Below are positions 1 through 64,000 of a stretch of DNA of 64,000 bases, in pieces. Each line of letters starts with the position of its first letter. The first letter of the stretch is position 1. Position numbers and translations under genes: made by a program. Origin of the DNA: Marinomonas sp. SBI8L (lineage in GTDB: Bacteria; Pseudomonadota; Gammaproteobacteria; Pseudomonadales; Marinomonadaceae); contig NZ_JSEO01000005.1 in NCBI RefSeq assembly GCF_001624705.1, positions 186,001 to 250,000 on the forward strand, read 5' to 3'. The notes below the pieces were generated by a model, which was not told where the DNA came from, did no database searches, and worked only from the letters and a program-made list of their open reading frames with translations.

Positions 1-300
1 CCAGTCTCAACCAGAGCCTACTTGCAGCAAACTGATTTACCCGGCATTCAAAACAAAGCCTATGTCTCAAACATGGAAGCCCAAGCTATCTTAATTACCA
101 GTGGCCAGTTTATGGGTTACCTACCGGATCACTATGCTAAAACCTGGGTCGAAAAAGGCGAGATGCGTGCCATTGATCATCTTAATCTAGAGCATGAATC
201 CCCCTTTTATCTAGCAATGAGAGCCTCCTCTTCGGTACAGAATATTGTCAAAGTCTTAGTACAAGACATTCAAGACGTACTACAAGAAGGTAAAAATTAA
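1..300 (+). CDS. LysR-family regulator, C-terminal part
   Basis: The reading frame is open from base 1, so the gene begins upstream of the window; about 99 codons are seen, ending with TAA at 298-300. The residues look like the last part of a LysR substrate-binding domain: a short hydrophobic strand ending in MGYLPDH, a charged linker, then SPFYLAMRASSS and a final amphipathic helix (VQNIVKVLVQDIQDVLQ). The DNA-binding half is not visible, so the family call rests on the C-terminal pattern only. It lies on the same strand, 141 bases ahead of the ureohydrolase gene, and may regulate it; that is inference. Confidence 0.6.
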   Translation, partial: PVSTRAYLQQTDLPGIQNKAYVSNMEAQAILITSGQFMGYLPDHYAKTWVEKGEMRAIDHLNLEHESPFYLAMRASSSVQNIVKVLVQDIQDVLQEGKN

Positions 301-441
301 ACATAAAATTTTATGATATAAGCATAATAACTTTCGTATTTTTTAATAAAAACTTCTTTGCAATACTGATTTCGACAACCTCACACAGACAATAAATAAC
401 GAGGTTCGAGTGACAGCATTTGCTGAATAGGAGTTTATAAA

Positions 442-1425
442 ATGAGTAATAACACATACGAAAGTGGCCGCTTAAATCTACCTTTTGTTGGCTTTTGTAC
501 TTTTGCTAAAAGCCCAACCTGCGAAGACTGGGACAAGATACAGGCCGATGTTGCCTTTATGGGCGCGCCTTTTGACTGCGGAACCCAATGGCGCTCTGGC
601 GCGAGAATGGGACCAAGATCTGTTCGTGAAGCATCAACCCTCTTCTCTTTTGGTCATGGTGGTGCTTATTCTTATGAAGAAGACATCATGTACTTAGAAG
701 GCGTCAAAATTGTTGATATTGGCGATGCTGACATGGTGCATACCGACACAGTAAAGAGTCATGCCAATATCGAATACGGTGTCAAAAAGATGCTTGAAGC
801 CGGTGTATTACCTGTCACAGTCGGCGGTGACCATTCGGTCAATGCACCTTGTATCAAGGCCTTCGAGAAATTTGCCGATAAAGGGCCTATCCATATTATC
901 CAGATAGATGCTCACTTGGACTTTGTCGATGAACGCCACGGCGTAAGATACGGCCATGGTAACCCTATGCGTCGTGCCTCAGAGCAAAGCTACATTAGCG
1001 GTATGACTCAGTTAGGCATACGTAATGTGTCTTCTTCGAATAAAAAAGACCACAAACTCGCTGAAGAAGCCGGCTCTACTATCCTATCGGTAAGAGATGT
1101 TCGTCGCCTTGGTTTAGAAGGTGTGATGAAGCTTATCCCCAAAGATGTAAGCTACTATATCACCATTGATATTGATGGTTTTGACCCGTCTATTGCCCCT
1201 GGCACAGGCACACCAAGCCATGGTGGTTTCCAATATTATGAAGTGATGGAAGTACTGCAACAGGTTGCTATGCAAGGCGATGTTGTGGGTATCGACCTAT
1301 GTGAAGTGGCACCAGATTATGACCAGACTGGCACCACCAGCATTTTAGCGGCACAAGTTCTTTTGAACCTACTAGGCTATATCTTCCATGCTCGTAGCTT
1401 AAAAGATAACAGCAGCGACAGCTAA
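442..1425 (+). CDS. Agmatinase/arginase-family ureohydrolase
   Basis: A 327-residue cytosolic metallohydrolase expected to release urea from a guanidino substrate such as agmatine or guanidinobutyrate. The three binuclear-metal motifs are intact: GGDHSV (128-133), DAHLD (156-160) and DIDGFDP (243-249). Length is normal for bacterial agmatinases (about 300-330). A ribosome site AGGAG precedes the ATG. No speA-like decarboxylase lies nearby, so the substrate cannot be fixed from context; agmatinase, guanidinobutyrase, guanidinopropionase or the more recently described guanidine hydrolases are all possible. The only neighbour on this strand is the LysR-type regulator upstream. Family confidence is high, substrate confidence low. 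Confidence 0.85.
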   Translation: MSNNTYESGRLNLPFVGFCTFAKSPTCEDWDKIQADVAFMGAPFDCGTQWRSGARMGPRSVREASTLFSFGHGGAYSYEEDIMYLEGVKIVDIGDADMVHTDTVKSHANIEYGVKKMLEAGVLPVTVGGDHSVNAPCIKAFEKFADKGPIHIIQIDAHLDFVDERHGVRYGHGNPMRRASEQSYISGMTQLGIRNVSSSNKKDHKLAEEAGSTILSVRDVRRLGLEGVMKLIPKDVSYYITIDIDGFDPSIAPGTGTPSHGGFQYYEVMEVLQQVAMQGDVVGIDLCEVAPDYDQTGTTSILAAQVLLNLLGYIFHARSLKDNSSDS

Positions 1426-1487
1426 AAAAGCAGTACTTAGCGTTTTTCAAACGCCCTTCTACAAACACCTCCAGATAAATTTATTAA

Positions 1488-1531
1488 CGCATGCCAACGG
1501 GTAACCCAACCTAAGGCATGCGCTTTTTTTC
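1488..1531 (+). terminator. Rho-independent terminator after the ureohydrolase gene
   Basis: An 8-bp stem CGCATGCC / GGCATGCG is followed by CTTTTTTTC. It lies 63 bases after the stop codon. Confidence 0.75.
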
Positions 1532-1592
1532 TTAGCAGACACTTTTAAGCACCCCTTTTAAGTTCAGCTTTTTAATTTATCCAAACTCCATA

Positions 1593-1622
1593 AAAAAACG
1601 GACCTGATCGGCCCGTTTTTTA
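1593..1622. terminator. Bidirectional terminator between converging genes
   Basis: AAAAACGG-A-CC pairs with GGCCCGTTTTT around a short TGATC loop, with a run of T on both strands. It separates the + strand ureohydrolase from the minus-strand molybdoenzyme, whose stop codon is at 1639. Confidence 0.75.
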
Positions 1623-1638
1623 TTTCCTTTTTTAAAGA

Positions 1639-4335
1639 CTAAACAATATTTCTCGGTGCAAAAGAGAAACTTCTGAACTTTTTTTTATACACAGAGTCAC
1701 CAATCTTCCTGATATTAGCCACGCCCATTTTGTAGTTATAGTTACCACTAATTTGGTCTACAACTCTGGCTGTTAGTGAGTTAGATGGTTGTTTCATATC
1801 TATCATATTAGCGTAGAGCACACCTTTTTTGGTACAAGGGGTGACGATAGCTACCGCTGTCACTGCCGCCTTATCAAGCTGAATATGGCCTGCCTCTAAC
1901 AGCTGGTTAAACTGAAAATCATCGCCTTCAACACCTAAGATAGTATCTTTAAAGCTCGGTACTCGATCTGAATACATCATCACCTGATCACCCGATTCAA
2001 TCCCCCGTTTCTTAGCGTCATCAGGGTGTATTTCGACCCAGTTTTCAGGCCAACGTTGAGCCGTATAAGCGCGGCGCTCCACATCATCAAAGCCTGATTG
2101 CCAAATCTCATTCACGCGGCCATTAGAGAACCAAAGCTCGTCCCCTTTGGGTTTGATCCAAGCATAGAAGTCACTAAAGAGGCCCCACGGATGCTTCTGC
2201 ATATTAATTTTGCCCGTTTGAGAGTTGAAACCTGTGAGCTGCTTCTTGAGCACGTTAGCCCCTTGCGGCCCATCAGTGAGACCCTTTTCAGCTAAGGTTT
2301 CTGCACTCATTTGGGTGTCATGCAAACGCTTAGTACCCACCAGCTTTTTGGTGTCATAGTTATAGAAAACTGGGCCTTGTATGCCTTCTGTTCCATACTC
2401 TTTTAGCTTTTGATGTAGAGTTTTACCTTCTGCATGGGCGGCCACTTTAATCATATTAAAGTCTTTACGGCTGCCACGGCTAAAGCGTGATGCTTCTTCT
2501 GCCACCTCATTTGAGTTCTGCCAATCAAAGCCATCAAAACCCATACGTTTAGAGAGCTGAGCAATAATCCACCAGTCAGGTTTCGCATGGCCAGGCGCAT
2601 CATTAAACTTTTGATAAAGACGCAAACGGCGCTCGCCATTGGCACGCATTAAGTCTTCTTCTCCCCAAGTTGCCGCAGGGAAAACAATATCAGCAAACTT
2701 AGCGCCAATCGGATCTCGCAAATAGATATCCTGATTCACAACCACCATGCCGCCAGAATCAGCACGGGCTTTTAGGGTGTCGATAATCTCTTGCTTGTCA
2801 TAGCTATAAACCTGATGAGGGTTGGCCACTGTCAGCTCCCAAAATTTCTTTTGTAAGCCTTGGGAACCACACATGGCTTGAATCCAAGTGGTACCTATTA
2901 CATGGGTAAAACGAGTATGACCTGAGAATAAATACCTATCCGTATCTAAGGCACGACGGCGACGTCCCGGCACTTTCTCTGGCGACTTATTTCGCGGTAA
3001 TTTACCACCAGATTGCCCACCACGTTGGTGACCACCAAAGCGGCCCACCACTTGCCCTTCTCGACCACCAGCACCCACTAAGGTTGCTAGGGTTGAAATT
3101 GCATTGGTATTGCCTGTGTTGTTAGACCAGTAAAAGCCTTTTTCGATGCCGATTGAGGTTTTAGGGCGTTTGCCATTAATAGGTTTAGCCAACATCTCAG
3201 CCGCTTGATAAAGCTTTTTAACCTCTATGCCAGCCATGTTTGCCGCATAGTCTGGGGCATACTCAGCTTGGGCTAGATTCCACTTTTTGTAGTCTTCATA
3301 ACCATTGGTTTGAAACTTGCCCCAAGTCGTACGCCATTGCCATGGTGTGTTTCGAGTACCTTGCCCAAACCCTGAGTTAGATTCCCATTTGCTGTTTACC
3401 CAGTTCTCTATCCAATCTTTATCCTGCCAATCGTTCTGCATTATGATGCGAGCAATAGCACCAACGACTAAGGTATCTGAGCCCGGATTAACATCTAGGT
3501 GCAGCCCTCCATGCTTTTTCATATAGGCTATGCCCGCCGTTTCTCTAGGATTAAGAATGACGGTTTTCATGCCCCTTTGAATGGCCGGCATTATGTACTG
3601 GGTAAAGATAATGGTTTTGGTTTCATATGGGTCAGTACCACATATCATCAAGGTATCTGCCGCCCCCCAATCGTCATAACTTGGTCCAAAGTTATCAAAG
3701 CCCGCATCTCTAAAGCCTGGGGTTGAAGTCACATCTGAGGGAGTGTCATGGAAACTAAAGTTCGCCGTATTCACATGACGCAAGGCATACTTGGTAATGG
3801 CGTAAGTGTTCTCAATGTATTGATAAGAGTAGGTTTTCACCCCATAGGCATTAGTACCATGGGTATCAATCACATGCTGGCCAACAGCGGCGGCTATGTC
3901 TAAAGCAAACTCCCACGTCACAGGCTGTAAGCTGCCACCAATACGAACCAAAGGTTGCGTTAATCTGTCTCTAGTCCCTGTGGATGGGTTATAAACTTTT
4001 TTCGCTAATAGGCCACCTCGCATGGAAGAGTCACCCATTTTATTCACCACAGTGGCGTCCTTATCAGGCACAACTATGATGTTGTGGGGCTTGCCCTTAT
4101 GCATCACCACATTATGTTGGCTAGGTGCCACCCAAGCCTGTAAAGGCGCGGTAGGAAAATCCAAATCAAAGGCATTTTCACTGGCTTTCATGCCTCCATT
4201 CGCCATTTCTAAAGGCCAGCGATACACCTTATAACCACAGGCAACAACACAATAATCACAAGCGGTAGTAATCACTTCGGCTTGTTTTGGCGGTAGAGGT
4301 GCATGATCTTCTGGAATATAAAATTGAGTTGTCAT
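1639..4335 (-). CDS. idrA: Probable iodate reductase catalytic subunit IdrA (AioA-like molybdopterin oxidoreductase)
   Basis: An 898-residue member of the DMSO-reductase superfamily. The N-terminus has C26-x2-C29-x3-C33, then 70 residues, then S104 in GDSSMRGG. This C-x2-C-x3-C-x70-S arrangement is the [3Fe-4S] pattern known from arsenite oxidase AioA and its relatives, where serine replaces the fourth cysteine. It has no Tat signal of its own and would be co-exported with the Rieske partner, as in AioAB. RBS GGAG precedes the ATG, two bases after idrB. Family knowledge: IdrA is an AioA relative that reduces iodate in the periplasm and is encoded with a Rieske subunit and two di-haem peroxidases, exactly the genes found here. 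Arsenite oxidase is the alternative, but no arsenic genes are near and Aio operons lack paired peroxidases. Some AioA-like clades remain uncharacterised, so substrate is inferred from context. Confidence 0.75.
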   Translation of the reverse strand: MTTQFYIPEDHAPLPPKQAEVITTACDYCVVACGYKVYRWPLEMANGGMKASENAFDLDFPTAPLQAWVAPSQHNVVMHKGKPHNIIVVPDKDATVVNKMGDSSMRGGLLAKKVYNPSTGTRDRLTQPLVRIGGSLQPVTWEFALDIAAAVGQHVIDTHGTNAYGVKTYSYQYIENTYAITKYALRHVNTANFSFHDTPSDVTSTPGFRDAGFDNFGPSYDDWGAADTLMICGTDPYETKTIIFTQYIMPAIQRGMKTVILNPRETAGIAYMKKHGGLHLDVNPGSDTLVVGAIARIIMQNDWQDKDWIENWVNSKWESNSGFGQGTRNTPWQWRTTWGKFQTNGYEDYKKWNLAQAEYAPDYAANMAGIEVKKLYQAAEMLAKPINGKRPKTSIGIEKGFYWSNNTGNTNAISTLATLVGAGGREGQVVGRFGGHQRGGQSGGKLPRNKSPEKVPGRRRRALDTDRYLFSGHTRFTHVIGTTWIQAMCGSQGLQKKFWELTVANPHQVYSYDKQEIIDTLKARADSGGMVVVNQDIYLRDPIGAKFADIVFPAATWGEEDLMRANGERRLRLYQKFNDAPGHAKPDWWIIAQLSKRMGFDGFDWQNSNEVAEEASRFSRGSRKDFNMIKVAAHAEGKTLHQKLKEYGTEGIQGPVFYNYDTKKLVGTKRLHDTQMSAETLAEKGLTDGPQGANVLKKQLTGFNSQTGKINMQKHPWGLFSDFYAWIKPKGDELWFSNGRVNEIWQSGFDDVERRAYTAQRWPENWVEIHPDDAKKRGIESGDQVMMYSDRVPSFKDTILGVEGDDFQFNQLLEAGHIQLDKAAVTAVAIVTPCTKKGVLYANMIDMKQPSNSLTARVVDQISGNYNYKMGVANIRKIGDSVYKKKFRSFSFAPRNIV

Positions 4336-4337
4336 GG

Positions 4338-4982
4338 TTAAGCTCCTGCAACTGCGATTAGGTTGTCAGATCGGCCAAATAACAGGCCCATGATGCCAAC
4401 GGCATATAACAGATCGCCTTCTTGCTCTAATAAGACTTGAGGCAAACTCTCATAGGCTTGGCCTGACACGATGATGCCGTGACGGCGCAAATCAAAGGTC
4501 GAGAGGTGAAATGGACATTGGCCAATCACTCTATGCTCATCTCTGACTTTGTATTGATTATCTAAAGGACCACCTTGGTGGGTACACATCATGGAAAAGG
4601 CCACCACATCTTTGTTTTGGCCTATGCCGCCACCGCCTTCAACCCCCATACGCACTAACATGGCACGAGAGTTCGGGCCTTCATCTGGATAGTTGAAATA
4701 CAATGGCTGATTGACTTTTAGCTGGCTTAACTTACCCACTAATTGTCTTGGGTAAGAAGTTACTTTTGCCTGTACTTGCTGAGCTTGTGCGGTACCTGGA
4801 TACAAGGTGAGAGAAACCAAGCTCGCACCACCTACCGCAACCCCAGAGGTCATTAAGAATTTACGTCTGCTCATCATACATTGGGTATGTTCAGCTGGGC
4901 TTTGCTTAGCTTTATCAAGCTGGCTTGAGTCTCTTGTTTGGTCAAGACTTGTTTGATCAAGATTGGTCAGGTCATCTTTCAT
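4338..4982 (-). CDS. idrB: Rieske [2Fe-2S] subunit IdrB, Tat-exported
   Basis: A 214-residue small subunit that would carry electrons between a periplasmic cytochrome and the molybdenum subunit. A twin-arginine motif SRRKFL (38-43) precedes a hydrophobic segment, after an unusually long hydrophilic N-terminal leader of about 36 residues. Rieske ligands are C133-T-H135 and C156-x2-H159. The start at 4982 is supported by GGAGG seven bases upstream; the ATG overlaps the TGA of the preceding peroxidase gene (ATGA), so the genes are translationally coupled. The nearest named family is AioB/IdrB. M36 or M37 could be alternative starts, but neither has a visible ribosome site. Confidence 0.75.
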   Translation of the reverse strand: MKDDLTNLDQTSLDQTRDSSQLDKAKQSPAEHTQCMMSRRKFLMTSGVAVGGASLVSLTLYPGTAQAQQVQAKVTSYPRQLVGKLSQLKVNQPLYFNYPDEGPNSRAMLVRMGVEGGGGIGQNKDVVAFSMMCTHQGGPLDNQYKVRDEHRVIGQCPFHLSTFDLRRHGIIVSGQAYESLPQVLLEQEGDLLYAVGIMGLLFGRSDNLIAVAGA

Positions 4983-6253
4983 TTTATTGCCTCCAGCAAA
5001 GCTTGTTTGGTAAAGAGAGGTTTTGACTCAGGGATAGCTGGGTAATCCATTACCAGCTTGTCACCACTAAAACTGTCTAGGAAAGCCAGCAAATCGGCTT
5101 TTTCAGACTTACTCAAATTAAGCGGTTTGATTAGCTTAGATTTAGTTTGAGGGAAGCCAGTCGTGCGCCCATCTTTGCTAATGCCTCCCTTGTTATAAAA
5201 ATCGATCACATCTGCCAAGCTAGTGATCACCCCGTTGTGCATGTATGGGGCTGTGTACTTGGTATAACGCAGACTAGGTGTTCGAAACTTACCTTTCATA
5301 TCCGCACGTTTACCCCTGAAATAAACACCTGGGTCAGCCTTCTCTGTACGGTATTGTTTCTCTGTGGAACCTTTCGCATAAAGCTCATAGCGAAAGGTGA
5401 TTTGCGCCATGGCTTCCTGCTCCCAGCGCTTATTGGTTGGTACGCCTATGTTGTAATACTTCTCATCACTGGCAAGGGCACCGTTATGACAGGCAATACA
5501 ATTTGCCTTACCTTCAAACAGTTTTTTGCCTTTCAACTGCTGTGTCGTTAAAGCAGACTTATCCCCTAGCAAGTAATTATCTAGCGGTGTATCGGTTTGA
5601 ATTAAGGTGCGTTCAAAAGCGCCAATGGCTTTCCAGGCATTACTGATTTTTGGATAGTTATCACCAAAAACTTGTTTAAAGCCCTCAACATATTCAGGCA
5701 CAAGCGCGAGCCTTGCTTCCATCAGATCGTCTTCGCCATTACCCGCGACAGAGCCTTTGGCAGCACTCTTGGCTTGAGCTTCTAACGAGTTACTAGAACC
5801 TGCCCAAAAGAGTTTAGAGTAATAGGCTGAATTGATTAGAGTCTGGCTATTACGCCAATGCACTGTGTTTGGATAACCTAACGATAAGTCTGTTGGAAAA
5901 TCCCAACCTGTATCAGGCAAGTGACAAGCAACACAAGGAGAGGACTCATCTCCTCCTAAGCGACCATCGAAAAATAACAACTTACCTAATTCAACTTTTT
6001 CTGCTGTGGTTGGATTATCAAGAGGCGTTGGTACTGCCCCTAAAGGTGCTAGAGGCAAATAGCTTTTATCACCTAAAACCACAGGCGATAATTTGGCTGC
6101 CACGGCATCCGCTTTTGCCGCCCTTTTCATTTCTGCTTGAGCATCAAAACTCGGCATAGGCGTATCCGCAAGCGCCAAAGGTGAGTTAAAACTGGCTGCG
6201 GTTGCCAACAAACTCAGGCTCACTCGGATAAATAAGTTCGGTTTAGCTTTCAT
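4979..6253 (-). CDS. idrP1: Di-haem cytochrome c peroxidase family protein (IdrP1-like)
   Basis: 424 residues with a Sec signal peptide (about 1-29, ending SPLALA) and two haem-binding sites, CVACH (107-111) and CIACH (252-256), the layout of bacterial di-haem peroxidases and MauG-like proteins. It is periplasmic. In iodate-reducing bacteria two such proteins accompany IdrAB and are proposed to handle peroxide formed during iodate reduction. It is named P1 here only because it adjoins idrB. RBS AAGGAGGG lies just before the ATG, ten bases after the previous gene. Confidence 0.75.
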   Translation of the reverse strand: MKAKPNLFIRVSLSLLATAASFNSPLALADTPMPSFDAQAEMKRAAKADAVAAKLSPVVLGDKSYLPLAPLGAVPTPLDNPTTAEKVELGKLLFFDGRLGGDESSPCVACHLPDTGWDFPTDLSLGYPNTVHWRNSQTLINSAYYSKLFWAGSSNSLEAQAKSAAKGSVAGNGEDDLMEARLALVPEYVEGFKQVFGDNYPKISNAWKAIGAFERTLIQTDTPLDNYLLGDKSALTTQQLKGKKLFEGKANCIACHNGALASDEKYYNIGVPTNKRWEQEAMAQITFRYELYAKGSTEKQYRTEKADPGVYFRGKRADMKGKFRTPSLRYTKYTAPYMHNGVITSLADVIDFYNKGGISKDGRTTGFPQTKSKLIKPLNLSKSEKADLLAFLDSFSGDKLVMDYPAIPESKPLFTKQALLEAIK

Positions 6254-6263
6254 AAGTCCCTCC

Positions 6264-7361
6264 TTAGTTTTTGGCCTTTAACCAATTTTTGGTTGGCTGA
6301 TATTGGTAGTCATTTTTAGTCCAAACATGCTGTTCACTGGTCAGTGGTTTGGAAGATAAAGACTCTAAAAAGGCAACCAAGGCTTGCTCTTCCTGGCTCG
6401 TCAAATTAAGGGGCTTAAGTCGGCTGTCCTTATTGGAATCTTGCCCGCCACCTTGGTTATAAAAAGCAACGACATCCGCGAGGGAATCCATCACACCGTT
6501 ATGCATATAAGGCGCTGTGTGGGTGAGTTCACGCAGACTTGGGGTAACAAACTTGCCCATATCTGAACCGTCTATCTTGTGGCTTTGTACATGTGCGCCC
6601 ACATCACGTTTGAGGTTCATGTAGTTCTCATTGCCCATAAACATATTAAAGGCGATAAAGGTTTCGTGACGCTCTGGGTCCAAGAAGATCTCTAGGTTCT
6701 CTTTTACCCCTGTGTTATAGGCCTTACCGTCAGTAAGAAGCGGTCCATTATGACAAGCCGTACAACCCGCTTTTCCTTTGAAAAGCTGAAGTCCTTGCTC
6801 GGCTTGCGCTGATAACTGGTCTTTGTCATAGGGGCTGGCGTTAGAGCTTAAGATTTTGAGATATTCAGGAATGGCTTTACGTACCGAACCATTAGAAGGC
6901 TCCCCATAACCTGCTTTTTTAAACATGGCTACATAGATAGGATCTTGTTTGATACGCTCCTGCATTAGCCTCATATCCATGTTCATCAACCAATCTTCTG
7001 TGATCATTTCCCGTGTTACATCATTAAGATTGGTGCCTAAGCGCCCATCATGAAACCACACTTCTTTTAAGCTGGTATTAATCAGAGAAGGCACATTCCG
7101 AAAGCCTTTGCTGCCAGTGTAAGCTGGGGCTAAAGGGGCGGGATAACTAAAACCTGATTCAGGTTGGTGGCACGTCGAACAAGCTAATAAAGCATCGCCA
7201 GATAAACGTTTATCAAAAAATAATCTTTTACCTAACTCAGCTTTCGCCTTATCAATTTTCACCTCAGGCAGGGGGCCAAAATCCATCTTATCTTGGGCCA
7301 TCAAGGGCAATGAGGACAAAGAGACTCCGAGCAAAGTCGGTACTAGCAGTCGCATCTTCAT
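6264..7361 (-). CDS. idrP2: Di-haem cytochrome c peroxidase family protein (IdrP2-like), first gene of the operon
   Basis: 365 residues from the ATG at 7361, chosen because AAAGGAG lies six bases upstream and because it gives a clean signal peptide (LLVPTLLGVSLSSLPLMAQ). An upstream ATG at 7388 in frame lacks a ribosome site. Haem sites are CSTCH (61-65) and CTACH (200-204). It is a paralogue of the next gene, with the same ending pattern TPSLRxxxxTAPYMHNG. It leads the four-gene operon and follows a candidate sigma-54 promoter. The numbering P1/P2 is by position only. Confidence 0.75.
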   Translation of the reverse strand: MKMRLLVPTLLGVSLSSLPLMAQDKMDFGPLPEVKIDKAKAELGKRLFFDKRLSGDALLACSTCHQPESGFSYPAPLAPAYTGSKGFRNVPSLINTSLKEVWFHDGRLGTNLNDVTREMITEDWLMNMDMRLMQERIKQDPIYVAMFKKAGYGEPSNGSVRKAIPEYLKILSSNASPYDKDQLSAQAEQGLQLFKGKAGCTACHNGPLLTDGKAYNTGVKENLEIFLDPERHETFIAFNMFMGNENYMNLKRDVGAHVQSHKIDGSDMGKFVTPSLRELTHTAPYMHNGVMDSLADVVAFYNQGGGQDSNKDSRLKPLNLTSQEEQALVAFLESLSSKPLTSEQHVWTKNDYQYQPTKNWLKAKN

Positions 7362-7438
7362 GGTTAGCTCCTTTAACAGGGACATCAAATAAGTTTTTAC
7401 TCACAATTTAGAGAAAAACTTGGCTGTGATATCCCTAA

Positions 7439-7454
7439 GGCATTTTCTATACCA
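7439..7454 (-). promoter_or_regulatory. Candidate sigma-54 promoter of the idr operon
   Basis: Read on the minus strand: TGGTATAGAAAATGCC. The invariant GG and GC are separated by ten bases, as in TGGCAC-N5-TTGC. Transcription would start near 7428, about 67 bases before the ATG at 7361. A sigma-54-dependent activator is encoded in the same locus. Confidence 0.55.
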
Positions 7455-7728
7455 AGAGTTTAAAAGCCCTCTAACCCTTGATTTATCTCGCTTTAAGCAA
7501 TCCCTTTAATTTCTAACACAGATAAGATTTAACACTTTGTGCAATTTCTCTTTGATACTTTTAACGAAACATTCAATTTCCTGACGAGGCTTTTTAAAGC
7601 GCTTGCTACAAGGGCTAACCTTGATTCAAAACAAGAAAAGAAAACGCTAAATACGCTATTGATAGGCTTAGATCGACACTCACAATCAAAATAAAATTAT
7701 TCAAGATATGTCATCGCTAGGAGCACAT

Positions 7729-10020
7729 ATGTCATCTCAGCAATATCCCGTCAGCCACCAAGAAGCCTATCAAGCATTGGTGAACTTGCTTGAACAGGGA
7801 GACGAAGCCCAATCTTGCTACAGTGCAAAAGCCATCGCTGAGGCTCAATACCAAGAAGCCCTGCCCCAACTGAACCAATGTCTTTACCACCCAGATACGG
7901 ACGTTGTCATAGATGCGACCAAAGCCTTGGGGGATTTAGGTTTAGGTGATGTTTCCAGCCTCATTGATGTGGCTAAGAACCACCCAGACGGGGATGCTAG
8001 GCACGAAGCCCTTATAACCTTAAGCAAGCAGACTCTGCTTAATGATGCCTCTCATCCTGAAAAACAACGCATCATAGATTTATTTGAAGCCATGGCAAAA
8101 GGCCGTGTACCGGATGATGCATGGGGGATGACAAATGACTGGGACGAATGGTGGGATCTACAACTGCTAGCGGTTCAACTCTTTGCACAAGTCGCCACCA
8201 CAGATGCCATTCCTCTGTTTAAAGAGTTACTGGCGACAGACCCAGAACCTGAACTTGAGATGGCGCTTTATAATGCCTTAGCCCAATTAGATCTCGAATA
8301 TTGTCAGAGTTTATTAGAAGCCTCTCCTAGCTTGACCCAAGCAAGAAAAATCACCAAGGCGATTAGCCTTAACCCAAGCCCTAAAGCCAATGTATTGCTC
8401 TTTAAGCAAATGAATCAAAGCCAAGATGTTGAAATCAAAATCATTGGTATCAAGGCGCTCGCCCAACGAAATAGCAAAGACTATCAATGGGACCTTGCGA
8501 ACCAGCTTTGCGATAATAGCAACAGGGTACAAACCTGTGCGCTTGAAGCGCTCAAACAATTGGATGTATTGGACGATATCAGCCTTGCTAATTTAGAGTC
8601 TCTCGCACAAAGAGAGCAAAGCCATAATTTGTCGAGCTTGTTGGGATTAATCGATCAACATCCACAACAAGTTAGCTCCAGCTTTTTAGATTGGTTAACC
8701 AGCCTGATACAACATAAGTCCCATACTTTAACCTTAGGTGCGGCCCGTATCCTCGCCCATAAAGCGGGCAAAGCTGAAGCTTATCAAACCGCTTTTGAAC
8801 GCAGCTTAGAACTAGCAAAGAACCCAGAAACGCCTATCGCCATTCGCATAGAGTTTATCCATTTACTGGGCCAGTTTCAGGCAAGCTCAGCCCCCTTATT
8901 AACTGAGTTTCGTACCTTATTAGATGAAAAACATCATGACGTCATGATTCGCCAAGCCTGCTTTGAAGCCATCAGACACTTTGCTCACCTGCCTTCTTAT
9001 CAAACCTTTTTAGAGTCTCAAGTACTCAGCTCAAACCCTGATAATCAACGAATCCCTCTGGATACGGACAAAGCAAACAACTCGGAAGAAGCTGATAACA
9101 CCAAAAAAAGCCTGTGCCAGCAAAAAGAGGAGGAAGACAACAAGATTCAAGTGTCCTCCACTTTAGCAGCGATTGCGCAAAGTAATCAGGCAAATCTCTC
9201 TCAGCTTAATCCGGCACAAAGAGGCCAAGATCACGAACGCAATATCAATAATATGTTGCTTGAGCTAGAAGAAGACTTTAACGATTATAGCGATATCGTT
9301 TCTGGGCACTTCCAAGCCTCAGGTAAGTTAGATCTAAACCGTCGAAAAATTGCCAAACGCACTCAAATCTCAAATCAGATTCTTGCCATTCGAAGCCTAG
9401 CAAAATGTCCTTATGATTTTGCCGCGCCCTTGTTAATTGAAGCCCTAACGGGCGCTGACCCCGAATTACAAATTGAGCTGTTTAATACCATGGCTCGCCT
9501 TGGAGAAAAGCAAGGGACCAGCTTGTTAAAAAACACCTTTGCGGCTTTGGCAAATGTTATGTATCAAGGGGACAGTTTGACAAAACAGGCCGCTACTCGG
9601 TTATTGGGCCAGCTGAGAAGTCGCCAGTCCCTCACCCTCATTTTGCTAGGCATAGAAGATGAGGATGAACATGTGCGCATTTGCAGCCTACAGGCGCTCA
9701 AACTGCATATGGATGTTAAGCCTTCGGCGCTACTTCCTTTACTTGAAATACAGCGCAGCCTACAAACTTGTTTAGCCGACTCTGCTGGTGGCGTGAGGAA
9801 ATTAGCCCTGCCTTTACTCGCCCGCCTGGAACAAGAAGAGGATGTCGTAAGTTTAATTGAGTGCGCTATTCACGATGAAGAAAGCCAAAGTATCGCGGCT
9901 AAAAATCTAGATTTTGCTAAGGAGAAAAGCCTGAGTTTACTGGCTAAGAAGTTGCCTGAACTTGAGAATCAGGAGCAGTATCTGGCGATTCAATTAACCG
10001 GACAATTACTGGCTCGTTAA
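7729..10020 (+). CDS. HEAT-repeat (PBS-lyase-like) protein of unknown role
   Basis: A 763-residue, soluble, all-helical repeat protein without signal peptide or membrane segment. HEAT-like units are clear near the N-terminus (DTDVVIDATKALGDLG; HPDGDARHEALITLSK) and again in the last third (DELIQIELFNT-type and DEDEHVRICSLQALKL units). A charged low-complexity linker (about residues 440-475) separates the two halves. The start at 7729 has AGGAG upstream; an in-frame ATG at 7708 does not. It is divergent from the putative iodate reductase operon and precedes a two-component pair, separated from it by a terminator. A scaffold, maturation or regulatory role for the cofactor-rich reductase is possible but not shown by the sequence. 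Confidence 0.7.
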   Translation: MSSQQYPVSHQEAYQALVNLLEQGDEAQSCYSAKAIAEAQYQEALPQLNQCLYHPDTDVVIDATKALGDLGLGDVSSLIDVAKNHPDGDARHEALITLSKQTLLNDASHPEKQRIIDLFEAMAKGRVPDDAWGMTNDWDEWWDLQLLAVQLFAQVATTDAIPLFKELLATDPEPELEMALYNALAQLDLEYCQSLLEASPSLTQARKITKAISLNPSPKANVLLFKQMNQSQDVEIKIIGIKALAQRNSKDYQWDLANQLCDNSNRVQTCALEALKQLDVLDDISLANLESLAQREQSHNLSSLLGLIDQHPQQVSSSFLDWLTSLIQHKSHTLTLGAARILAHKAGKAEAYQTAFERSLELAKNPETPIAIRIEFIHLLGQFQASSAPLLTEFRTLLDEKHHDVMIRQACFEAIRHFAHLPSYQTFLESQVLSSNPDNQRIPLDTDKANNSEEADNTKKSLCQQKEEEDNKIQVSSTLAAIAQSNQANLSQLNPAQRGQDHERNINNMLLELEEDFNDYSDIVSGHFQASGKLDLNRRKIAKRTQISNQILAIRSLAKCPYDFAAPLLIEALTGADPELQIELFNTMARLGEKQGTSLLKNTFAALANVMYQGDSLTKQAATRLLGQLRSRQSLTLILLGIEDEDEHVRICSLQALKLHMDVKPSALLPLLEIQRSLQTCLADSAGGVRKLALPLLARLEQEEDVVSLIECAIHDEESQSIAAKNLDFAKEKSLSLLAKKLPELENQEQYLAIQLTGQLLAR

Positions 10021-10064
10021 AGGTTAGCCCTCTTAAACTTGCCGAAAGTTTGATATGAAACATA

Positions 10065-10094
10065 AGCCCAGCTAATTCTAGCTGGGTTTTCTTT
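10065..10094 (+). terminator. Terminator after the HEAT-repeat gene
   Basis: A ten-base-pair stem AGCCCAGCTA / TAGCTGGGTT with an ATTC loop, followed by TTTCTTT. It begins 45 bases after the stop. Confidence 0.75.
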
Positions 10095-10153
10095 GCCCCA
10101 TCACAAAATAATGTGAAGCTTGGATCTTGAGAATAATAAGGGATATTTTCAAC

Positions 10154-12922
10154 ATGCTTCAGCTTAATCTAGGCGCCTCTAAAGGCCCATTCAAATCCTT
10201 TTATTCGACTTACTTTAGCTGCTTTCATGGAGATAAAAGCGCCCTAGCCAGATTCTCACTTTATTTCATTTTTGCCAGTCTTATCATCACTCTCTCCCTA
10301 TTGAGCCATTATTATCTCAGTGTCAGTAACGAACAAAAGTACGCTCTGCACAAGGAGAAAGTCACAGTTGAACTCATCCAACAGACTTTAGCTGATAACT
10401 TGGAAAATATGGCGGCCGATGCGAAAAATTTTGCCTTTATTAGCCGCTCATTAATGACGCTGACCGCCCCAGATAGGCAGCAATTATTAAACCAGTACTT
10501 TTTACAATTCAGTCAAAACCAAAGTGATTACAGCCAAATCAGGTTTCTAGATCAGACAGGAAAAGAGCAGGTTCGCATTAACCATATTGGTAATACATTT
10601 GAGGTAGTAGAAAAGCCGGCTTTGCAGGACAAATCTCAACGTTATTACTTTCAGAAAAGCCTGACACTCAAGCAAGGTGAGGTATACATTTCCCCCCTTG
10701 ATCAAAATATGGAAGCAGGTAAATTAGAACGCCCAAGCGCTCCAACCATACGAGTGAGCGCGCCAGTTTATGATGGTGACCAACTAGCTGGCGTCATAGT
10801 ACTGAATTACCGCGCTCTCCCTCTGATCAAACAGTTATTACGTTTATCCCCCTACTTTCTTAACCAGCTTTATATTATCAATAGTGAAGCAGCGGCTATG
10901 GTGCAACCTCTTAATCGAACAGAGTTTAACGGGCAATCTCTGCCTAATGCTAGCCTTGATCTCAACCCAAATTTACTCAGTTTTATCGATATTAATGGCG
11001 CTAAAAATGAGTTTCTTTTTAATACGTCACAGCACCCTCCCAGCAATATCCAGAACCTATTAAACAAGCAAACAAGCGGCCGCTTGGTTAACGCCGATGC
11101 TTACCTCACCTTCGCCACCAGCATGGCACCAGATAACAAGCCTTGGCATCTAGTTTCATCGTTTTCAAAACTGTATTTTAAGCAAATACGTATGCAGTTT
11201 TTCCAGCAATACCTCATCTTTTATCTCTTACTTTATAGTCTGGCTTTCTGTGCTTGCCTCTACATAGTTTTTAGCCAAAGTCGCCATCTTGCAAAAGACA
11301 AACAAAGAGCCTACGAGCAGCAGTTTCGTCAAGTGTTAGAACAAATCCAATTGTTGGCCGTGAGTCTGGATCAGAAAGGTCGCGTGGTATTTTGCAACGA
11401 TCTTTTCTTAGAACGCATGGGCTATGAGAAAAAAGAGGTGATAGGGCAAGATTGGGTACGTCTTTTCATTCCATTAGAACTAAGGGAACAGGTACAAACC
11501 TCCCTGCAAAACACGCTTGTATCAGGTCATCATCAAGCCAGTATTAAAGATGTGATTCAAGACAAGTATGGGCAAGTGCATCTCTTATCTTGGACCACCA
11601 CTTTTTTACAGAAGCCAACGGCTTCAGAGCACATCAATCAAGCGCCATTAGGCCTTCTCACTCTAGTGGGAGAAGACATCACCCAGCAAGAGCAAGCTCA
11701 AGCCCAGCTATTACAGCTAAACCATGCGGTGGAACAGAGCCAAAATAGCGTCATGATCACAGACCTAACTGGCAAGATCATTTATGTGAACCCAACTTTT
11801 TGTGAGGTAACAGGCTATCAAGAGTCTCAAGTCTTAGGGATTAGTCCTAAGTTCTTACAGTCTGGTGAAATGAAAAATGCGGATTATGATGCCCTATGGC
11901 AAGCACTGCTAGCAGGTAATGAGTGGCGAGGGGAATTACATAATAAGAAAAAAGATGGCTCTCTATTTTGGGAAAGAGCGGTCATCTCACCTGTCAAAGA
12001 CGCACAAGGCAACAACCTCTATTACGTGGGAGTAAAGCAGGACATCAGCCAAGAAAAGGCGCTTGCACAAGCCCTTGAACAAGAAACGAATCAACGCCTG
12101 CAACACGAAAAACTCGCCGCCATAGGCAAGGTGGTAAGCATGATAGCCCATGACCTTAGGAACCCACTTAGCTCTATCAAGATGGTGCTGCAAATGTACC
12201 AGAGAAAAAACCAAGATGAGTTATGCCAAATTTCCCTCCAACAAGTGGCTTATATGGAAGCCATATTGGCTGACTTATTAACCTATTCAAAGCCTGAAAA
12301 GCACCAAGCCCAATGGCTAGACTTTAATAAGCTGGTTAATCAGGTACTCATGCCTCAAGAGCGTTTAGCAAGAGAGCATAAGGTTGCCATCACATTAGAG
12401 CTGACACCTAACTTACCGACTCTATTTGCTGATCCAACCAAGTTAAAACAGGCAATACAAAACCTAATGACTAATGGCACCCAAGCCGCAGCCTTAAGCT
12501 CTGGGCATAGGCTGGTGAGAATTAAGAGCCATTTACTTCTACTGGACCAACCTCTGTATGAGCTTGATGAGAATTTAATTGATCAAGGTATGACTTCAGA
12601 CTTAACTCAACAAGACCAAGCCAAGCAGGCTTATCTCATGTTGAGCATTTTTAACACGGGTAAGCCAATTGAGAGCGACATAATCACACAAGCTTTCGAG
12701 CCCTTTTTCACCACTAAAGCCAGTGGTACAGGGCTAGGTTTGGCCATTGTTAAAGGCATTCTTGATCTACACCAAGGCTTGATCAAGATACGCCCTATCT
12801 TAACTAAGCAGCCTATGGGTGAAGAAGGAACACAGGTATGTATTGCCCTTCCCACTCACATGGCGCCCCTTAATTCACAAAATTCAAAGCAGGGAAGCTA
12901 TGAGCAAGTTACTCATATGTGA
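10154..12922 (+). CDS. Membrane sensor histidine kinase with dCache-like and two PAS domains
   Basis: 922 residues from ATG 10154 (AAGGGA about 12 bases upstream; a TTG at 10127 is in frame but poorly placed). Order: cytoplasmic tail, TM1 (about 34-56), a large periplasmic sensor segment of roughly 290 residues with a Cache-like pattern, TM2 (about 351-375), PAS1 (near 395-515), PAS2 (near 525-640), dimerisation/phosphoacceptor domain with H666 in IAHDLRNPLSS, then an HATPase with a GTGLGLAIVKGI glycine box. Its last 23 bases overlap the start of the response regulator gene, so the two form a pair. The signal is unknown; the position beside the idr-like operon suggests an anion or redox cue (inference). 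Confidence 0.85.
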   Translation: MLQLNLGASKGPFKSFYSTYFSCFHGDKSALARFSLYFIFASLIITLSLLSHYYLSVSNEQKYALHKEKVTVELIQQTLADNLENMAADAKNFAFISRSLMTLTAPDRQQLLNQYFLQFSQNQSDYSQIRFLDQTGKEQVRINHIGNTFEVVEKPALQDKSQRYYFQKSLTLKQGEVYISPLDQNMEAGKLERPSAPTIRVSAPVYDGDQLAGVIVLNYRALPLIKQLLRLSPYFLNQLYIINSEAAAMVQPLNRTEFNGQSLPNASLDLNPNLLSFIDINGAKNEFLFNTSQHPPSNIQNLLNKQTSGRLVNADAYLTFATSMAPDNKPWHLVSSFSKLYFKQIRMQFFQQYLIFYLLLYSLAFCACLYIVFSQSRHLAKDKQRAYEQQFRQVLEQIQLLAVSLDQKGRVVFCNDLFLERMGYEKKEVIGQDWVRLFIPLELREQVQTSLQNTLVSGHHQASIKDVIQDKYGQVHLLSWTTTFLQKPTASEHINQAPLGLLTLVGEDITQQEQAQAQLLQLNHAVEQSQNSVMITDLTGKIIYVNPTFCEVTGYQESQVLGISPKFLQSGEMKNADYDALWQALLAGNEWRGELHNKKKDGSLFWERAVISPVKDAQGNNLYYVGVKQDISQEKALAQALEQETNQRLQHEKLAAIGKVVSMIAHDLRNPLSSIKMVLQMYQRKNQDELCQISLQQVAYMEAILADLLTYSKPEKHQAQWLDFNKLVNQVLMPQERLAREHKVAITLELTPNLPTLFADPTKLKQAIQNLMTNGTQAAALSSGHRLVRIKSHLLLLDQPLYELDENLIDQGMTSDLTQQDQAKQAYLMLSIFNTGKPIESDIITQAFEPFFTTKASGTGLGLAIVKGILDLHQGLIKIRPILTKQPMGEEGTQVCIALPTHMAPLNSQNSKQGSYEQVTHM

Positions 12923-14279
12923 TGACGACAAGGGCATACGACGTACCCTACAACTTCATTTAGAATCACAAGGTCATGAGGTTGAAACCAGTGCCGATGC
13001 CAGCAGCGGCATCAGTTTGGCACAAGACTATCAACCGGATGTCATCATCTTAGATATATGCATGCAAGGCTTGTCTGGCATTGAAGCGCTTCCTCGCTTT
13101 AAGCAAGTCAGCCCCACTAGCCGCATCATAATGATTACTGCTTTTCAGGATATGCAAAGCACTATCAGCGCCATGCAAAACGGTGCCGATGAATATCTGC
13201 ATAAGCCCATAGATTTAGATGAATTTGATCAGGCAATTAATACCGCCTTGGCTCAGCATCTGGCCCAACTTAATCAAGACAAACTTGAAACCCTGAGCGT
13301 GCCTGATAACTTTGGCAATTCTATGGTTGGGTCATCCAATGCCATGAAGCAGGTTTATAAAACCATAGGTAAAATCGCCCACACTCGGGCCAGCGTGTTA
13401 ATTACGGGAGAATCTGGTACAGGTAAAGAAATGGTCGCCCGTGCCATACACCAAGCGGGTATGTCAGAGGGTGCCCCTTTTGTTGCGTTAAATTGCGCCG
13501 CTTTAGTGGATAACTTGTTAGAGTCTGAGCTTTTTGGCCATAAACGCGGGGCTTTCACTGGCGCTGTCTCTGATCAAGCGGGTAAGTTTGCGTTAGCCCA
13601 AGGTGGCACCTTATTTTTAGACGAAGTGGGCGAGCTTTCCGCGCAAATACAAGCCAAGCTACTGCGTGTTCTACAAGAGAAAACCTACACACCACTTGGT
13701 AGTAAAACTGAATACCAGGCGGATGTGCGTATCATCTCAGCGACCAATTTAAACTTCGATCAGGCCATAAAAGAGAAACGCTTTAGAGAGGATTTATACT
13801 ACCGCCTACAAGTGGTTCAAATTGAATTGCCCTCTCTGCTTGAGCGCAAAGAAGATTTAAAAGAACTTGTTCCTGCCCTGTTATATCGAGCCAATAGGGA
13901 ACTAGGTAAAAAAATAAGCAAGATAACTAAAAGCGCTATGGATCTACTCACAGACTACCATTGGCCTGGCAATGTGCGAGAGCTTGAAAACACCCTAATC
14001 AAGGCCGTTGCCCTGTGCCCTAGTGAGCTACTTACGGAAGATTTGTTTATCGATATAGAACAGAAACTCAGACAAAAACGCGAACATAAACAAGATGACA
14101 CACTGTCAGAAAATACTTACCAAGCTCACCCAGATACGCAAGACAGTAGCTTGCAGCAGATAGAATACACTCATGTGAAACAGGTACTCTCTCAGGTAAA
14201 TAATCACAAGGGCAAGGCTTGTGAAATACTGCAAATTAGCCGTCCAAGATTACAGCGAATCCTTGAAAGAGAAGAATAA
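12900..14279 (+). CDS. Sigma-54-dependent response regulator (NtrC type)
   Basis: 459 residues. A receiver domain has phosphoacceptor D52 in IILDICMQG and the acidic pocket DDD (8-10). An AAA+ domain has Walker A GESGTGKE (near 170) and the sigma-54 contact loop GAFTGA (near 217-222). A Fis-type helix-turn-helix closes the protein ([21 protein letters not shown]). The start at ATG 12900 overlaps the kinase gene by 23 bases and has GGGAAG upstream; longer in-frame starts would lie inside the kinase domain. It is the obvious partner of the upstream kinase and the best candidate activator for the sigma-54 promoter at 7439-7454. Confidence 0.9.
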
Positions 14280-14404
14280 GAAGAAATGTGAAATACAGAA
14301 AGGATAAAAGAAATAACCTTGCTTATTTAGGGCAGCAAATAGAGCAAGGCCATCTCTTTAATAGCGTGTTTTTTGATTCAGTGTCTTTGATGAAAAGCTT
14401 TTGC

Positions 14405-15664
14405 TTAGGCTTGAATCAAGATAGCGCGAAAATCATTTACATTCGTTCTAGTAGGCCCAGTCACGATTAAGGCATCTAAAGCGTCAAAGAAGCTATAACC
14501 ATCATTATTTTCTAAATAGGCTCTAGGGTTCAACTGCTTGCTCAAAGCCTTGTCATAGGTGTTAGCCAGCATGATAGCGCCGGCATTATCTTCAGACCCG
14601 TCGATTCCGTCCGTATCACAAGCAATCGCAGATACGCCTTTTTTGCCTTTAAGGTCTAAGGTAAGCGCTAATAAAAATTCCGCATTACGACCACCACGGC
14701 CACGGCCTTTTACCGTTACCGTGGTTTCGCCACCAGAGATAATGACACAAGGTGGTTTGATTGGCTGAGCATAATGTAAGACTTGTCTAGCAATCCCTCC
14801 ATGCACTTTAGCAACATCACTGGATTCACCTTCAAGATCGCCTAAAATCAAAGGCGTAATACCCTGAGATAAAGCAAACTCTGCGGCTGCATCTAAAGAC
14901 ATTTGCGGGGTACTGATAATCTCAAAGCTATTGCGCTTAGGTAAGTGTCGATAATCCAGTTTATCTTGTTGTTCAAGGTAAGCCGTCACAGCACTGGAAA
15001 CATGAATGTTATAGCGCGCTAGCACCTCAAGTGCCGCTTCGATACTGGTGTCATCTTCCACTGTCGGACCGGAAGCAATCACACTAGGAGAGTCTCCTGG
15101 CACATCAGAAATAGCGAAGGTATGAACAGTCGCAGGGGCACAATGTAGCGCTAAACGGCCACCTTTAACTTGAGAGAGTTTTTTACGTACACAGTTAATT
15201 TCATCAATGCTGGCACCCGAGTAAAGAAGCTGCTTATTAATGCGCTTCTTCTCTTTTAAATCGATGCCATCAGCAGGTAAAACTAATAATGCAGAGCCAC
15301 CGCCAGAGACAAGAAAGATAACTCTATCTTCTGGTTTAAGGTCTGCCACTAGAGCCAAGATTCTGCGTGCTACTTCTTGCCCAGCATCATCTGGTACAGG
15401 ATGAGCGGCTTCAACCACTTCAACGATTTTGGTAGGGCAACCATGCTGATAAGGCGTTACCACTAAGCCTTCAACCTGCCCTTCAAAGTAGTTTTCAGCA
15501 ATTGCCGCCATCGCCGCAGCACCTTTACCCGCACCTAATATGATGGTTCTGCCCTGACTGGTTTTATCTAAACTTGATAAGGCCGAAGCCAAGTGTGTAT
15601 CAGGGTGGGCTGTTTTCACTGCCTGATTAAATAACGCCTTTAAAAAACTCTCTGGATTTACCAC
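14405..15664 (-). CDS. Glycerate 2-kinase (MOFRL/TtuD family)
   Basis: 419 residues, typical of type-2 glycerate kinases that phosphorylate D-glycerate to 2-phosphoglycerate for glycolysis. Seen: the N-terminal GAGKGAAAMA nucleotide-binding loop, FLVSGGGSALL, the central INCVRKKLSQVKGGRLA segment, and the C-terminal MOFRL signature (TVTVKGRGRGGRNAEFLLAL, then ACDTDGIDGSEDNAGA). The start is GTG with AGGT seven bases upstream. It is the last gene of the minus-strand uptake cluster. Placed behind a GH63-like glycoside hydrolase, it would capture the glycerate released from a glycosylglycerate. Confidence 0.88.
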   Translation of the reverse strand: MVNPESFLKALFNQAVKTAHPDTHLASALSSLDKTSQGRTIILGAGKGAAAMAAIAENYFEGQVEGLVVTPYQHGCPTKIVEVVEAAHPVPDDAGQEVARRILALVADLKPEDRVIFLVSGGGSALLVLPADGIDLKEKKRINKQLLYSGASIDEINCVRKKLSQVKGGRLALHCAPATVHTFAISDVPGDSPSVIASGPTVEDDTSIEAALEVLARYNIHVSSAVTAYLEQQDKLDYRHLPKRNSFEIISTPQMSLDAAAEFALSQGITPLILGDLEGESSDVAKVHGGIARQVLHYAQPIKPPCVIISGGETTVTVKGRGRGGRNAEFLLALTLDLKGKKGVSAIACDTDGIDGSEDNAGAIMLANTYDKALSKQLNPRAYLENNDGYSFFDALDALIVTGPTRTNVNDFRAILIQA

Positions 15665-15684
15665 TTTCTTACCTACTAGCGATA

Positions 15685-15720
15685 TAAAAAAGCCCCAACC
15701 GCGATTGGTCAGGGCCTTTG
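15685..15720 (-). terminator. Hairpin between hydrolase and glycerate kinase genes
   Basis: On the minus strand, GCCC-TGA-CCAA pairs imperfectly with TTGG-GGC and is followed by six T. It may be a partial terminator that lowers expression of the kinase gene relative to the genes before it. Confidence 0.45.
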
Positions 15721-15727
15721 GTCAAGG

Positions 15728-16993
15728 TCAAACTAACCAATGAAGAGCAATTGCCGCTGTCCAAGAGAAGTTTGAACCACCACAACCTTCACCTGTTTCT
15801 GGGTCAAAATACTCCCAGTAACCTGATTGCTCAATAATAGAACGAGACGCCTGTTGTAATAATGCTGCTACATCATGATGACCGTAATGAGATAAGCCAT
15901 CGGCAATCATCCAGTTAATGTGCAACCAAGAAGGGCCACGCCAGTAACGTTTGGCATCAAACACGGCTTCGCCAGGATAAGTCGAAGCCAAGCCTTTTGG
16001 CCCTTTTTCTAACCAAAGCTTGATCTCCTCAGCCATAATGCTAGCTTGCTCTGGGGTCGCACTATGACCATAAAGAGGCATAAAGCCTGCTGAGGTTTTT
16101 ACTGGAATAGGTGCATTCTCAGCATAATCTTTATTCAAAAATTGATGTCTTTCTGCATCCCACAAAGCCTGAATTTGTACATCAGCTTTATTAGCACCAC
16201 GAATGATTTCATCTAGATTAACTGGCTCAGTAGCCAAGCCATTTAGGTGTATTAAGTCTTTCGTCGCTCTTTGTAAAACCGAGTTTAAGCTCACATCCTT
16301 TGTATGGAAGGGGCATTCATCATGGATCGTCTGATAGTCAAACTTCTTATCTTTAAAAAAGTCCACTAGGTAAACATATCTATCGTATTCAGCTTTAACA
16401 GGACGCTGGTTGCTATCAACATGGCTTAAATCGCGTCTTTGATAACTACGAGTCGCTTGTGGTACTCGCTCTAAGATATCGTCCCAGGCAGGGCTATTAT
16501 CCATGCCAGATTCCCATGGGTGATAGCTTGATACTAGACCGGTTGACTCTGGATCACGCTCACGGTACCACCATAGGTGATAACGGATTAGACCAGGTAG
16601 CAGCGTGTCTAATTTTGCTTGAGCCAAGTCTTTATCCTGACTTTGCTCATAAATCATACGGACCATAGTCGCTAATAATGGCGGTTGTGAAATAGAGGTA
16701 CTTGGCGGGTTACCAACAACACCCCATTGGTCTGGCCCTGGAAAGTAATCATCTGAATCTTGATGGAATACAACATGAGGCACCATGCCATTTTCCCACT
16801 GGCCTTTAAACAAGGTTTCAAACTCAGCCCATGCCCTTTTCTCATCAATGTGCAACCAGCCTAATGCTGTGATGCCAGCATCCCAGTTCCATTGGAAAGG
16901 ATACAAACCTTTCGTTGGTACTGTATAACCGCCAAGGTCATTTTCTTTAAGGACGCGCTTAGCTTCGCTAATTAACTGCTCAGTTTGACTCAT
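15728..16993 (-). CDS. GH63-like glucosyl-/mannosylglycerate hydrolase
   Basis: 421 residues from ATG 16993, which overlaps the stop of the ATPase gene as ATGA. The protein is an (alpha/alpha)6-barrel-type hydrolase: PFQWNWDAGITALGW near the N-terminus, then ENGMVPH, YHPWESGMDNSPAWDD, and near the end YWRGPSWLHINWMIADGL and GCGGSNFSWTAA. These are patterns of the short bacterial GH63 enzymes that split mannosylglycerate or glucosylglycerate. No signal peptide, so it would act in the cytoplasm after uptake. Glycerate 2-kinase downstream and an ABC importer upstream fit such a substrate. Which sugar is attached cannot be told from sequence. Confidence 0.75.
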   Translation of the reverse strand: MSQTEQLISEAKRVLKENDLGGYTVPTKGLYPFQWNWDAGITALGWLHIDEKRAWAEFETLFKGQWENGMVPHVVFHQDSDDYFPGPDQWGVVGNPPSTSISQPPLLATMVRMIYEQSQDKDLAQAKLDTLLPGLIRYHLWWYRERDPESTGLVSSYHPWESGMDNSPAWDDILERVPQATRSYQRRDLSHVDSNQRPVKAEYDRYVYLVDFFKDKKFDYQTIHDECPFHTKDVSLNSVLQRATKDLIHLNGLATEPVNLDEIIRGANKADVQIQALWDAERHQFLNKDYAENAPIPVKTSAGFMPLYGHSATPEQASIMAEEIKLWLEKGPKGLASTYPGEAVFDAKRYWRGPSWLHINWMIADGLSHYGHHDVAALLQQASRSIIEQSGYWEYFDPETGEGCGGSNFSWTAAIALHWLV

Positions 16994-18003
16994 AGAATGA
17001 TCTTCCCACTTTCTGTATACCAACGTTTCTTATCGTCTTTAGGTTGTAAATAAAGGGTATTGCCACTTTCCACATCGATTTCATTGGCAATGTTTACCCG
17101 AAAAAGCTGGCCATTTAATTCAGCAGAAAGCTGCTGGTGAGAACCCAGCCTCTCTTTGGTTAGTACCTTGATTGGCCAGTAATTATCTTGAGCTATGGTA
17201 GAGACGTTAAAATCTTCTGGACGAATGCCTAGCTGAGTCGCACCTGCTGGCACATCGCCAATTTGAAATTCAGGTGAGATAAAGTTCATCGGCGGGTTAC
17301 CAATAAAGCTACCTACATATTCTGTCGCTGGATTTGTGTAAATTTCATCGGGTAGATCATATTGATCAATACGACCGGCATTCATGACAGCGATTCGATC
17401 GGCCAAACTCATGGCTTCTACCTGATCATGGGTAACATAAACCGTGGTGGTTTTTGATGCCGCCAAAACAGATTTAAGCTCGGCACGCATCTGCAAACGT
17501 AAAAGTGCATCTAGGTTAGATAAAGGCTCATCCATCAAGAGAACATCAGGTTCTACTGCAAGAGCACGGGCCACAGCAACACGCTGCCTTTGGCCACCGG
17601 ATAGTTGGCCAGAATAACGTTCAAGCAGGTGATCTATGTGCATAAGTGATGCAAACTTTTCAACATTGGCTTTTACTTTGGCCTCTGGTGCTTTTTTCAT
17701 TCTCAGACCAAATGCAATGTTTTCAAACACTGTCATGTGAGGAAAAACCGCATAGTTCTGGAACACCATAGCTACATTTCGTGCTTTAGGAGGCAGGTGA
17801 GAAACGACACGATCACCGATTTTTATCGTGCCTGTGTCTTGGCTCTCAAGCCCTGCAATAATGCGCAACAGGGTGGATTTACCACAACCAGACGGGCCTA
17901 ATAGAACGGTAAATTCCTGATGCTTAATCTCAAGTGATACCGACTTTAATATATGCGCATCACCGAAGGATTTTTTAACATTTTCAATTGCTATTGCTGT
18001 CAT
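16990..18003 (-). CDS. Sugar ABC transporter ATP-binding protein (MalK/UgpC type)
   Basis: 337 residues: Walker A GPSGCGKST, signature LSGGQRQR, Walker B DVLLMDEPLSNLD, H-loop VYVTHDQ, and a C-terminal regulatory (TOBE-like) domain containing LGIRPEDF. This domain order is that of the carbohydrate-importer ATPases. RBS AGGA lies seven bases before the ATG. It would energise the two permeases encoded just upstream. Confidence 0.92.
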   Translation of the reverse strand: MTAIAIENVKKSFGDAHILKSVSLEIKHQEFTVLLGPSGCGKSTLLRIIAGLESQDTGTIKIGDRVVSHLPPKARNVAMVFQNYAVFPHMTVFENIAFGLRMKKAPEAKVKANVEKFASLMHIDHLLERYSGQLSGGQRQRVAVARALAVEPDVLLMDEPLSNLDALLRLQMRAELKSVLAASKTTTVYVTHDQVEAMSLADRIAVMNAGRIDQYDLPDEIYTNPATEYVGSFIGNPPMNFISPEFQIGDVPAGATQLGIRPEDFNVSTIAQDNYWPIKVLTKERLGSHQQLSAELNGQLFRVNIANEIDVESGNTLYLQPKDDKKRWYTESGKIIL

Positions 18004-18049
18004 AAGTCATTCCTAAAAATACATATCAATATGGTAAAAAGCGGTTCAT

Positions 18050-18910
18050 TTAGCGGTTTGCGATCCCCCACATACTGAATAAATACTTTCTAACAACGAA
18101 TAAGAAGAGAATGGCCGGTACGATCAAAATCAGCCCCCCTGCGAACTTCACTTCTGCGGGAGAGGAAGACAAACTTTGTACCAAGAAAGCCGTCAGTGTT
18201 TGGTTATTGATGGTCAATACCGCCGCGGCGAACACCTCATTCCAAGAAATAACAAAGGCAAAGACAGCAGACGCAGTCAGACCCGGTAGCGCCAAAGGCA
18301 TAACGACTTTGACAAACGCTTGCCAGCGGTTACAACCTAATACCCAAGCCGCCTCTTCAAGCTCAACGGGAATCCCCATAAACAAACTTGAAGTAATCAA
18401 AACGGCAAATGGCAAGGCCAAAGCGGCGTGTACCAGAGATAAACCAAACAAGGTGTCATCAAGGCCAATATTGATAAAAATAACGGCCAGAGGTAATGCC
18501 AGCAAAGGCATAGGGAAAGCACGGGTTAATAGGATAAGTAACCTAAATGTGTTCTTTCCGCGAAACTCAAAACGAGCCAAGGCATAACCCGCAGGTGTAC
18601 CTAATCCAATCGAAATCACCATGGTGAAAACGGCAGCGATCAAGGAGTTCTTTAAGGCATCTAGCACACCGTAGTAGTTCATAAAGAAGGCCATGGTTTC
18701 CATGTCGAACTCAGGCACAAATGCCTTTGGCCAACCATTTACCACTTCAGCAGAACTTAATGCGCTAACAACCAAGAGGTAAATCGGAAATACTATCCAA
18801 GACACCATAAAAGCAGTGCCACTGATAAATAACCAACGCCAAGCTTTTTTGCGTTTATTTGCGGCAAGCATTTCTTTTTCTAACAATGCATCTTGCTCAA
18901 ACTGGCTCAT
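18050..18910 (-). CDS. Sugar ABC transporter permease (MalG type)
   Basis: 286 residues, six predicted membrane helices after a charged N-terminal stretch. The cytoplasmic EAA loop is present (EEAAWVLGCNRWQAFVKVVMPLALPG), the site of contact with the ATPase. The start ATG overlaps the stop of the partner permease (18907-18910), so the two are coupled. Confidence 0.9.
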   Translation of the reverse strand: MSQFEQDALLEKEMLAANKRKKAWRWLFISGTAFMVSWIVFPIYLLVVSALSSAEVVNGWPKAFVPEFDMETMAFFMNYYGVLDALKNSLIAAVFTMVISIGLGTPAGYALARFEFRGKNTFRLLILLTRAFPMPLLALPLAVIFINIGLDDTLFGLSLVHAALALPFAVLITSSLFMGIPVELEEAAWVLGCNRWQAFVKVVMPLALPGLTASAVFAFVISWNEVFAAAVLTINNQTLTAFLVQSLSSSPAEVKFAGGLILIVPAILFLFVVRKYLFSMWGIANR

Positions 18911-19755
18911 ACTTGGGCCTCCTTAGGCACATGTAATACTTTTAGATAAAACAAAGTGAAAACAATCGATAAGCCCAAAATCACCACAGCATAAGCGGCA
19001 GCAGCACCCGCATCTCGATATTCAAACGCCCAGTTGAAGGCTTCACCCATCAAGACAGGCATATTGGTTCCGCCTAGTAGCATGACAACGGCAAAGACTT
19101 CGAAGGCTAACAAGGTCCGTAGAATCAAAGCCGTTTGTAGACTAGGTCTTAATAGAGGTAGGGTTACTTTCCATAAACGCACCCAGGCATTAGCACCAAA
19201 GATTTCTGCTGCTTCATAGTATTCTTTCGGAATCAGACCAATACCGGAAACAATGATGACTAGCAGAATCGCTGTCGCACGCCAGATTTCGGCAAACACT
19301 ATGGCGGCAAAGATAGCCACAGGATTATTGTAGTTAAGCCAACTCTCTGGCCCATCAATAATACCAACAGAGAATAAGAAACTATTCAGGAAACCGTTCT
19401 GATCAAGCAAGGCTAACCAAACGATACCCGCCGCCAAATCTGAAATACCAAGCGGGATGGTCCAGATATAAAGTACGGTATCGCGTCCCTTTTTCATCTT
19501 AGAGATCATTAAAGACATACCAACCGCCATACATAGCTGAGTCGGTACTACCACTAATGCAAGGATCAGGGTATTGCTTAATGAAGGTAAGAAATTAAAG
19601 TCATTAAAAATGGTATCGAAGTTTGCCAAACCTAGCTCACCATCACTGGTGGTGAAGGCCTGTAAAAAGACTTCGATAAAAGGGTAAATAAAGAAAGCGA
19701 GTAAAAATAAGATACTCGGAGCAATCAGCAAATAAGGGTATGTCTTACTATTCAT
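18907..19755 (-). CDS. Sugar ABC transporter permease (MalF type)
   Basis: 282 residues with about six membrane helices and an EAA loop (YEAAEIFGANAWVRLWKVTLPLLRP). It lacks the extra N-terminal region of E. coli MalF, as is usual in UgpA-like permeases. A hairpin at 19787-19808 lies between this gene and the binding-protein gene. Confidence 0.9.
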   Translation of the reverse strand: MNSKTYPYLLIAPSILFLLAFFIYPFIEVFLQAFTTSDGELGLANFDTIFNDFNFLPSLSNTLILALVVVPTQLCMAVGMSLMISKMKKGRDTVLYIWTIPLGISDLAAGIVWLALLDQNGFLNSFLFSVGIIDGPESWLNYNNPVAIFAAIVFAEIWRATAILLVIIVSGIGLIPKEYYEAAEIFGANAWVRLWKVTLPLLRPSLQTALILRTLLAFEVFAVVMLLGGTNMPVLMGEAFNWAFEYRDAGAAAAYAVVILGLSIVFTLFYLKVLHVPKEAQV

Positions 19756-19786
19756 AGGGCATCCTGAAATCTATTTAAACACTTAA

Positions 19787-19808
19787 GGAAGGTGCAAAAA
19801 GTCCTTCC
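19787..19808 (-). other. Intercistronic hairpin behind the binding-protein gene
   Basis: GGAAGG and CCTTCC form a six-base-pair stem around a ten-base loop. Such hairpins between a binding protein and its permeases often stabilise the upstream message or stop part of the transcripts; that role is inferred. Confidence 0.4.
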
Positions 19809-19870
19809 CGCCTCAACATGAGGAGAAAACAATTTAAATGTGAGACGAGAATCGCAACTTACTTAAGAAA

Positions 19871-21130
19871 TCAGTTAACTGGACATACACCATTACTTGG
19901 CTTGTCTGGTGCCCAGCAAGGTGCGTTGGCACTTACCATGATGGTTTTCAAGACTGTCGCCTGACGATCAAGGATCTTGTCTATGTTGGCATTACGCAAA
20001 ACGATTTGTTGGAAGGTATCTTTATAGGTTTTACTAAACTTACCACTTAGATCACCTAAACCAACAGGAAGCATAGATGGCAAGGCATCTGGTGAACCCG
20101 CTTGAGTGGCAATCGCTTTACCTGCAATTCTTACATTGGCAGGCAGGTCAGCCGGTAGCTCAACGTCAGCGATAGGATAGAAACCGGTTGCTCTAAGGGT
20201 TCTGATTTGCACTTCTGGCTCAGACAGGTACTTAATCAATTCAGCAGAAGCCGCTCTATCTGGCGTTCCTTTAGGAATCGCTAGACCTGCAATAACAGGC
20301 ATGAAACCACGGCCAGCTTTAGCAGAAGGGGCTGGGAAAGCGATAAAGTCATCTGGCCTTTGGTCAAATGCATCTTTTAAACGTGCGGTATGATCGAAGG
20401 CAATCCAAACTTCTTCAGTCAGTAACGGCTCTTGCATCAAGTTATAAGCCGTTGATCTTGGGTTAACATCTTGCCAAAGATCACGGAACCATTGCCACAT
20501 AGCTTTAGCATCGTCGCCACGGAAATCAGTCACAACAGAGTTAGTAAATGAAGGGTATAAATAACCTTGTAAGAAGCGGTGCATCAGGCCTTTTTCACCC
20601 GCAGGAAAACCAAGTTTCGCTTTACCTGTTGCTTCTTTAATATTAGCAGCCCAAGTCGCAAGCTCATCATAGGTTAAAGCGTTAACATCAGCCCCTTTTG
20701 GTAAATAAGGTAGGGCTTTTTTGTTCGCCGCCATTATGTAGGTTGCTTGCATCCAAGGGATATATTTTTGTTCGCTAGCGCCCAACTTACCCAGTTCACT
20801 CATGGTGTTGTTGGCTTTAATTTTTGGCACGCTGGCTAGTACATCATCAATGGAATCTAGTGATCCTTGGATTTGAGGGAACTGGCCATGCAGTGCACCT
20901 AATACACCCAAAGAAACTGAGTTGGAACGAGATTCAGCTTCGATACGAGAAAAGAATGGCCCGGCTTCTTGTGGAAGGAATTTCACGTCACCATCAAAAT
21001 TGATGAGTACATCATTTCGCATGGCATCCGCTTCTTTCAAGGGATTGGCTTGAGTCGAATAAAAAACGACCTCACTTGCCGAAGCAATGGAAGATCCTAA
21101 TAAGATTGGCAAAATTATTTTTTTTATCAT
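19871..21130 (-). CDS. Extracellular sugar-binding protein of the ABC importer
   Basis: 419 residues with a Sec signal peptide (MIKKIILPILLGSSIASAS), then an extracellular solute-binding domain of the carbohydrate type: EAGPFFSRIEAESRS, AFDHTARLKDAF, PVIAGLAIPKGTPDRAAS and SEPEVQIRTLRATGFYPI. Two cysteines near the end (CWAPDKPSNGVC) could form a disulfide. It is the first transporter gene after the LacI regulator. The ligand is inferred from the cluster to be a glycosylglycerate. Confidence 0.85.
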   Translation of the reverse strand: MIKKIILPILLGSSIASASEVVFYSTQANPLKEADAMRNDVLINFDGDVKFLPQEAGPFFSRIEAESRSNSVSLGVLGALHGQFPQIQGSLDSIDDVLASVPKIKANNTMSELGKLGASEQKYIPWMQATYIMAANKKALPYLPKGADVNALTYDELATWAANIKEATGKAKLGFPAGEKGLMHRFLQGYLYPSFTNSVVTDFRGDDAKAMWQWFRDLWQDVNPRSTAYNLMQEPLLTEEVWIAFDHTARLKDAFDQRPDDFIAFPAPSAKAGRGFMPVIAGLAIPKGTPDRAASAELIKYLSEPEVQIRTLRATGFYPIADVELPADLPANVRIAGKAIATQAGSPDALPSMLPVGLGDLSGKFSKTYKDTFQQIVLRNANIDKILDRQATVLKTIMVSANAPCWAPDKPSNGVCPVN

Positions 21131-21208
21131 TTTTAAAGTCCTATCATTTCTTTAAATCGCACAAGCGACTTTTTAAAGGCCCTAACTCAGGTTAAAGCCA
21201 GATTCAGA

Positions 21209-22249
21209 CTAGCCATCAGGCGAAAATGCTTGATTGCTGGTTTGGCGTTCTACTAATTCGTAATTGATTAACTTATTTCTCGGAATAAAAATCTGACCAT
21301 TCAATTCCGATTGCAAAATTTTAATAATGGCCTGGCTATGATCATCCAGAGAAGTTCTCAAAGTAGAGATAGTTGGATCCCCTAAATGTGAGAGGGGAAG
21401 ATCATCACAACCAATAATTTGAATATCTTTACAAGGATCAATACCAAGCTCTTTCGCCGCTTTAACCACCTGATGAGCAATCACATCTGAGGCACAAACA
21501 AAGCCTGTCGGCGCCTTGTCCGCTTTTAATAAATCTAAGGCGACTTGGTAAGGGATCTCATCATTCATTTCCATGGTATGTATGCTTGATTCTAATCCAG
21601 CACGTGCAATCGCATCTTCATACCCTTCCACTCGCAAGTGAGAAGTAAACATTCTTTCTGGCAAGTTCAATAAGGTGATTCTTTGATGACCTTTATCAAT
21701 CAAGCTTTGTGTCGCAAGGTCAAAACCTGCTCTGGCATCTGTATCTATCCAGTTATGATCATCAGAACATTGAGTACGACCATGGGTAACAAATGGCACT
21801 TTTTGCTCTTTTAATAACTCGACCCTAGCGTCATCCATGCGAGACCTAAGAACGACAAAAGCATCTACTCTCTGACTATCAATAAAGCGTTGGTATGTTG
21901 CCAGCTCCTTCTCCCCTTCTGGGGCATAGGAAACAATTAAATCTAAATTCGGATTGTGTGCGTAAAGAGATTGACCAAAGTGCAATAAAAAATGGCTCAA
22001 GAAGTGATCTCGCATGTCTCCATAGGAAACAGGCAATAAAATACCAATTGCATCGCTTTTACCCGTCACTAATCTACGGGCCGCTAAGTTCGGCACATAA
22101 CCCAAGAGATCTGCGGCTTCTTGAATTTGCTGACGAGTTTGCGCATTCACATCATTGTATCCAGACAACGCCCTAGACACGGTTGTTACTGAAATATTCA
22201 AATGCTGTGCAATTGATTTTAATGTGGCTTTCTTCTTTTTCTTTTCCAT
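21209..22249 (-). CDS. LacI-family repressor of the glycosylglycerate cluster
   Basis: 346 residues: N-terminal helix-turn-helix TLKSIAQHLNISVTTVSRALSG with hinge, then a periplasmic-binding-protein-like effector domain (SDAIGILLPVSYGD; FVCASDVIAHQVVKAAKELG; IIGCDDLPLSHLGDPTISTLRTS). It leads the minus-strand cluster, and two matching operator-like palindromes lie 25-67 bases upstream of its start, consistent with autoregulation and control of the whole cluster. The effector is probably the transported compound or a breakdown product. Confidence 0.9.
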   Translation of the reverse strand: MEKKKKKATLKSIAQHLNISVTTVSRALSGYNDVNAQTRQQIQEAADLLGYVPNLAARRLVTGKSDAIGILLPVSYGDMRDHFLSHFLLHFGQSLYAHNPNLDLIVSYAPEGEKELATYQRFIDSQRVDAFVVLRSRMDDARVELLKEQKVPFVTHGRTQCSDDHNWIDTDARAGFDLATQSLIDKGHQRITLLNLPERMFTSHLRVEGYEDAIARAGLESSIHTMEMNDEIPYQVALDLLKADKAPTGFVCASDVIAHQVVKAAKELGIDPCKDIQIIGCDDLPLSHLGDPTISTLRTSLDDHSQAIIKILQSELNGQIFIPRNKLINYELVERQTSNQAFSPDG

Positions 22250-22273
22250 CTCAACCTCTTTCGTTTCAAATCA

Positions 22274-22291
22274 ATCCGAAACGATTTGGAT
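22274..22291. promoter_or_regulatory. LacI-type operator, proximal
   Basis: ATCCGAAACGATTTGGAT is an 18-bp near-palindrome around a central CG, the usual centre of LacI-family operators. It lies 25 bases upstream of the lacI-type gene start. Confidence 0.65.
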
Positions 22292-22298
22292 AAATATA

Positions 22299-22316
22299 AA
22301 CCAAAACGTTTCGGAT
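22299..22316. promoter_or_regulatory. LacI-type operator, distal
   Basis: AACCAAAACGTTTCGGAT has the same right arm, GTTTCGGAT, as the complement of the proximal operator. The two sites are 25 bp apart centre to centre. Confidence 0.65.
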
Positions 22317-22319
22317 GTT

Positions 22320-22762
22320 CAATATTTTTTTCTAACTCGCACCAAAAAGATGCTCTTCGATGCTAGATTTTGGTTCGTTCATCACCTGTATTTTATGCTC
22401 AAAATATCGCTTCTCTCGTATTAAAAATACGCGTCAAAATTGACTTAAAGCCAAGTATTCAGTGACTCTAAGACATAGAAATCATCATGAGTAACAAGCA
22501 GTTAATTCAGAAGAGTAAGATAGCAGATTCAAGCCAGATGAATAAGGGCAAGGAGAGAAATAACACTAGCTTGACTGAAAGGCATTTTGCGGTCATTTTC
22601 AGCTTTAGACTATTAAATTATACGAAGAGATATTTTAGCTATATCTGCAACAAAGTAAGCAAAAAAGTACTTTTTTATCATCCTAAAACCAGGCTAAGCG
22701 GTTTAGAAAAAACCCTATTCAGCCAACAAAAAGTACATTTTTTGCTATAAAAGAGTGCAAAC
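22320..22762. other. Gene-poor AT-rich interval
   Basis: About 440 bases between the repressor and the NmrA-like gene. It holds an 87-codon open frame (22487-22750, +) with no ribosome site and no recognisable features, which I do not treat as a gene. A perfect palindrome AAAAAAGTACTTTTTT and a near copy (AAAAAGTACATTTTTT) flank its end and may act as weak transcription stops. Confidence 0.4.
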
Positions 22763-23599
22763 CTATTGCCACACTTTAGCAACAGATTGAGCGAATACAT
22801 CAAAGCTATTTGGTGCTATCTGAGTCAAATTAGCCACTTCGTTTGTCACATTGTTTTCAGACCCTTGCGAAATGCCTGTATCCATTTTAGCTAATGCTTG
22901 AGCGTAAATTTGAGCCATGCCGTTATGCTCAAAGCGCTCTATTAAAGCACTCTCCGAGAGTTTTACATGCATTATTTGCTTACCACTTACCTTTGAAATG
23001 ATCATTGCGACTTCATCATAAGTCAACGCACGTGGGCCAGTTAAAATCAGATCACGGTTCAAAGCTTCATCACTGATTAAAGCCTCCACCGCAACATTTG
23101 CAATGTCGTTCACATCAATAAAAGGCACTCTCCCATCACCTGTCGCTGAATAAAAACAACAGTCATCATTAATCGTATACAGGTGCTGTTGTTCAGAAAA
23201 GTTTTGCATAAACCATGTAGGCCTTAAAACAGCCCACTCAGGCGCAACGTCTTCGAGATAAGCATGCACGGCTCCCATCATGACACCACCTTTAGGCAAA
23301 GATGAAGCACTTAGTAAAACAAAGCGCTTGACGCCATAAGCAAGCATATAGTCAATAAAAGGTTTCATAGCCTCTAATGGCTCTGGTTCATTCGCAGGGG
23401 CAAGTAGATAGACACTCTGCACACCTTCCACAGCCTCAGCAAACGTTCGATCATCGTACCAATCAAACTGAACACTTTGCGCTCCTTTAAAAGCGCTATT
23501 TGAGCGGGAAGCAACTCGTACATCTTGATCTAATGCGATAAGGCGTTGCGCTATCCTGCTACCTGTTTTTCCTGTTCCCCCTGTCACTAATACTGTCAT
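22763..23599 (-). CDS. NmrA-like NAD(P)-binding oxidoreductase
   Basis: 278 residues of the atypical short-chain dehydrogenase type: TVLVTGGTGKTGSRIAQRL is the N-terminal dinucleotide loop, followed by RVASRS at the end of the second strand, VYLLAPANEPEP, and RPTWFMQNF, as in NmrA/quinone-oxidoreductase-like proteins. Its ATG overlaps the stop of the SnoaL-like gene by four bases. The pair is divergent from a TetR regulator. Substrate unknown. Confidence 0.85.
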   Translation of the reverse strand: MTVLVTGGTGKTGSRIAQRLIALDQDVRVASRSNSAFKGAQSVQFDWYDDRTFAEAVEGVQSVYLLAPANEPEPLEAMKPFIDYMLAYGVKRFVLLSASSLPKGGVMMGAVHAYLEDVAPEWAVLRPTWFMQNFSEQQHLYTINDDCCFYSATGDGRVPFIDVNDIANVAVEALISDEALNRDLILTGPRALTYDEVAMIISKVSGKQIMHVKLSESALIERFEHNGMAQIYAQALAKMDTGISQGSENNVTNEVANLTQIAPNSFDVFAQSVAKVWQ

Positions 23600-24051
23600 T
23601 TTAAATCACCTCCAATATCACTTAGTTCGCTTACATCACCCAATGCAGAAGCTACGATGAGTGGGTTCCAGTAATCCTGATAACGTTTAATTCTGCCTTG
23701 TTCCAAGGTAATGACAGAAATGTAGCTTTGATCGTATGGATTACCTGTTTTGACCCCTACTCCTTTACAGGTAAATTCAATAATGACGGTATTTTCATTT
23801 AACGTATGATGAACTAATGGCTCACCCATAGATTCAAACTGAATCAAACTCGCGACCTTTGTGAGATAACGCTCTAAGTCAGAGCGCCCATTTATACGCT
23901 TGATACAGCCTTCATGGGCATATGGGAATTCCATTTCAATATCATCAGACACCATATCCAAAAAATGGTTAGCGCTTGGGTCTAACTTGGTACCCAATGC
24001 TTTTTTCAGCATGCTAGAAAAGCCATCTATGACTTGCTCAGTATGTTTCAT
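23596..24051 (-). CDS. SnoaL-like (NTF2-fold) protein
   Basis: 151 residues in a single NTF2-like fold: an N-terminal helix, DMVSDDIEMEFPYAHEG, GRSDLERYLTKV, then strands ending ISVITLEQGRIKRYQDYWNPL, a typical SnoaL/ketosteroid-isomerase-like finish. No signal peptide. Co-transcribed with the NmrA-like gene. No catalytic function can be assigned. Confidence 0.8.
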   Translation of the reverse strand: MKHTEQVIDGFSSMLKKALGTKLDPSANHFLDMVSDDIEMEFPYAHEGCIKRINGRSDLERYLTKVASLIQFESMGEPLVHHTLNENTVIIEFTCKGVGVKTGNPYDQSYISVITLEQGRIKRYQDYWNPLIVASALGDVSELSDIGGDLK

Positions 24052-24120
24052 TTTATTCCCCTTGCATTACGTCGGAACGATTGCGTATCATTGAATTAAA
24101 TAAACTATAGTGAATTTACG

Positions 24121-24729
24121 ATGGAACGCAAGAGTATCGATGATAAAAAACGAAAACTAAGTGGTGCAGCGCTAAAACAAGAGTCCGTTACGTTAGCCAT
24201 AGAAAAAGCACTATTCGAAGAATGGGTAGAGAAAGGTTATGCCTCTATTTCACTTGAATCTGTCGCGAAAAGAGCGGGTGTCGGTAAAGCAGCCATCTAT
24301 AGACGCTGGCCTTCAAAATTCGAGTTGGTCACTGAGTTAGTCAATAAAGTAGGTACTGACCTCATATACATCCCCGACACGGGAAGTTTAAAAGAAGATA
24401 TTTTTCAGTTACTTAAGCAACTTAGACGTTTACTGAGACATAGGAAGATTAAACGAATCCTACCTGATTTACATGCTGAAATGGGACGTAACCCAACCCT
24501 CACACAAGCGATAAGAGGCAATGTACAAATACAAAGAAGGCAAAGTGGTGAAACGCTCATTCAAAGAGCGATCGAGCGCAATGAGATTAGCCAAGATACT
24601 AATATTGAGATGATATTAGACTTACTCGGCAGCATGATTTATTGGCGCATGATAATCACCAAGAATCGTGCAAATACCCAATATTTACATGAGCTGACTG
24701 AATTAATTCTAAAGGTATTAAAAAAGTAA
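24121..24729 (+). CDS. TetR-family regulator
   Basis: 202 residues; the N-terminal helix-turn-helix is [27 protein letters not shown], followed by a helical ligand domain. It is divergent from the SnoaL-NmrA pair with 69 bases between start codons, so it probably controls that pair and itself. No strong ribosome site is seen before the ATG. Confidence 0.88.
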
Positions 24730-24758
24730 ACGCTGGGAAAAGGTTGTATCTAAGAAAA

Positions 24759-24835
24759 TGGCACGCCCGAGAGGATTCGAACCTCCGGCCTTCGCCTCCG
24801 GAGGGCGACGCTCTATCCAGCTGAGCTACGGGCGC
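24759..24835 (-). tRNA. tRNA-Arg (anticodon CCG)
   Basis: On the minus strand a complete 77-base cloverleaf: acceptor GCGCCCG / CGGGCGT, D-arm GCTC...GAGC, anticodon loop CTCCGGA (CCG), T-arm with TTCGAAT, and an encoded CCA end. The first pair is G-U. It closely resembles the E. coli tRNA-Arg(CCG). Confidence 0.95.
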
Positions 24836-24993
24836 ATGGTGCAGTTAAACTCTAAATGAGAATGAGCTTAAGTGCAGGGTATTTTAATGAAATATCTAAT
24901 AGTTACCAGAACTTATTCAGTCATTTCTCAAATGAGTGGCTGCTTATGAGAAGCACCACTCATTTTGGCTAGGTTTGTTATTTCATTCAGTTT

Positions 24994-25431
24994 TTAACCC
25001 GTATAGCTTAGCGTCCACTTGATAATGTCTGCAGCAACCATAGCGCCGGAGTGACGTGCGATTTCTTTGCCACCTTTAAAAATAATCAAGGTCGGAATAC
25101 TACGAATATTCAACTGAGCACCTAGCTGTTGCTCGGCTTCTGTATTCACTTTAGCAAGACGAACCTTAGGCTCTAATTGACCTGCAGCCTGCTCAAATTG
25201 CGGCCCCATCATTTTACAAGGACCACACCAGGGCGCCCAAAAATCCACGAGTACAGGCACATCGTTACGCTGTAAATGTTTTTGGTAATTTTCTGCGGTT
25301 AAATCAATAGGCTTAGCATTAAAGATAGGAGTCTGGCACTTACCGCATTTTGGAGAGTCAGCAAGGCGTGAGCTTGGAATACGGTTGACGGCTAAGCACG
25401 CTTGGCACACTAGATGTGTAGAATCAGTCAT
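24994..25431 (-). CDS. trxC: Thioredoxin 2
   Basis: 145 residues. An N-terminal zinc-binding module has C9-x2-C12 and C29-x2-C32, followed by a thioredoxin domain with the active site WCGPC (68-72) and the cis-proline segment RSIPTLIIF. The zinc module distinguishes TrxC from TrxA. A cytosolic disulfide reductase, often part of the oxidative-stress response. Confidence 0.93.
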   Translation of the reverse strand: MTDSTHLVCQACLAVNRIPSSRLADSPKCGKCQTPIFNAKPIDLTAENYQKHLQRNDVPVLVDFWAPWCGPCKMMGPQFEQAAGQLEPKVRLAKVNTEAEQQLGAQLNIRSIPTLIIFKGGKEIARHSGAMVAADIIKWTLSYTG

Positions 25432-25533
25432 GGTTAATTTTATCGCCTAATAAGGTACAAAGGGTTGAGAGATCCATTTAACCTTAAAGCTCTGGCTAAA
25501 AACAGCCCAGTTTAAACGGCTAGGTTTGAGCAC

Positions 25534-28380
25534 TTAATCCACAACTTCCACTTCACCTTCAATCGTTTGTGTAACTTTTTTGCTCTGGGCAGTCGACGTA
25601 CCTTGCTCAACCGAATCAAGTGAGTAACCCAAAGCAAAGCTTGCTTCGAAGTCATTGAGTGCTTTCGGTTTAGAGAAGAAATAACCCTGCATATTTGGAC
25701 AACCCATATCAGCTAACTGGTTCGCCTGATGCTCACTTTCTATGCCTTCTGCAACTATGTGAAGGTCTAAATCTTTCGCCATCGCCACTATGTTTTTAAG
25801 CAGCAGTCTGTCCCTTTCACTGTCATCAAATCGAGCAATAAAACTTTGGTCAATTTTTAAGATATCAATTGGCATTCGGGCAATGTGACTCAAGCTTGAG
25901 AAGCCAGTACCAAAGTCATCTAGCGCAATGCGATAACCTGCTTTACGCAATTTATAAATGCGATCTACAGACGCATCATTAATTAATACGTTTTCTGTCA
26001 CTTCTAAGATGAGATTATTCATCAGGCTAGGTTTTTGTTCGGCTAATGCCACAAGCTCATTAGTTAACGCTGAGTTTTTAAGTTGATGGGGAGAAAGGTT
26101 TACATTGATGCAGACCTCTTCTCCAAAGATGCGCTTAACCTCTTCAAGATCAGACAGTGCTTGCTTTATCACCCATAAACCAATCTGGTTTATCAAGCCC
26201 ATCTCTTCTGCCACAGTGATAAATTTATCTGGCCCAACCCAGCCTTTAGAAGCAGATTGCCAACGAATCAGCGCCTCAACGCTCATAATACGCTTTTGAC
26301 CAGGGTTCACCACGGGCTGATAATTCAAACTAAATTCATCATGATCATAGGCATAGCGTAATGCGCTTTCCATCTCATACCTTTCGACCCCTTGGTTTTC
26401 CATTTCAGGGCGATAGCACACGCAATCAATCGACTGCTTATGCTTAGCTTCGTACATGGCAAGGTCAGCACGTTTTATCAAGGTCATGGTATCTGTACCA
26501 TCTTTTGGATAAACCGCGATACCGGCACTGGCAGCACAATGGAAATCTCTATTTTGAATTCTGATAGAGGCAAAGATCTCTTTATGTAGAAAGTTAATTC
26601 GTGACAATAACTGTTGGCCAGGGATAAAGAGTAAAAACTCATCACCACCAAAACGAGCTAAACGCTCGTTTGGTTCTAACAGTGAGTTCATTCTCTCCGA
26701 CAAGCCAATTAGCAGGGCATCACCCACATCATGTCCAAAGGTATCATTAATGAGTTTGAAGCCATTTAGGTCAAATAAGACAAGATAGAACTGATCTACA
26801 TAAGGCGATTTAATTGAGTCTTCGATGGAGCCCATCGCTGAATAACGATTAGGTAACTTGGTTAGCCAGTCATGACTAGCTCTTTCTGAGAGTGAGCGCT
26901 TCACATTTTCTTGCTCTGTGGCATCCTCAATAACCGCGACCCATTTTGTTTGAGACGCTTCAGATTCAACCCGAGTTAGATGCCATTTAAAATAGAGTTC
27001 TTCTGGTTCTTGCTGTCGGCCACGCAAACTCTTGGTTACCAAGATAAAGTCTTTATCCCCATGACTGTCAAAACGTTCTAATAAGGGGTCAAACTCATTA
27101 CATTGGCGGCTACCTGCATACATAGCTAAAGCGGATAAGTGGCTATGTTGTATTTGCTCTTCTGTGACTTGGAAGAATTCCTGACAACGCTGCGAATAAG
27201 ACAGAATCTGAATATCTTGATCAAACTCAATAATACCGACAGAGGCGCTGTTTAGGATGAGATCCTGTTTTTGATAAGCCAGTATCAATTGCTGTTCTGT
27301 GACGGATAAATGCTTGGCGGTATTTTTTTGCTGCTTGAGAATCTGTCTGATACTGTCATCAAGTTGATGAATAGAAAGCTGTTTACCCTTGTCTGAGGAC
27401 TTGTTTGAAAACTCAGCCAATAAGCTCGCCATTGGGTTCATTATGATAAAACGCGCAAACATCCAAAGCAGAAAGCAAGACACCATAAGGCCTATCAGGA
27501 TTAGCGTAATATCACTCACCAGATCATGCAGAGCGGCTTGGTAGCCTTTTTCACTTGGTAAAGCGACCCAAAATGTCAGAGACAATTCTGAGTTCTCATT
27601 GGCTCTAATAAGGTTACGTTGGGCAAAAATATAATGGTTGTCTGATATATCAACACTTTGCAAGGCGCCATCAAGTAGGTCGTAATCTTGCTTGTAAGAT
27701 GCTTGATATTGCTTGGGTAGCTCATCACCTTCACTCGGCGCGAACTCCCCGTAACTTGCCACTACCTTATTGCTTTCATCGGTAATAAAGGCAAGAACTT
27801 GGCCATTTGTTTTTTCAAATTCGGCTAAGCTTTCCTGCCACCATGAAAAGGACATGGAGCCAACAGCAACCCCCAAGAGGTCATTGCCTTTTTTATCTTC
27901 AATGGGGTAGGCCATGTGGATATGCAGCTCGTGATCAATCCCATCTCGGTCTAAATTACTGATGGTGAGATTACGATAACGAATGGCATTTTCAAAATAA
28001 GGTTTGTTAGCTGAAAAATTAAGGTCACCATCTAAACTGGCACTACAAATTAGCTCACCAGTTGGAGTAGGTACACCAATACTGGTAAAAATAGGGATAA
28101 GATGAAGTTGCCGTTCGAGCAGTACCTTACAGCCAGAGTAATGTGGGTTTTGAATTTCGGGGAACTGACTTAACTCTGTCAGAAAGTACTTAGCCTGCTG
28201 TATTTTGGCGGTTTGCTGCACGATAAGTTGATCGGCAAAGAAGTTAGCATCGCCATTAAGGCTTTGTAAATGAGACTGATAAGTACGCCAAACATTATTA
28301 AATGAAAGAATAACTCCAGGTAATACACAAACTAATAATGCGAGTAATATTTTTTTACTTACCTTAGAGTTTAGCTGCAC
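25534..28380 (-). CDS. Membrane GGDEF-EAL protein with periplasmic sensor
   Basis: 948 residues: TM1 (about 9-30), a periplasmic dCache-like region, TM2 (about 288-310), a PAS-like segment, a GGDEF domain with intact RFGGDEF (near 577) and an EAL domain with EALIRW (near 700) and the later DDFGTGFSSLSHIARMP metal/catalytic segment. Both cyclic-di-GMP synthase and phosphodiesterase motifs are intact, so net activity cannot be predicted. It is a clear paralogue of the next gene upstream on the same strand, probably from tandem duplication. The C-terminal acidic extension after residue 915 is not shared. Confidence 0.9.
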   Translation of the reverse strand: MQLNSKVSKKILLALLVCVLPGVILSFNNVWRTYQSHLQSLNGDANFFADQLIVQQTAKIQQAKYFLTELSQFPEIQNPHYSGCKVLLERQLHLIPIFTSIGVPTPTGELICSASLDGDLNFSANKPYFENAIRYRNLTISNLDRDGIDHELHIHMAYPIEDKKGNDLLGVAVGSMSFSWWQESLAEFEKTNGQVLAFITDESNKVVASYGEFAPSEGDELPKQYQASYKQDYDLLDGALQSVDISDNHYIFAQRNLIRANENSELSLTFWVALPSEKGYQAALHDLVSDITLILIGLMVSCFLLWMFARFIIMNPMASLLAEFSNKSSDKGKQLSIHQLDDSIRQILKQQKNTAKHLSVTEQQLILAYQKQDLILNSASVGIIEFDQDIQILSYSQRCQEFFQVTEEQIQHSHLSALAMYAGSRQCNEFDPLLERFDSHGDKDFILVTKSLRGRQQEPEELYFKWHLTRVESEASQTKWVAVIEDATEQENVKRSLSERASHDWLTKLPNRYSAMGSIEDSIKSPYVDQFYLVLFDLNGFKLINDTFGHDVGDALLIGLSERMNSLLEPNERLARFGGDEFLLFIPGQQLLSRINFLHKEIFASIRIQNRDFHCAASAGIAVYPKDGTDTMTLIKRADLAMYEAKHKQSIDCVCYRPEMENQGVERYEMESALRYAYDHDEFSLNYQPVVNPGQKRIMSVEALIRWQSASKGWVGPDKFITVAEEMGLINQIGLWVIKQALSDLEEVKRIFGEEVCINVNLSPHQLKNSALTNELVALAEQKPSLMNNLILEVTENVLINDASVDRIYKLRKAGYRIALDDFGTGFSSLSHIARMPIDILKIDQSFIARFDDSERDRLLLKNIVAMAKDLDLHIVAEGIESEHQANQLADMGCPNMQGYFFSKPKALNDFEASFALGYSLDSVEQGTSTAQSKKVTQTIEGEVEVVD

Positions 28381-28575
28381 TTATTGGGTCTCCTACCGCT
28401 TAAAAGATGCATTACATTAGCAAAGTTAATATCCCATATGCAATTAAGCTAATCCTTGTTCAGCTCAATCATGTTCAAAACTATCAAAGTCACTGCAAAT
28501 TTAAAACAATAAAAAATCACCAAAAAGTGATGACAGTTTATTTATCCTATTTGTTTGATCTCAAACCTCACTTAA

Positions 28576-31284
28576 TTAATTTTCTGTGCCCTTCATACAG
28601 TTCAAATCCAATTCCTCAAGGGGTTTAGGCCTAGCATACAAATAACCCTGCATATGGAAACAACCAAACTCAATTAGCTGATTTGCTTGGTCACTATATT
28701 CCACACCTTCAGCAATAATTTTTAATTCCAAATCTCGCGCCATGGTAATAATATTTTTTAACAATATAAGGTCTCGATCAGAATGTTTGGATTGTGAAAT
28801 AAAACTTTGATCTATTTTCAGAATATGAATTGGCATCTTGGCAATATGGCTCAAACTTGAGAAGCCTGTACCAAAATCATCCAAGGCAATCTTGTAACCT
28901 AATATTTGCAACTGTCTTAAGCAAAGCACAGCCTCTTCATCAACCAGGGTGCTTTCGGTAATTTCTAAGATTAAAGAGTTCACCTTCTCTTCTTGCTCAG
29001 CAAGTGTCGTCAGCCTTTCAATTAAAATGGCATCTTTTAATTGATGAGGCGAAAGGTTCATATTGATGCAAACCTTCTCACCATAAATCTGTTTAAGCTG
29101 AGGCAAATCTTCCAGAACCTGCTCAAGGACAAAGTGACCAATCAGGTTGATATAACCAGATTCTTCTGCAATAGGAATAAAGACAGCAGGTGAGATGGTT
29201 CCCTGGCTTAATGAGTGCCAACGAATTAAAGCCTCGACACTCAGAATTTCATTATTTGTCGGATTCACCACAGGTTGATAATGTAGCTTAAACTCGTTAT
29301 TGGATAAGGCATAACGGATCGCACTTTCAATTTCATAGCGCTTGATACTTTTTTTCTCTAGCTCAGTATCATAATAAACACTGTCATTTTTGGTACTTTG
29401 CTTCGCTTCATACATGGCTAAATCAGCACAACGAATCAAACCAAGGGCATCATTGCCATTTTTAGGATAAACCGAAATACCTGCGCTGGCGCTACAGTTA
29501 AAGGTACGCTCCATGACTTCAATCGGTTCAAAAAAGCAATGCTGTAAAAACTGGATACGATTGATTGCTTGTCGTCTTGGTAGGTAGAGCAAAAATTCGT
29601 CTCCCCCTAAACGACCTATATGTTCATCATCAAGTAGTAAGCTTTCCATCCGTTGAGATAAGGCAATAATGAGCGCATCACCTACATCATGGCCAAAGCT
29701 ATCATTAATAAGTTTGAAGCCATTTAAATCAAATAAAGCCAAGGTAAAACCAGTGTTTGAATCTCGCCTGATAGCGTCATCTATCATCTTCATAATGGCA
29801 TAGCGATTTGGCAACTTGGTTAGCCAGTCCGTGGAGGCTCTTTCTGCTAAGTTTTCCTGCTTGAGTTGATGCTCTGTCATGTCTTCAACCACAGCAACCC
29901 AGTGGGCTTCAGAACCTTCAAAGTTCACTCGACTGATCGCCCATTTAAAGTACATGGTGCTAGCATCACTGTATTGAGTCATTTTACGATCAGTGCGACT
30001 AATCACTTCGATGACATCTTTATTCTGCTCTTCTAAAGCTTGATAAATAGATTGGAAATCATTCACCTGATAAAAATAAGTTAATTCATTTAAAGCATCT
30101 AGGTGACAATTTTTAATATCTTTTTCTAAAACACGATAATAAGACTGACAACGACGACTAAATGATAAAACATTTAACGCTTTATCTAATTCCACGATAC
30201 CAACTGAAACGCTTTTTAAGATCATATCTTGCTTATGATAAGCCTGAATAAGTTCCTGCTCAGTAGAGGATAAGTTCTGCTTAGTTTGCTGCTGCCTTAA
30301 CGCAATTTGTTTAATACTTTCATCCAGATCTTCTATCCCCATAATTGAAGAGTGAGAATTTGTGCCGGAATCAAATTCGTCTAATAAAGACGAAACAGGA
30401 CGGATAAATAAAAACTTGGCCGAGAAAACGAGAATAAGACCTGACACAAGCAAGCCAATCATTATGATTAAAACACTTTTTATAAACGCACCTTTGGCCT
30501 CTTGATAAGCCTGCTGTTTAGGTAATGCCACCCAAAAGGCTAAAGATAAATCCTGATTAGCATTTCCCCTAACAAACTGTTTTTCGACTAAAACAAAGTC
30601 CTTATTGAAGTCTGAATCCGGATTAAAAGTTTGGCCTAATAATGGGGATCTCTCCCCAAAACGCGCGATAACATTTCCGCCTTTATCAGTAATAAAGCTC
30701 ATCAGATTTTCATGATTGGCATCATTTAACAGGTTTTGCCACCACTCAAAAGGTAAAACCCCAACCACTAGACGAGTAATTTCACCGGATGTTTTATCAA
30801 ATACTGGCTGAGCAAGGTTAATACTTAAAGCATGGGTTGCCCTGTCTTCTATTAACTTACTAATAGAGAAACTTGCTTGCTGAATGGCTTTTTGAATATA
30901 AGGCCTGTCTTTTACATTCACCACTCGATTTAAAGGTGTGCCATTACAGGTTAATTCGCCTGTTACCAGAGGCGAGCCTATATTGGAAAATAGATCGTTT
31001 AACTCAACTTGCTGAGCTAAAAAGTTTTGGCAGGTTTGAGTATGGCCAGAAAGAATCTCAGGAGTGTTCGCTAATGACTTTAAATAGCTTTCAGCACGGT
31101 TAATCTGCTGACGCTGGAGGTTCATCATCTGTTCCGCAAAGAAATCCGTGTCACCCCTTAGTTTTGATAGCTGTGTGTTATAGGTATTCCACACATTATT
31201 GAAGGAGATAAAAATGCTTGGCAGAAGGCAAAGTAAGGCTGCCAATATAACTTTTTGATTGAGTGTACTTAAAAAAGATGACAT
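28576..31284 (-). CDS. Membrane GGDEF-EAL protein, paralogue
   Basis: 902 residues with the same layout as its neighbour: TM1, periplasmic dCache-like sensor, TM2 (about 265-290), PAS-like region, GGDEF (RLGGDEF near 559) and EAL (EALIRW near 683; DDFGTGFSSLSHIAKMP). Matching phrases such as SFNNVW, AFWVALP and VGIVELD run through both proteins, but the periplasmic part has diverged more than the catalytic part, suggesting the copies sense different signals. 195 bases with no evident gene separate the two. Confidence 0.9.
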   Translation of the reverse strand: MSSFLSTLNQKVILAALLCLLPSIFISFNNVWNTYNTQLSKLRGDTDFFAEQMMNLQRQQINRAESYLKSLANTPEILSGHTQTCQNFLAQQVELNDLFSNIGSPLVTGELTCNGTPLNRVVNVKDRPYIQKAIQQASFSISKLIEDRATHALSINLAQPVFDKTSGEITRLVVGVLPFEWWQNLLNDANHENLMSFITDKGGNVIARFGERSPLLGQTFNPDSDFNKDFVLVEKQFVRGNANQDLSLAFWVALPKQQAYQEAKGAFIKSVLIIMIGLLVSGLILVFSAKFLFIRPVSSLLDEFDSGTNSHSSIMGIEDLDESIKQIALRQQQTKQNLSSTEQELIQAYHKQDMILKSVSVGIVELDKALNVLSFSRRCQSYYRVLEKDIKNCHLDALNELTYFYQVNDFQSIYQALEEQNKDVIEVISRTDRKMTQYSDASTMYFKWAISRVNFEGSEAHWVAVVEDMTEHQLKQENLAERASTDWLTKLPNRYAIMKMIDDAIRRDSNTGFTLALFDLNGFKLINDSFGHDVGDALIIALSQRMESLLLDDEHIGRLGGDEFLLYLPRRQAINRIQFLQHCFFEPIEVMERTFNCSASAGISVYPKNGNDALGLIRCADLAMYEAKQSTKNDSVYYDTELEKKSIKRYEIESAIRYALSNNEFKLHYQPVVNPTNNEILSVEALIRWHSLSQGTISPAVFIPIAEESGYINLIGHFVLEQVLEDLPQLKQIYGEKVCINMNLSPHQLKDAILIERLTTLAEQEEKVNSLILEITESTLVDEEAVLCLRQLQILGYKIALDDFGTGFSSLSHIAKMPIHILKIDQSFISQSKHSDRDLILLKNIITMARDLELKIIAEGVEYSDQANQLIEFGCFHMQGYLYARPKPLEELDLNCMKGTEN

Positions 31285-31403
31285 ATATCGCCTTTCGACT
31301 ACTTAAAACGAAACATGGTTCAGTATTTTTATAACACTGGTGTCAGCTTCTCCCTAAGCAAATCCCTGTAACAAAAGGTAATGAGATAAGATAAAATAGA
31401 TGG

Positions 31404-31416
31404 AATGATTCTCATT
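31404..31416. promoter_or_regulatory. Possible Fur box
   Basis: AATGATTCTCATT is a 13-bp palindrome with TTC at its centre, close to the core of known Fur sites. It lies in the 300-base gap between the GGDEF-EAL gene and cytochrome c5 and could serve either. Flanking bases fit poorly. Confidence 0.35.
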
Positions 31417-31599
31417 TCCGTTATACATTAATAATAGCTGAGAATTCAGATACTTTTCTTTGATATATGACCTCTTTTGCACAAATCTAATACAGGCTTT
31501 ATTCCAAGCAGATCATTTTATCGCTATACTTGCCTCCGTTTATGTACCTATAAATACATTATTTCTTAAGTACACTATTTCTGATTGAGGGAAACCATT

Positions 31600-32046
31600 G
31601 TGAGTTTGTTAACCAATTTTCTTAGCCGCAAGGTCTTAGCTTTGCTAAGTGTTGCGACCTTCTCTGCTCTTTTAAGCTCAACTGTTAGCGCTTACGGCCA
31701 AAGTTCAGAAGAAATTGCAGCACGTATTACCCCTATTGGCCAAGTTTGTATTGCTGGTGAAGAATGTGAAGTTGCTTCTGCAGCGGCTGCAGGTGGTTCT
31801 GACGGCCCACGTGATGGTGAATCTATTTACGGTACTTTCTGCGTAGCTTGTCACTCTATCGGTGTAGCTGGCGCGCCTAAATTCGGTTCTGCTGATGACT
31901 GGGCTCCTCGTGTAGCTAAAGGTGAAGCATCTCTACTAAGCAACGCGTTAAACGGTCTTAATGCCATGCCAGCTCGTGGTACATGTGCTGACTGTAGCGA
32001 TGACGAAATCAAAAGTGCAATTGATTACATGTTAGAAAATAACTAG
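31600..32046 (+). CDS. Cytochrome c5 (periplasmic class I c-type cytochrome)
   Basis: 148 residues from GTG 31600, chosen because GAGGGA lies eight bases upstream and because the resulting N-terminus is a good signal peptide ending in SSTVSAYG. One haem site CVACH, and a second cysteine pair GTCADCSDDE near the end, a feature of the c5 group. The axial methionine is probably that in LNAMPARGTC. It is a soluble electron carrier. Confidence 0.85.
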   Translation: MSLLTNFLSRKVLALLSVATFSALLSSTVSAYGQSSEEIAARITPIGQVCIAGEECEVASAAAAGGSDGPRDGESIYGTFCVACHSIGVAGAPKFGSADDWAPRVAKGEASLLSNALNGLNAMPARGTCADCSDDEIKSAIDYMLENN

Positions 32047-32062
32047 TAAGCAATCACTGAAT

Positions 32063-32090
32063 AAAAAAGGAGGCTTAGGCTTCCTTTTTT
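32063..32090 (+). terminator. Terminator after cytochrome c5
   Basis: AAAAAAGGAGGC pairs with GCTTCCTTTTTT around a TTAG loop, 16 bases after the stop. Confidence 0.8.
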
Positions 32091-32286
32091 ATTGCCTGAA
32101 AAACACCAAATCACAACGTACTACTCCTTCCCTTCGTAGCTCTCACCTCGTTCGTTACCCAGCATTGTATTCACAACTCTATACAATCCATCGCTATTTA
32201 TCCTATGAACAGGCAAGCGTTACAAAGCAGCTAATGTCGACATACCCCTCTCCAGCTCAAATTAAAGTTTGAGATTTGAGCATAAA

Positions 32287-32318
32287 AAAACCCGCTACCT
32301 AAAAAGACAGCGGGTTTT
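32287..32318. terminator. Terminator downstream of dnaJ
   Basis: AAAACCCGCT / AGCGGGTTTT, ten base pairs with a 12-base loop and T runs in both directions. The 190 bases between it and the cytochrome terminator show no gene. Confidence 0.8.
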
Positions 32319-32347
32319 GTGAGAGCTTGTTTGTCGTGAGCTAATGC

Positions 32348-33475
32348 TTACTTCTTGATGTCATCAAAGAAGTTTTTCACACCGTCAAACCAAGACTTTT
32401 GCTTAGGTGAATGAGAGTGCTCTTCACCATCAGACATAGTGTCTTCCAACTCTTTTAACAATTCTTTTTGACGTTCAGTCAGTTTAACGGGGGTTTCCAC
32501 TGTCACACGACAGATCAAATCACCAACAGCGCCACCACGAACAGGCTTAACGCCTTTGTTACGTAGACGGAACAACTTACCTGTTTGACACTCAGGCGTT
32601 ACTTTAAGGCGCACACGGCCATCTAAAGTAGGAACATCAATTTCGCCACCTAATGCAGCCGTTGCAAAGCTAATTGGCACGTCACAATGCAAGTTTGCAC
32701 CATCACGTTCGAAGATAGCATGCTGTCTTACCGAAACCTGTACAAACAAGTCGCCAGACGGTGCCCCATGATCCCCCGCTTCACCTTCACCTGATAAACG
32801 AATACGGTCACCTGTATCCACACCAGCAGGAATCTTAACAGACAGAGTCTTGTACTCTTGTACACGACCTTGACCACGACAACTAGTACAAGGATCAGAG
32901 ATAACCTGACCTTGACCATGACAGGTAGGACAAGTCTGTTGTACAGAGAAGAAGCCTTGCGACATGCGCACTTGGCCTTGACCATTACAGGTCTGACACG
33001 TCTTAGGTTTAGTACCTTTCTTAGCACCAGTACCGTCACATGGCTTACAATCAACTAGTGTTGGAATGCGAATCTTTTCTTCACAACCCCAAACAGCTTG
33101 CTCAAGATCAAGCTCAAGCGTGTATCTTAAATCAGAACCACGACGTGCTCGGCTTCCACCACCACCTTGACCGCCAAAAATGTCGCCAAAGACATCACCA
33201 AAGATATCGCTGAAGCCTCCTTGACCACCGCCACCGAATCCACCTTGGCCGCTTACACCTTCATGACCGAAGCGGTCATAGGCATCACGTTTTTCTTCCG
33301 AAGATAAGATTTCATAAGCTTCAGCAATCTCTTTAAATTTTTCGAGTGCTTCTTCGTTATCTGGGTTTTTATCTGGGTGGTACTTGTTAGCTAAGGAGCG
33401 ATATTTCTTCTTTATCTCCTTTTTATCTGCGCCACGCTCGACGCCAAGCACCTCATAATAGTCTCTTTTGCTCAT
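32348..33475 (-). CDS. dnaJ: Chaperone DnaJ
   Basis: 375 residues. J-domain with the HPD tripeptide (YHPDKNPDN), a Gly/Phe-rich linker ([17 protein letters not shown]), four CxxCxGxG zinc motifs ([36 protein letters not shown]) and the C-terminal substrate-binding domains. Co-chaperone that stimulates the DnaK ATPase. It follows dnaK on the same strand with a strong hairpin between them. Confidence 0.97.
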
Positions 33476-33532
33476 AACAGGATTTCCTGGGCAGTAAGGT
33501 CAATCATTAACATTTTGAGAGAAGTTAAAACA

Positions 33533-33562
33533 GCAAAACACGGTAACAGGACCGTGTTTTGC
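33533..33562. terminator. Strong hairpin between dnaK and dnaJ
   Basis: GCAAAACACGGT / ACCGTGTTTTGC is a perfect 12-bp stem with a six-base loop. It probably stops much of the dnaK message before dnaJ, fitting the lower need for DnaJ. Confidence 0.65.
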
Positions 33563-33601
33563 AAAAGCGCGATTTAGTCCTTAAAAGGTCTAGTATCAGG
33601 C

Positions 33602-35527
33602 TTATTTTTTCTCGTCTTTAACTTCTTCAAATTCAGCATCTACAGCATCGTCTTGAGGCTGAGCGGCTTCTTCTGCGCCAGCTGCACCAGCTGCTGCTTC
33701 ATTAGCTTGTGCACTTTCGTACATTTTTTGAGCCAAAGAACCAGATACTTCAGTCAAAGCAGTTGTTTTCGCTTCGATTTCGTCTTTGTCGTTAGCAGTC
33801 AATGCTTCTTCAAGATCAGCAATGGCTTTCTCGATTGCTTCTTTTTCTTCTGCAGTTGCTTGGTCGCCAGCATCAGTCAAAGTTTTACGAGTTGCGTGGA
33901 TCATTCCGTCAGCTGTGTTGCGAACTTGTACAAGCTCTTCGAACTTGCGATCTTCTTCAGCATTCGCTTCAGCGTCTTGAACCATTTGTTCTACTTCTTC
34001 ATCACTTAGACCAGAAGAGGCTTTGATGACGATAGATTGCTCTTTACCAGTTGCTTTATCTTTAGCAGATACACTCAAGATACCGTTGGCATCGATGTCG
34101 AAGCTAACTTCGATTTGAGGCACACCACGTGGCGCTGGTGGAATCTCAGCCAAGTCAAAACGACCTAGAGATTTGTTTTGCGCTGCTTGTTTACGCTCAC
34201 CCTGTACTGCGTGGATAGTTACCGCGCTTTGGTTGTCTTCTGCTGTTGAGAAAACTTGAGATTTCTTAGTTGGGATAGTTGTGTTCTTCTCGATTAGAGC
34301 AGTCATCACGCCACCCATAGTCTCGATACCCAAAGATAGTGGTGTTACGTCTAGTAGTAGAACGTCTTTAACATCACCCGCTAGTACCGCACCTTGGATA
34401 GAAGCACCCATAGCAACCGCTTCGTCAGGGTTCACGTCTTTACGTGGCTCTTTACCGAAGTATTCAGTTACTTTAGTTTGTACCAATGGCATACGTGTTT
34501 GACCACCAACCAAGATAACTTCGTCGATTTCAGACGCTTCTAAGTCAGCATCTTTAAGCGCTTGGCGAACTGGAGCAAGAGAGTTAACAACTAGCTCTTC
34601 AACTAGAGACTCAAGCTTAGAACGAGTTAGCTTAACGTTTAAGTGCTTAGGACCTGTTGCATCAGCAGTGATGTAAGGTAGGTTAACTTCTGTTTGAGTT
34701 GCAGAAGAAAGCTCAACTTTTGCTTTTTCACCCGCTTCTTTCAAACGTTGTAGCGCTAGTGGATCGTTGTGTAGATCGATGCCAGACTGCTTTTTGAACT
34801 CGTCTGCCAAGAACTCGATAACACGCATATCGAAATCTTCACCACCTAGGAAAGTATCACCATTTGTTGCCAATACTTCGAATTGCTTCTCGCCATCAAC
34901 ATCAGCGATTTCGATGATAGAGATATCGAAAGTACCACCACCTAAGTCGTATACAGCGATAGTAGAATCACCTGTGCTCTTGTCTAGGCCGTAAGCCAAA
35001 GCAGCAGCAGTTGGTTCGTTGATAATACGTTTAACTTCTAGACCAGCAATTTTACCAGCATCTTTAGTTGCTTGACGCTGAGAGTCGTTGAAGTAAGCAG
35101 GTACAGTGATTACTGCTTCTGATACGCCTTCACCTAGGAAGTCTTCTGCTGTTTTCTTCATTTTTTTCAAAACTTCAGCAGAGATTTGTGGTGGCGCTTT
35201 CGCTTCACCTTTCGCTTCAACCCAAGCGTCGCCGTTTTCAGCCGCTAGAATTTTGTAAGGCACCATAGAGATGTCTTTTTGAACGACGTCATCTTTAAAA
35301 CGACGACCGATCAAACGCTTAACAGCGAAAAGTGTATTTGTTGGGTTTGTTACCGCTTGACGTTTTGCAGACTGACCCACTAATACTTCGCCGTCTTCAG
35401 CGTAAGCCACAATTGATGGGGTAGTACGATCGCCTTCAGCGTTTTCGATTACACGTGCAGTGCCGTTGTCTAGAACAGATACACAAGAGTTTGTTGTTCC
35501 TAAGTCGATACCAATGATTTTGCCCAT
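33602..35527 (-). CDS. dnaK: Chaperone DnaK (Hsp70)
   Basis: 641 residues, full length. N-terminal ATPase begins [16 protein letters not shown]; phosphate and adenosine motifs ([25 protein letters not shown]) are intact; the interdomain linker [16 protein letters not shown] and the substrate-binding domain follow, ending in the [10 protein letters not shown] tail for co-chaperone binding. Middle gene of grpE-dnaK-dnaJ. Confidence 0.98.
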
Positions 35528-35580
35528 GGTTTGTCTTCTCCAGTAAAATTTTTAAATTCAGTTGTTCGTTGTTAATTCTG

Positions 35581-35609
35581 TATTTGGGTACGCTTTAGAG
35601 CATTTCAAG
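35581..35609 (-). promoter_or_regulatory. Candidate sigma-32 promoter of dnaK
   Basis: On the minus strand CTTGAAA is followed after 14 bases by CCCAAATA, an imperfect form of CCCCATNTA. It lies 54 bases before the dnaK start. Confidence 0.45.
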
Positions 35610-35637
35610 CAAATACTGTCATTTTTTTGACAGTTTT

Positions 35638-36192
35638 TTATGCCGCGCTAGAAACCACTACCATAGCTGGACGAATTAAGCGTCCATGTAGGGTATAACC
35701 CTTCTGGATTACGTCCATTACAGTGTTTGGTTCCATCTCAGGATTCGGCACCATAGTCATAGCTTGGTGGAATTCTGGGTTGAAAGGTTCGCCATGTGGA
35801 TCAAGTGCGATCACTTCAAAGCGCGTTAGTGTTTCTTGAAGAGATTTAAGCGTTAGTTCAACACCTTCACGCATTGCATCGTTATCGCTATCCGCAGATG
35901 CCAAAGCACGCTCTAGGTTATCTGCAACAGTGATAATGTCTTTTGCAAATTTCTCTAAGCCAAACTTATGTGCTTTTTGTACATCTTGCTCGGCACGGCG
36001 ACGTACGTTTTGTGCGTCAGCATGTGAACGTAATGCTGCTTCTTTATATTCTTCAACTTTTGCTAACGCTGCGACTAGTTCAGCATTCTCTTCTTGGACG
36101 TTTTCTACTTGGTCTTCTTGTAAGACTTCGTCTAATTCTGCTGCTGTTTCTAGCACGCCTTCTTGGGCTTGATTATCTACTTCACCGCTCAC
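35638..36192 (-). CDS. grpE: Nucleotide-exchange factor GrpE
   Basis: 184 residues: an acidic N-terminus, a long coiled coil ([25 protein letters not shown]...), then the family signature in the C-terminal beta domain ([45 protein letters not shown]). It exchanges ADP on DnaK. A good sigma-32 promoter lies upstream. Confidence 0.96.
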
Positions 36193-36278
36193 GTTCTGCT
36201 CCGTATATAAAGATGAATTACTAAAATAAATGCTCTAATTTCACTTCCAAATAACAGAAGTTTTTTTAATCTGAAAGC

Positions 36279-36307
36279 TATATGGGGTCGTTCAAAAAGC
36301 TTTCAAT
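36279..36307 (-). promoter_or_regulatory. Sigma-32 heat-shock promoter of grpE
   Basis: On the minus strand ATTGAAA, 13 bases, then CCCCATATA. This is nearly the full sigma-32 consensus (CTTGAAA, CCCCATNTA), placed about 87 bases before the grpE start. Confidence 0.75.
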
Positions 36308-36381
36308 AGTAAAACCGCATAAATTTTAGGGAGAAATGAACTTATTTTAATTTTTACTTCTCTTGGCAAAAAAACAAAAAC

Positions 36382-36401
36382 TACTGTATAAATACACATG
36401 C
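36382..36401. promoter_or_regulatory. LexA (SOS) box upstream of recN
   Basis: TACTGTATAAATACACATGC matches the gammaproteobacterial LexA pattern TACTGTATATAAAAACAGTA well in the left half, with CACAT in place of ACAG on the right. It lies 81 bases before the recN start. recN is a classic SOS gene. Confidence 0.65.
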
Positions 36402-36481
36402 TTTGTACAAATTTAATGCAGAAATCTGAAATTCAAGGCCAAAATCCGCCTAACCGACCCGCTTTAAACAAGGAGAGACCC

Positions 36482-38167
36482 ATGTTAACCAGTATTGCGA
36501 TTAAAAATTTTGCCATTGTTGAGTCTCTAGAATTAGAACTAAAGCAGGGCATGACGGTAATTTCAGGGGAAACAGGTGCGGGTAAATCTATTATGGTTGA
36601 TGCCCTATCACTTTGCTTGGGTGCACGCACAGACAGCCGCGTAGTTAGGCATGGTGAAAACAAGGCAGACATAAGTGCAACATTCGACATTCAAGCCTAT
36701 CCAAATGTGATTAACTGGCTAGAAGAGCATGACTTAGAAACAGGTGCATCCGATCACGACCAACATTGCATACTACGTCGCGTTGTAACGAAAGAAGGTC
36801 GCTCTAAGTCTTATATTAATGGCCGACCTTGTTCTCTAACTGATCTTAAATTTGTCAGTTCTCAACTTATTAATATTCATGGCCAACATGAGCATCAATC
36901 TCTTTTGAAAAAATCTGCCCAACGTCTACAGGTAGATGAATTCGGCAAACTCACAGGACTTACTCAAAAAGTAAAGCAGGCTTATCAGGATTGGCGTGCC
37001 TTAAAAGAAGAGTTAGCCGAGCGTCAAAACCGTTCTAGCGATCAAGAAGCGCGTATTCAGCTATTGTCTTATCAACAGCAAGAAATGGATCAACTAGCAT
37101 TAAAAGAGAAAGAAATTGAAGAACTAGAAGAAGAGCAAGCCTTCTTATCCAACATAGCCGAAGCACAGCAAGAATCTTACCTTGCCTTGCAGATTCTCAG
37201 TGAACATGACACCAACAATGTACGCAGCATGCTACATCAAGCCCTGCAAAGCGCCACCAAGATACAACCCACTCCTGAAACATTAGCAACATCTATAGAA
37301 CTAATGAACGAAGCCATTATTCAAGTAGAAGAAGCCAGTGACAGTTTGCAGTCTTATCAAGACACTCTAGAACAAGACCCTAGCCGTTTAATGGAAGTGG
37401 AATTGCGTTTAACGCTTATTTATGACACAGCGAGAAAGCACAAGGTATTACCAGAGCAATTGCTGCAACTCGCGGCTGATATCAAGTTTGAATTAGACAA
37501 GCTAAACGGTAATGGCGATAACCTAGAACAATTGCAAGAAAGAGAAGAGCAGGCTTATCAAAGCCTCACTAATCTCGCCACCTTACTCACAGAAAAACGT
37601 ATTAAGGCAAAAGACAAGCTCGCTAAACAAGTAGAAGGGCAGATACGAGGACTCGGCATGCCCCATGCTCGCTTCCATATTGATTGTCGCCCTCTTGAAC
37701 AAGTCAGCGCTAATGGCTTTGAAGAAATCGAATACATGATAGCTTCCAACCCAGGCCAACCAGCACAAGCTATTCGTAAAGTCGCCTCTGGTGGTGAGCT
37801 GTCACGTATCAGCTTAGGTATACAGGTTGTTACCGCTCAAACCTCGACCATACCCACTCTGATCTTTGATGAGGTCGATGTGGGTATCAGTGGCGGTGTC
37901 GCCGAAGTGGTCGGTCGTATGCTACGCGCTGTTGGCGCCCGTGGACAGGTATTCTGCGTGACTCACCTTGCCCAAGTTGCCGCTCAAGGAAACCAACACC
38001 TCATGGTCAGTAAACAAGTAAGAGACAAACAAACCAGCTCTCAAGTACAACAACTTAGAGAAAATCAAAGAGCCACAGAAATAGCCCGACTACTTGGCGG
38101 TATTGAGCTTACAGAACAAACGCTCGCTCACGCCAGAGAAATGCTCAACAATGTCCAGCTGCAATAG
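36482..38167 (+). CDS. recN: DNA repair protein RecN
   Basis: 561 residues from ATG 36482, which has AAGGAG six bases upstream and begins MLTSIAIKNFAIVESL as other RecN proteins do; upstream in-frame starts lack a site. SMC-like architecture: Walker A SGETGAGKSI, a long coiled coil, then the signature RKVASGGELSRISLGIQ and Walker B TLIFDEVDVGISGGVA. It acts early in double-strand-break repair. Confidence 0.96.
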   Translation: MLTSIAIKNFAIVESLELELKQGMTVISGETGAGKSIMVDALSLCLGARTDSRVVRHGENKADISATFDIQAYPNVINWLEEHDLETGASDHDQHCILRRVVTKEGRSKSYINGRPCSLTDLKFVSSQLINIHGQHEHQSLLKKSAQRLQVDEFGKLTGLTQKVKQAYQDWRALKEELAERQNRSSDQEARIQLLSYQQQEMDQLALKEKEIEELEEEQAFLSNIAEAQQESYLALQILSEHDTNNVRSMLHQALQSATKIQPTPETLATSIELMNEAIIQVEEASDSLQSYQDTLEQDPSRLMEVELRLTLIYDTARKHKVLPEQLLQLAADIKFELDKLNGNGDNLEQLQEREEQAYQSLTNLATLLTEKRIKAKDKLAKQVEGQIRGLGMPHARFHIDCRPLEQVSANGFEEIEYMIASNPGQPAQAIRKVASGGELSRISLGIQVVTAQTSTIPTLIFDEVDVGISGGVAEVVGRMLRAVGARGQVFCVTHLAQVAAQGNQHLMVSKQVRDKQTSSQVQQLRENQRATEIARLLGGIELTEQTLAHAREMLNNVQLQ

Positions 38168-38344
38168 TAGAAGCCCAGCTTTCTACAAACAGCAAACAAA
38201 GCACACCTTTCATAGCATTCACTGACACCCCTTTTCAGTGAATGCTTTCTTTTTCCTGTTCACTAAACCTCATCACACATTTACCTTCTTCCTACCTTGC
38301 ACAATAACGAATCAGTTTAATTGATGACCTAGTCACCCAGCCCT

Positions 38345-38655
38345 GCTGGCACCATGAGCGACGCTAAGACGAATCAAGTTTAAACAAAAAGGTGCCTCAC
38401 TTATCCTTCGCCCTACACTGGCGCAACGATCGAAGCTAAGTCGAATCAGGTTTCAACAAAAGGTTCCTCACTTACCCTACACTGGCGCAATGAGCGAAGC
38501 TAAGACGAGGCAAACGCCAACGAAAAAGCGGAGTTTATAATTATAAATGAGCATTTTGAGGAAGTGTTTAACGAAGTATTAGCAAGCTCATAAGCCAGAG
38601 AGTATTTTGAGGAGACGTTTGACAATGTACAGCGAGCTCATAAGCCAGAAAGCAA
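38345..38655. repeat. Two families of degenerate tandem repeats after recN
   Basis: The 652-base gap between recN and fur has no gene. It holds about 2.5 copies of a 64-73-bp unit starting near 38345, 38418 and 38482 (shared CTGGCRC, GAAGCTAAG, AATCARGTTT, AACAAAARG, CTCACTTA). Two copies of a 51-bp unit follow, starting near 38554 and 38605 (TTTTGAGGA, AGCTCATAAGCCAGA). No inverted ends or transposase are seen. Confidence 0.6.
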
Positions 38656-38690
38656 AAAGCCCCAGAAGAGAGCATCTTCTGAGGCTTTTA
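38654..38690. terminator. Terminator between recN and fur
   Basis: AAAAGCC-C-CAGAAGA pairs with TCTTCTG-A-GGCTTTT, with A and T runs outside the stem, so it can act on both strands. Confidence 0.7.
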
Positions 38691-38819
38691 ATGAGTCCTC
38701 ATCCGCCATCTGCCCAACGGCGAACAAGCTCAATCCTTTGACTGGCGCACTATATTCTTAACTTAACGCTTTACCTGGGTATAACTAGTGAACTTATCCC
38801 CAAGTTAAAAGACTAAGAC

Positions 38820-39227
38820 CTAGTCTTTAGGGCGTACATAAAGTACTAGGTTATGATCTTCGATTTCATAACCATGCTCTGCAGCAATTTCTTTTTGGCG
38901 TTTTTCAATAATAGGATCGTAAAATTCAATGACTTTACCTGAATCCATGCACACCATATGGTCGTGGTGCTCGCCTTTGGCGATTTCAAAAACAGCTGTG
39001 CCTGCTTCAAAATGATGACGCACAACAAGGCCTGCATTCTCAAATTGGGTCAATACACGGTAAACAGTGGCAAGACCCACATCTTCGCCTTGTTCCAACA
39101 AGGTACGGTAAACATCGTCCGCACTCATGTGGCGCTCACCTGCGCTTTCCAAAATTTGCAAAATCTTTACCCTAGGCAGGGTGACTTTGAGTCCGGCTTT
39201 CTTTAATTCTTGATTTTCGCTAGTCAT
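38820..39227 (-). CDS. fur: Ferric uptake regulator Fur
   Basis: 135 residues: winged helix (LKVTLPRVKILQILE, DVYRTLLEQGEDVGLATVYRVL) and a C-terminal metal/dimer domain with HHFEAGTAVFEIAKGEHHDHMVCMDSGKVIEF. The usual cysteine pair is reduced: one C is seen (CMDSG, where many relatives have CxxC), as in the Pseudomonas-type Fur. Divergent from bamE, the standard arrangement in this class. Confidence 0.95.
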   Translation of the reverse strand: MTSENQELKKAGLKVTLPRVKILQILESAGERHMSADDVYRTLLEQGEDVGLATVYRVLTQFENAGLVVRHHFEAGTAVFEIAKGEHHDHMVCMDSGKVIEFYDPIIEKRQKEIAAEHGYEIEDHNLVLYVRPKD

Positions 39228-39297
39228 AGGTAATTCTCTATTCGAACCTTATTTGCATTTACTTTATCATTACTACATCTAAATTAGGATCATTCAA

Positions 39298-39615
39298 ATG
39301 AATAAATTTTTTATCGTATTAATTAGTATTTTTAGTTTGACTGCTTGTGGGCTACTTCCACCTGCCTACAAGGTACCTGTTGCCCAAGGTAATGTACTAG
39401 AGTTACAACAAGTCAATCAGTTAGAACTTGGCATGACAGAGTCACAAGTAAAATACTTGGTTGGGTCACCCATGATACGAGACCTCTACAAGCCTAACGA
39501 ATGGTTATATGTTTTTAGTGTCATCGACGCCAACGAAACAACCATTGAAAGTGAAGTCACAGAACTTGTTTTGTTCTTTGATCAAGGCAGACTTATTGAG
39601 ATACAAGGCCTTTAA
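39298..39615 (+). CDS. bamE: Outer-membrane assembly lipoprotein BamE
   Basis: 105 residues. Lipoprotein signal peptide with lipobox LTAC (C17), then the BamE/SmpA fold: VNQLELGMTESQVKYLVGSPMIRDLY and WLYVFSV. It is part of the BAM complex that inserts outer-membrane proteins. Shares its promoter region with fur. Confidence 0.93.
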   Translation: MNKFFIVLISIFSLTACGLLPPAYKVPVAQGNVLELQQVNQLELGMTESQVKYLVGSPMIRDLYKPNEWLYVFSVIDANETTIESEVTELVLFFDQGRLIEIQGL

Positions 39616-39781
39616 GTTACCAGCCTCTTGCTTTGGGTTGGGCTTGCTTAGCCTAACCCTAGATGCAGTCTCATCCAACTTTCTTACCAAGCCTACTCAA
39701 GAGGCTAGTTCTTCTTAGCTAACTTGCCAGTGTTTTAAGAGAATAAGTCTCACTATCACTGCCAACCTCTTAAGCTTATTA

Positions 39782-40078
39782 CTATTCCGAACCTTTCGCT
39801 GCGCGGTTTGCTCTGGCTCTTTTCGGGTCAACCGTTAACTCACGGTAAATCTCAACACGCTCACCTTGCTTAATTTCTTGTTCTTCTGGTTTGCGCACTG
39901 CTTTACCAAAAATTCCTAGCTTAGCATTAGCTTTATCTAGCTCAGGAAAAAAGGTTTCAATGTTAGACTGCATTACCACATCCTTAACGGATGTTCCCTC
40001 TTCTACGTCTAATACCACGATCTTTTGTTTGTCTGGCATGGCATAAGCCACTTCCACACGAAGCATAGTTTTATTCAC
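39782..40078 (-). CDS. rnfH: RnfH-like ubiquitin-fold protein
   Basis: 98 residues, UPF0125 family (RVEVAYAMPDKQKIVVLDVEEGTSVKDV...LGIFGKAV...GERVEIYRELTVDPKRAR). The GTG at 40078 is preferred: AAGGTGG lies six bases upstream and the codon overlaps the end of ratA. An ATG four codons later (40066) is the alternative. Usually encoded with ratA, as here. Function not established. Confidence 0.88.
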   Translation of the reverse strand: MNKTMLRVEVAYAMPDKQKIVVLDVEEGTSVKDVVMQSNIETFFPELDKANAKLGIFGKAVRKPEEQEIKQGERVEIYRELTVDPKRARANRAAKGSE

Positions 40079-40502
40079 CGTATACCACCTTTGCACGCTT
40101 ACTAAAGGAATCTACCATGGAGCCTGCCACTTGGCTAAAAACACCACCAAAAGCAAACTTCAGCATGCCGCTTAATTCAAAATCGATTGTGAGGGATATT
40201 TTGCAATTGCCTTCTGACAAGTCACTAAAATGCCATACCCCATGTAACTTTTTAAAAGGCCCCTTTACCAAGTTCATTTCAATACGCTCATTTTTAACTA
40301 AGACATTGCGAGTCGTGAAACTTTGTTTAACTGGGCCTTTACTGACTTCAAGAGAAGCCACTATTTCTTCTTCTGTTTGTGAAATCACACTGGCGCTATT
40401 ACAGCCAGGTAAAAACAAAGGATAAGCCTGAACATCATTTACTAGGTCGAACATTTGCTCGGCCGTAAAAGCGACATAGGCTGATCTTTCAATACGGGTC
40501 AC
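40071..40502 (-). CDS. ratA: RatA family START-like protein
   Basis: 143 residues from GTG 40502 (AGGAG seven bases upstream). Typical opening MTRIERSAYVAFTAEQMFDLVNDVQAYPLFLPGC and a coenzyme-Q-binding START-like fold. E. coli RatA was described as interfering with 70S assembly, while relatives (Coq10) bind ubiquinone. It follows the NSS transporter by two bases and overlaps rnfH, so the three are probably one transcript. Confidence 0.88.
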   Translation of the reverse strand: MTRIERSAYVAFTAEQMFDLVNDVQAYPLFLPGCNSASVISQTEEEIVASLEVSKGPVKQSFTTRNVLVKNERIEMNLVKGPFKKLHGVWHFSDLSEGNCKISLTIDFELSGMLKFAFGGVFSQVAGSMVDSFSKRAKVVYGE

Positions 40503-40504
40503 AC

Positions 40505-41863
40505 TCAAGCTCCTAACCAACCAGTTACCGCGATCAAAAGCATAGCCGGCAAGCTGATATATTTAAGGGTCACATACCACCAAGCAAAATGCTTAGCATT
40601 ACGGGTAATTAACTCTTTCTCCCACATATTTTGCGGAATAAACCAAGCGACTAGCACGGTCAATAAAATGGCGCTCACAGGTAAGAGCACTAAGCTGGTT
40701 AGCGCATCTAATAATTCGAATAAATTCATGTCCATTAGGGTGTAATGAGACCAATCATTAAATGACAGGATAACAGCAAGGCCTAAAAACCAAGCAGCCG
40801 TGACTGACAAGGTTGCTGCTTTGAACCTATCCATAGAAAAACGTTCATGTAGCCAAGCAATAAAGAGCTCTAGCATTGAGATAGCGGATGTTAGCGCTGC
40901 GATAATCATCAAGGTGAAGAACAAACCACCTAATAACTGCCCGCCTTGAATGGCACCAAATACGATAGGTAAGGAAACAAAGGTCAAACTCGGGCCAGAT
41001 GCCACATTCAATTCATAGGAGAAGACCAGCGGGAAGATAATAAGGCCGGCTAACAGGGCAACCAATAGGTCTAATCCAACCACGATAGAACATGCGCGAG
41101 CAATCGACATGTGTTTGCTCATATAAGCGCCATAGGCAAACATGGCACCCATACCGACACTTAAGCTAAAGAAAGCATGTCCAACCGCCGCCAACACCAC
41201 ATCAAAAGTGATATCAGACCATTTCCAACCAAACAAGAAATCCATGGTTTGCGGTACATCACCCACTTGTAGAGAGTAAAAAGACAAGGTGATAAGCAGA
41301 ATAACCAAAACAGGCAAAAGGAATTTAACGAGCTTAGCCAAGCCTCGGGTTACAGATTGGCCCACAGCCAAAATAACCAGCACTAAAAAGACACTATTCC
41401 AAATCGCCATTTCTTCTGGCTTGGCTAGCATCTCGTCAAAAATAAATTGAGATTTAGGCAAGGTAATGTCATTAAACTCGCCCGTAATCGCACGCCTGAA
41501 ATAAGAGACGCACCAACCAGCGATAACACTGTAAAAACTGAAAACTAAAAAGCCCACCACACCTGCAAGCCAAGGTAAGCCGACCCAAGCTTTGGCGACG
41601 ATATGTCTTTCACTTAGATCATTAACAGTATCGATTGGGTTAGATCTTACCGTACGCCCCAATGCCACTTCGGCAATCAAGACAGGTAAACCTACTAACA
41701 AGAGGCATAAGATATAGACAAACAAAAAGGCACCACCACCATTTTCACCCATCATATAAGGAAACTTCCACAAGTTCCCTAAACCAACAGCCGAACCCGC
41801 TGCGGCAAAGATAAACACCCATGGGCTCGCCCAAATACCTTGAAGACACCGATTTTTCGGCAT
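40505..41863 (-). CDS. Sodium:neurotransmitter symporter (NSS) family transporter
   Basis: 452 residues from ATG 41863 (AGGTG upstream; the frame extends further without a ribosome site). About 11-12 membrane helices; the first contains the sodium/substrate motif AAAGSAVGLGNLWKFPYMMGENGGGAF. Relatives of this bacterial group (LeuT-like) import amino acids with Na+. The substrate cannot be told. Confidence 0.9.
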   Translation of the reverse strand: MPKNRCLQGIWASPWVFIFAAAGSAVGLGNLWKFPYMMGENGGGAFLFVYILCLLLVGLPVLIAEVALGRTVRSNPIDTVNDLSERHIVAKAWVGLPWLAGVVGFLVFSFYSVIAGWCVSYFRRAITGEFNDITLPKSQFIFDEMLAKPEEMAIWNSVFLVLVILAVGQSVTRGLAKLVKFLLPVLVILLITLSFYSLQVGDVPQTMDFLFGWKWSDITFDVVLAAVGHAFFSLSVGMGAMFAYGAYMSKHMSIARACSIVVGLDLLVALLAGLIIFPLVFSYELNVASGPSLTFVSLPIVFGAIQGGQLLGGLFFTLMIIAALTSAISMLELFIAWLHERFSMDRFKAATLSVTAAWFLGLAVILSFNDWSHYTLMDMNLFELLDALTSLVLLPVSAILLTVLVAWFIPQNMWEKELITRNAKHFAWWYVTLKYISLPAMLLIAVTGWLGA

Positions 41864-42065
41864 AACACCTGCTCTTTTACAGAAATACAAACATCATAAA
41901 ATAAATGCCAGTTTCAGCATACACACTCAGTATAAGCAACAAAAACCCAGCGATTAGTGAGCCGAACCATAAAAAACAGATTCGAGCGCGAATTCTCTAA
42001 CATTAATGACTTGAGCTCAAGAAAAGCATAGGATTTTCCCAATTTCGACCGTATAATTTCTCGCC

Positions 42066-42548
42066 ATGAGTAAAGCAAAGAAGAAATCCAACACCAGCGG
42101 CACTATTGCCTTAAATAAAAGGGCCCGCCACGACTACTTCATCGAGCAAAAGTTCGAGGCAGGAATCTGCCTGACTGGCTGGGAAGTGAAGAGTCTTCGC
42201 GCAGGGAAAGCACAGCTAGTCGACTCGCACGTATTTTTACGCAATGGCGAAGCTTGGCTGCTTAACACACTAATCACACCTTTAATGACAGCCTCTACCC
42301 ATGTTGTGTGCGAACCGACACGTGATAGAAAGCTATTATTGAACAAAAAAGAAATCGACAAGCTTATCCAAGTAACAGAGCAAAAAGGTAAAGCCTGTGT
42401 GGCCACCGCCCTGTACTGGAAAGGTAACCACATTAAAGTCGAAATTGCTCTGGCAACAGGTAAGAAAGACATAGACAAGCGTGATACTACCCGTGACCGT
42501 GACTGGGCTCGTGATAAAGAACGCATGATGAAACACAGCACACGCTAA
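42066..42548 (+). CDS. smpB: SsrA-binding protein SmpB
   Basis: 160 residues: N-terminal [32 protein letters not shown], the oligonucleotide-binding barrel with [15 protein letters not shown], and the basic C-terminal tail ([23 protein letters not shown]) that enters the ribosomal A site. It works with the tmRNA encoded 245 bases downstream. Confidence 0.97.
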
Positions 42549-42570
42549 GCAAGCATCTTGCTGATTCATC

Positions 42571-42610
42571 AACCCGCTTTGTCCTAGGCTTAGCGGGTTT
42601 TGTTTTTTTT
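42571..42610 (+). terminator. Terminator after smpB
   Basis: AACCCGCT / AGCGGGTT stem, then TTGTTTTTTTT. Confidence 0.8.
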
Positions 42611-42793
42611 AGTGCTCTTAAAAAACTCTGAAGCGCGCAAGCGTGTTAAGGAAGAGCAAGAAAGCGCACAAAAAGAATGCGTAAGAAGCAAGGAAACCGA
42701 CTAAAAAGCATACAGAAGCCCTCCAACCAGCCCTTAAGTCCAAAAAGAAAACTAGCGAAATCAAATAGATTCCGTTAAAATTCGCCCATCTTT

Positions 42794-43155
42794 GGGGACG
42801 ACATGGTTTCGACGCCGGTTACAAACCCTGAGGTGCATGTCGAGAGTGATGCGTGATCTCGTAAATCCCCCGCATCAAATATATAGTCGCAAACGACGAA
42901 AACTACGCTTTAGCAGCCTAAACCCCTGCTAGTGTGCTGCCCTCCGGTTGCTTGTAGCCTGAGACTCCGCAGTATCATAAATTACGAGATGCTAACCGAT
43001 GCCCCGCCTAGGGATAAGGTTCTAAGATCAAGTAGGCTCGCCGTTAATACCCTGTCCTTCGGGCGGTTAATGGTCAAAAAATAGAAGAGACTATGCATGT
43101 AGAGCCGATGGCAGAGGATTGGCGGACGCGGGTTCGATCCCCGCCGTCTCCACCA
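42794..43155 (+). ncRNA. ssrA: Transfer-messenger RNA (tmRNA)
   Basis: 362 bases. The 5' end GGGGACG pairs with the 3' CGTCTCC ahead of ACCA; the T-arm GGTTCGATCC is present. The tag frame at 42889-42921 encodes ANDENYALAA and a stop. The gene is complete even though a prophage is inserted at its 3' end, because the element carries an identical copy of the last bases. Confidence 0.96.
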
Positions 43156-43172
43156 CTTAAGCGGTTGATTTT
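43131..43172 (+). other. attL at the 3' end of ssrA
   Basis: Left copy of the 42-bp direct repeat, starting GGTTCGATCCCCGCCGTCTC in the tmRNA T-arm and running 17 bases past the CCA end. Confidence 0.9.
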
Positions 43173-43202
43173 TAAGGATTTTTAAGACTTAAAAATAAGC
43201 CC

Positions 43203-43220
43203 GACACACATTCGACACAC
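43203..43220. other. Candidate integrase arm site, left
   Basis: GACACACATTCGACACAC, repeated with one mismatch at 56929-56946 near the other end. Within it GACACAC occurs twice. Paired short repeats inside both att sites are typical arm-binding sites of tyrosine integrases. Confidence 0.5.
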
Positions 43221-43230
43221 CGAGTGTGTA

Positions 43231-43259
43231 AAAAAAGGAACCTATCGGTTCCTTTTTTT
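43231..43259. terminator. Terminator just inside attL
   Basis: AAAAAAGGAACC / GGTTCCTTTTTT, a perfect 12-bp stem with a TATC loop. In the lysogen it replaces the original ssrA terminator, which now lies beyond attR. Confidence 0.85.
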
Positions 43260-43282
43260 ATGGATAATTCTGAGATGATGTT

Positions 43283-44053
43283 ATGGATAACAATGATAGA
43301 AAAATAAGTTTTTTTGTAAAACTCTTAGAGTACTCAGGAACTATAATTGTAATTGGATTAATTGCCGCATGGTTTTTTTCCATCAACTCTTTTAATGCTT
43401 ACTTTGATAACTTTCTTATAGATGCATCTCAACTTGTTTCAAATGGTATAATTTGGCAATTTGCCTCACAAAAGCTCCTAAGGCTAATGAACCTAAGCAT
43501 TTTTATCATGCTGGTAGCTGTTTGCTTAATAATTATATTGAGAAACTGGAGAAAGTCATGGATTCCACCAAACCAAACTCCACTACCCAAAATAAGAATC
43601 AAATCTAAACCAAATACTATTATCAATGTTCTCTTAACATTACTCTCTACTTGTATTGCATTATTACTAATTATAATACTGCTACTGCTACTTGGTGAAG
43701 TAGGAAGATTACGAGCCAAAATAGATCAGGAAAGATTTAACAACAACAAGATCATTCCACAAAAAATAGCCATCGATAAGGCAAACAATATAATTGATTG
43801 TGTCTCATTACTCGGCTCTTTCGATAAATATACGTTTGTTATTTATCAAGATAGGAAAACAGAGCTAATAAAAAGCGATAGAATTTTATCGATCCAACCA
43901 ATGTTCAAACTTCCCCAACCACAAGAGGAATCAATTCCCATATCACAAGGATTAAATACAGGAAAGTGCAGTAAAAAAGAAGCTAAATTCTTAATTAGAG
44001 ATGGTGTGGCTTGGACATTAATAAAGTTTGTATTAGCTCCAAAAGGTTCATAA
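43283..44053 (+). CDS. AT-rich membrane protein next to attL (prophage cargo)
   Basis: 256 residues. Membrane segments near residues 15-30 and 67-86 and a third near 113-140; the rest is a polar C-terminal domain of about 110 residues. I do not recognise the family. It is on the opposite strand from the phage late genes, sits at the element boundary and is more AT-rich than the phage core, the usual signs of a cargo gene. A role in exclusion of other phages is possible but only inferred from position. The ribosome site is weak. Confidence 0.6.
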   Translation: MDNNDRKISFFVKLLEYSGTIIVIGLIAAWFFSINSFNAYFDNFLIDASQLVSNGIIWQFASQKLLRLMNLSIFIMLVAVCLIIILRNWRKSWIPPNQTPLPKIRIKSKPNTIINVLLTLLSTCIALLLIIILLLLLGEVGRLRAKIDQERFNNNKIIPQKIAIDKANNIIDCVSLLGSFDKYTFVIYQDRKTELIKSDRILSIQPMFKLPQPQEESIPISQGLNTGKCSKKEAKFLIRDGVAWTLIKFVLAPKGS

Positions 44054-44177
44054 TAAAATCATTTGAGATCCTCTAATCTCTTTATGCGTACATGATAATT
44101 CCAGAGAATATAGCTTAGTAATATAACTGAGCTATTAGCCCCTGTTCCAGTGAGTTGATTAAGCATTTCCAAATCCA

Positions 44178-44324
44178 TTAATTCACCAATTCGACCGCTT
44201 GCTCACCCACAGTGTTACCTGCCTGAGTTGCTACTGGTGCAGGTACACCAACATAAATCAATGCACTAGTAACAGCAGCACTCGCTATAAACTTAACTAA
44301 CTTTCCCGTAAAAAACTTTTTCAT
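44178..44324 (-). CDS. Small phage membrane protein (48 aa)
   Basis: From ATG 44324, chosen because AAGGA lies six bases upstream and it directly follows the stop of the preceding gene. One membrane helix (FIASAAVTSALIYVGV) with basic residues before it. Last gene of the late operon. Function unknown. Confidence 0.6.
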   Translation of the reverse strand: MKKFFTGKLVKFIASAAVTSALIYVGVPAPVATQAGNTVGEQAVELVN

Positions 44325-44325
44325 A

Positions 44326-44637
44326 TTATTCCTTAAAATGATTTTGAATTTCGCCAGCCTGAACGGCTGTTTTCCAACGTTGATATTGTTCGTCATTCAT
44401 ATTGTCCATTTTGTGACGATATTTAGAGTCAAACTCATCAAGCGTTAATGCACTGCTAACATAGTCAGAGGCTTGCTCTAAGTAATATTCACCCAAGAAC
44501 ACTGAAGCTTCCCCGACTTCCTTAGTTGTCTCTATCACTTCGGTGGCGGCTTTACGTGCTGATTGATAAAGCACAAAGCCGCCAACCGCCGCTACACCAA
44601 GCAGAATGTAAAACTGCTTGTTATTAAACGCTGCCAT
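44326..44637 (-). CDS. Phage membrane protein (103 aa)
   Basis: One N-terminal membrane helix (FYILLGVAAVGGFVLYQSA) followed by an amphipathic, acidic region. Its start overlaps the stop of the transglycosylase gene by one base. Possibly a virion membrane protein or a lysis factor; the family is not recognised. Confidence 0.65.
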   Translation of the reverse strand: MAAFNNKQFYILLGVAAVGGFVLYQSARKAATEVIETTKEVGEASVFLGEYYLEQASDYVSSALTLDEFDSKYRHKMDNMNDEQYQRWKTAVQAGEIQNHFKE

Positions 44638-45125
44638 CAGGCCACGTCTCCCCAGATTTCAGAAACATAATTTTGCGTTTCAGTTGGGGCATTTTTAAGC
44701 CATTTAGAACCGTGTTCTTTCATTGCGTTATTTACCGCAGTCGGCCCCCAGTTATAAGCTGCTAATGCAGTTTCCCAAGAGTTAAAACGTTCATTCAAGC
44801 TCGTTAGATATTGAGCTGCATAATGAATGCTTTCGATTGGGTTTCTAGGATCAACATTCTTATGCCAGCGCGGGACAATTTGCGCTATACCAACAGCACC
44901 CGCACCACTTACCGTTTCGCCAGTAATAATATCCTGACGATATCGGCTCTCTTGGTAGAGCAAACGCGCTAACAGGTACTTAGGCATGTTATGACGATAC
45001 TCAGCCGCCATAATGTCAGCTAGATAAGGCTCAGCACTGCTCGGAGGTGTCCATTTTGTTCTAGTCATAAAATAGAGGGCAACGGCGGCAAGGCTACCGA
45101 TCATTACCCACTTTCCCCCTTTCAT
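44637..45125 (-). CDS. Membrane-anchored lytic transglycosylase (SLT/GH23)
   Basis: 162 residues: an N-terminal membrane helix (about 6-20), then a Slt domain with catalytic E59 in LLYQESRY, AGAVGIAQIVPRWH, and ALAAYNWGPTAVNNAM. It would cleave peptidoglycan during DNA entry or exit. PRD1 carries a comparable virion transglycosylase (P7), and membrane-containing phages as a group have such enzymes. Confidence 0.85.
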   Translation of the reverse strand: MKGGKWVMIGSLAAVALYFMTRTKWTPPSSAEPYLADIMAAEYRHNMPKYLLARLLYQESRYRQDIITGETVSGAGAVGIAQIVPRWHKNVDPRNPIESIHYAAQYLTSLNERFNSWETALAAYNWGPTAVNNAMKEHGSKWLKNAPTETQNYVSEIWGDVA

Positions 45126-45460
45126 TACTCGGCTGTTTCAGTTGGTTCAACGACTTCGACATCTAAATCAAAGCGCAAGGTAAGGCAGTCGATAATATCG
45201 ACAGGGTTAGTGGTGCCGCGCTCGTAAGTACGCACCAGAACACCACTTTCATTTGCTTCAGAAACTAATGAAATAGTCTTTTCACCGTTAGCATTTTCTT
45301 TGATTGTTGATTGCCAGCCTTCAGAAGCTAGACCAACAACACCGCTTACTTGATATACACCTAGTTCAATTTTTGATGCTGTGATTTGTGCTTGAGTAGC
45401 GTCTTTAATGGAGCCGTCAGCTTTTAAATTAATTGCCGCAGTTGTTCTTAGAGTTGCCAT
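45125..45460 (-). CDS. Phage protein, probably structural (111 aa)
   Basis: Start at ATG 45460 (AAGGA six bases upstream; an ATG two codons earlier touches the ribosome site). Beta-rich sequence without membrane helix, including ASKIELGVYQVSGVVGL and DCLTLRFDLDVEVVEP. It lies between the 138-aa protein and the transglycosylase in the late operon. It could be a receptor-binding or minor capsid component; not recognised. Confidence 0.6.
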   Translation of the reverse strand: MATLRTTAAINLKADGSIKDATQAQITASKIELGVYQVSGVVGLASEGWQSTIKENANGEKTISLVSEANESGVLVRTYERGTTNPVDIIDCLTLRFDLDVEVVEPTETAE

Positions 45461-45487
45461 TTTCATTCCTTAAAAATTGATTAGTTA

Positions 45488-45904
45488 TTAGGCGGTTTTG
45501 ATAAAACCATTAGCATCCACAATGGTGTTTTTTGTCGATAGCAACTCACTTGGGTAATTAACACCGTTACGTTTTGAAACCGCGTAAGTTTTACCGCTCC
45601 AAGAGATAAACAGCATAACGGCTGAAGAAGTAGCACTACCCGACATAAACATTCCTACGCCATTAGTTTCATTCGTACCTTCCATTCCAATTTGAGTAGC
45701 ATTTTCTATTGAACCGCCCCCTGTACCGATCAACTGATAAATCCCATCGGGTCGCTGATCCATTAACTCACCTGACGAAACTGATCCATTTGCTAGATTT
45801 GAAACGATTTCTACATTGACTTGTTTCGCTTCTTCAAACTTCTGATCAATCTTTTGATCTAGTGCTTCTAGATCATTTTTTACCGACTGCTTCCCTACTT
45901 TCAT
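45488..45904 (-). CDS. Phage protein with N-terminal coiled coil (138 aa)
   Basis: Start ATG 45904 overlaps the stop of the repeat-bearing gene (ATGA) and has AGAGG upstream. A short N-terminal coiled coil (VKNDLEALDQKIDQKFEEAKQ) leads into a beta-rich, Gly/Ser/Asn-rich domain (DGIYQLIGTGGGS; FISWSGKTYAVSKRNG). This plan of helical stalk and beta tip resembles short phage fibres. No family recognised. Confidence 0.6.
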   Translation of the reverse strand: MKVGKQSVKNDLEALDQKIDQKFEEAKQVNVEIVSNLANGSVSSGELMDQRPDGIYQLIGTGGGSIENATQIGMEGTNETNGVGMFMSGSATSSAVMLFISWSGKTYAVSKRNGVNYPSELLSTKNTIVDANGFIKTA

Positions 45905-46653
45905 TTGATTACCTCTGTAATTAAAATATTGTCTGCTGCCACCGCCATACACGGCACGACACCAGTAAAATTGTTAAATGTGATGTACTCGCCTGAGTTG
46001 AGCGGGATACCGCCAACGGTAACGACACCTGTGTTTTCTTCTGCCGCTAATATGGTGATATCACGGCGATTTTCATTCGCTTGAATGGTGAAGCTTTCAC
46101 CCGCTGAAAATGTCTTTTGACTGGTTGCCAAACTTGAAGCGGGTTGTTCTTCAGTGCTTAAGGTTTCCGTTATTTCACGGATATTTACCACGCCAGTAAT
46201 TTGAGTTTTTAATGTCTCTGTAATTTCGCGGATATTCACCACATTCGTGATCTGAGTTTTTAGCGTTTCTGTGATCTGTCGAATGTTAAAAACCGAGCTC
46301 ATCAAAGCACCAAGCTTTTCAACAATGGGCGCGTGGATGTCTTCAGGATTTAGCATTTGTGTTTTGACTGTTTCACGGATGCCTAACACTTCTGTTAGTT
46401 GCCCATCCCCAGCCATGTACAACTTGCCTAAGCCTGTTTTAATGACAAAATCACCTGTCGCATTAGTGGCATTTCTTACCGTGAAATTTCTAAATTGGTC
46501 ATTAGATTGATACACCTCGTTTACATCCAAGTGATGAGGCTCACCATCTATTTCAATCTCAATTTCACCCGCACCACTGACATAACCGATATACTGCCCA
46601 GTCGCTGAAACATCCCAACGTTCACCCGCTTTTAGCCTAAGTTCATGTTTCAT
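45901..46653 (-). CDS. Candidate phage spike protein with 17-residue repeats
   Basis: 250 residues. A beta-rich N-terminal domain (1-85) is followed by three tandem 17-residue repeats at 121-137, 138-154 and 155-171 (core NIREITETLKTQIT), with a degenerate fourth unit near 90-100. A second beta domain (180-250) follows. A head, a repetitive stalk and a beta tip suit a trimeric spike or penton-associated protein. It overlaps the next upstream gene by four bases. The assignment is structural guesswork; no family recognised. Confidence 0.6.
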   Translation of the reverse strand: MKHELRLKAGERWDVSATGQYIGYVSGAGEIEIEIDGEPHHLDVNEVYQSNDQFRNFTVRNATNATGDFVIKTGLGKLYMAGDGQLTEVLGIRETVKTQMLNPEDIHAPIVEKLGALMSSVFNIRQITETLKTQITNVVNIREITETLKTQITGVVNIREITETLSTEEQPASSLATSQKTFSAGESFTIQANENRRDITILAAEENTGVVTVGGIPLNSGEYITFNNFTGVVPCMAVAADNILITEVIK

Positions 46654-47156
46654 TTTTTAGACCTCGCTAAAAAAGCAAAGCCCACAACCGCCGCAGCACT
46701 AACACCACCAACCACATACAACACCTTCAAATTATTCTCAGCCATTAAGTTCTGACCATTTGTTGAAACCGCCGCTGCCATACGCTCTACACGATCAGCA
46801 TTAGCAGCACTTTCTCTAACGACTAAAGCCGCCGCGCTATTTGCTTCTTCCACAGCCATTTTTGACGATGAAGACCAAGCACTGCCCACTTCATCAACTG
46901 CATATTTGGCAGTATTTTGAATACTCAAATTCGCATCTTTTGCCATGCTAACAACATGATCCATGCTCGCTAGATTGACGGCTTGATTACTTGTGATAGC
47001 TTGGCTAGCAACAGTTAAACCCGCTTGCACCGCTCCATGGTCAGTCGTGGTTACAGTGTTACCATTTCCCGCAATAACAGCTTGGCCTTGCACGCCCTGA
47101 AGGTTGTAATTAGTTGTGTTATTAGTCGTTGAGTTAGAGCTGTTTCCCTTACCCAT
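46650..47156 (-). CDS. Phage membrane protein with C-terminal anchor (168 aa)
   Basis: Start ATG 47156, with AGGAGG five bases upstream. An Asn/Ser/Thr-rich N-terminus, a long Ala-rich helical middle, and one membrane helix at the end (VLYVVGGVSAAAVVGFAFLA) with a basic tail (RSKK). Likely a virion membrane protein reaching outward to the capsid. Family not recognised. Confidence 0.65.
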   Translation of the reverse strand: MGKGNSSNSTTNNTTNYNLQGVQGQAVIAGNGNTVTTTDHGAVQAGLTVASQAITSNQAVNLASMDHVVSMAKDANLSIQNTAKYAVDEVGSAWSSSSKMAVEEANSAAALVVRESAANADRVERMAAAVSTNGQNLMAENNLKVLYVVGGVSAAAVVGFAFLARSKK

Positions 47157-47538
47157 GCCCACCTCCTAGCGACAGACGGTAAACACGCTCAACTTCTTCC
47201 CCTGCAAAGCCATACATTTGATACAAACGATGAATTGCAGGTTCGGTAGTGTGGTAACGAATCGTTTTAAAGCCTTGTTTGATAGCTGCATTTTTTAATG
47301 CAAAACCTGCTTCACGCATTCCCTTGCCACCCACATAACAAATGACTAACTCACTTCCATGGGCTGCTACTTCTCCCCGAGTAACAGCCCAAACATCAAC
47401 ATTGCTCCCTGTGATGTGGTGAAGTTGTTCAATTCCTTTTTCAACATTTGAGCGTGTTATATCAGCCCATTCACCACATGCACCGCGCAACTTATCAGGT
47501 GTGTTTTCATCCCAAGCACAGCGAGTAATTTCAATCAT
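47149..47538 (-). CDS. GNAT-like protein in the phage structural operon
   Basis: 129 residues. The plan suits a small GNAT fold: SELVICYVGGKGMREAGFALKNAAIKQGFKTIRYHTTEPAIHRLYQMYGFAGEEVERVYRL has the acetyl-CoA-loop-like region and the closing YQMYGF segment typical of these enzymes. It overlaps both neighbouring genes by a few bases and so is a regular part of the late operon. Whether it is an active acetyltransferase or a structural use of the fold is unknown. Confidence 0.6.
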   Translation of the reverse strand: MIEITRCAWDENTPDKLRGACGEWADITRSNVEKGIEQLHHITGSNVDVWAVTRGEVAAHGSELVICYVGGKGMREAGFALKNAAIKQGFKTIRYHTTEPAIHRLYQMYGFAGEEVERVYRLSLGGGHG

Positions 47539-47771
47539 TTCGCCCCCTTAAAAATGAATAACGCACCTAATGCAACAGCACCAACAACCGCCCATGGCAC
47601 CCAAGCCTGTGAAGCAGCAGAACTAGCCGCAGGGTTGTAATTACCAAAGACAGTTCCACCTACTTGGTTATTACCGCCACGGTTACTTGATGATGCACCC
47701 GCATCAATCGAGCCGCCGCCCATGTCTAAGCCGCCCATACTTCCTATTGCAGCAGCACTAGCAGGATCCAT
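47535..47771 (-). CDS. Small phage membrane protein (78 aa)
   Basis: Gly/Ser/Asn-rich N-terminus and a C-terminal membrane helix (WVPWAVVGAVALGALFIF) ending in KGAK. Same design as the 105-aa neighbour. Probably a protein of the internal virion membrane. Confidence 0.65.
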   Translation of the reverse strand: MDPASAAAIGSMGGLDMGGGSIDAGASSSNRGGNNQVGGTVFGNYNPAASSAASQAWVPWAVVGAVALGALFIFKGAK

Positions 47772-48088
47772 TATTTACCCCCTTTGGATACAAAGATGAG
47801 CGTTCCCAGAGCAACAACAGTACCGCCGCCAATCGCTAGCCATTTACCGTATTTATCCATAAAACTTGCGTTAGCAGCATTGGCCGCATCAGCTTGATTT
47901 TGTACTGCATTGGTTGCAGCAGTTGCGTTGTATTTCACAGCACTAGCGGTGGCTGTTTGAGTTGGCATGTTTGCCGAGTTATCAGGTTCATGAGAGACGC
48001 GCTCAACTTCTCGCTCAGCATAACCATCCACTAAATCAATAGATCTAGAAGTTACTTTTTCTGTTATGTCATCCCACCAACTACTCAT
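47771..48088 (-). CDS. Small phage membrane protein (105 aa)
   Basis: A charged N-terminal half, an Ala/Asn-rich centre and a C-terminal membrane helix (WLAIGGGTVVALGTLIFV) with SKGGK tail. It directly follows the capsid gene, sharing one base of its stop. Probably part of the virion membrane. Confidence 0.65.
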   Translation of the reverse strand: MSSWWDDITEKVTSRSIDLVDGYAEREVERVSHEPDNSANMPTQTATASAVKYNATAATNAVQNQADAANAANASFMDKYGKWLAIGGGTVVALGTLIFVSKGGK

Positions 48089-48948
48089 TAGCCCACCTGC
48101 GCATCAACATCAGCCAAGATATCAATCGTCTGGTTATCAGAGTCGTGATAGAGCTTGAACTGGAGTGAGTCATAAGAGGTGTTTAACGCATCAGACATAA
48201 AGCCAGAGCCGACAGGGTTAAAAATGAAATAACCGTCTTGTGGTGCTAAGTCGTATTCCGATTGCTGGATAAACTCGATAACATCGCGCTCGATTTCCAT
48301 GCGCTTAACCACGGTTCCACCTTTTCGAGCTTCCATCTCGATTTTTGAAACATCACCCTTGATGTACAAAGTTCGCAGTTTTGGCCCGCGTAAAAGCTTG
48401 TCAAAAACAATAGTGCCTTTGCTCACATTGTTGATGGTATGACGCTCGAAACGGCGCTCATTCACTCGCACTTTTTGGGCTAGAGCAGGATTACCACCAT
48501 CAAAAATAATATTGCCAGCACCATCTCGTTGAATGGACAAAGGCGAAGCGAATTTTGCATTAGCGCGAAGGTAGTAATCATTGCTAGCAGGCAAAGCAGA
48601 CGACAAACGAACACGTAATTCATGAGCATCATTTGCATGGCTCGGACGCTCTAAACTGTCTTGCCCTGGCAATGTATTCGCGGAAATATCAGCGATGTGA
48701 AATGGAATGATATTTTCAATAACAGCGCGTTTGTTATGTCGCTCCATCATCAAAATTTCATCAGCAGATAATGAAAAAGGCACGTCCGAACCATTTGCAA
48801 GTTCAATTGCTTCAATGTATTCAGGCGGGATATTTGTCATTAACAAGAAGGTTCTAAAAACCGTGTTTGCTGGTAGCGTTAAAGACAAGCGTTTGCCTTT
48901 TTGAAGCTCACCTGAAAACGGGTTTAATTCTTCATACATATGGCGCAT
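48088..48948 (-). CDS. Probable double-jelly-roll major capsid protein
   Basis: 286 residues, beta-rich, no signal or membrane helix, with a strong ribosome site (GGGGGG seven bases before ATG). Landmarks: RLSLTLPANTVFRTFLL, PPEYIEAIELANG, ADEILMMERHNKR, then in the second half NERRFERHTINN, LRTLYIKGDVSKIEME, FIQQSEYDL and a final FKLYHDSD. From memory these follow the same order as the PM2 capsid protein P2 (about 269 residues, two stacked jelly rolls); I did not align them. Position between the ATPase and a series of small membrane proteins supports the call. Confidence 0.7.
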   Translation of the reverse strand: MRHMYEELNPFSGELQKGKRLSLTLPANTVFRTFLLMTNIPPEYIEAIELANGSDVPFSLSADEILMMERHNKRAVIENIIPFHIADISANTLPGQDSLERPSHANDAHELRVRLSSALPASNDYYLRANAKFASPLSIQRDGAGNIIFDGGNPALAQKVRVNERRFERHTINNVSKGTIVFDKLLRGPKLRTLYIKGDVSKIEMEARKGGTVVKRMEIERDVIEFIQQSEYDLAPQDGYFIFNPVGSGFMSDALNTSYDSLQFKLYHDSDNQTIDILADVDAQVG

Positions 48949-48951
48949 GGA

Positions 48952-49107
48952 TTAACCCCCCGTTACTACAGCAGCGACTTTTTTACCCGTCTTGCCTGAT
49001 TTCTTCACGGCATAAACCGCAGTACCAAAAGCAATTAAGCCAACGGCAACAGATGTAACTGTTTTCCAGTCAACAGAGCTTTTGACCTTAGTAAGTGTTT
49101 GATTCAA
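48952..49107 (-). CDS. Small phage membrane protein before the capsid gene (51 aa)
   Basis: Read from TTG 49107, which has AGGGGA six bases upstream; a longer in-frame start at 49179 lacks a site. One membrane helix (VTSVAVGLIAFGTAVYAV) followed by a Lys/Gly-rich segment (KKSGKTGKKVAA). Probable virion membrane protein. Confidence 0.55.
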   Translation of the reverse strand: MNQTLTKVKSSVDWKTVTSVAVGLIAFGTAVYAVKKSGKTGKKVAAVVTGG

Positions 49108-49161
49108 TGTTTTTCCCCTGTGGAAACGTTTATGTAATTTGCAGGGGAACTGTAGAGGGTT

Positions 49162-49241
49162 GGATACTATCGCTGTCAACGGGGGGAAAAGTGGTCTGAT
49201 AGTATCCGTATACTATTCGATACTATGGGATAGTATCGAAT
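49162..49241. promoter_or_regulatory. Cluster of ATACTAT/ATAGTAT motifs with strong hairpin
   Basis: Five copies of ATACTAT or its complement lie in 75 bases. One pair forms a 12-bp inverted repeat with a GGG loop at 49215-49241 (arm ATTCGATACTAT). Another pair, GGATACTAT at 49162 and ATAGTATCC at 49199, frames the rest. This is the gap between the ATPase and the structural genes. Possible roles are late-operon operator, terminator or replication/packaging signal. Confidence 0.5.
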
Positions 49242-49265
49242 TAGCTAAAAAAAGATGAAAAAACA

Positions 49266-49883
49266 TCACCCGATATACTTGAACTTAACTTTTTCAGTGT
49301 CGTTTCCCTCCATTTTGTAAAAGTTAAGAGGCTCAAGAGCACCCATTTTTTGAGGTGCAAGCCCTGTTTGGCGCTTAATATAGTGCTGATCATTAGCTTT
49401 CTGGATGCCAATATAAGTAACGCCAGCCTGAGTAATAAACGCCTTTGGTACTTCTTGCACTCGCTGAGTGCCCACAGTAAGTATGCCCCCATACTTTCGC
49501 GCCCTGCGCCAAACCTTGCCCGTCCACTTTGGCATAGTCTGTTTAAGGCCTACATCTGCGGCTTCTTCCACAATTACATCAAGCAGTTTAGTACCATCAA
49601 GCGCGGCCCATATTGCCATCATAAACCATTCAAAAGTGGCTTCGTCATCATCCCCCGCCCAACCAATACGACCACCCTTAGCCATGACGCCTTGCAAGGC
49701 TTTTAAAAAGGCTTGTTTGTCTGTGAAGTGCTTACAATTATGGTCTTTGTCAGGGTCCCAAAAAGCCGCCCTTTTAGACGACTTAATCAGGTTCATAATG
49801 GCCTGAGTTTTACCCCCGCCAGTGATGGCGGTGATAAAACGGTGAGCATTAGGTAAGGCTTTATTAGCGTTCTTGGCCAAGTT
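49266..49883 (-). CDS. Packaging-type ATPase (FtsK/HerA-A32 superfamily)
   Basis: About 205 residues from TTG 49883 (AAGGGGG five bases upstream); a longer TTG start at 49925 is possible. A Walker A variant ITGGGKTQA sits close to the N-terminus, Walker B is LLDVIVEEAADVG, and a sensor-like GGILTVGTQRVQEVP follows. Length and layout match the small genome-packaging ATPases of membrane-containing phages (PM2 P9, PRD1 P9). Zot-like ATPases of filamentous phages are longer and carry a membrane helix, which is absent here. Confidence 0.75.
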   Translation of the reverse strand, partial: NLAKNANKALPNAHRFITAITGGGKTQAIMNLIKSSKRAAFWDPDKDHNCKHFTDKQAFLKALQGVMAKGGRIGWAGDDDEATFEWFMMAIWAALDGTKLLDVIVEEAADVGLKQTMPKWTGKVWRRARKYGGILTVGTQRVQEVPKAFITQAGVTYIGIQKANDQHYIKRQTGLAPQKMGALEPLNFYKMEGNDTEKVKFKYIG

Positions 49884-50328
49884 CGCCCCCTTGCGCTTTT
49901 TCAGCTTCTTCCTGTGCGGCTTCAAGAGCTAAAATGTGAGAAGAACGCGCCGCCATGATAGCCGCACCAACATACAGCCCTGCTTTGATTTCTGGCTTTT
50001 CCATAAAGTCATCAACCCAATCAGGCATAGATTCACCATACTTTTCAGCAAGTGGAACCAAGGCCTCTTTGCCTTCTTCGATTTTCTCCTCTGGCACAGT
50101 AGCAGCAGGGTAAACTTTAGAAAGTGACCACCAAAGACCACTATTAAAACGGCCAGCCAGACGATCAGCACGGGCTAAACGTTCCGCTTCATCTTCTTCG
50201 GACTCAGCATTCTCTAATGCTTGCTCTTGCGCGGCTTCTTCTTCAGCTTCAGTAATAAGTGAATCAAGGCTTAAACTATCTTCATCGTCTAATAGTTCGT
50301 CTGTGTGTACGTCCATTTCATCAATCAT
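49864..50328 (-). CDS. Acidic phage protein (154 aa)
   Basis: From ATG 50328 with GAGGGG upstream. A highly acidic N-terminal half (HTDELLDDEDSLSLDSLITEAEEEAAQEQALENAESEEDEAERLA) and a helical second half (IKAGLYVGAAIMAARSSHILALEAAQEE) with a possible membrane-leaning helix. It overlaps the ATPase start by 20 bases. Not recognised; acidic scaffolding-like or ATPase-partner function is only a guess. Confidence 0.6.
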   Translation of the reverse strand: MIDEMDVHTDELLDDEDSLSLDSLITEAEEEAAQEQALENAESEEDEAERLARADRLAGRFNSGLWWSLSKVYPAATVPEEKIEEGKEALVPLAEKYGESMPDWVDDFMEKPEIKAGLYVGAAIMAARSSHILALEAAQEEAEKAQGGELGQER

Positions 50329-50330
50329 GC

Positions 50331-50798
50331 TTAACCCCTCGCTTTTAGTAATTCGGAACCTATCGCAGCCGCGCCGATAGTAGCGACCAATACACTCAAG
50401 CCCACCCATGGGCTAAAGTTGCTATATTTCTGCTTAGATTTAATAGTCTCGCGCCTTACCGTTGCTGGCTTTGCGGCGGGTTCTGGTGTTGGCTCTTGGA
50501 TAGGTTCCATACTATTCGCGGTACTATCAGGAATAGTAACGGGTTTAGTATCAACAACAGGCTCAACAGTATCCGCACCATAGGCCGCGACAGTCTTACT
50601 ATCTTGATAGTGTCCCACTGGTTTCATTGTCTCTCTCCAATGAGCTTGGATAGTCTTACCAGCACGTTGATCCACACCACAGTGACTACAACGCACCTGT
50701 AAAAAGTCCCCTTTGCGCTTGGTTTGCTCAACATAAGAACAACGGCCACACTGACAAACAAGCTCACCAATTACGACTGCTTTACTAGTGTTTTTCAT
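50331..50798 (-). CDS. Zinc-ribbon protein with C-terminal membrane anchor (155 aa)
   Basis: Cysteines C15, C17, C20 and C37-x2-C40 make a zinc-ribbon-like N-terminus. A Thr/Pro/Glu-rich linker (about 75-118) leads to a membrane helix (WVGLSVLVATIGAAAIGSELL) near the end. Sits between Rep and the ATPase. The DNA encoding the linker holds several ACTATC/GATAGT motifs like those at 49162-49241. Function unknown. Confidence 0.65.
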   Translation of the reverse strand: MKNTSKAVVIGELVCQCGRCSYVEQTKRKGDFLQVRCSHCGVDQRAGKTIQAHWRETMKPVGHYQDSKTVAAYGADTVEPVVDTKPVTIPDSTANSMEPIQEPTPEPAAKPATVRRETIKSKQKYSNFSPWVGLSVLVATIGAAAIGSELLKARG

Positions 50799-50976
50799 TG
50801 GCTTTTAAATCCTTTAATTCATCCACAACAGCAGTTAGCACCGCATAAGCTAAACGGGTGCTTTGTTCTGCTAATTCAACTTTCTTACCCATAGCGAAGC
50901 CGCCCAACGTTTCATTGGTTCTAATATTCTTCCCTATTTGAGCAAGTCCCTTTTCTATCTTTTCAATACGATCCAT
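50785..50976 (-). CDS. Small helical phage protein (63 aa)
   Basis: AAGGAAATC precedes the ATG. Charged amphipathic helices (MDRIEKIEKGLAQIGKNIR; STRLAYAVLTAVVDELKDLK). Overlaps the zinc-ribbon gene by 14 bases. Not recognised. Confidence 0.6.
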   Translation of the reverse strand: MDRIEKIEKGLAQIGKNIRTNETLGGFAMGKKVELAEQSTRLAYAVLTAVVDELKDLKANEKH

Positions 50977-50996
50977 TTTGATTTCCTTATGTATGT

Positions 50997-52730
50997 TTAA
51001 TGATAATTTGGGGGGCTAAAATTGCCCCCCGTACAGTTATTGACACGAGTCCTAGGGAACGGCTGCGCCGCTCCTAAAAGCGAAGAGCTAGAACAAGAGC
51101 CAACCCGCTGAATCGTCCACTCATACATACGTGTAGGTAGAAACTCAGCGACAACAGAAACAAGCCCTTTCACTTTTGTCGTGGGCTCGCCAAATTGGTT
51201 ACTTTCACCTTGCTCATAAAATGGTCTTAAAGCTTGCTGCTTACCTATGCCCATTAGCTCGGTGTAACGCTTCCAGTCGTTAGTCTTGGCAGCGTTATAA
51301 ATATCAATGAAGGTTTTAGGTATTGAGTCTTTTAAGCGTCGAATTTCACGCCAGACTGTCACAGATGAAGAGCCTAAAAATTGAAATTGTCTGATACCGT
51401 GACGGCTTTTCCATGCCTGAGTACGTTCCGCAGTTTTAACAAGGTCGAGACCTGTTTCGTCATCAATGCCTACGCTTTGTCCGTTTGCGTCTACGCCGTC
51501 GATATTCTTAGCGATGTATTTAACAACGTAAGCAATAGCACCGCCTTTTTCAGGGTCTAAGAACTTCTTATCAAAGCGGCTTTCACTTGCGCCTGATTCG
51601 TCCCCGTCTACCTCAAAAGCATACTTTTCAGCAATCTCTAAAAACCTATCGCTCTGCTTGCTATCTATAAAAATAATGAGGTGCCAGTGAGGTGTGCCGT
51701 CATGGTGAGGTTCAACAGCTCTTAAGCCATAGAAGTGAATAGATTCACGCTTACAAGCCGCTCTGATTTTTGCCCACTGCTTGTTTAAATACATTTGAGC
51801 ATCTCTAGGAGAAGGGCACCCAAAGTCGTAAAACTTTTTGTTCCTATGACCTGTTTTTTTGTGAACAGCATGATATTTAGACGGGCATGTCATAGTTAGA
51901 AACCAACCGATATGACCACATTGCACAGCCAAGTATTGAAGCCCTTTAATTCTTACTGCTAGTTCTGCTTTGGTATGAGCAGGGTTTGAAATGCTCTTAG
52001 CTGCTAGCTCAGATAATAAGAAGGTTTGTTCATGCTGGTTAACCGCTTCATAGCTTTCGAGAAAAGCACGGTTCATTTGCTTTTGCTTACGAAAGCGATT
52101 GATACCCCAGCGGGAAACATAGGGAGATTCTTGATTGCAGACTTGGCCACATTCACGGCGAATGTTTTCAACCACACGGTAATGGCGTTTAGCCTGTCTT
52201 ATCCACCATTCTGGGGTGCACATACGAAGCATAAGCGCATGCACTGAATCGTCATCGTCCCATTTATCAAACAGGGCATTAACTGACTCAGCTTCACGCT
52301 TGATGAAATCGAAGAAGTGTTCAAACTGGCCGACTAATAAACCCTTAGCTGACATTTCAAAACGACGGCTTTTTTCATTTGCCCACGTTGTTAATTTGTC
52401 GCCTGTTAAATCAGTTATCCATTCCTCGCAAAACTTAAGACGATTAACAACAGTATTTAACCAAGCCATAGCAGTTTCTTGGTTGTCTCGTTTCTGCCTG
52501 CGTTCTGCCTCTTTGAGAACACAGTTACGCATTCCGGTTTGATCTACGCGAGCAATAAGCTTAAAGCGGTCAATGGCACCACGTAACCAAGAGTTCGAAG
52601 CAACATAACCTTTCTTTTGGTCTAACTCGTCAAGACGCGAGTGTAAAAAGCCCACGTCTTGAGGGCTTACACCGTCTAAAAGATCGGCACGCCATTTAAG
52701 GCAATCAGGGGTTGGAGTAGTTTGAATCAT
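50997..52730 (-). CDS. HUH-type replication initiator (phage P2 gpA-like)
   Basis: 577 residues from ATG 52730 (AGGTGG five bases upstream; GTG 52739 is in frame). Helical N-terminal half, then the rolling-circle endonuclease core: FLTMTCPSKYH, the metal-binding HUH motif H348-W-H350 in GTPHWHLIIFI, and the two-tyrosine YVVKYIAKN near residue 400. This is the superfamily-I pattern of P2 gpA, phiX174 A and PM2 P12. It would nick the circular phage genome at a specific origin and prime rolling-circle replication. Confidence 0.88.
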   Translation of the reverse strand: MIQTTPTPDCLKWRADLLDGVSPQDVGFLHSRLDELDQKKGYVASNSWLRGAIDRFKLIARVDQTGMRNCVLKEAERRQKRDNQETAMAWLNTVVNRLKFCEEWITDLTGDKLTTWANEKSRRFEMSAKGLLVGQFEHFFDFIKREAESVNALFDKWDDDDSVHALMLRMCTPEWWIRQAKRHYRVVENIRRECGQVCNQESPYVSRWGINRFRKQKQMNRAFLESYEAVNQHEQTFLLSELAAKSISNPAHTKAELAVRIKGLQYLAVQCGHIGWFLTMTCPSKYHAVHKKTGHRNKKFYDFGCPSPRDAQMYLNKQWAKIRAACKRESIHFYGLRAVEPHHDGTPHWHLIIFIDSKQSDRFLEIAEKYAFEVDGDESGASESRFDKKFLDPEKGGAIAYVVKYIAKNIDGVDANGQSVGIDDETGLDLVKTAERTQAWKSRHGIRQFQFLGSSSVTVWREIRRLKDSIPKTFIDIYNAAKTNDWKRYTELMGIGKQQALRPFYEQGESNQFGEPTTKVKGLVSVVAEFLPTRMYEWTIQRVGSCSSSSLLGAAQPFPRTRVNNCTGGNFSPPNYH

Positions 52731-52739
52731 GTTGACCAC

Positions 52740-53024
52740 CTAACAAAAGAAGGGATCAACGAGCCATTTACGGACAATCTTTATTTCACGATCATCCATC
52801 AACTTAACGCATTCAATAAAATCAAAATCAGCGTAATCGGAATTACCCATCCAGACAGAGATAAAAAAGCGAAACAAAGCTGACTCTTTTTTATCTGCCA
52901 TCTTAAGTTCACTTGTCACTGACTTAGGCTTCATACTGCCTTCTTTCTCATCCCAGAACCTTTTCAGTTCTGGGGCAAGATCAAGCATCTTAAAAAAACG
53001 TTTTTCATTTTCGTGGTTAAACAT
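52740..53024 (-). CDS. Early phage protein (94 aa)
   Basis: AAAGGAAG precedes the ATG; the stop lies nine bases before the Rep start. Helical and aromatic-rich (FFKMLDLAPELKRFWDEKEG; ESALFRFFISVWMGNSDYADFDFIECVKLM). Not recognised. Position suggests a helper in early replication or its control. Confidence 0.6.
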   Translation of the reverse strand: MFNHENEKRFFKMLDLAPELKRFWDEKEGSMKPKSVTSELKMADKKESALFRFFISVWMGNSDYADFDFIECVKLMDDREIKIVRKWLVDPFFC

Positions 53025-53052
53025 GTCACTTCCTTTGTTTTTAACGCGTCCA

Positions 53053-53307
53053 TTATTTCCAAGCGGGGGTATCTAAAACCTTTTGAGTTTCAGCTAAGAC
53101 ATTGACAAAAAGCTTGCCTCTAGGTGAGTGCTGAAAACGTGAAATATGACCATCATAAAGAGCCTCTCTAACTTCCCTTTCAGTCATCTTTGTTCTATTA
53201 GCCCATTCCTTAGGTGTGCAGTAAGGCGCTTCCACTTCAATTAGGACTCCATCTTTAGTCCTAATCTTCATGTTTTGTGGAGTAACGTCTGGTTTTGTAT
53301 CTTTCAT
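53053..53307 (-). CDS. Cox/excisionase-like DNA-binding protein (84 aa)
   Basis: A short winged-helix candidate: YCTPKEWANRTKMTEREVREALYDGHISRFQHSPRGKLFVNV reads as a MerR/AlpA-type helix-turn-helix that recognises DNA and ends in a wing. First gene of the lytic operon, divergent from the repressor across a shared operator region. That is the place of cro/cox/xis genes, so it likely turns off the repressor and/or directs excision. Confidence 0.65.
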   Translation of the reverse strand: MKDTKPDVTPQNMKIRTKDGVLIEVEAPYCTPKEWANRTKMTEREVREALYDGHISRFQHSPRGKLFVNVLAETQKVLDTPAWK

Positions 53308-53363
53308 ATTCTTATACTTCCCTGATATGTAGTGTTTTATACCGATATTTAACTTTTTATCCC

Positions 53364-53430
53364 TTTTGGGAATCTTATTTGGGAATCCTAGATAAAATAA
53401 ATTCTTTAGTCAAGAAAAGGATTCCCAAAT
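53364..53430. promoter_or_regulatory. Repressor operators between cox-like and cI-like genes
   Basis: Three copies of the core TTGGGAATC: TTTTGGGAATC at 53364, ATTTGGGAATCCT at 53377, and its exact complement AGGATTCCCAAAT at 53418-53430. The second and third form a perfect 13-bp inverted repeat with 28 bases between. Their position in the divergent promoter region fits binding by the CI-type or Cox-type protein. Confidence 0.6.
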
Positions 53431-53451
53431 TTATATATTTAAGGACGTTAT

Positions 53452-54117
53452 ATGGAAATTGATGCAGTTAAGATAATTGAGCGCATGCTTATCGCTACTG
53501 ATTGTAAGAACCCTGCTGAGCTTGCAAGGCTTTTACAAACTGGGCCAGCAACTGTAGCCAATTGGAAGAAAAGAAATATGGCTCCTTATAAAGAGATATA
53601 TAATATTTCTCGTCAATTTGGATTTTCAATGGACTGGATTCTGACAGGCAAAGGCGAACCCAAAGAAGGAAAAATTCAAGTAGTTTCAGAAGATGACGGC
53701 TATTTTCATGTACCTCAATACAGTATCGAAGCGAGTGCAGGACAAGGCACGCTGATCGAAGCAGAAACAATCGACCAGCACCTATCTTTTAAAGAGTCTT
53801 GGTTGCGTCGATCAGGCATCAATCCTACAGACCTTATTGCCATGTATGCCCGTGGCGATTCCATGGAGCCAACCATCTACAGCGGTGACTCTCTTGTAAT
53901 AGATAAAACCATGAACTCTGTAACAAGTGACGGCGGGATTTATGTCATCAACTACGATGGTGAATTGTTTGTTAAGCGTGTTCAAAAACAACTAAACGGC
54001 ACAGTGGCCATTACCTCAGACAACAAAAATTATGGGGATATTGTTATCCCATCATCCGACCTAAACACATTGCGCATAATTGGCCGTGTCGTGTGGTCTG
54101 GGCATCCGATGATTTAA
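53452..54117 (+). CDS. CI-type phage repressor with S24 peptidase domain
   Basis: 221 residues. An N-terminal helix-turn-helix (ELARLLQTGPATVANWKKR) is followed by a LexA-like self-cleavage domain: cleavage site A96-G97 in SIEASAGQGT, catalytic S137 in RGDSMEPT, K175 in ELFVKRVQ. All are intact, so induction through RecA-stimulated self-cleavage is expected. The last ~38 codons have a close relative at 59098-59212. Confidence 0.92.
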   Translation: MEIDAVKIIERMLIATDCKNPAELARLLQTGPATVANWKKRNMAPYKEIYNISRQFGFSMDWILTGKGEPKEGKIQVVSEDDGYFHVPQYSIEASAGQGTLIEAETIDQHLSFKESWLRRSGINPTDLIAMYARGDSMEPTIYSGDSLVIDKTMNSVTSDGGIYVINYDGELFVKRVQKQLNGTVAITSDNKNYGDIVIPSSDLNTLRIIGRVVWSGHPMI

Positions 54118-54136
54118 AAATAGAGGGAAGGGATTC

Positions 54137-55018
54137 ATGAATCAGGTTATTAATTGGGTAAACTATTGTTTTAGAAGTATTTTACTATGCATTACTTATT
54201 TTTTTAGTTGGTTAAAAGGTTTTTATAAACGCCATTACAATTTATCAACTATTGGCATATTAGGTACTTTTGGTTATTTCAGCTTTTTATATCAGACTCT
54301 AGGATTTGAAACAATTACATGGATGAAAGGTGCTAAAAACTTTAATGAAGTAGGAGACTTTCTTGCTGGCGTATTTGGCCCTGTAGCTTTCTTTTGGCTA
54401 ATTATCGGCTATCAAATGCAGCACTCGGAGCTAAGGCTTAATAGAAAAAGTTTAGAAAAGCAGGCAGATGAGCTGGAATATTCAAGGAAAGCCTTAGAAT
54501 TACAGGTTAATGAATTTAAGCAAAACGTTGAACTTACTAAAGATAATTTCAATTTTCAAAAAGAGATTCACAATAAAAAAGAAGCCACTCTAGAGCGAAG
54601 TAAAAAGCCTTACTTTGATAAAGTAGAAGCTAAGCTAAATGGTAATTCAATAATAATTATTAGCATTAGAAATATAGGTGGTGATATAAGAAATATAGAA
54701 ACAATAGATAAAGAAAAAAACATGCCAACAAATGAGACTATTGACTCATGCAATAAGTTTCAAACTATTACTTTACTAACAAATATCAAAATTAATATTG
54801 ATGAATATAAAAATAAAGCCAAAAATATTGGAGATTTAAATAAAGACGACAGAACTACACTTTTCCCAGATTATGAAGTTCATTATTTAGATAAAGATTT
54901 AATTAAATGGAAAGTCAATATTTCTATTTCGATTTATCTAGATGTTTCTGGGGTTTATTTCGTCGCATATTTCTCAATGTTAAATGGTGAACTTAATGTC
55001 AAAAGAGTTAATGCATGA
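54137..55018 (+). CDS. Membrane/coiled-coil protein of the lysogeny strip (cargo)
   Basis: 293 residues. Membrane segments near 12-28, 36-56 and 75-95, then a coiled coil (RLNRKSLEKQADELEYSRKALELQVNEF) and a beta-rich C-terminal domain. It lies between the repressor and integrase genes and its stop overlaps the integrase start (ATGA). AT-rich with many ATA and AGA codons, unlike the phage core. Similar membrane/coiled-coil genes occur in phage-defence and exclusion loci, but I do not recognise a named family. Expected to be expressed in the lysogen together with the repressor. Confidence 0.65.
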   Translation: MNQVINWVNYCFRSILLCITYFFSWLKGFYKRHYNLSTIGILGTFGYFSFLYQTLGFETITWMKGAKNFNEVGDFLAGVFGPVAFFWLIIGYQMQHSELRLNRKSLEKQADELEYSRKALELQVNEFKQNVELTKDNFNFQKEIHNKKEATLERSKKPYFDKVEAKLNGNSIIIISIRNIGGDIRNIETIDKEKNMPTNETIDSCNKFQTITLLTNIKINIDEYKNKAKNIGDLNKDDRTTLFPDYEVHYLDKDLIKWKVNISISIYLDVSGVYFVAYFSMLNGELNVKRVNA

Positions 55019-56028
55019 CCATTAAAAGAGTCCCAACTGGTTATGAAGTCCGTTTTCGAGTTGCTGGCCGTGGTAGTCGAACATACAAGCGCATATTCCC
55101 CACTAAGGGAGAATGCGACAGGTTCGAACGCCATACTATTGCCCAGTACGAGACTAACTCTGATTCTAAACCTTGGTTAGAAAAGCCTAAAGATATGCGC
55201 CGTGTGTCTGAACTGGTCGAGCTTTGGGATAACTCCCATGGTCACTTTTTACGTGATGGTACTCGCCGTAAAGCTAAGTTATTAAGCATGGCGGAAATGC
55301 TCGGAGACCCCGCAGGCTCTAACCTTACCAAGTTAGACTACACTCGCTGGCGCGCCACTCGATCAAAGGACGGTATCAGCCCAAAAACGTTAAATAATGA
55401 ATTAGGTTATCTCTCATCCATGTTTAACGTGCTGATCAAAGCCGAAGAGATCCACTATCCTAACCCACTTGTTAATATTGATAATGTGAAAGTGCCAGAA
55501 AATGAACTGGCCTTTCTCACCCATGATCAGATAAACGAGCTACTAGACGAAACGAAAAAATGCGATAACCCGCACGTTTACCTGATCACTAAAATATCAT
55601 TATCGACAGGGGCTAGATGGAGCGAAGCAGAAGGGCTAACCGTGCAAAGAGTACGTAATAAGAAGGTGCATTTTACCGACACCAAGAGCGGAAAAAACAG
55701 AAGCGTACCTATCACTGAAGCGCTTTATAATGAGATAAAAGAACACGCCAAAGGCACCAAGGGGAACCAGATATTTACAGCCTCTATATCCAGCTTTCGA
55801 CGCGCCCTTAAACGCACTACAATCGAACTACCCAAAGGCCAAGCCGCCCACGTATTGCGTCATACCTTTGCCAGCCATTTCATGATGAATGGAGGCAACA
55901 TACTGACTTTACAAAAGGTACTTGGCCACAGTGATATTAAAATGACAATGCGATACTCTCACCTATCGCCCGACTTTCTGGAAGAAGCCACAAGGCTGAA
56001 TCCACTATCAGAAACAGCTAGGAAATAA
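55015..56028 (+). CDS. int: Tyrosine-recombinase integrase
   Basis: 337 residues. Arm/SAM-like N-terminal part, then the catalytic domain with R201 (STGARWSEAEGL), H279-x2-R282 (HVLRHTFASH), H305 (LGHSDI) and nucleophile Y314 (MRYSHL). All catalytic residues are present. It would recombine the 42-bp core at the ssrA 3' end. Confidence 0.95.
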   Translation: MTIKRVPTGYEVRFRVAGRGSRTYKRIFPTKGECDRFERHTIAQYETNSDSKPWLEKPKDMRRVSELVELWDNSHGHFLRDGTRRKAKLLSMAEMLGDPAGSNLTKLDYTRWRATRSKDGISPKTLNNELGYLSSMFNVLIKAEEIHYPNPLVNIDNVKVPENELAFLTHDQINELLDETKKCDNPHVYLITKISLSTGARWSEAEGLTVQRVRNKKVHFTDTKSGKNRSVPITEALYNEIKEHAKGTKGNQIFTASISSFRRALKRTTIELPKGQAAHVLRHTFASHFMMNGGNILTLQKVLGHSDIKMTMRYSHLSPDFLEEATRLNPLSETARK

Positions 56029-56029
56029 C

Positions 56030-56929
56030 ATGGAAGAAAACGGAACTTTTATAGCTTTAATAACGATAAATTTAGGCGGTGTAGGGTTATTAACTACTTA
56101 TATCTTAGCTAACTACTTTTTTTACACTGATAGAATTAATGATCTTAGAATCACTATAGAGTCTGAGTTTGGAAGTTTAAAAACAAAACTATCTGAATAT
56201 AAAATTTTTGATCATATGAAATCTGAAGAATCGGATCATGGTGAAGATTACATTTCAAATTTACATAGAAAGCATGCAGAACTAAGTCGTTCATTAATAG
56301 TAGAAAAACCTTCAGAATCAGAAATCATTGAAATGGAACTTGAGTTCATTAACTTATTAGAAACTGGCTCTATTTTTCTAAAATTCATTAACATTAATTC
56401 AATAGAGAAGCTTCCCTTAACAACAAACAAAGATATAAAAAACCTTAAAAAAGAATTCGAATCAATAATATTAAACTTTGAAAACTTTCAATATTATTTC
56501 AATATTATCACTAAAGACTTCAAAAAAGATTATGACAATTTCATAAGAAAAAGTACGGAGCCAGATACTGTTTACAAAAAAGAATTCAATGATATGCGAA
56601 CAATCATAAACCGAACATTGCAGGAAACAAGAGCTAAATTAATACCTGAATTTGAAGCTTTGGTGGAAAAAACAAATAAATTTAATTTTTTATATGACAG
56701 CCAAGATAGTAAGATTAATTTTCAACACATATATTACTGCATTCAATTATCAGCGTTATTTGGAATATTACTTCCTTTAATATGTATCAACACTCTTCCT
56801 TATAATACTTCTCTATTTGATAGTAGTTATGATTTTTCGAATTTAGCAGCAGCATTGCTTTCTTTTATATCATTACTTCCATATGCGATCATTTTAAGCA
56901 AGCTACGAAGCTTCATTAAAGTAAAATAG
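56030..56929 (+). CDS. Membrane/coiled-coil protein next to attR (cargo)
   Basis: 299 residues: one N-terminal membrane helix (about 9-32), a long charged helical region with coiled-coil character (about 35-225), then two membrane helices (about 235-255 and 272-292) with a short cytosolic tail. Strongly AT-rich. It starts two bases after the integrase stop, so it may be co-transcribed. The plan recalls membrane effectors or exclusion proteins. No family recognised and no function is claimed. Confidence 0.6.
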   Translation: MEENGTFIALITINLGGVGLLTTYILANYFFYTDRINDLRITIESEFGSLKTKLSEYKIFDHMKSEESDHGEDYISNLHRKHAELSRSLIVEKPSESEIIEMELEFINLLETGSIFLKFININSIEKLPLTTNKDIKNLKKEFESIILNFENFQYYFNIITKDFKKDYDNFIRKSTEPDTVYKKEFNDMRTIINRTLQETRAKLIPEFEALVEKTNKFNFLYDSQDSKINFQHIYYCIQLSALFGILLPLICINTLPYNTSLFDSSYDFSNLAAALLSFISLLPYAIILSKLRSFIKVK

Positions 56930-56946
56930 ACACACATCCGACACAC
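56929..56946. other. Candidate integrase arm site, right
   Basis: GACACACATCCGACACAC, the counterpart of 43203-43220 with a single difference. Confidence 0.5.
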
Positions 56947-57039
56947 ACTAGATGGAAAATAAGGTAAAAGAAGGCAATAGAACCCTAAAAACATGTCTTA
57001 TATATCAGTAACTTACTGATTTTATTGAATTTAACATAA

Positions 57040-57081
57040 GGTTCGATCCCCGCCGTCTCCACCACTTAAGTGGTTGATTTT
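57040..57081 (+). other. attR
   Basis: Right copy of the 42-bp direct repeat, differing from attL at one base (T instead of C two bases after CTTAA). It holds only the last 25 bases of the ssrA sequence, so no second tmRNA is made. Confidence 0.9.
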
Positions 57082-57149
57082 CGAATGGTTTATTGAAAAT
57101 CGATTGTAATGTTGACCAGAATTTAACTAGTTAATTCTGACAACACAAA

Positions 57150-57178
57150 AGAAGTCGCTTATTAGCGGCTTTTTTTTA
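57150..57178 (+). terminator. Original ssrA terminator beyond attR
   Basis: AAGTCGCT / AGCGGCTT stem with one G-T pair, followed by TTTTTTTT. Confidence 0.7.
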
Positions 57179-57198
57179 TACCTGAGATTTATCTCTTT

Positions 57199-57259
57199 TA
57201 GCTGTTTAGCTGTTTAGCTGTTTAGCTGTTTAGCTGTTTAGCTGTTTAGCTGTTTAGCT
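57199..57259. repeat. 8-bp tandem repeat TAGCTGTT, about 7.6 copies
   Basis: Seven perfect copies and a partial one. The array ends two bases before the stop codon of the displaced HipA tail (57262-57264). It is outside coding sequence. Confidence 0.95.
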
Positions 57260-57261
57260 AA

Positions 57262-58379
57262 CTAGAACCTAAAGTCCTGATGTAAATTACCCCAATGCTG
57301 CTTTAGTTTTTCTTTATGCTCTTCTCTCATAGGTAAATCTTGCATCGCTTGAGGCCAGAGTTGTTTGGCTTTTTGCAAGGTGTCATCTAAGTGAGGCTTA
57401 ATTAAACGCCAAGGTATGTCCGATTTTTCAGATGTGCATCACCATTAGCAAGCAGTATATTAACAAGCAGTCGTCTCGCAAATTGCTGAACATCAGCAAT
57501 CGCATTACCTGAAAAGTTATAAAGCACGCGCGCTATTTGCTCATAATTACCCGCTTTGTATTTTTCATGGGGATACTTAACCAAAATTTGAGCAAAGTCT
57601 TCCATATGTACACGCTCATCCTGTCTATCAGTTAGCAGCGTATTTCGGTCAAAGCGTTTAATTGCAAAAGCGAATTTTTCATTGGGTAAATTGATTTGTG
57701 GAAGATTATCAAGTTTATCGAGCTCAACCAGCTTCATATCAGGTACATCAACACCGACAAGTGACGTTAACATCATTGCCGTATATTCATTTAATGGCAC
57801 ATCCTTATGTTTGGTCGAAGGGGTTTTAATAATCCAATCACCCAATGCATCACCTTGGGATAAGTTATAGCGACCATCCTTTTCTTTCATGGAAAACTTC
57901 ATCTGTACACCAGCAAGTGAGAACTTATTCTCACGACCTTGCATGGCAAAAAAGTCTTGCTCAAATGCGACTGCTTTCGCATTTTTATGTTTGGATAATA
58001 GACTGTCAGGCACCTCATCTGGCGTCATAGGCCTTGCGACTATAGCACCCGGTAAATCATCACCAAGATAAGATAGAATCTGAAACTCATTATCAGGGTG
58101 AATTTTCAATCCCTGAGCAATTAACTCTCTCAATGCACCTTCAGGTAATAAGTTGGACAGAATGGGATAAAGGCGCTGATTTTTAGCATGGCCTTCTGAT
58201 AAGAATGGTTCAGAGCGAGGAAAGTCAGGGTGAGTTGTTAAACTAAATGTTGGACGATTTGGATTATGCTTAAACTCATCAGCAAAGCTCAATACATTGA
58301 GACCGTTTTGATAACCAGCCACATAACCAACTAGCTCACCCTGAAAAGTAAGCTCTAGCACATTCATGTTATTGCTCAT
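57262..58379 (-). pseudogene. hipA: hipA toxin kinase gene with internal deletion and frameshift
   Basis: From ATG 58379 (AGGGGAC upstream; ATGA overlap with hipB) the frame codes 325 residues of a HipA kinase up to NGDAHLKN, the catalytic Asp/Asn motif, then shifts and stops after RTYLGV at 57402. A different frame continues as SDIPWRLIKPHLDDTLQKAK and ends at 57262, which is the normal C-terminal tail of the family. HipA proteins are usually about 400-440 residues. The missing stretch would contain the second metal-binding Asp (PAYD motif). The kinase is therefore probably inactive. Confidence 0.8.
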
Positions 58380-58717
58380 GAGTCGTCCCCTAACAACCCT
58401 TGCCATGGATCATCAGATAAGGTTTTTTCGCCTTTATCTTGCATATTAATTGGCTCGGCGTTAATCGCTCCCGCCTTTGACGATTCTGCTTCGTTTAACA
58501 CAGCAAGTACCGCATTGCGCTTTTCCTTAGGGATGAGCATCAGCTCACTATTAAAACCTTTTGCGATAAGCTCTAAAGTATCGAGTCGAGGGTTCCCTTT
58601 GGACTCTAAGCGTTGATATTGCTGCCTAGATACACCCACACGTAGCAGCATATCTGTTTGCTTTAATCCTAGGGCTAAACGCCTTTCTTTGAGTTGCTCT
58701 AATAGTGACTTAATCAT
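58376..58717 (-). CDS. hipB: HipB-type antitoxin
   Basis: 113 residues from ATG 58717 (the frame extends further upstream; no clear ribosome site anywhere, GTG 58726 is an alternative). Xre-type helix-turn-helix ERRLALGLKQTDMLLRVGVSRQQYQRLESKG, then a C-terminal tail with PWQGLLGDDS. It overlaps hipA by four bases. Direct repeats upstream look like its own operators. Confidence 0.85.
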   Translation of the reverse strand: MIKSLLEQLKERRLALGLKQTDMLLRVGVSRQQYQRLESKGNPRLDTLELIAKGFNSELMLIPKEKRNAVLAVLNEAESSKAGAINAEPINMQDKGEKTLSDDPWQGLLGDDS

Positions 58718-58724
58718 AGTAAAC

Positions 58725-58838
58725 ACATAAGTTGCTTTTTTAATATAATGAAACATATTAGTTGCTTTAAACTAATACAACAACATATGAGTTGCTTTTT
58801 ATAAACTTAGACTTAAAAAGCAATTCATAGGTTGCTTA
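58725..58838. promoter_or_regulatory. Four phased operator-like repeats upstream of hipB
   Basis: The core GTTGCTT, preceded by CATAA, TATTA, TATGA or CATAG, occurs at 58731, 58761, 58791 and 58831 (+ strand positions). The spacings are 30, 30 and 40 bp, whole helical turns. HipB proteins bind several such sites to repress their operon. Confidence 0.6.
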
Positions 58839-59059
58839 TTTTTAAAGTAAGACACTTTCAATTAGTTGGCGCAGTTACTAAAACCGCGCCAATTAAACTT
58901 ATAAACAACCTCTTTAACACATGAAATTTAGTCTATAAAATCTAATAAATAAGCTTTCAAAACAATAATTTGGTGAATTGATATTCAAGAGTGAGAGGCG
59001 TATAAATAGCCCTAATCGAGAGAGAAAAAAGAAGGGATAGAAAGTGAAGGAAACGCACG

Positions 59060-59212
59060 ATGAACCTACATGAACTTAAGCAAGATTTAACTTCCTCGCA
59101 AGCTATCACCTCAGATAACAAATATTATGGTGATATTGTCATTCCATCATCCGACCTAAACACACTTCGCATAATCGGCCGCGTTGTGTGGTCAAGGCAT
59201 CCGATTATGTAA
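59060..59212 (+). pseudogene. Fragment of a second CI-type repressor
   Basis: From 59098 on, the DNA codes AITSDNKYYGDIVIPSSD and continues to a stop at 59212, nearly the same as the last ~38 residues of the prophage repressor at 53452-54117. The catalytic part and DNA-binding part are missing. An ATG at 59060 with AAGGA upstream opens the frame and adds 14 unrelated residues, giving a 50-codon chimera. It looks like debris of an earlier, related prophage at the same hotspot. Confidence 0.75.
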
Positions 59213-59290
59213 ATCTTACAGAGAAATTAGCTCTAAAAATCATTATTAAAGTAAAAAAGCTAAACCAAAATTAATTAAAAGGAAATTAAA

Positions 59291-59611
59291 ATGAAAGAAC
59301 AGGACTCTAAATATCACAACATTTCTGAACAAAATTTAATATTAGAATATAAAGAATATGCGTTTAAATCTCTAACTTTTACTCAAATTCAAATCAACAT
59401 AACTAACCTTGGTGAAACTATATCTTCTTTTTATCTTGAGCTTAAAAATAAAGGCTGTGGTGATATTATAACAATGGATATTATTGATTCATTAGAAAAA
59501 GGTACAACACACCCTTTAGTCTTGGACGTTAGCGATAGCGTTGAGAGAAGCCATGAAAAAGACTATGAACTTATTGCAACCTTTTTAGATAAAAACAACA
59601 TGCAACAATAA
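59291..59611 (+). CDS. Hypothetical protein (106 aa)
   Basis: AAAAGGAAATTAAA precedes the ATG, a convincing ribosome site. AT-rich. The sequence alternates beta strands (LTFTQIQINITNLGETISSFYLELKNKG) and has no membrane helix. No family recognised. It lies between the repressor fragment and the Abi gene in the accessory strip. Confidence 0.55.
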   Translation: MKEQDSKYHNISEQNLILEYKEYAFKSLTFTQIQINITNLGETISSFYLELKNKGCGDIITMDIIDSLEKGTTHPLVLDVSDSVERSHEKDYELIATFLDKNNMQQ

Positions 59612-59784
59612 TCATGAGGCACTCTAAGGTAAATGATAAAAGTCCTTATACATTCGATACGATTACAGCATAAAAAAATAGGATTCTTGTGATAGGAGGT
59701 AAAAAGTAGGTACAGATACCATTCATTTCAAAAAGGCCATCAATAGATTGGCAGCTAATCGACACTATTGATCCTTCACAAAAT

Positions 59785-59816
59785 GAAAAGCCCCATCCAA
59801 AGGACGAGGCTTTTCT
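59785..59816. terminator. Terminator in the accessory strip
   Basis: GAAAAGCC / GGCTTTTC stem. The 300 bases between 59612 and 59924 hold no other supported feature. Confidence 0.6.
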
Positions 59817-59924
59817 CCGATAAACGGCTGCTAATGTAGTGGCTTGAAACAGTGGTCATCTACAAGCTGTATCAATTATACTAATTAAAGCAACTACCAC
59901 TGTCAACCAAGGATGGTCAAGACA

Positions 59925-60830
59925 ATGCCGAGCACAATTTCATACACAGCTCTTTCAACTGTACTTCCAAGCCAACGGCTTTCAACATACAAAAAAGTGT
60001 TCCAGACAAGAACACCTGTAGAACTTCACGGTGCCTATATATGGTCAGTAAAAGTGGCTGCAAGCTTGCAACCTTTACTAAGTACATTAGAAGTGGCTCT
60101 GAGAAACGCTATCCATAACAGTGCAACAAAAACCATTGCACCCGACTGGTATGACAAACTTCATACGAAGAAAAGAAAGAGTTGGAAGTTAGAAAAAAGA
60201 GACCAAGATAATATTAACTGGCATAAATCAGAAATCGTAAGAGTAAAAAAGAAGCTCGGCAAAAAGAGCACCCCTAAAGGGTTAACAAGACACGATTTAC
60301 TTGTGGCTAAAATGGATTTCGGTTTTTGGGATAACTTATTAAGAGAGTGCTTTTCAATTAATGGTAATAATCAAGCGCTCTGGCCACAATGCATCCCTAT
60401 GGTTTTTCCAAACTTACCTAAAGGACAAACCAATTCAACCATCCAACACCATATCTCTTCTTTACGTGAAGTAAGGAATGACATCGCCCATAACTCACCC
60501 ATTTGGAAACACAAAAGTGTCGTCGATCAACAATCAGCTATAAAATATATTAATCAGAAAATTGATAAAATTATTGAAGTAACTCGATGGCTTTCGTCAG
60601 AAAAAGTTAACTGGCTTGACGTTCATTCTTTACTATCAGACGCAAGACGTGTGTCCTCCATGAGCTATCTTCTTTTGTGCCAAAGAAAAGAAATGCATGA
60701 ACTAGCAGAACCCTATAATCATTATAAACGAGCATTGCGTAGCCGTTTAAAGCAACTTAATAACGATAGTTTTAATATTATTGAAAAAGCCAATGGCGAT
60801 CTTTTTATGGTAACTAAAGTCACCTCCTAA
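59925..60830 (+). CDS. Abi family (abortive infection, HEPN) protein
   Basis: 301 residues from ATG 59925, where AAGGATGG stands eight bases upstream. Abi_2-like layout: LHGAYIWSVKVAASLQPLLSTLEVALRNAIHN near the N-terminus, FWDNLLRECF in the middle, and SSLREVRNDIAHNSPIW, which holds the RNDIAH (R-x4-H) RNase motif of HEPN domains. Such proteins stop phage growth by cutting RNA. Lies at the right edge of the accessory strip. Confidence 0.8.
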   Translation: MPSTISYTALSTVLPSQRLSTYKKVFQTRTPVELHGAYIWSVKVAASLQPLLSTLEVALRNAIHNSATKTIAPDWYDKLHTKKRKSWKLEKRDQDNINWHKSEIVRVKKKLGKKSTPKGLTRHDLLVAKMDFGFWDNLLRECFSINGNNQALWPQCIPMVFPNLPKGQTNSTIQHHISSLREVRNDIAHNSPIWKHKSVVDQQSAIKYINQKIDKIIEVTRWLSSEKVNWLDVHSLLSDARRVSSMSYLLLCQRKEMHELAEPYNHYKRALRSRLKQLNNDSFNIIEKANGDLFMVTKVTS

Positions 60831-60879
60831 CTTATGAAGCAGACAACTTCTATCTAGAGAACCTGTTATTTTAATAGCC

Positions 60880-60906
60880 AAAACCACCTTAATAGGTGGT
60901 TTTTTT
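60880..60906. terminator. Terminator after the Abi gene
   Basis: AAACCACCT / AGGTGGTTT with a TAAT loop and TTTT following. The sequence after it (about 28 bases) resembles that following the ssrA terminator at 57173. Confidence 0.8.
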
Positions 60907-61017
60907 ATGCCTGCAATTTATCCCTTTCCTAATAAGCCTTCAGTCTCACTATTTGAGACTCTGACTAACAAGTCTTGACGCTATCCATGCTGTTTTGCTT
61001 CCCTTAGTTTATTTTGC

Positions 61018-61038
61018 AAATGTTATGTTATAACATTT
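61018..61038. promoter_or_regulatory. Zur box
   Basis: A 21-bp site AAATGTTAT-GTT-ATAACATTT: nine-base perfect arms around a three-base centre. It matches the gammaproteobacterial Zur pattern GAAATGTTATANTATAACATTTC and lies 47 bases before the CobW-family gene. Confidence 0.85.
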
Positions 61039-61085
61039 CTTTAATTCCGTTTTTCTCATAAACCGATTTTTAGCCAGAGTATCCT

Positions 61086-62291
61086 ATGACACATCCAAAA
61101 AAATTGCCTGTAACCGTTTTATCCGGTTTTCTAGGGGCAGGAAAGACCACGGTACTTAGCCATATTTTAAATAATCGCCAAGGTAAGAAGGTAGCGGTTA
61201 TCGTGAATGATATGAGTGAGATCAATATCGATGCCAACATCATTCAAAACGAAGTCTCGTTAAATCGCAGCGAAGAAAAGCTGGTTGAGATGAGCAATGG
61301 TTGTATCTGCTGCACCCTGCGTGAAGACTTATTATTAGAAGTGACTGAGCTTGCCAAAGATGGTCGCTTTGACTACTTGGTAATCGAATCCACAGGCATT
61401 TCCGAGCCTTTACCTGTAGCTGAGACCTTCACCTTTGCGGATGAAGACGGTGTGTCTCTTTCTGATGTGGCGACCCTAGATACTATGGTCACTGTAGTCG
61501 ATGCGGTTAACTTTATGAAGGATTACGAAGAAGCCCAGTATCTGCAAGATAAAGGCGAATCCTTAGGTGAAGATGATGATCGCAGTGTCGCGGACTTGTT
61601 GGTTGAACAGGTAGAGTTTGCCGACATTATCTTGGTGAGTAAATCAGACCTTGTCTCCAGCGAGAACATGAAGAAGCTTAAGGCGATTCTGAAATCGCTC
61701 AATACTTTTGCCGAAGTCGTCCCTATTGAAAACGGCCAAGTGGACATTGAAAAAGTATTGGAAACTGGCCTATTTAACTTCGAACGTGCGCAACAAGCAC
61801 CAGGTTGGTTGATAGAAATGCGCGGTGAGCATGTACCAGAAACTGAAGAATATGGTATTGGAAGCTTTAGTTATGTAGCCCGCCGCCCTTTCCATCCTGA
61901 AAAATTTTATAACTTCCTACACAACACGAAAGACTACGGTAAGTTACTGCGTTCTAAAGGGTATTTCTGGTTGGCAACACGCCCTGAGTTTGCTGGCCAA
62001 TGGAGCCAAGCTGGCGGTATCGCTCGTTATGGGTTTGCTGGCATGTTTTGGAAGGCGGTACCTAAGTCTAACTGGCCAACAGACGAAGCTAGCCTAGCAG
62101 CCATTAATGAGCACTGGTGTGAACCTTTTGGTGATATGCGCCAAGAGCTGGCTTTTATTGGCCAAGGTTTGAACCAAACAGCCATGATCACAGCGCTAGA
62201 TAACTGCTTATTATCTGATGATGAGATAGTCGAAGGTAAAGCGTATTGGGCCAGTTTAAAAGACCCTTTCCCAGCTTGGGAGGAGAATTAA
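61086..62291 (+). CDS. CobW/COG0523-family GTPase (zinc-related metallochaperone)
   Basis: 401 residues. Walker [12 protein letters not shown] (13-23), the metal-binding CxCC motif CICC (73-76), Walker B region [10 protein letters not shown], the base-recognition motif SKSD, and a C-terminal CobW domain ([19 protein letters not shown]). These GTPases deliver zinc to target enzymes under zinc limitation. A Zur box immediately upstream supports that role. It is coupled to the DUF1826 gene by a TAATG overlap. Confidence 0.9.
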
Positions 62292-63016
62292 TGAGCGCAT
62301 TAGCCTTAAAAAGCCGTGAAGATGAGTACCTTGAAGAAAATCTTATCGACGAGCAAGCACAAGAAAACGCACTAAAGGAACAAGTGCAAGGCAAATTCAT
62401 TGTCGGGCAAGCGCCAGACATACTGACAGAAGTCTACCAGCAAGATACCAACATGGTGGTTTGGCAAAGGGATTCAGATGCAGCACTGCAACAAGCGATT
62501 GATGCTTTTCTGAGTGAGAAAGATGGCTATAAACGTAATATGGCAATCACACCAGAACTCGCCTTAGACACGATACATAAAGCCTTGGGTAATACGGATG
62601 ATGTCTTACCATTGAGTCAGAATATTGCTGAACTTGTTGAGATGTTCTGCTGCTTATTTGATTTGGAAAGAGCTGGGTTACGTTTAACCATTTTGGATAG
62701 CGCCATGTGCCCTAGATTCCATGTAGATAGAGTGCCTTGCCGCTTGGTAACGACTTATAAGGGTGTTGCAACTCAGTGGTTGCCTCATAGCTTAATTAAC
62801 CGTTCTGCCTTGGGTGTAAGAGCGGTTAAAGATGCCCGTGACCAATCTGGCCTTTATCAAAGCCAAGAAGATATTCAGCAGTTAACAGAGGGTGATGTTG
62901 CCCTGTTAAAGGGCGAGTTATGGCCGGGTAATGAAAATGCAGGGCTAGTACATAGATCACCTGCGGTGGAAATCGGTGAAAAACGTTTGTTACTCACTCT
63001 CGATTTTCTCGACTAA
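62291..63016 (+). CDS. DUF1826 protein, partner of the CobW-type GTPase
   Basis: 241 residues from ATG 62291 (GGGAGGAG five bases upstream, overlapping the previous stop). Conserved-looking segments include CPRFHVDRVPCRLVTTYKG and GDVALLKGELWPGNENAGLVHRSPAV. The Cys and His residues (MCPRFHVD, VHRSP) could bind metal. DUF1826 genes often follow COG0523 GTPases in Zur regulons; the function is unknown. Confidence 0.82.
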   Translation: MSALALKSREDEYLEENLIDEQAQENALKEQVQGKFIVGQAPDILTEVYQQDTNMVVWQRDSDAALQQAIDAFLSEKDGYKRNMAITPELALDTIHKALGNTDDVLPLSQNIAELVEMFCCLFDLERAGLRLTILDSAMCPRFHVDRVPCRLVTTYKGVATQWLPHSLINRSALGVRAVKDARDQSGLYQSQEDIQQLTEGDVALLKGELWPGNENAGLVHRSPAVEIGEKRLLLTLDFLD

Positions 63017-63193
63017 CTGGTTTGGCTAATCACTAAAGCTTTGTTGCCAACCCCTTTGTCATATTCATCATGATGTGACACCAAGATAAAAGCAGATAAG
63101 GTTTTTGCTTTTATCTTGGCTTTAGCCAGAAAACCTCCTTCAAAAATGCTATGCTGCTGACAAGTTTTTAAAGCAAGTTTATAGGTACTGATT

Positions 63194-63643
63194 ATGTCTA
63201 AAAGTTTCGAAGCCCAAGGAACAATCCACAGCATAGGCGCAACGACTGAATACGGTCAAAACGGTTTTACCAAGCGTGAGTTTGTGATCCAGCTAACGGG
63301 CGAAGGTGAGAATCCAGCTTACCCAAATTATGTTGCCTTAGAGTTGATTAAAGACAAGTGTGCCTTGATGGATCAATACCAGATTGGTGATGAAATTAAT
63401 GTACATTTCAATCTAAATGGCCGTCTTTGGGCTGCTCAAGGTAAGCCAGAAAAGTGCTTCACTAGCCTACAAGCTTGGCGTATCGAAGCGCCTGGTGGTC
63501 AAGGTTTTAACCCAAACCAAGGCCAAGATTACATCCAGAATGCTAGCCAAGATAATGGCTTTCAAGCTTACGACCAAAACCAAGATCAAGGCTATAACTC
63601 AAACACAGGTAATGGTTACTCAGATTCAGACGTGCCTTTCTAA
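63194..63643 (+). CDS. DUF3127 SSB-like protein
   Basis: 149 residues. An OB-fold-like N-terminal domain (KSFEAQGTIHSIGATTEYGQNGFTKREFVIQLTG; NYVALELIKDKCALMDQYQIGDEINVHFNLNGRLW) is followed by a Gln/Asn/Gly-rich disordered tail that ends in the acidic-hydrophobic tip SDSDVPF. This is the layout of single-stranded DNA-binding proteins (tip DDIPF). A role in binding single-stranded DNA or partner proteins is inferred. Confidence 0.8.
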   Translation: MSKSFEAQGTIHSIGATTEYGQNGFTKREFVIQLTGEGENPAYPNYVALELIKDKCALMDQYQIGDEINVHFNLNGRLWAAQGKPEKCFTSLQAWRIEAPGGQGFNPNQGQDYIQNASQDNGFQAYDQNQDQGYNSNTGNGYSDSDVPF

Positions 63644-63852
63644 CGACGCACGCTTGTCTAAACCATCATAATGTCTTTGTCATTTACGGTTTACTCGTTC
63701 ATTAAAAACTAAGCGGACCGTAAATGCTCAAAGAACACTTCTAGAATAACTCACTAATGACACATCCTTGATAAAGAACATCTGAGCCTGCGCCTAATGA
63801 AGGCAATTTCAATGGTTCGATATTAGACTTTATCGATTATAGAGAGATCAGC

Positions 63853-64000
63853 ATGTCTTATTTAGCGCCCTCTGAATTTACCAAAAAAATGGTCGATGCG
63901 GGCGAATCTAAAGTCCTAATGTCCACCCGAGATACCATTATCCGCGCCTTTATGGCGGGAGCCATCTTGGCGCTAGCCGCCATTTTCGCCATTAGTATTG
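63853..64000 (+). CDS. Formate/nitrite transporter family protein, N-terminal part
   Basis: 49 codons are visible before the window ends: MSYLAPSEFTKKMVDAGESK, then a first membrane helix (FMAGAILALAAIFAISI). This opening is typical of the FNT channel family (FocA/NirC and relatives). Formate or nitrite specificity cannot be judged from this part. Confidence 0.8.
   Translation, partial: MSYLAPSEFTKKMVDAGESKVLMSTRDTIIRAFMAGAILALAAIFAISI

What the first reader, a model, noticed from the sequence alone, without database searches (positions are those of the whole stretch)
43131..57081. Integrated double-jelly-roll, membrane-containing phage (PM2-like) in ssrA
The element lacks tail, portal and large terminase genes. 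It has an HUH Rep, a small A32-type ATPase, a 286-aa beta-rich protein whose landmarks follow the order of PM2 P2, at least six single-helix membrane proteins, and a membrane-bound transglycosylase. Such temperate corticovirus-like elements are rarely isolated and are usually missed by tailed-phage tools. All lysogeny, replication and structural genes look intact, so it may be inducible.
Basis: partly seen in the sequence, partly recalled or inferred. Interest (0 to 1): 0.9.

Follow-up and report, generated by a model that had tools for sequence, protein, structure and literature searches.

The report
PM2-like tailless prophage in ssrA
A marine bacterium carries, at the end of its tmRNA gene, an apparently intact integrated virus of the tailless, membrane-containing PM2 type; such prophages are already known from many aquatic bacteria, but comparison with its relatives suggests that their coat gene and their DNA-packaging gene have been exchanged independently of each other.

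Summary
A 13,909-bp element lies between two copies of a 31-bp exact repeat (43131-43161, 57040-57070) at the 3' end of ssrA; the nearest held relative shows the unoccupied junction. The 286-aa protein passes both Pfam models of the PM2 coat protein P2, and its low-confidence model matches double-jelly-roll capsid proteins first. Rep, packaging ATPase, membrane proteins, spike/fibre genes, lysin, CI repressor, Cox and integrase follow the PM2 plan.

It is a new member of a known kind: PM2-like prophages with integrase and repressor, and their GNAT and fibre genes, are in print. By coat tree it lies outside the clade of named Corticoviridae and Autolykiviridae. In this genus (probably Marinomonas) 8 of 49 genomes hold such coat genes; 5 of 9 elements sit beside tmRNA.

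The less expected result concerns relatives. The block P13-P14-h-ATPase with the late-promoter region, and the block from the coat gene onward, have been reassorted: one pair shares 96% ATPase but 24% coat identity, and in another the DNA similarity ends at the coat start codon. The reassortment is well supported; how it happens is inferred. Inducibility and particle structure are untested.

The parts
42794..43155 (+). ssrA (tmRNA), integration target, complete
43131..43161 (+). left att repeat, 31 bp exact
43283..44053 (+). 256-aa accessory membrane protein (3 hydrophobic segments); found in 1 of 49 genus genomes, its own
44178..44396 (-). 72-aa single-helix protein at the end of the virion operon; lysis role inferred from position
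44326..44637 (-). 103-aa single-helix protein, PM2 P6 position (2 of 300 shuffles reach its score)
44637..45125 (-). 162-aa SLT transglycosylase in the place of PM2 P5
45125..45466 (-). 113-aa tail-fibre C-terminal-like protein (PF25670, 35.7 bits, cut-off 27)
45488..45952 (-). 154-aa fibre-like protein (PHROG 1836); separate gene from the 113-aa one, as in L001 and L059
45901..46653 (-). 250-aa spike-like protein with a short tandem repeat (46158-46272); spike role inferred from position
46650..47162 (-). 170-aa single-helix protein, homologue of PM2 gp j (0 of 300 shuffles)
47149..47538 (-). 129-aa GNAT-like protein (acetyltransferase PHROG only at E 0.047)
   Evidence: name leans on the gene order in PMC9502842
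47535..47771 (-). 78-aa single-helix protein, PM2 P8-like (1 of 300 shuffles)
47771..48088 (-). 105-aa single-helix protein in P3 position
   Evidence: by position
48088..48948 (-). major capsid protein, P2 family, double jelly roll
48952..49179 (-). single-helix protein in P7 position; ORF of 75 aa, but relatives suggest a start at an internal TTG and about 50 aa
   Evidence: by position
49163..49237 (.). four SATACTATS motifs, with a TTGACA between them: putative late promoter/operator region
   Evidence: function inferred
49266..49925 (-). 219-aa packaging ATPase (PM2 P9 homologue)
49864..50409 (-). 181-aa protein in ORF h position (19 of 300 shuffles reach its score)
   Evidence: by position
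50331..50798 (-). 155-aa Zn-ribbon-like protein, PM2 P14-like (1 of 300 shuffles)
50785..50976 (-). 63-aa protein in P13 position (no pairwise similarity)
   Evidence: by position
50997..52739 (-). 580-aa gpA-type HUH Rep (PM2 P12 homologue)
52740..53024 (-). 94-aa conserved early protein
53053..53307 (-). 84-aa Cox-like excisionase/repressor (PHROG 575)
53452..54117 (+). 221-aa CI repressor with S24 peptidase domain
54137..55018 (+). 293-aa accessory membrane protein in a variable slot between CI and int
55015..56028 (+). 337-aa tyrosine integrase
56030..56929 (+). 299-aa accessory membrane protein (3 of 49 genus genomes, own included)
57040..57070 (+). right att repeat, 31 bp exact

Best explanation
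An integrated, apparently complete temperate phage of the order Vinavirales (PM2-like, tailless, presumably with an internal membrane) of a bacterium that is probably a Marinomonas. The integrase recombines the phage with the ssrA 3' end and leaves ssrA whole (anatomy and the unoccupied junction in a relative show this). CI with an S24 domain represses and Cox opposes it (inferred from the families). On SOS induction (inferred) the element excises, the gpA-type Rep starts rolling-circle replication, the proteins in P13/P14 position switch on a late promoter between the ATPase and P7 genes (inferred from PM2 and from a motif cluster), and coat protein, membrane proteins, spike/fibre and ATPase build and fill the particle; the transglycosylase and small membrane proteins release it (inferred). 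In related prophages the structural genes behind that promoter have been exchanged independently of the regulator/packaging block in front of it.
For: P2_N and P2_C hits above cut-off; fold matches; ATPase, Rep and gp-j homology to PM2; same order as the PM2 map and as the tailless Vibrio prophage PQ189363, whose record notes a LexA-like protein, excisionase, P2-type Rep, packaging protein, P2 coat, gp-j and tail fibre in this order; att pair and unoccupied junction; CI/S24, Cox and integrase. Exchange: identities, trees and AU tests, ends of DNA similarity, motif follows the ATPase type.
Confidence: 0.95

Rival explanations
1. A defective PM2-like remnant, perhaps kept for its accessory genes; it no longer makes particles.
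For: Integrase fragments near ssrA in other genomes of the genus show that such elements decay; a CI-like fragment lies just outside the right att.
Against: The genes that I could assign are open and the att repeats are exact over 31 bp. The one candidate break, two fibre ORFs in one frame, is read as two genes: the second has its own start, and in L001 and L059 the two lie in different frames.
Confidence: 0.2
2. A filamentous (inovirus) or satellite element with an HUH Rep and small membrane proteins.
For: HUH Rep, several small single-helix proteins, size under 16 kb.
Against: P2-family coat, P9-type ATPase, SLT lysin, no Zot hit.
Confidence: 0.01
3. The ATPase/coat mismatch among relatives reflects unequal rates or assembly error, not exchange.
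For: Coat genes diverge fast; the AU test of coat data against {window, L001, L002, G008a} gives only p 0.038; the groups were named after the trees were seen. One pair, G003-G008b, agrees: ATPase 70%, coat 69%.
Against: ATPases 96% identical with coats 24% (G008b-G024) and, the other way, ATPases 27% with coats 60% (G008a-G008b). ATPase data reject {G003, G008a, G008b}, p 8.6e-91; coat data reject {G003, G008b, G046, G024, G013, G045}, p 1e-45. G003's element lies in a contig of 4.34 million bases.
Confidence: 0.04

Closest known systems
Tailless prophages of Vibrio cyclitrophicus (e.g. PQ189363; PMC11630473)
   Same: About 14 kb; LexA/CI-like repressor, excisionase, P2-type Rep, packaging ATPase, P2-family coat, gp-j and fibre in the same order; accessory genes; site-specific integration that keeps the target functional (PMC11630473, section 34).
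   Different: Sites named there are dusA and dif, here ssrA; coat 24% identical to the nearest Vibrio records found; a separate coat clade. The gene in integrase position of PQ189363 carries no note in its record.
Corticoviridae: phages PM2, GXT1010, PG21
   Same: With PM2: Rep P12, ATPase P9, gp j, probably P8 and P14, P2-family coat, gene order.
   Different: CI/Cox/integrase module and SLT lysin; coat outside their clade.
Prophage of Marinomonas L001 and viral contig L002
   Same: Coat 70 and 65%, ATPase 80 and 79% identical, same order.
   Different: Integrase 45 and 47% identical; no tmRNA in the stretches held.
Proposed family Asemoviridae (NO16)
   Same: Temperate tailless phages (PMC9966536, abstract and outline only).
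   Different: NO16 is said there to use dif-like sites and XerCD; this element carries an integrase and lies in ssrA. Sequences not compared.
P2-like tailed phages (Rep only)
   Same: gpA-type Rep, up to 39% identical (ESSI-2) among the 25 rows shown of 324, against 30% for PM2 P12.
   Different: No portal, tail-tube or baseplate protein named in the element.

Membership tests
Vinavirales (order) | P2-family double-jelly-roll coat protein | tested here: met
   Pfam P2_N 29.6, P2_C 67.4 bits, cut-off 25 each; fold matches
Vinavirales (order) | P9-type packaging ATPase upstream of the coat gene | tested here: met
Vinavirales (order) | P1-type spike homologue | tested here: inconclusive
   250-aa protein in P1 position, no pairwise similarity to PM2 P1 (125 of 300 shuffles reach it); a structure job for it was not accepted
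Vinavirales (order) | ORF h, P7, P3, P8, P10 proteins in order | tested here: inconclusive
   gp-j/P10 clear, P8 probable, h, P7 and P3 by position only
Vinavirales (order) | Particle with internal lipid membrane | not testable with these tools
   needs particles
Corticoviridae | Coat protein inside the clade of named Corticoviridae | tested here: not met
   33-row tree: PM2, GXT1010, PG21 and two Autolykiviridae across a 99/98 split; 16-row tree: PM2, GXT1010 and PG21 across 100/99
Corticoviridae | P12-type HUH Rep, as in PM2 | tested here: met
   30% over 537 residues to PM2 P12
Autolykiviridae | Coat protein inside the Autolykiviridae clade | tested here: not met
   two Autolykiviridae rows
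Autolykiviridae | DNA polymerase (named a hallmark in the abstract of PMC5894146) | tested here: not met
   none named among 24 proteins in PHROGs and 20 in Pfam; HUH Rep instead
Asemoviridae (proposed, NO16-like) | Integration at dif-like sites by XerCD (abstract of PMC9966536) | tested here: not met
   own tyrosine integrase and att at the ssrA end
Asemoviridae (proposed, NO16-like) | Coat protein close to NO16 | not tested
   NO16 record not fetched
Inoviridae | Zot/pI-type ATPase | tested here: not met
   no such hit for the ATPase

The most novel reading that the evidence does not exclude
In Marinomonas PM2-like prophages the late structural operon (coat gene and what follows, to the spike and fibre genes) is a cassette exchanged behind the late promoter, independently of the P13-P14-h-ATPase block and its operators. 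The coat-ATPase pair, which is taken as the inherited 'self' of this virus lineage, then keeps its place but not its joint ancestry, and the ATPase need not recognise one particular coat lineage. Breakpoints fall in the promoter/P7 stretch and at the coat start codon.
Probability: 0.6. Interest if true: 0.5.

Novelty: new member of a known kind. Interest (0 to 1): 0.35.

Why it matters
As an element it adds a Marinomonas-type host, integration at ssrA and one more coat clade to a virus group that is easily overlooked. The reassortment among its relatives matters more. Coat protein and packaging ATPase are treated as the inherited core ('self') of this lineage (PMC1950889) and used together as markers to find and classify it (PMC10589892). 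If they recombine inside one bacterial genus, trees built on one of the two genes, or on both joined, can disagree, and the set offers a natural test of which virion parts the packaging ATPase must recognise.

Tried and rejected
(a) The 154-aa and 113-aa fibre ORFs share a frame with stops between them, which suggested a broken gene. In L001 and L059 the two are separate ORFs in different frames, and the window's second ORF has its own ATG behind an AAGGA, so I read two genes. The pieces were searched apart.
(b) 24 of the 25 viral contigs match only residues 234-286; one search listed 18 such rows among 21. The two examined (L004, L015) are 461-aa proteins in records of 39,121 and 38,682 bases, the second having the length of Vibrio phage VvAW1. 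I left all 24 out of every count as a short shared motif; 22 of the 24 were not examined.
(c) A search of viral contigs with the 20-row coat alignment failed for lack of conserved columns.
(d) Pairwise similarity to PM2 for proteins in P13, P7, P3, P4, P1, k, l, d and e positions: none clear.
(e) Defence-system models: no hit for the three accessory membrane proteins or the GNAT-like protein.
(f) A TACC...GGTA palindrome stands in the ATPase-coat gap of 5 of 6 type B relatives (G013 lacks it by my pattern); in some it looks like the stem of a terminator, so I do not claim it as an operator.
(g) The whole element has no near match among phage records; in plasmids the coat has one distant match, 24%, in a Vibrio europaeus plasmid.
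(h) The promoter scan found fewer promoter-like sites than its shuffles (18 against 32.5) and not the putative late promoter.
Full report
What is there. The window is G000:C35:186001-250000. Its genus is probably Marinomonas: L001, titled 'uncultured Marinomonas sp.', lies on a contig of 26,685 bases, the length of G043:C37 of the same genus. tmRNA (42794-43155) is complete. A 31-bp exact repeat at its end recurs at 57040-57070; a 21-bp core of it has no third copy in the window with up to 3 mismatches. The unit is 13,909 bp. In G036, whose smpB-ssrA stretch is the closest of the genus (89%), the ssrA end runs directly into the sequence that stands right of the element here (95% over 153 bp). 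That relative also holds a partial second att, and CI and integrase fragments further on, so its site is free of this element but not pristine.

Gene content. Leftward, from the repressor side: Cox-like (PHROG 575), a 94-aa protein, gpA-type Rep (PF05840), 63-aa, 155-aa Zn-ribbon-like, 181-aa, ATPase, 75-aa, coat, 105-aa, 78-aa, GNAT-like, gp-j homologue, 250-aa spike-like, two fibre-like proteins, SLT lysin, 103-aa and 72-aa. Rightward: CI with S24, a 293-aa membrane protein, integrase, a 299-aa membrane protein; a 256-aa membrane protein lies at the left end. The order follows PM2, P12-P13-P14-h-P9-P7-P2-P3-P4-P8-j-P1-P5-P6, except that nothing was assigned to P4, a GNAT-like gene and two fibre genes are added and the lysin is of another family. 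Pairwise similarity to PM2 over 19 pairs: none of 300 shuffles reached Rep-P12, ATPase-P9 or gp j; 1 reached P8 and P14, 2 P6, 3 the lysin-P5 pair, 6 coat-P2, 17-19 l and h, many the rest. The coat is tied to P2 by Pfam profiles.

How it works. The S24 domain of CI and the Cox and integrase families point to SOS-inducible lysogeny; the Rep family points to rolling-circle replication. The PM2 record states that P13 and P14 regulate the structural genes, and PMC1950889 places the late promoter between genes IX and II, beside VII. In the window that gap holds a TTGACA and four copies of SATACTATS in 75 bp (49163-49237); the whole window has 6 copies against a mean of 1.30, and none of 100 shuffles reached 6. 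The promoter scan did not flag it, as an activator-dependent promoter might not be. Excision, replication, late activation and particle formation are inferred.

ssrA as a hot spot. All 49 genus genomes match the ssrA query. P2_C is found in 8 of 49 genomes, own included, at nine places, and in 16 of 293 genomes of an order sample. Of the nine elements (window and L052-L059) five have tmRNA within the stretch held (window, L052, L054, L056, L058) and four do not (L053, L055, L057, L059); L059 has a 78% identical integrase all the same. In seven genomes without P2_C (G001, G006, G010, G015, G026, G035, G037) an integrase 54-80% identical, aligned over 268 residues or more, lies within 10 kb of ssrA (my comparison); others hold fragments. 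In the stretches L094, L095, L103 and L104 from four of these, and L105 from G040 away from ssrA, no virion protein of the window was matched; L103 is only 5 kb long. So the site and the integration module are shared with other elements.

Accessory slot. Homologues of the 293-aa protein occur in 15 of 49 genomes, own included. In 13 of the 15 the match lies within 500 bp of an integrase or integrase fragment (my comparison; exceptions G025 and G037). Matches mostly cover part of residues 30-210, around the hydrophobic segment at 72-90. A role in excluding other phages is a guess. The 299-aa protein is in 3 of 49 genomes, the 256-aa one in 1 of 49, own included.

Relationships. In a 33-row coat tree the window sits with L001 (99/92), then L002 (100/99), then G003 and both G008 elements (100/100), in the half that also holds the four Vibrio cyclitrophicus rows; PM2, GXT1010, PG21 and two Autolykiviridae lie across a 99/98 split. 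The 16-row tree agrees for PM2, GXT1010 and PG21 (100/99). Whether this is one of the unnamed clades of PMC9502842 I did not test.

Reassortment of two blocks. Ten elements were compared; P13, P14, h and P7 are positional labels. ATPases fall into type A (window, L001, L002, G008a; 100/99) and type B (G003, G008b, G046, G024, G013, G045), coats into lineage 1 (window, L001, L002), 2 (G003, G008a, G008b) and 3 (G046, G024, G013, G045). Combinations found: A1, A2, B2, B3. Five pairs were compared protein by protein: G008b-G024 P13 74%, P14 68%, h 77%, ATPase 96%, coat 24%; G008a-window 69, 66, 64 and 80%, P7 59%, coat 29%; G003-G013 54, 50, 60 and 82%, coat 20%; G008a-G008b ATPase 27%, P7 41%, coat 60%, downstream proteins 35-71%; G003-G008b, the same combination, ATPase 70%, coat 69%. 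ATPase data reject {G003, G008a, G008b} (p 8.6e-91); coat data reject {G003, G008b, G046, G024, G013, G045} (p 1e-45) and only weakly {window, L001, L002, G008a} (p 0.038). The groups were named after the trees were seen, and the ATPase tree has long branches. DNA similarity between G008a and the window, and between G008a and L002, ends at the coat ATG; G008b-G024 ends just before P7; G003-G013 near the ATPase end. The motif [CG]ATACTAT, either strand, occurs 3-4 times in the ATPase-coat gap of 4 of 4 type A elements, G008a included, and in 0 of 6 type B elements. So the promoter region travels with the regulators and ATPase, while the coat gene and what follows are exchanged. [quoted passage not shown] here the block keeps its order but not its joint ancestry.

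Literature. Read: PMC1950889 section 5 and passages; PMC11630473 abstract, sections 30, 34, 35 and a term search without hits; PMC5894146 abstract and section 11; PMC9502842 section 16 (part 1 of 2), section 26 (figure legends) and passages; PMC10589892 section 16 and passages; PMC9966536 abstract and outline. PMC9502842 already describes the GNAT, fibre and MltE-type lysin genes; PMC1950889 already reports integrases, one P2-like, and CI-type repressors; PMC11630473 reports replication of tailless Vibrio prophages on induction, target repair and accessory hot spots. The searches listed nothing that by title or start of abstract reports an ssrA site or coat/ATPase reassortment in this group; 15 of the 22 papers were listed, only open-licence papers were searched, and most listed papers were not opened.

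Noticed in passing
57402-58756 (-) and 58937-59213: A HipA-like and HipB-like pair (names recalled, no family search named HipA) and, beyond it, fragments that match the CI region of an ssrA integrant in G036 (59105-59213 at 88%) lie right of the right att: perhaps the remains of an older element at the same site.
   Followed up: partly
L092 4030-4400 and 5637-7848: In G036 the ssrA end is followed by a second partial att copy and later by CI and integrase fragments, a trace of repeated integration and decay at ssrA.
   Followed up: partly
L094, L095, L103, L104, L105: Stretches with a 72-80% identical integrase and part of a CI match but no match to the window's virion proteins; what they are was not worked out.
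   Followed up: no
46158-46272 (window), L001 12646-13590, L057 11224-12258: The spike-like protein carries a tandem repeat whose unit and copy number differ between relatives, as in a shaft of variable length (the relatives by eye).
   Followed up: no
48088-48948, residues 237-280, against L015 and L004: A 44-residue stretch of the coat resembles (39-46%) part of a 461-aa protein in contigs of tailed-phage size; taken as a short shared motif.
   Followed up: partly
57200-57260: A short tandem run of GCTGTTTA-type units right of the att.
   Followed up: no
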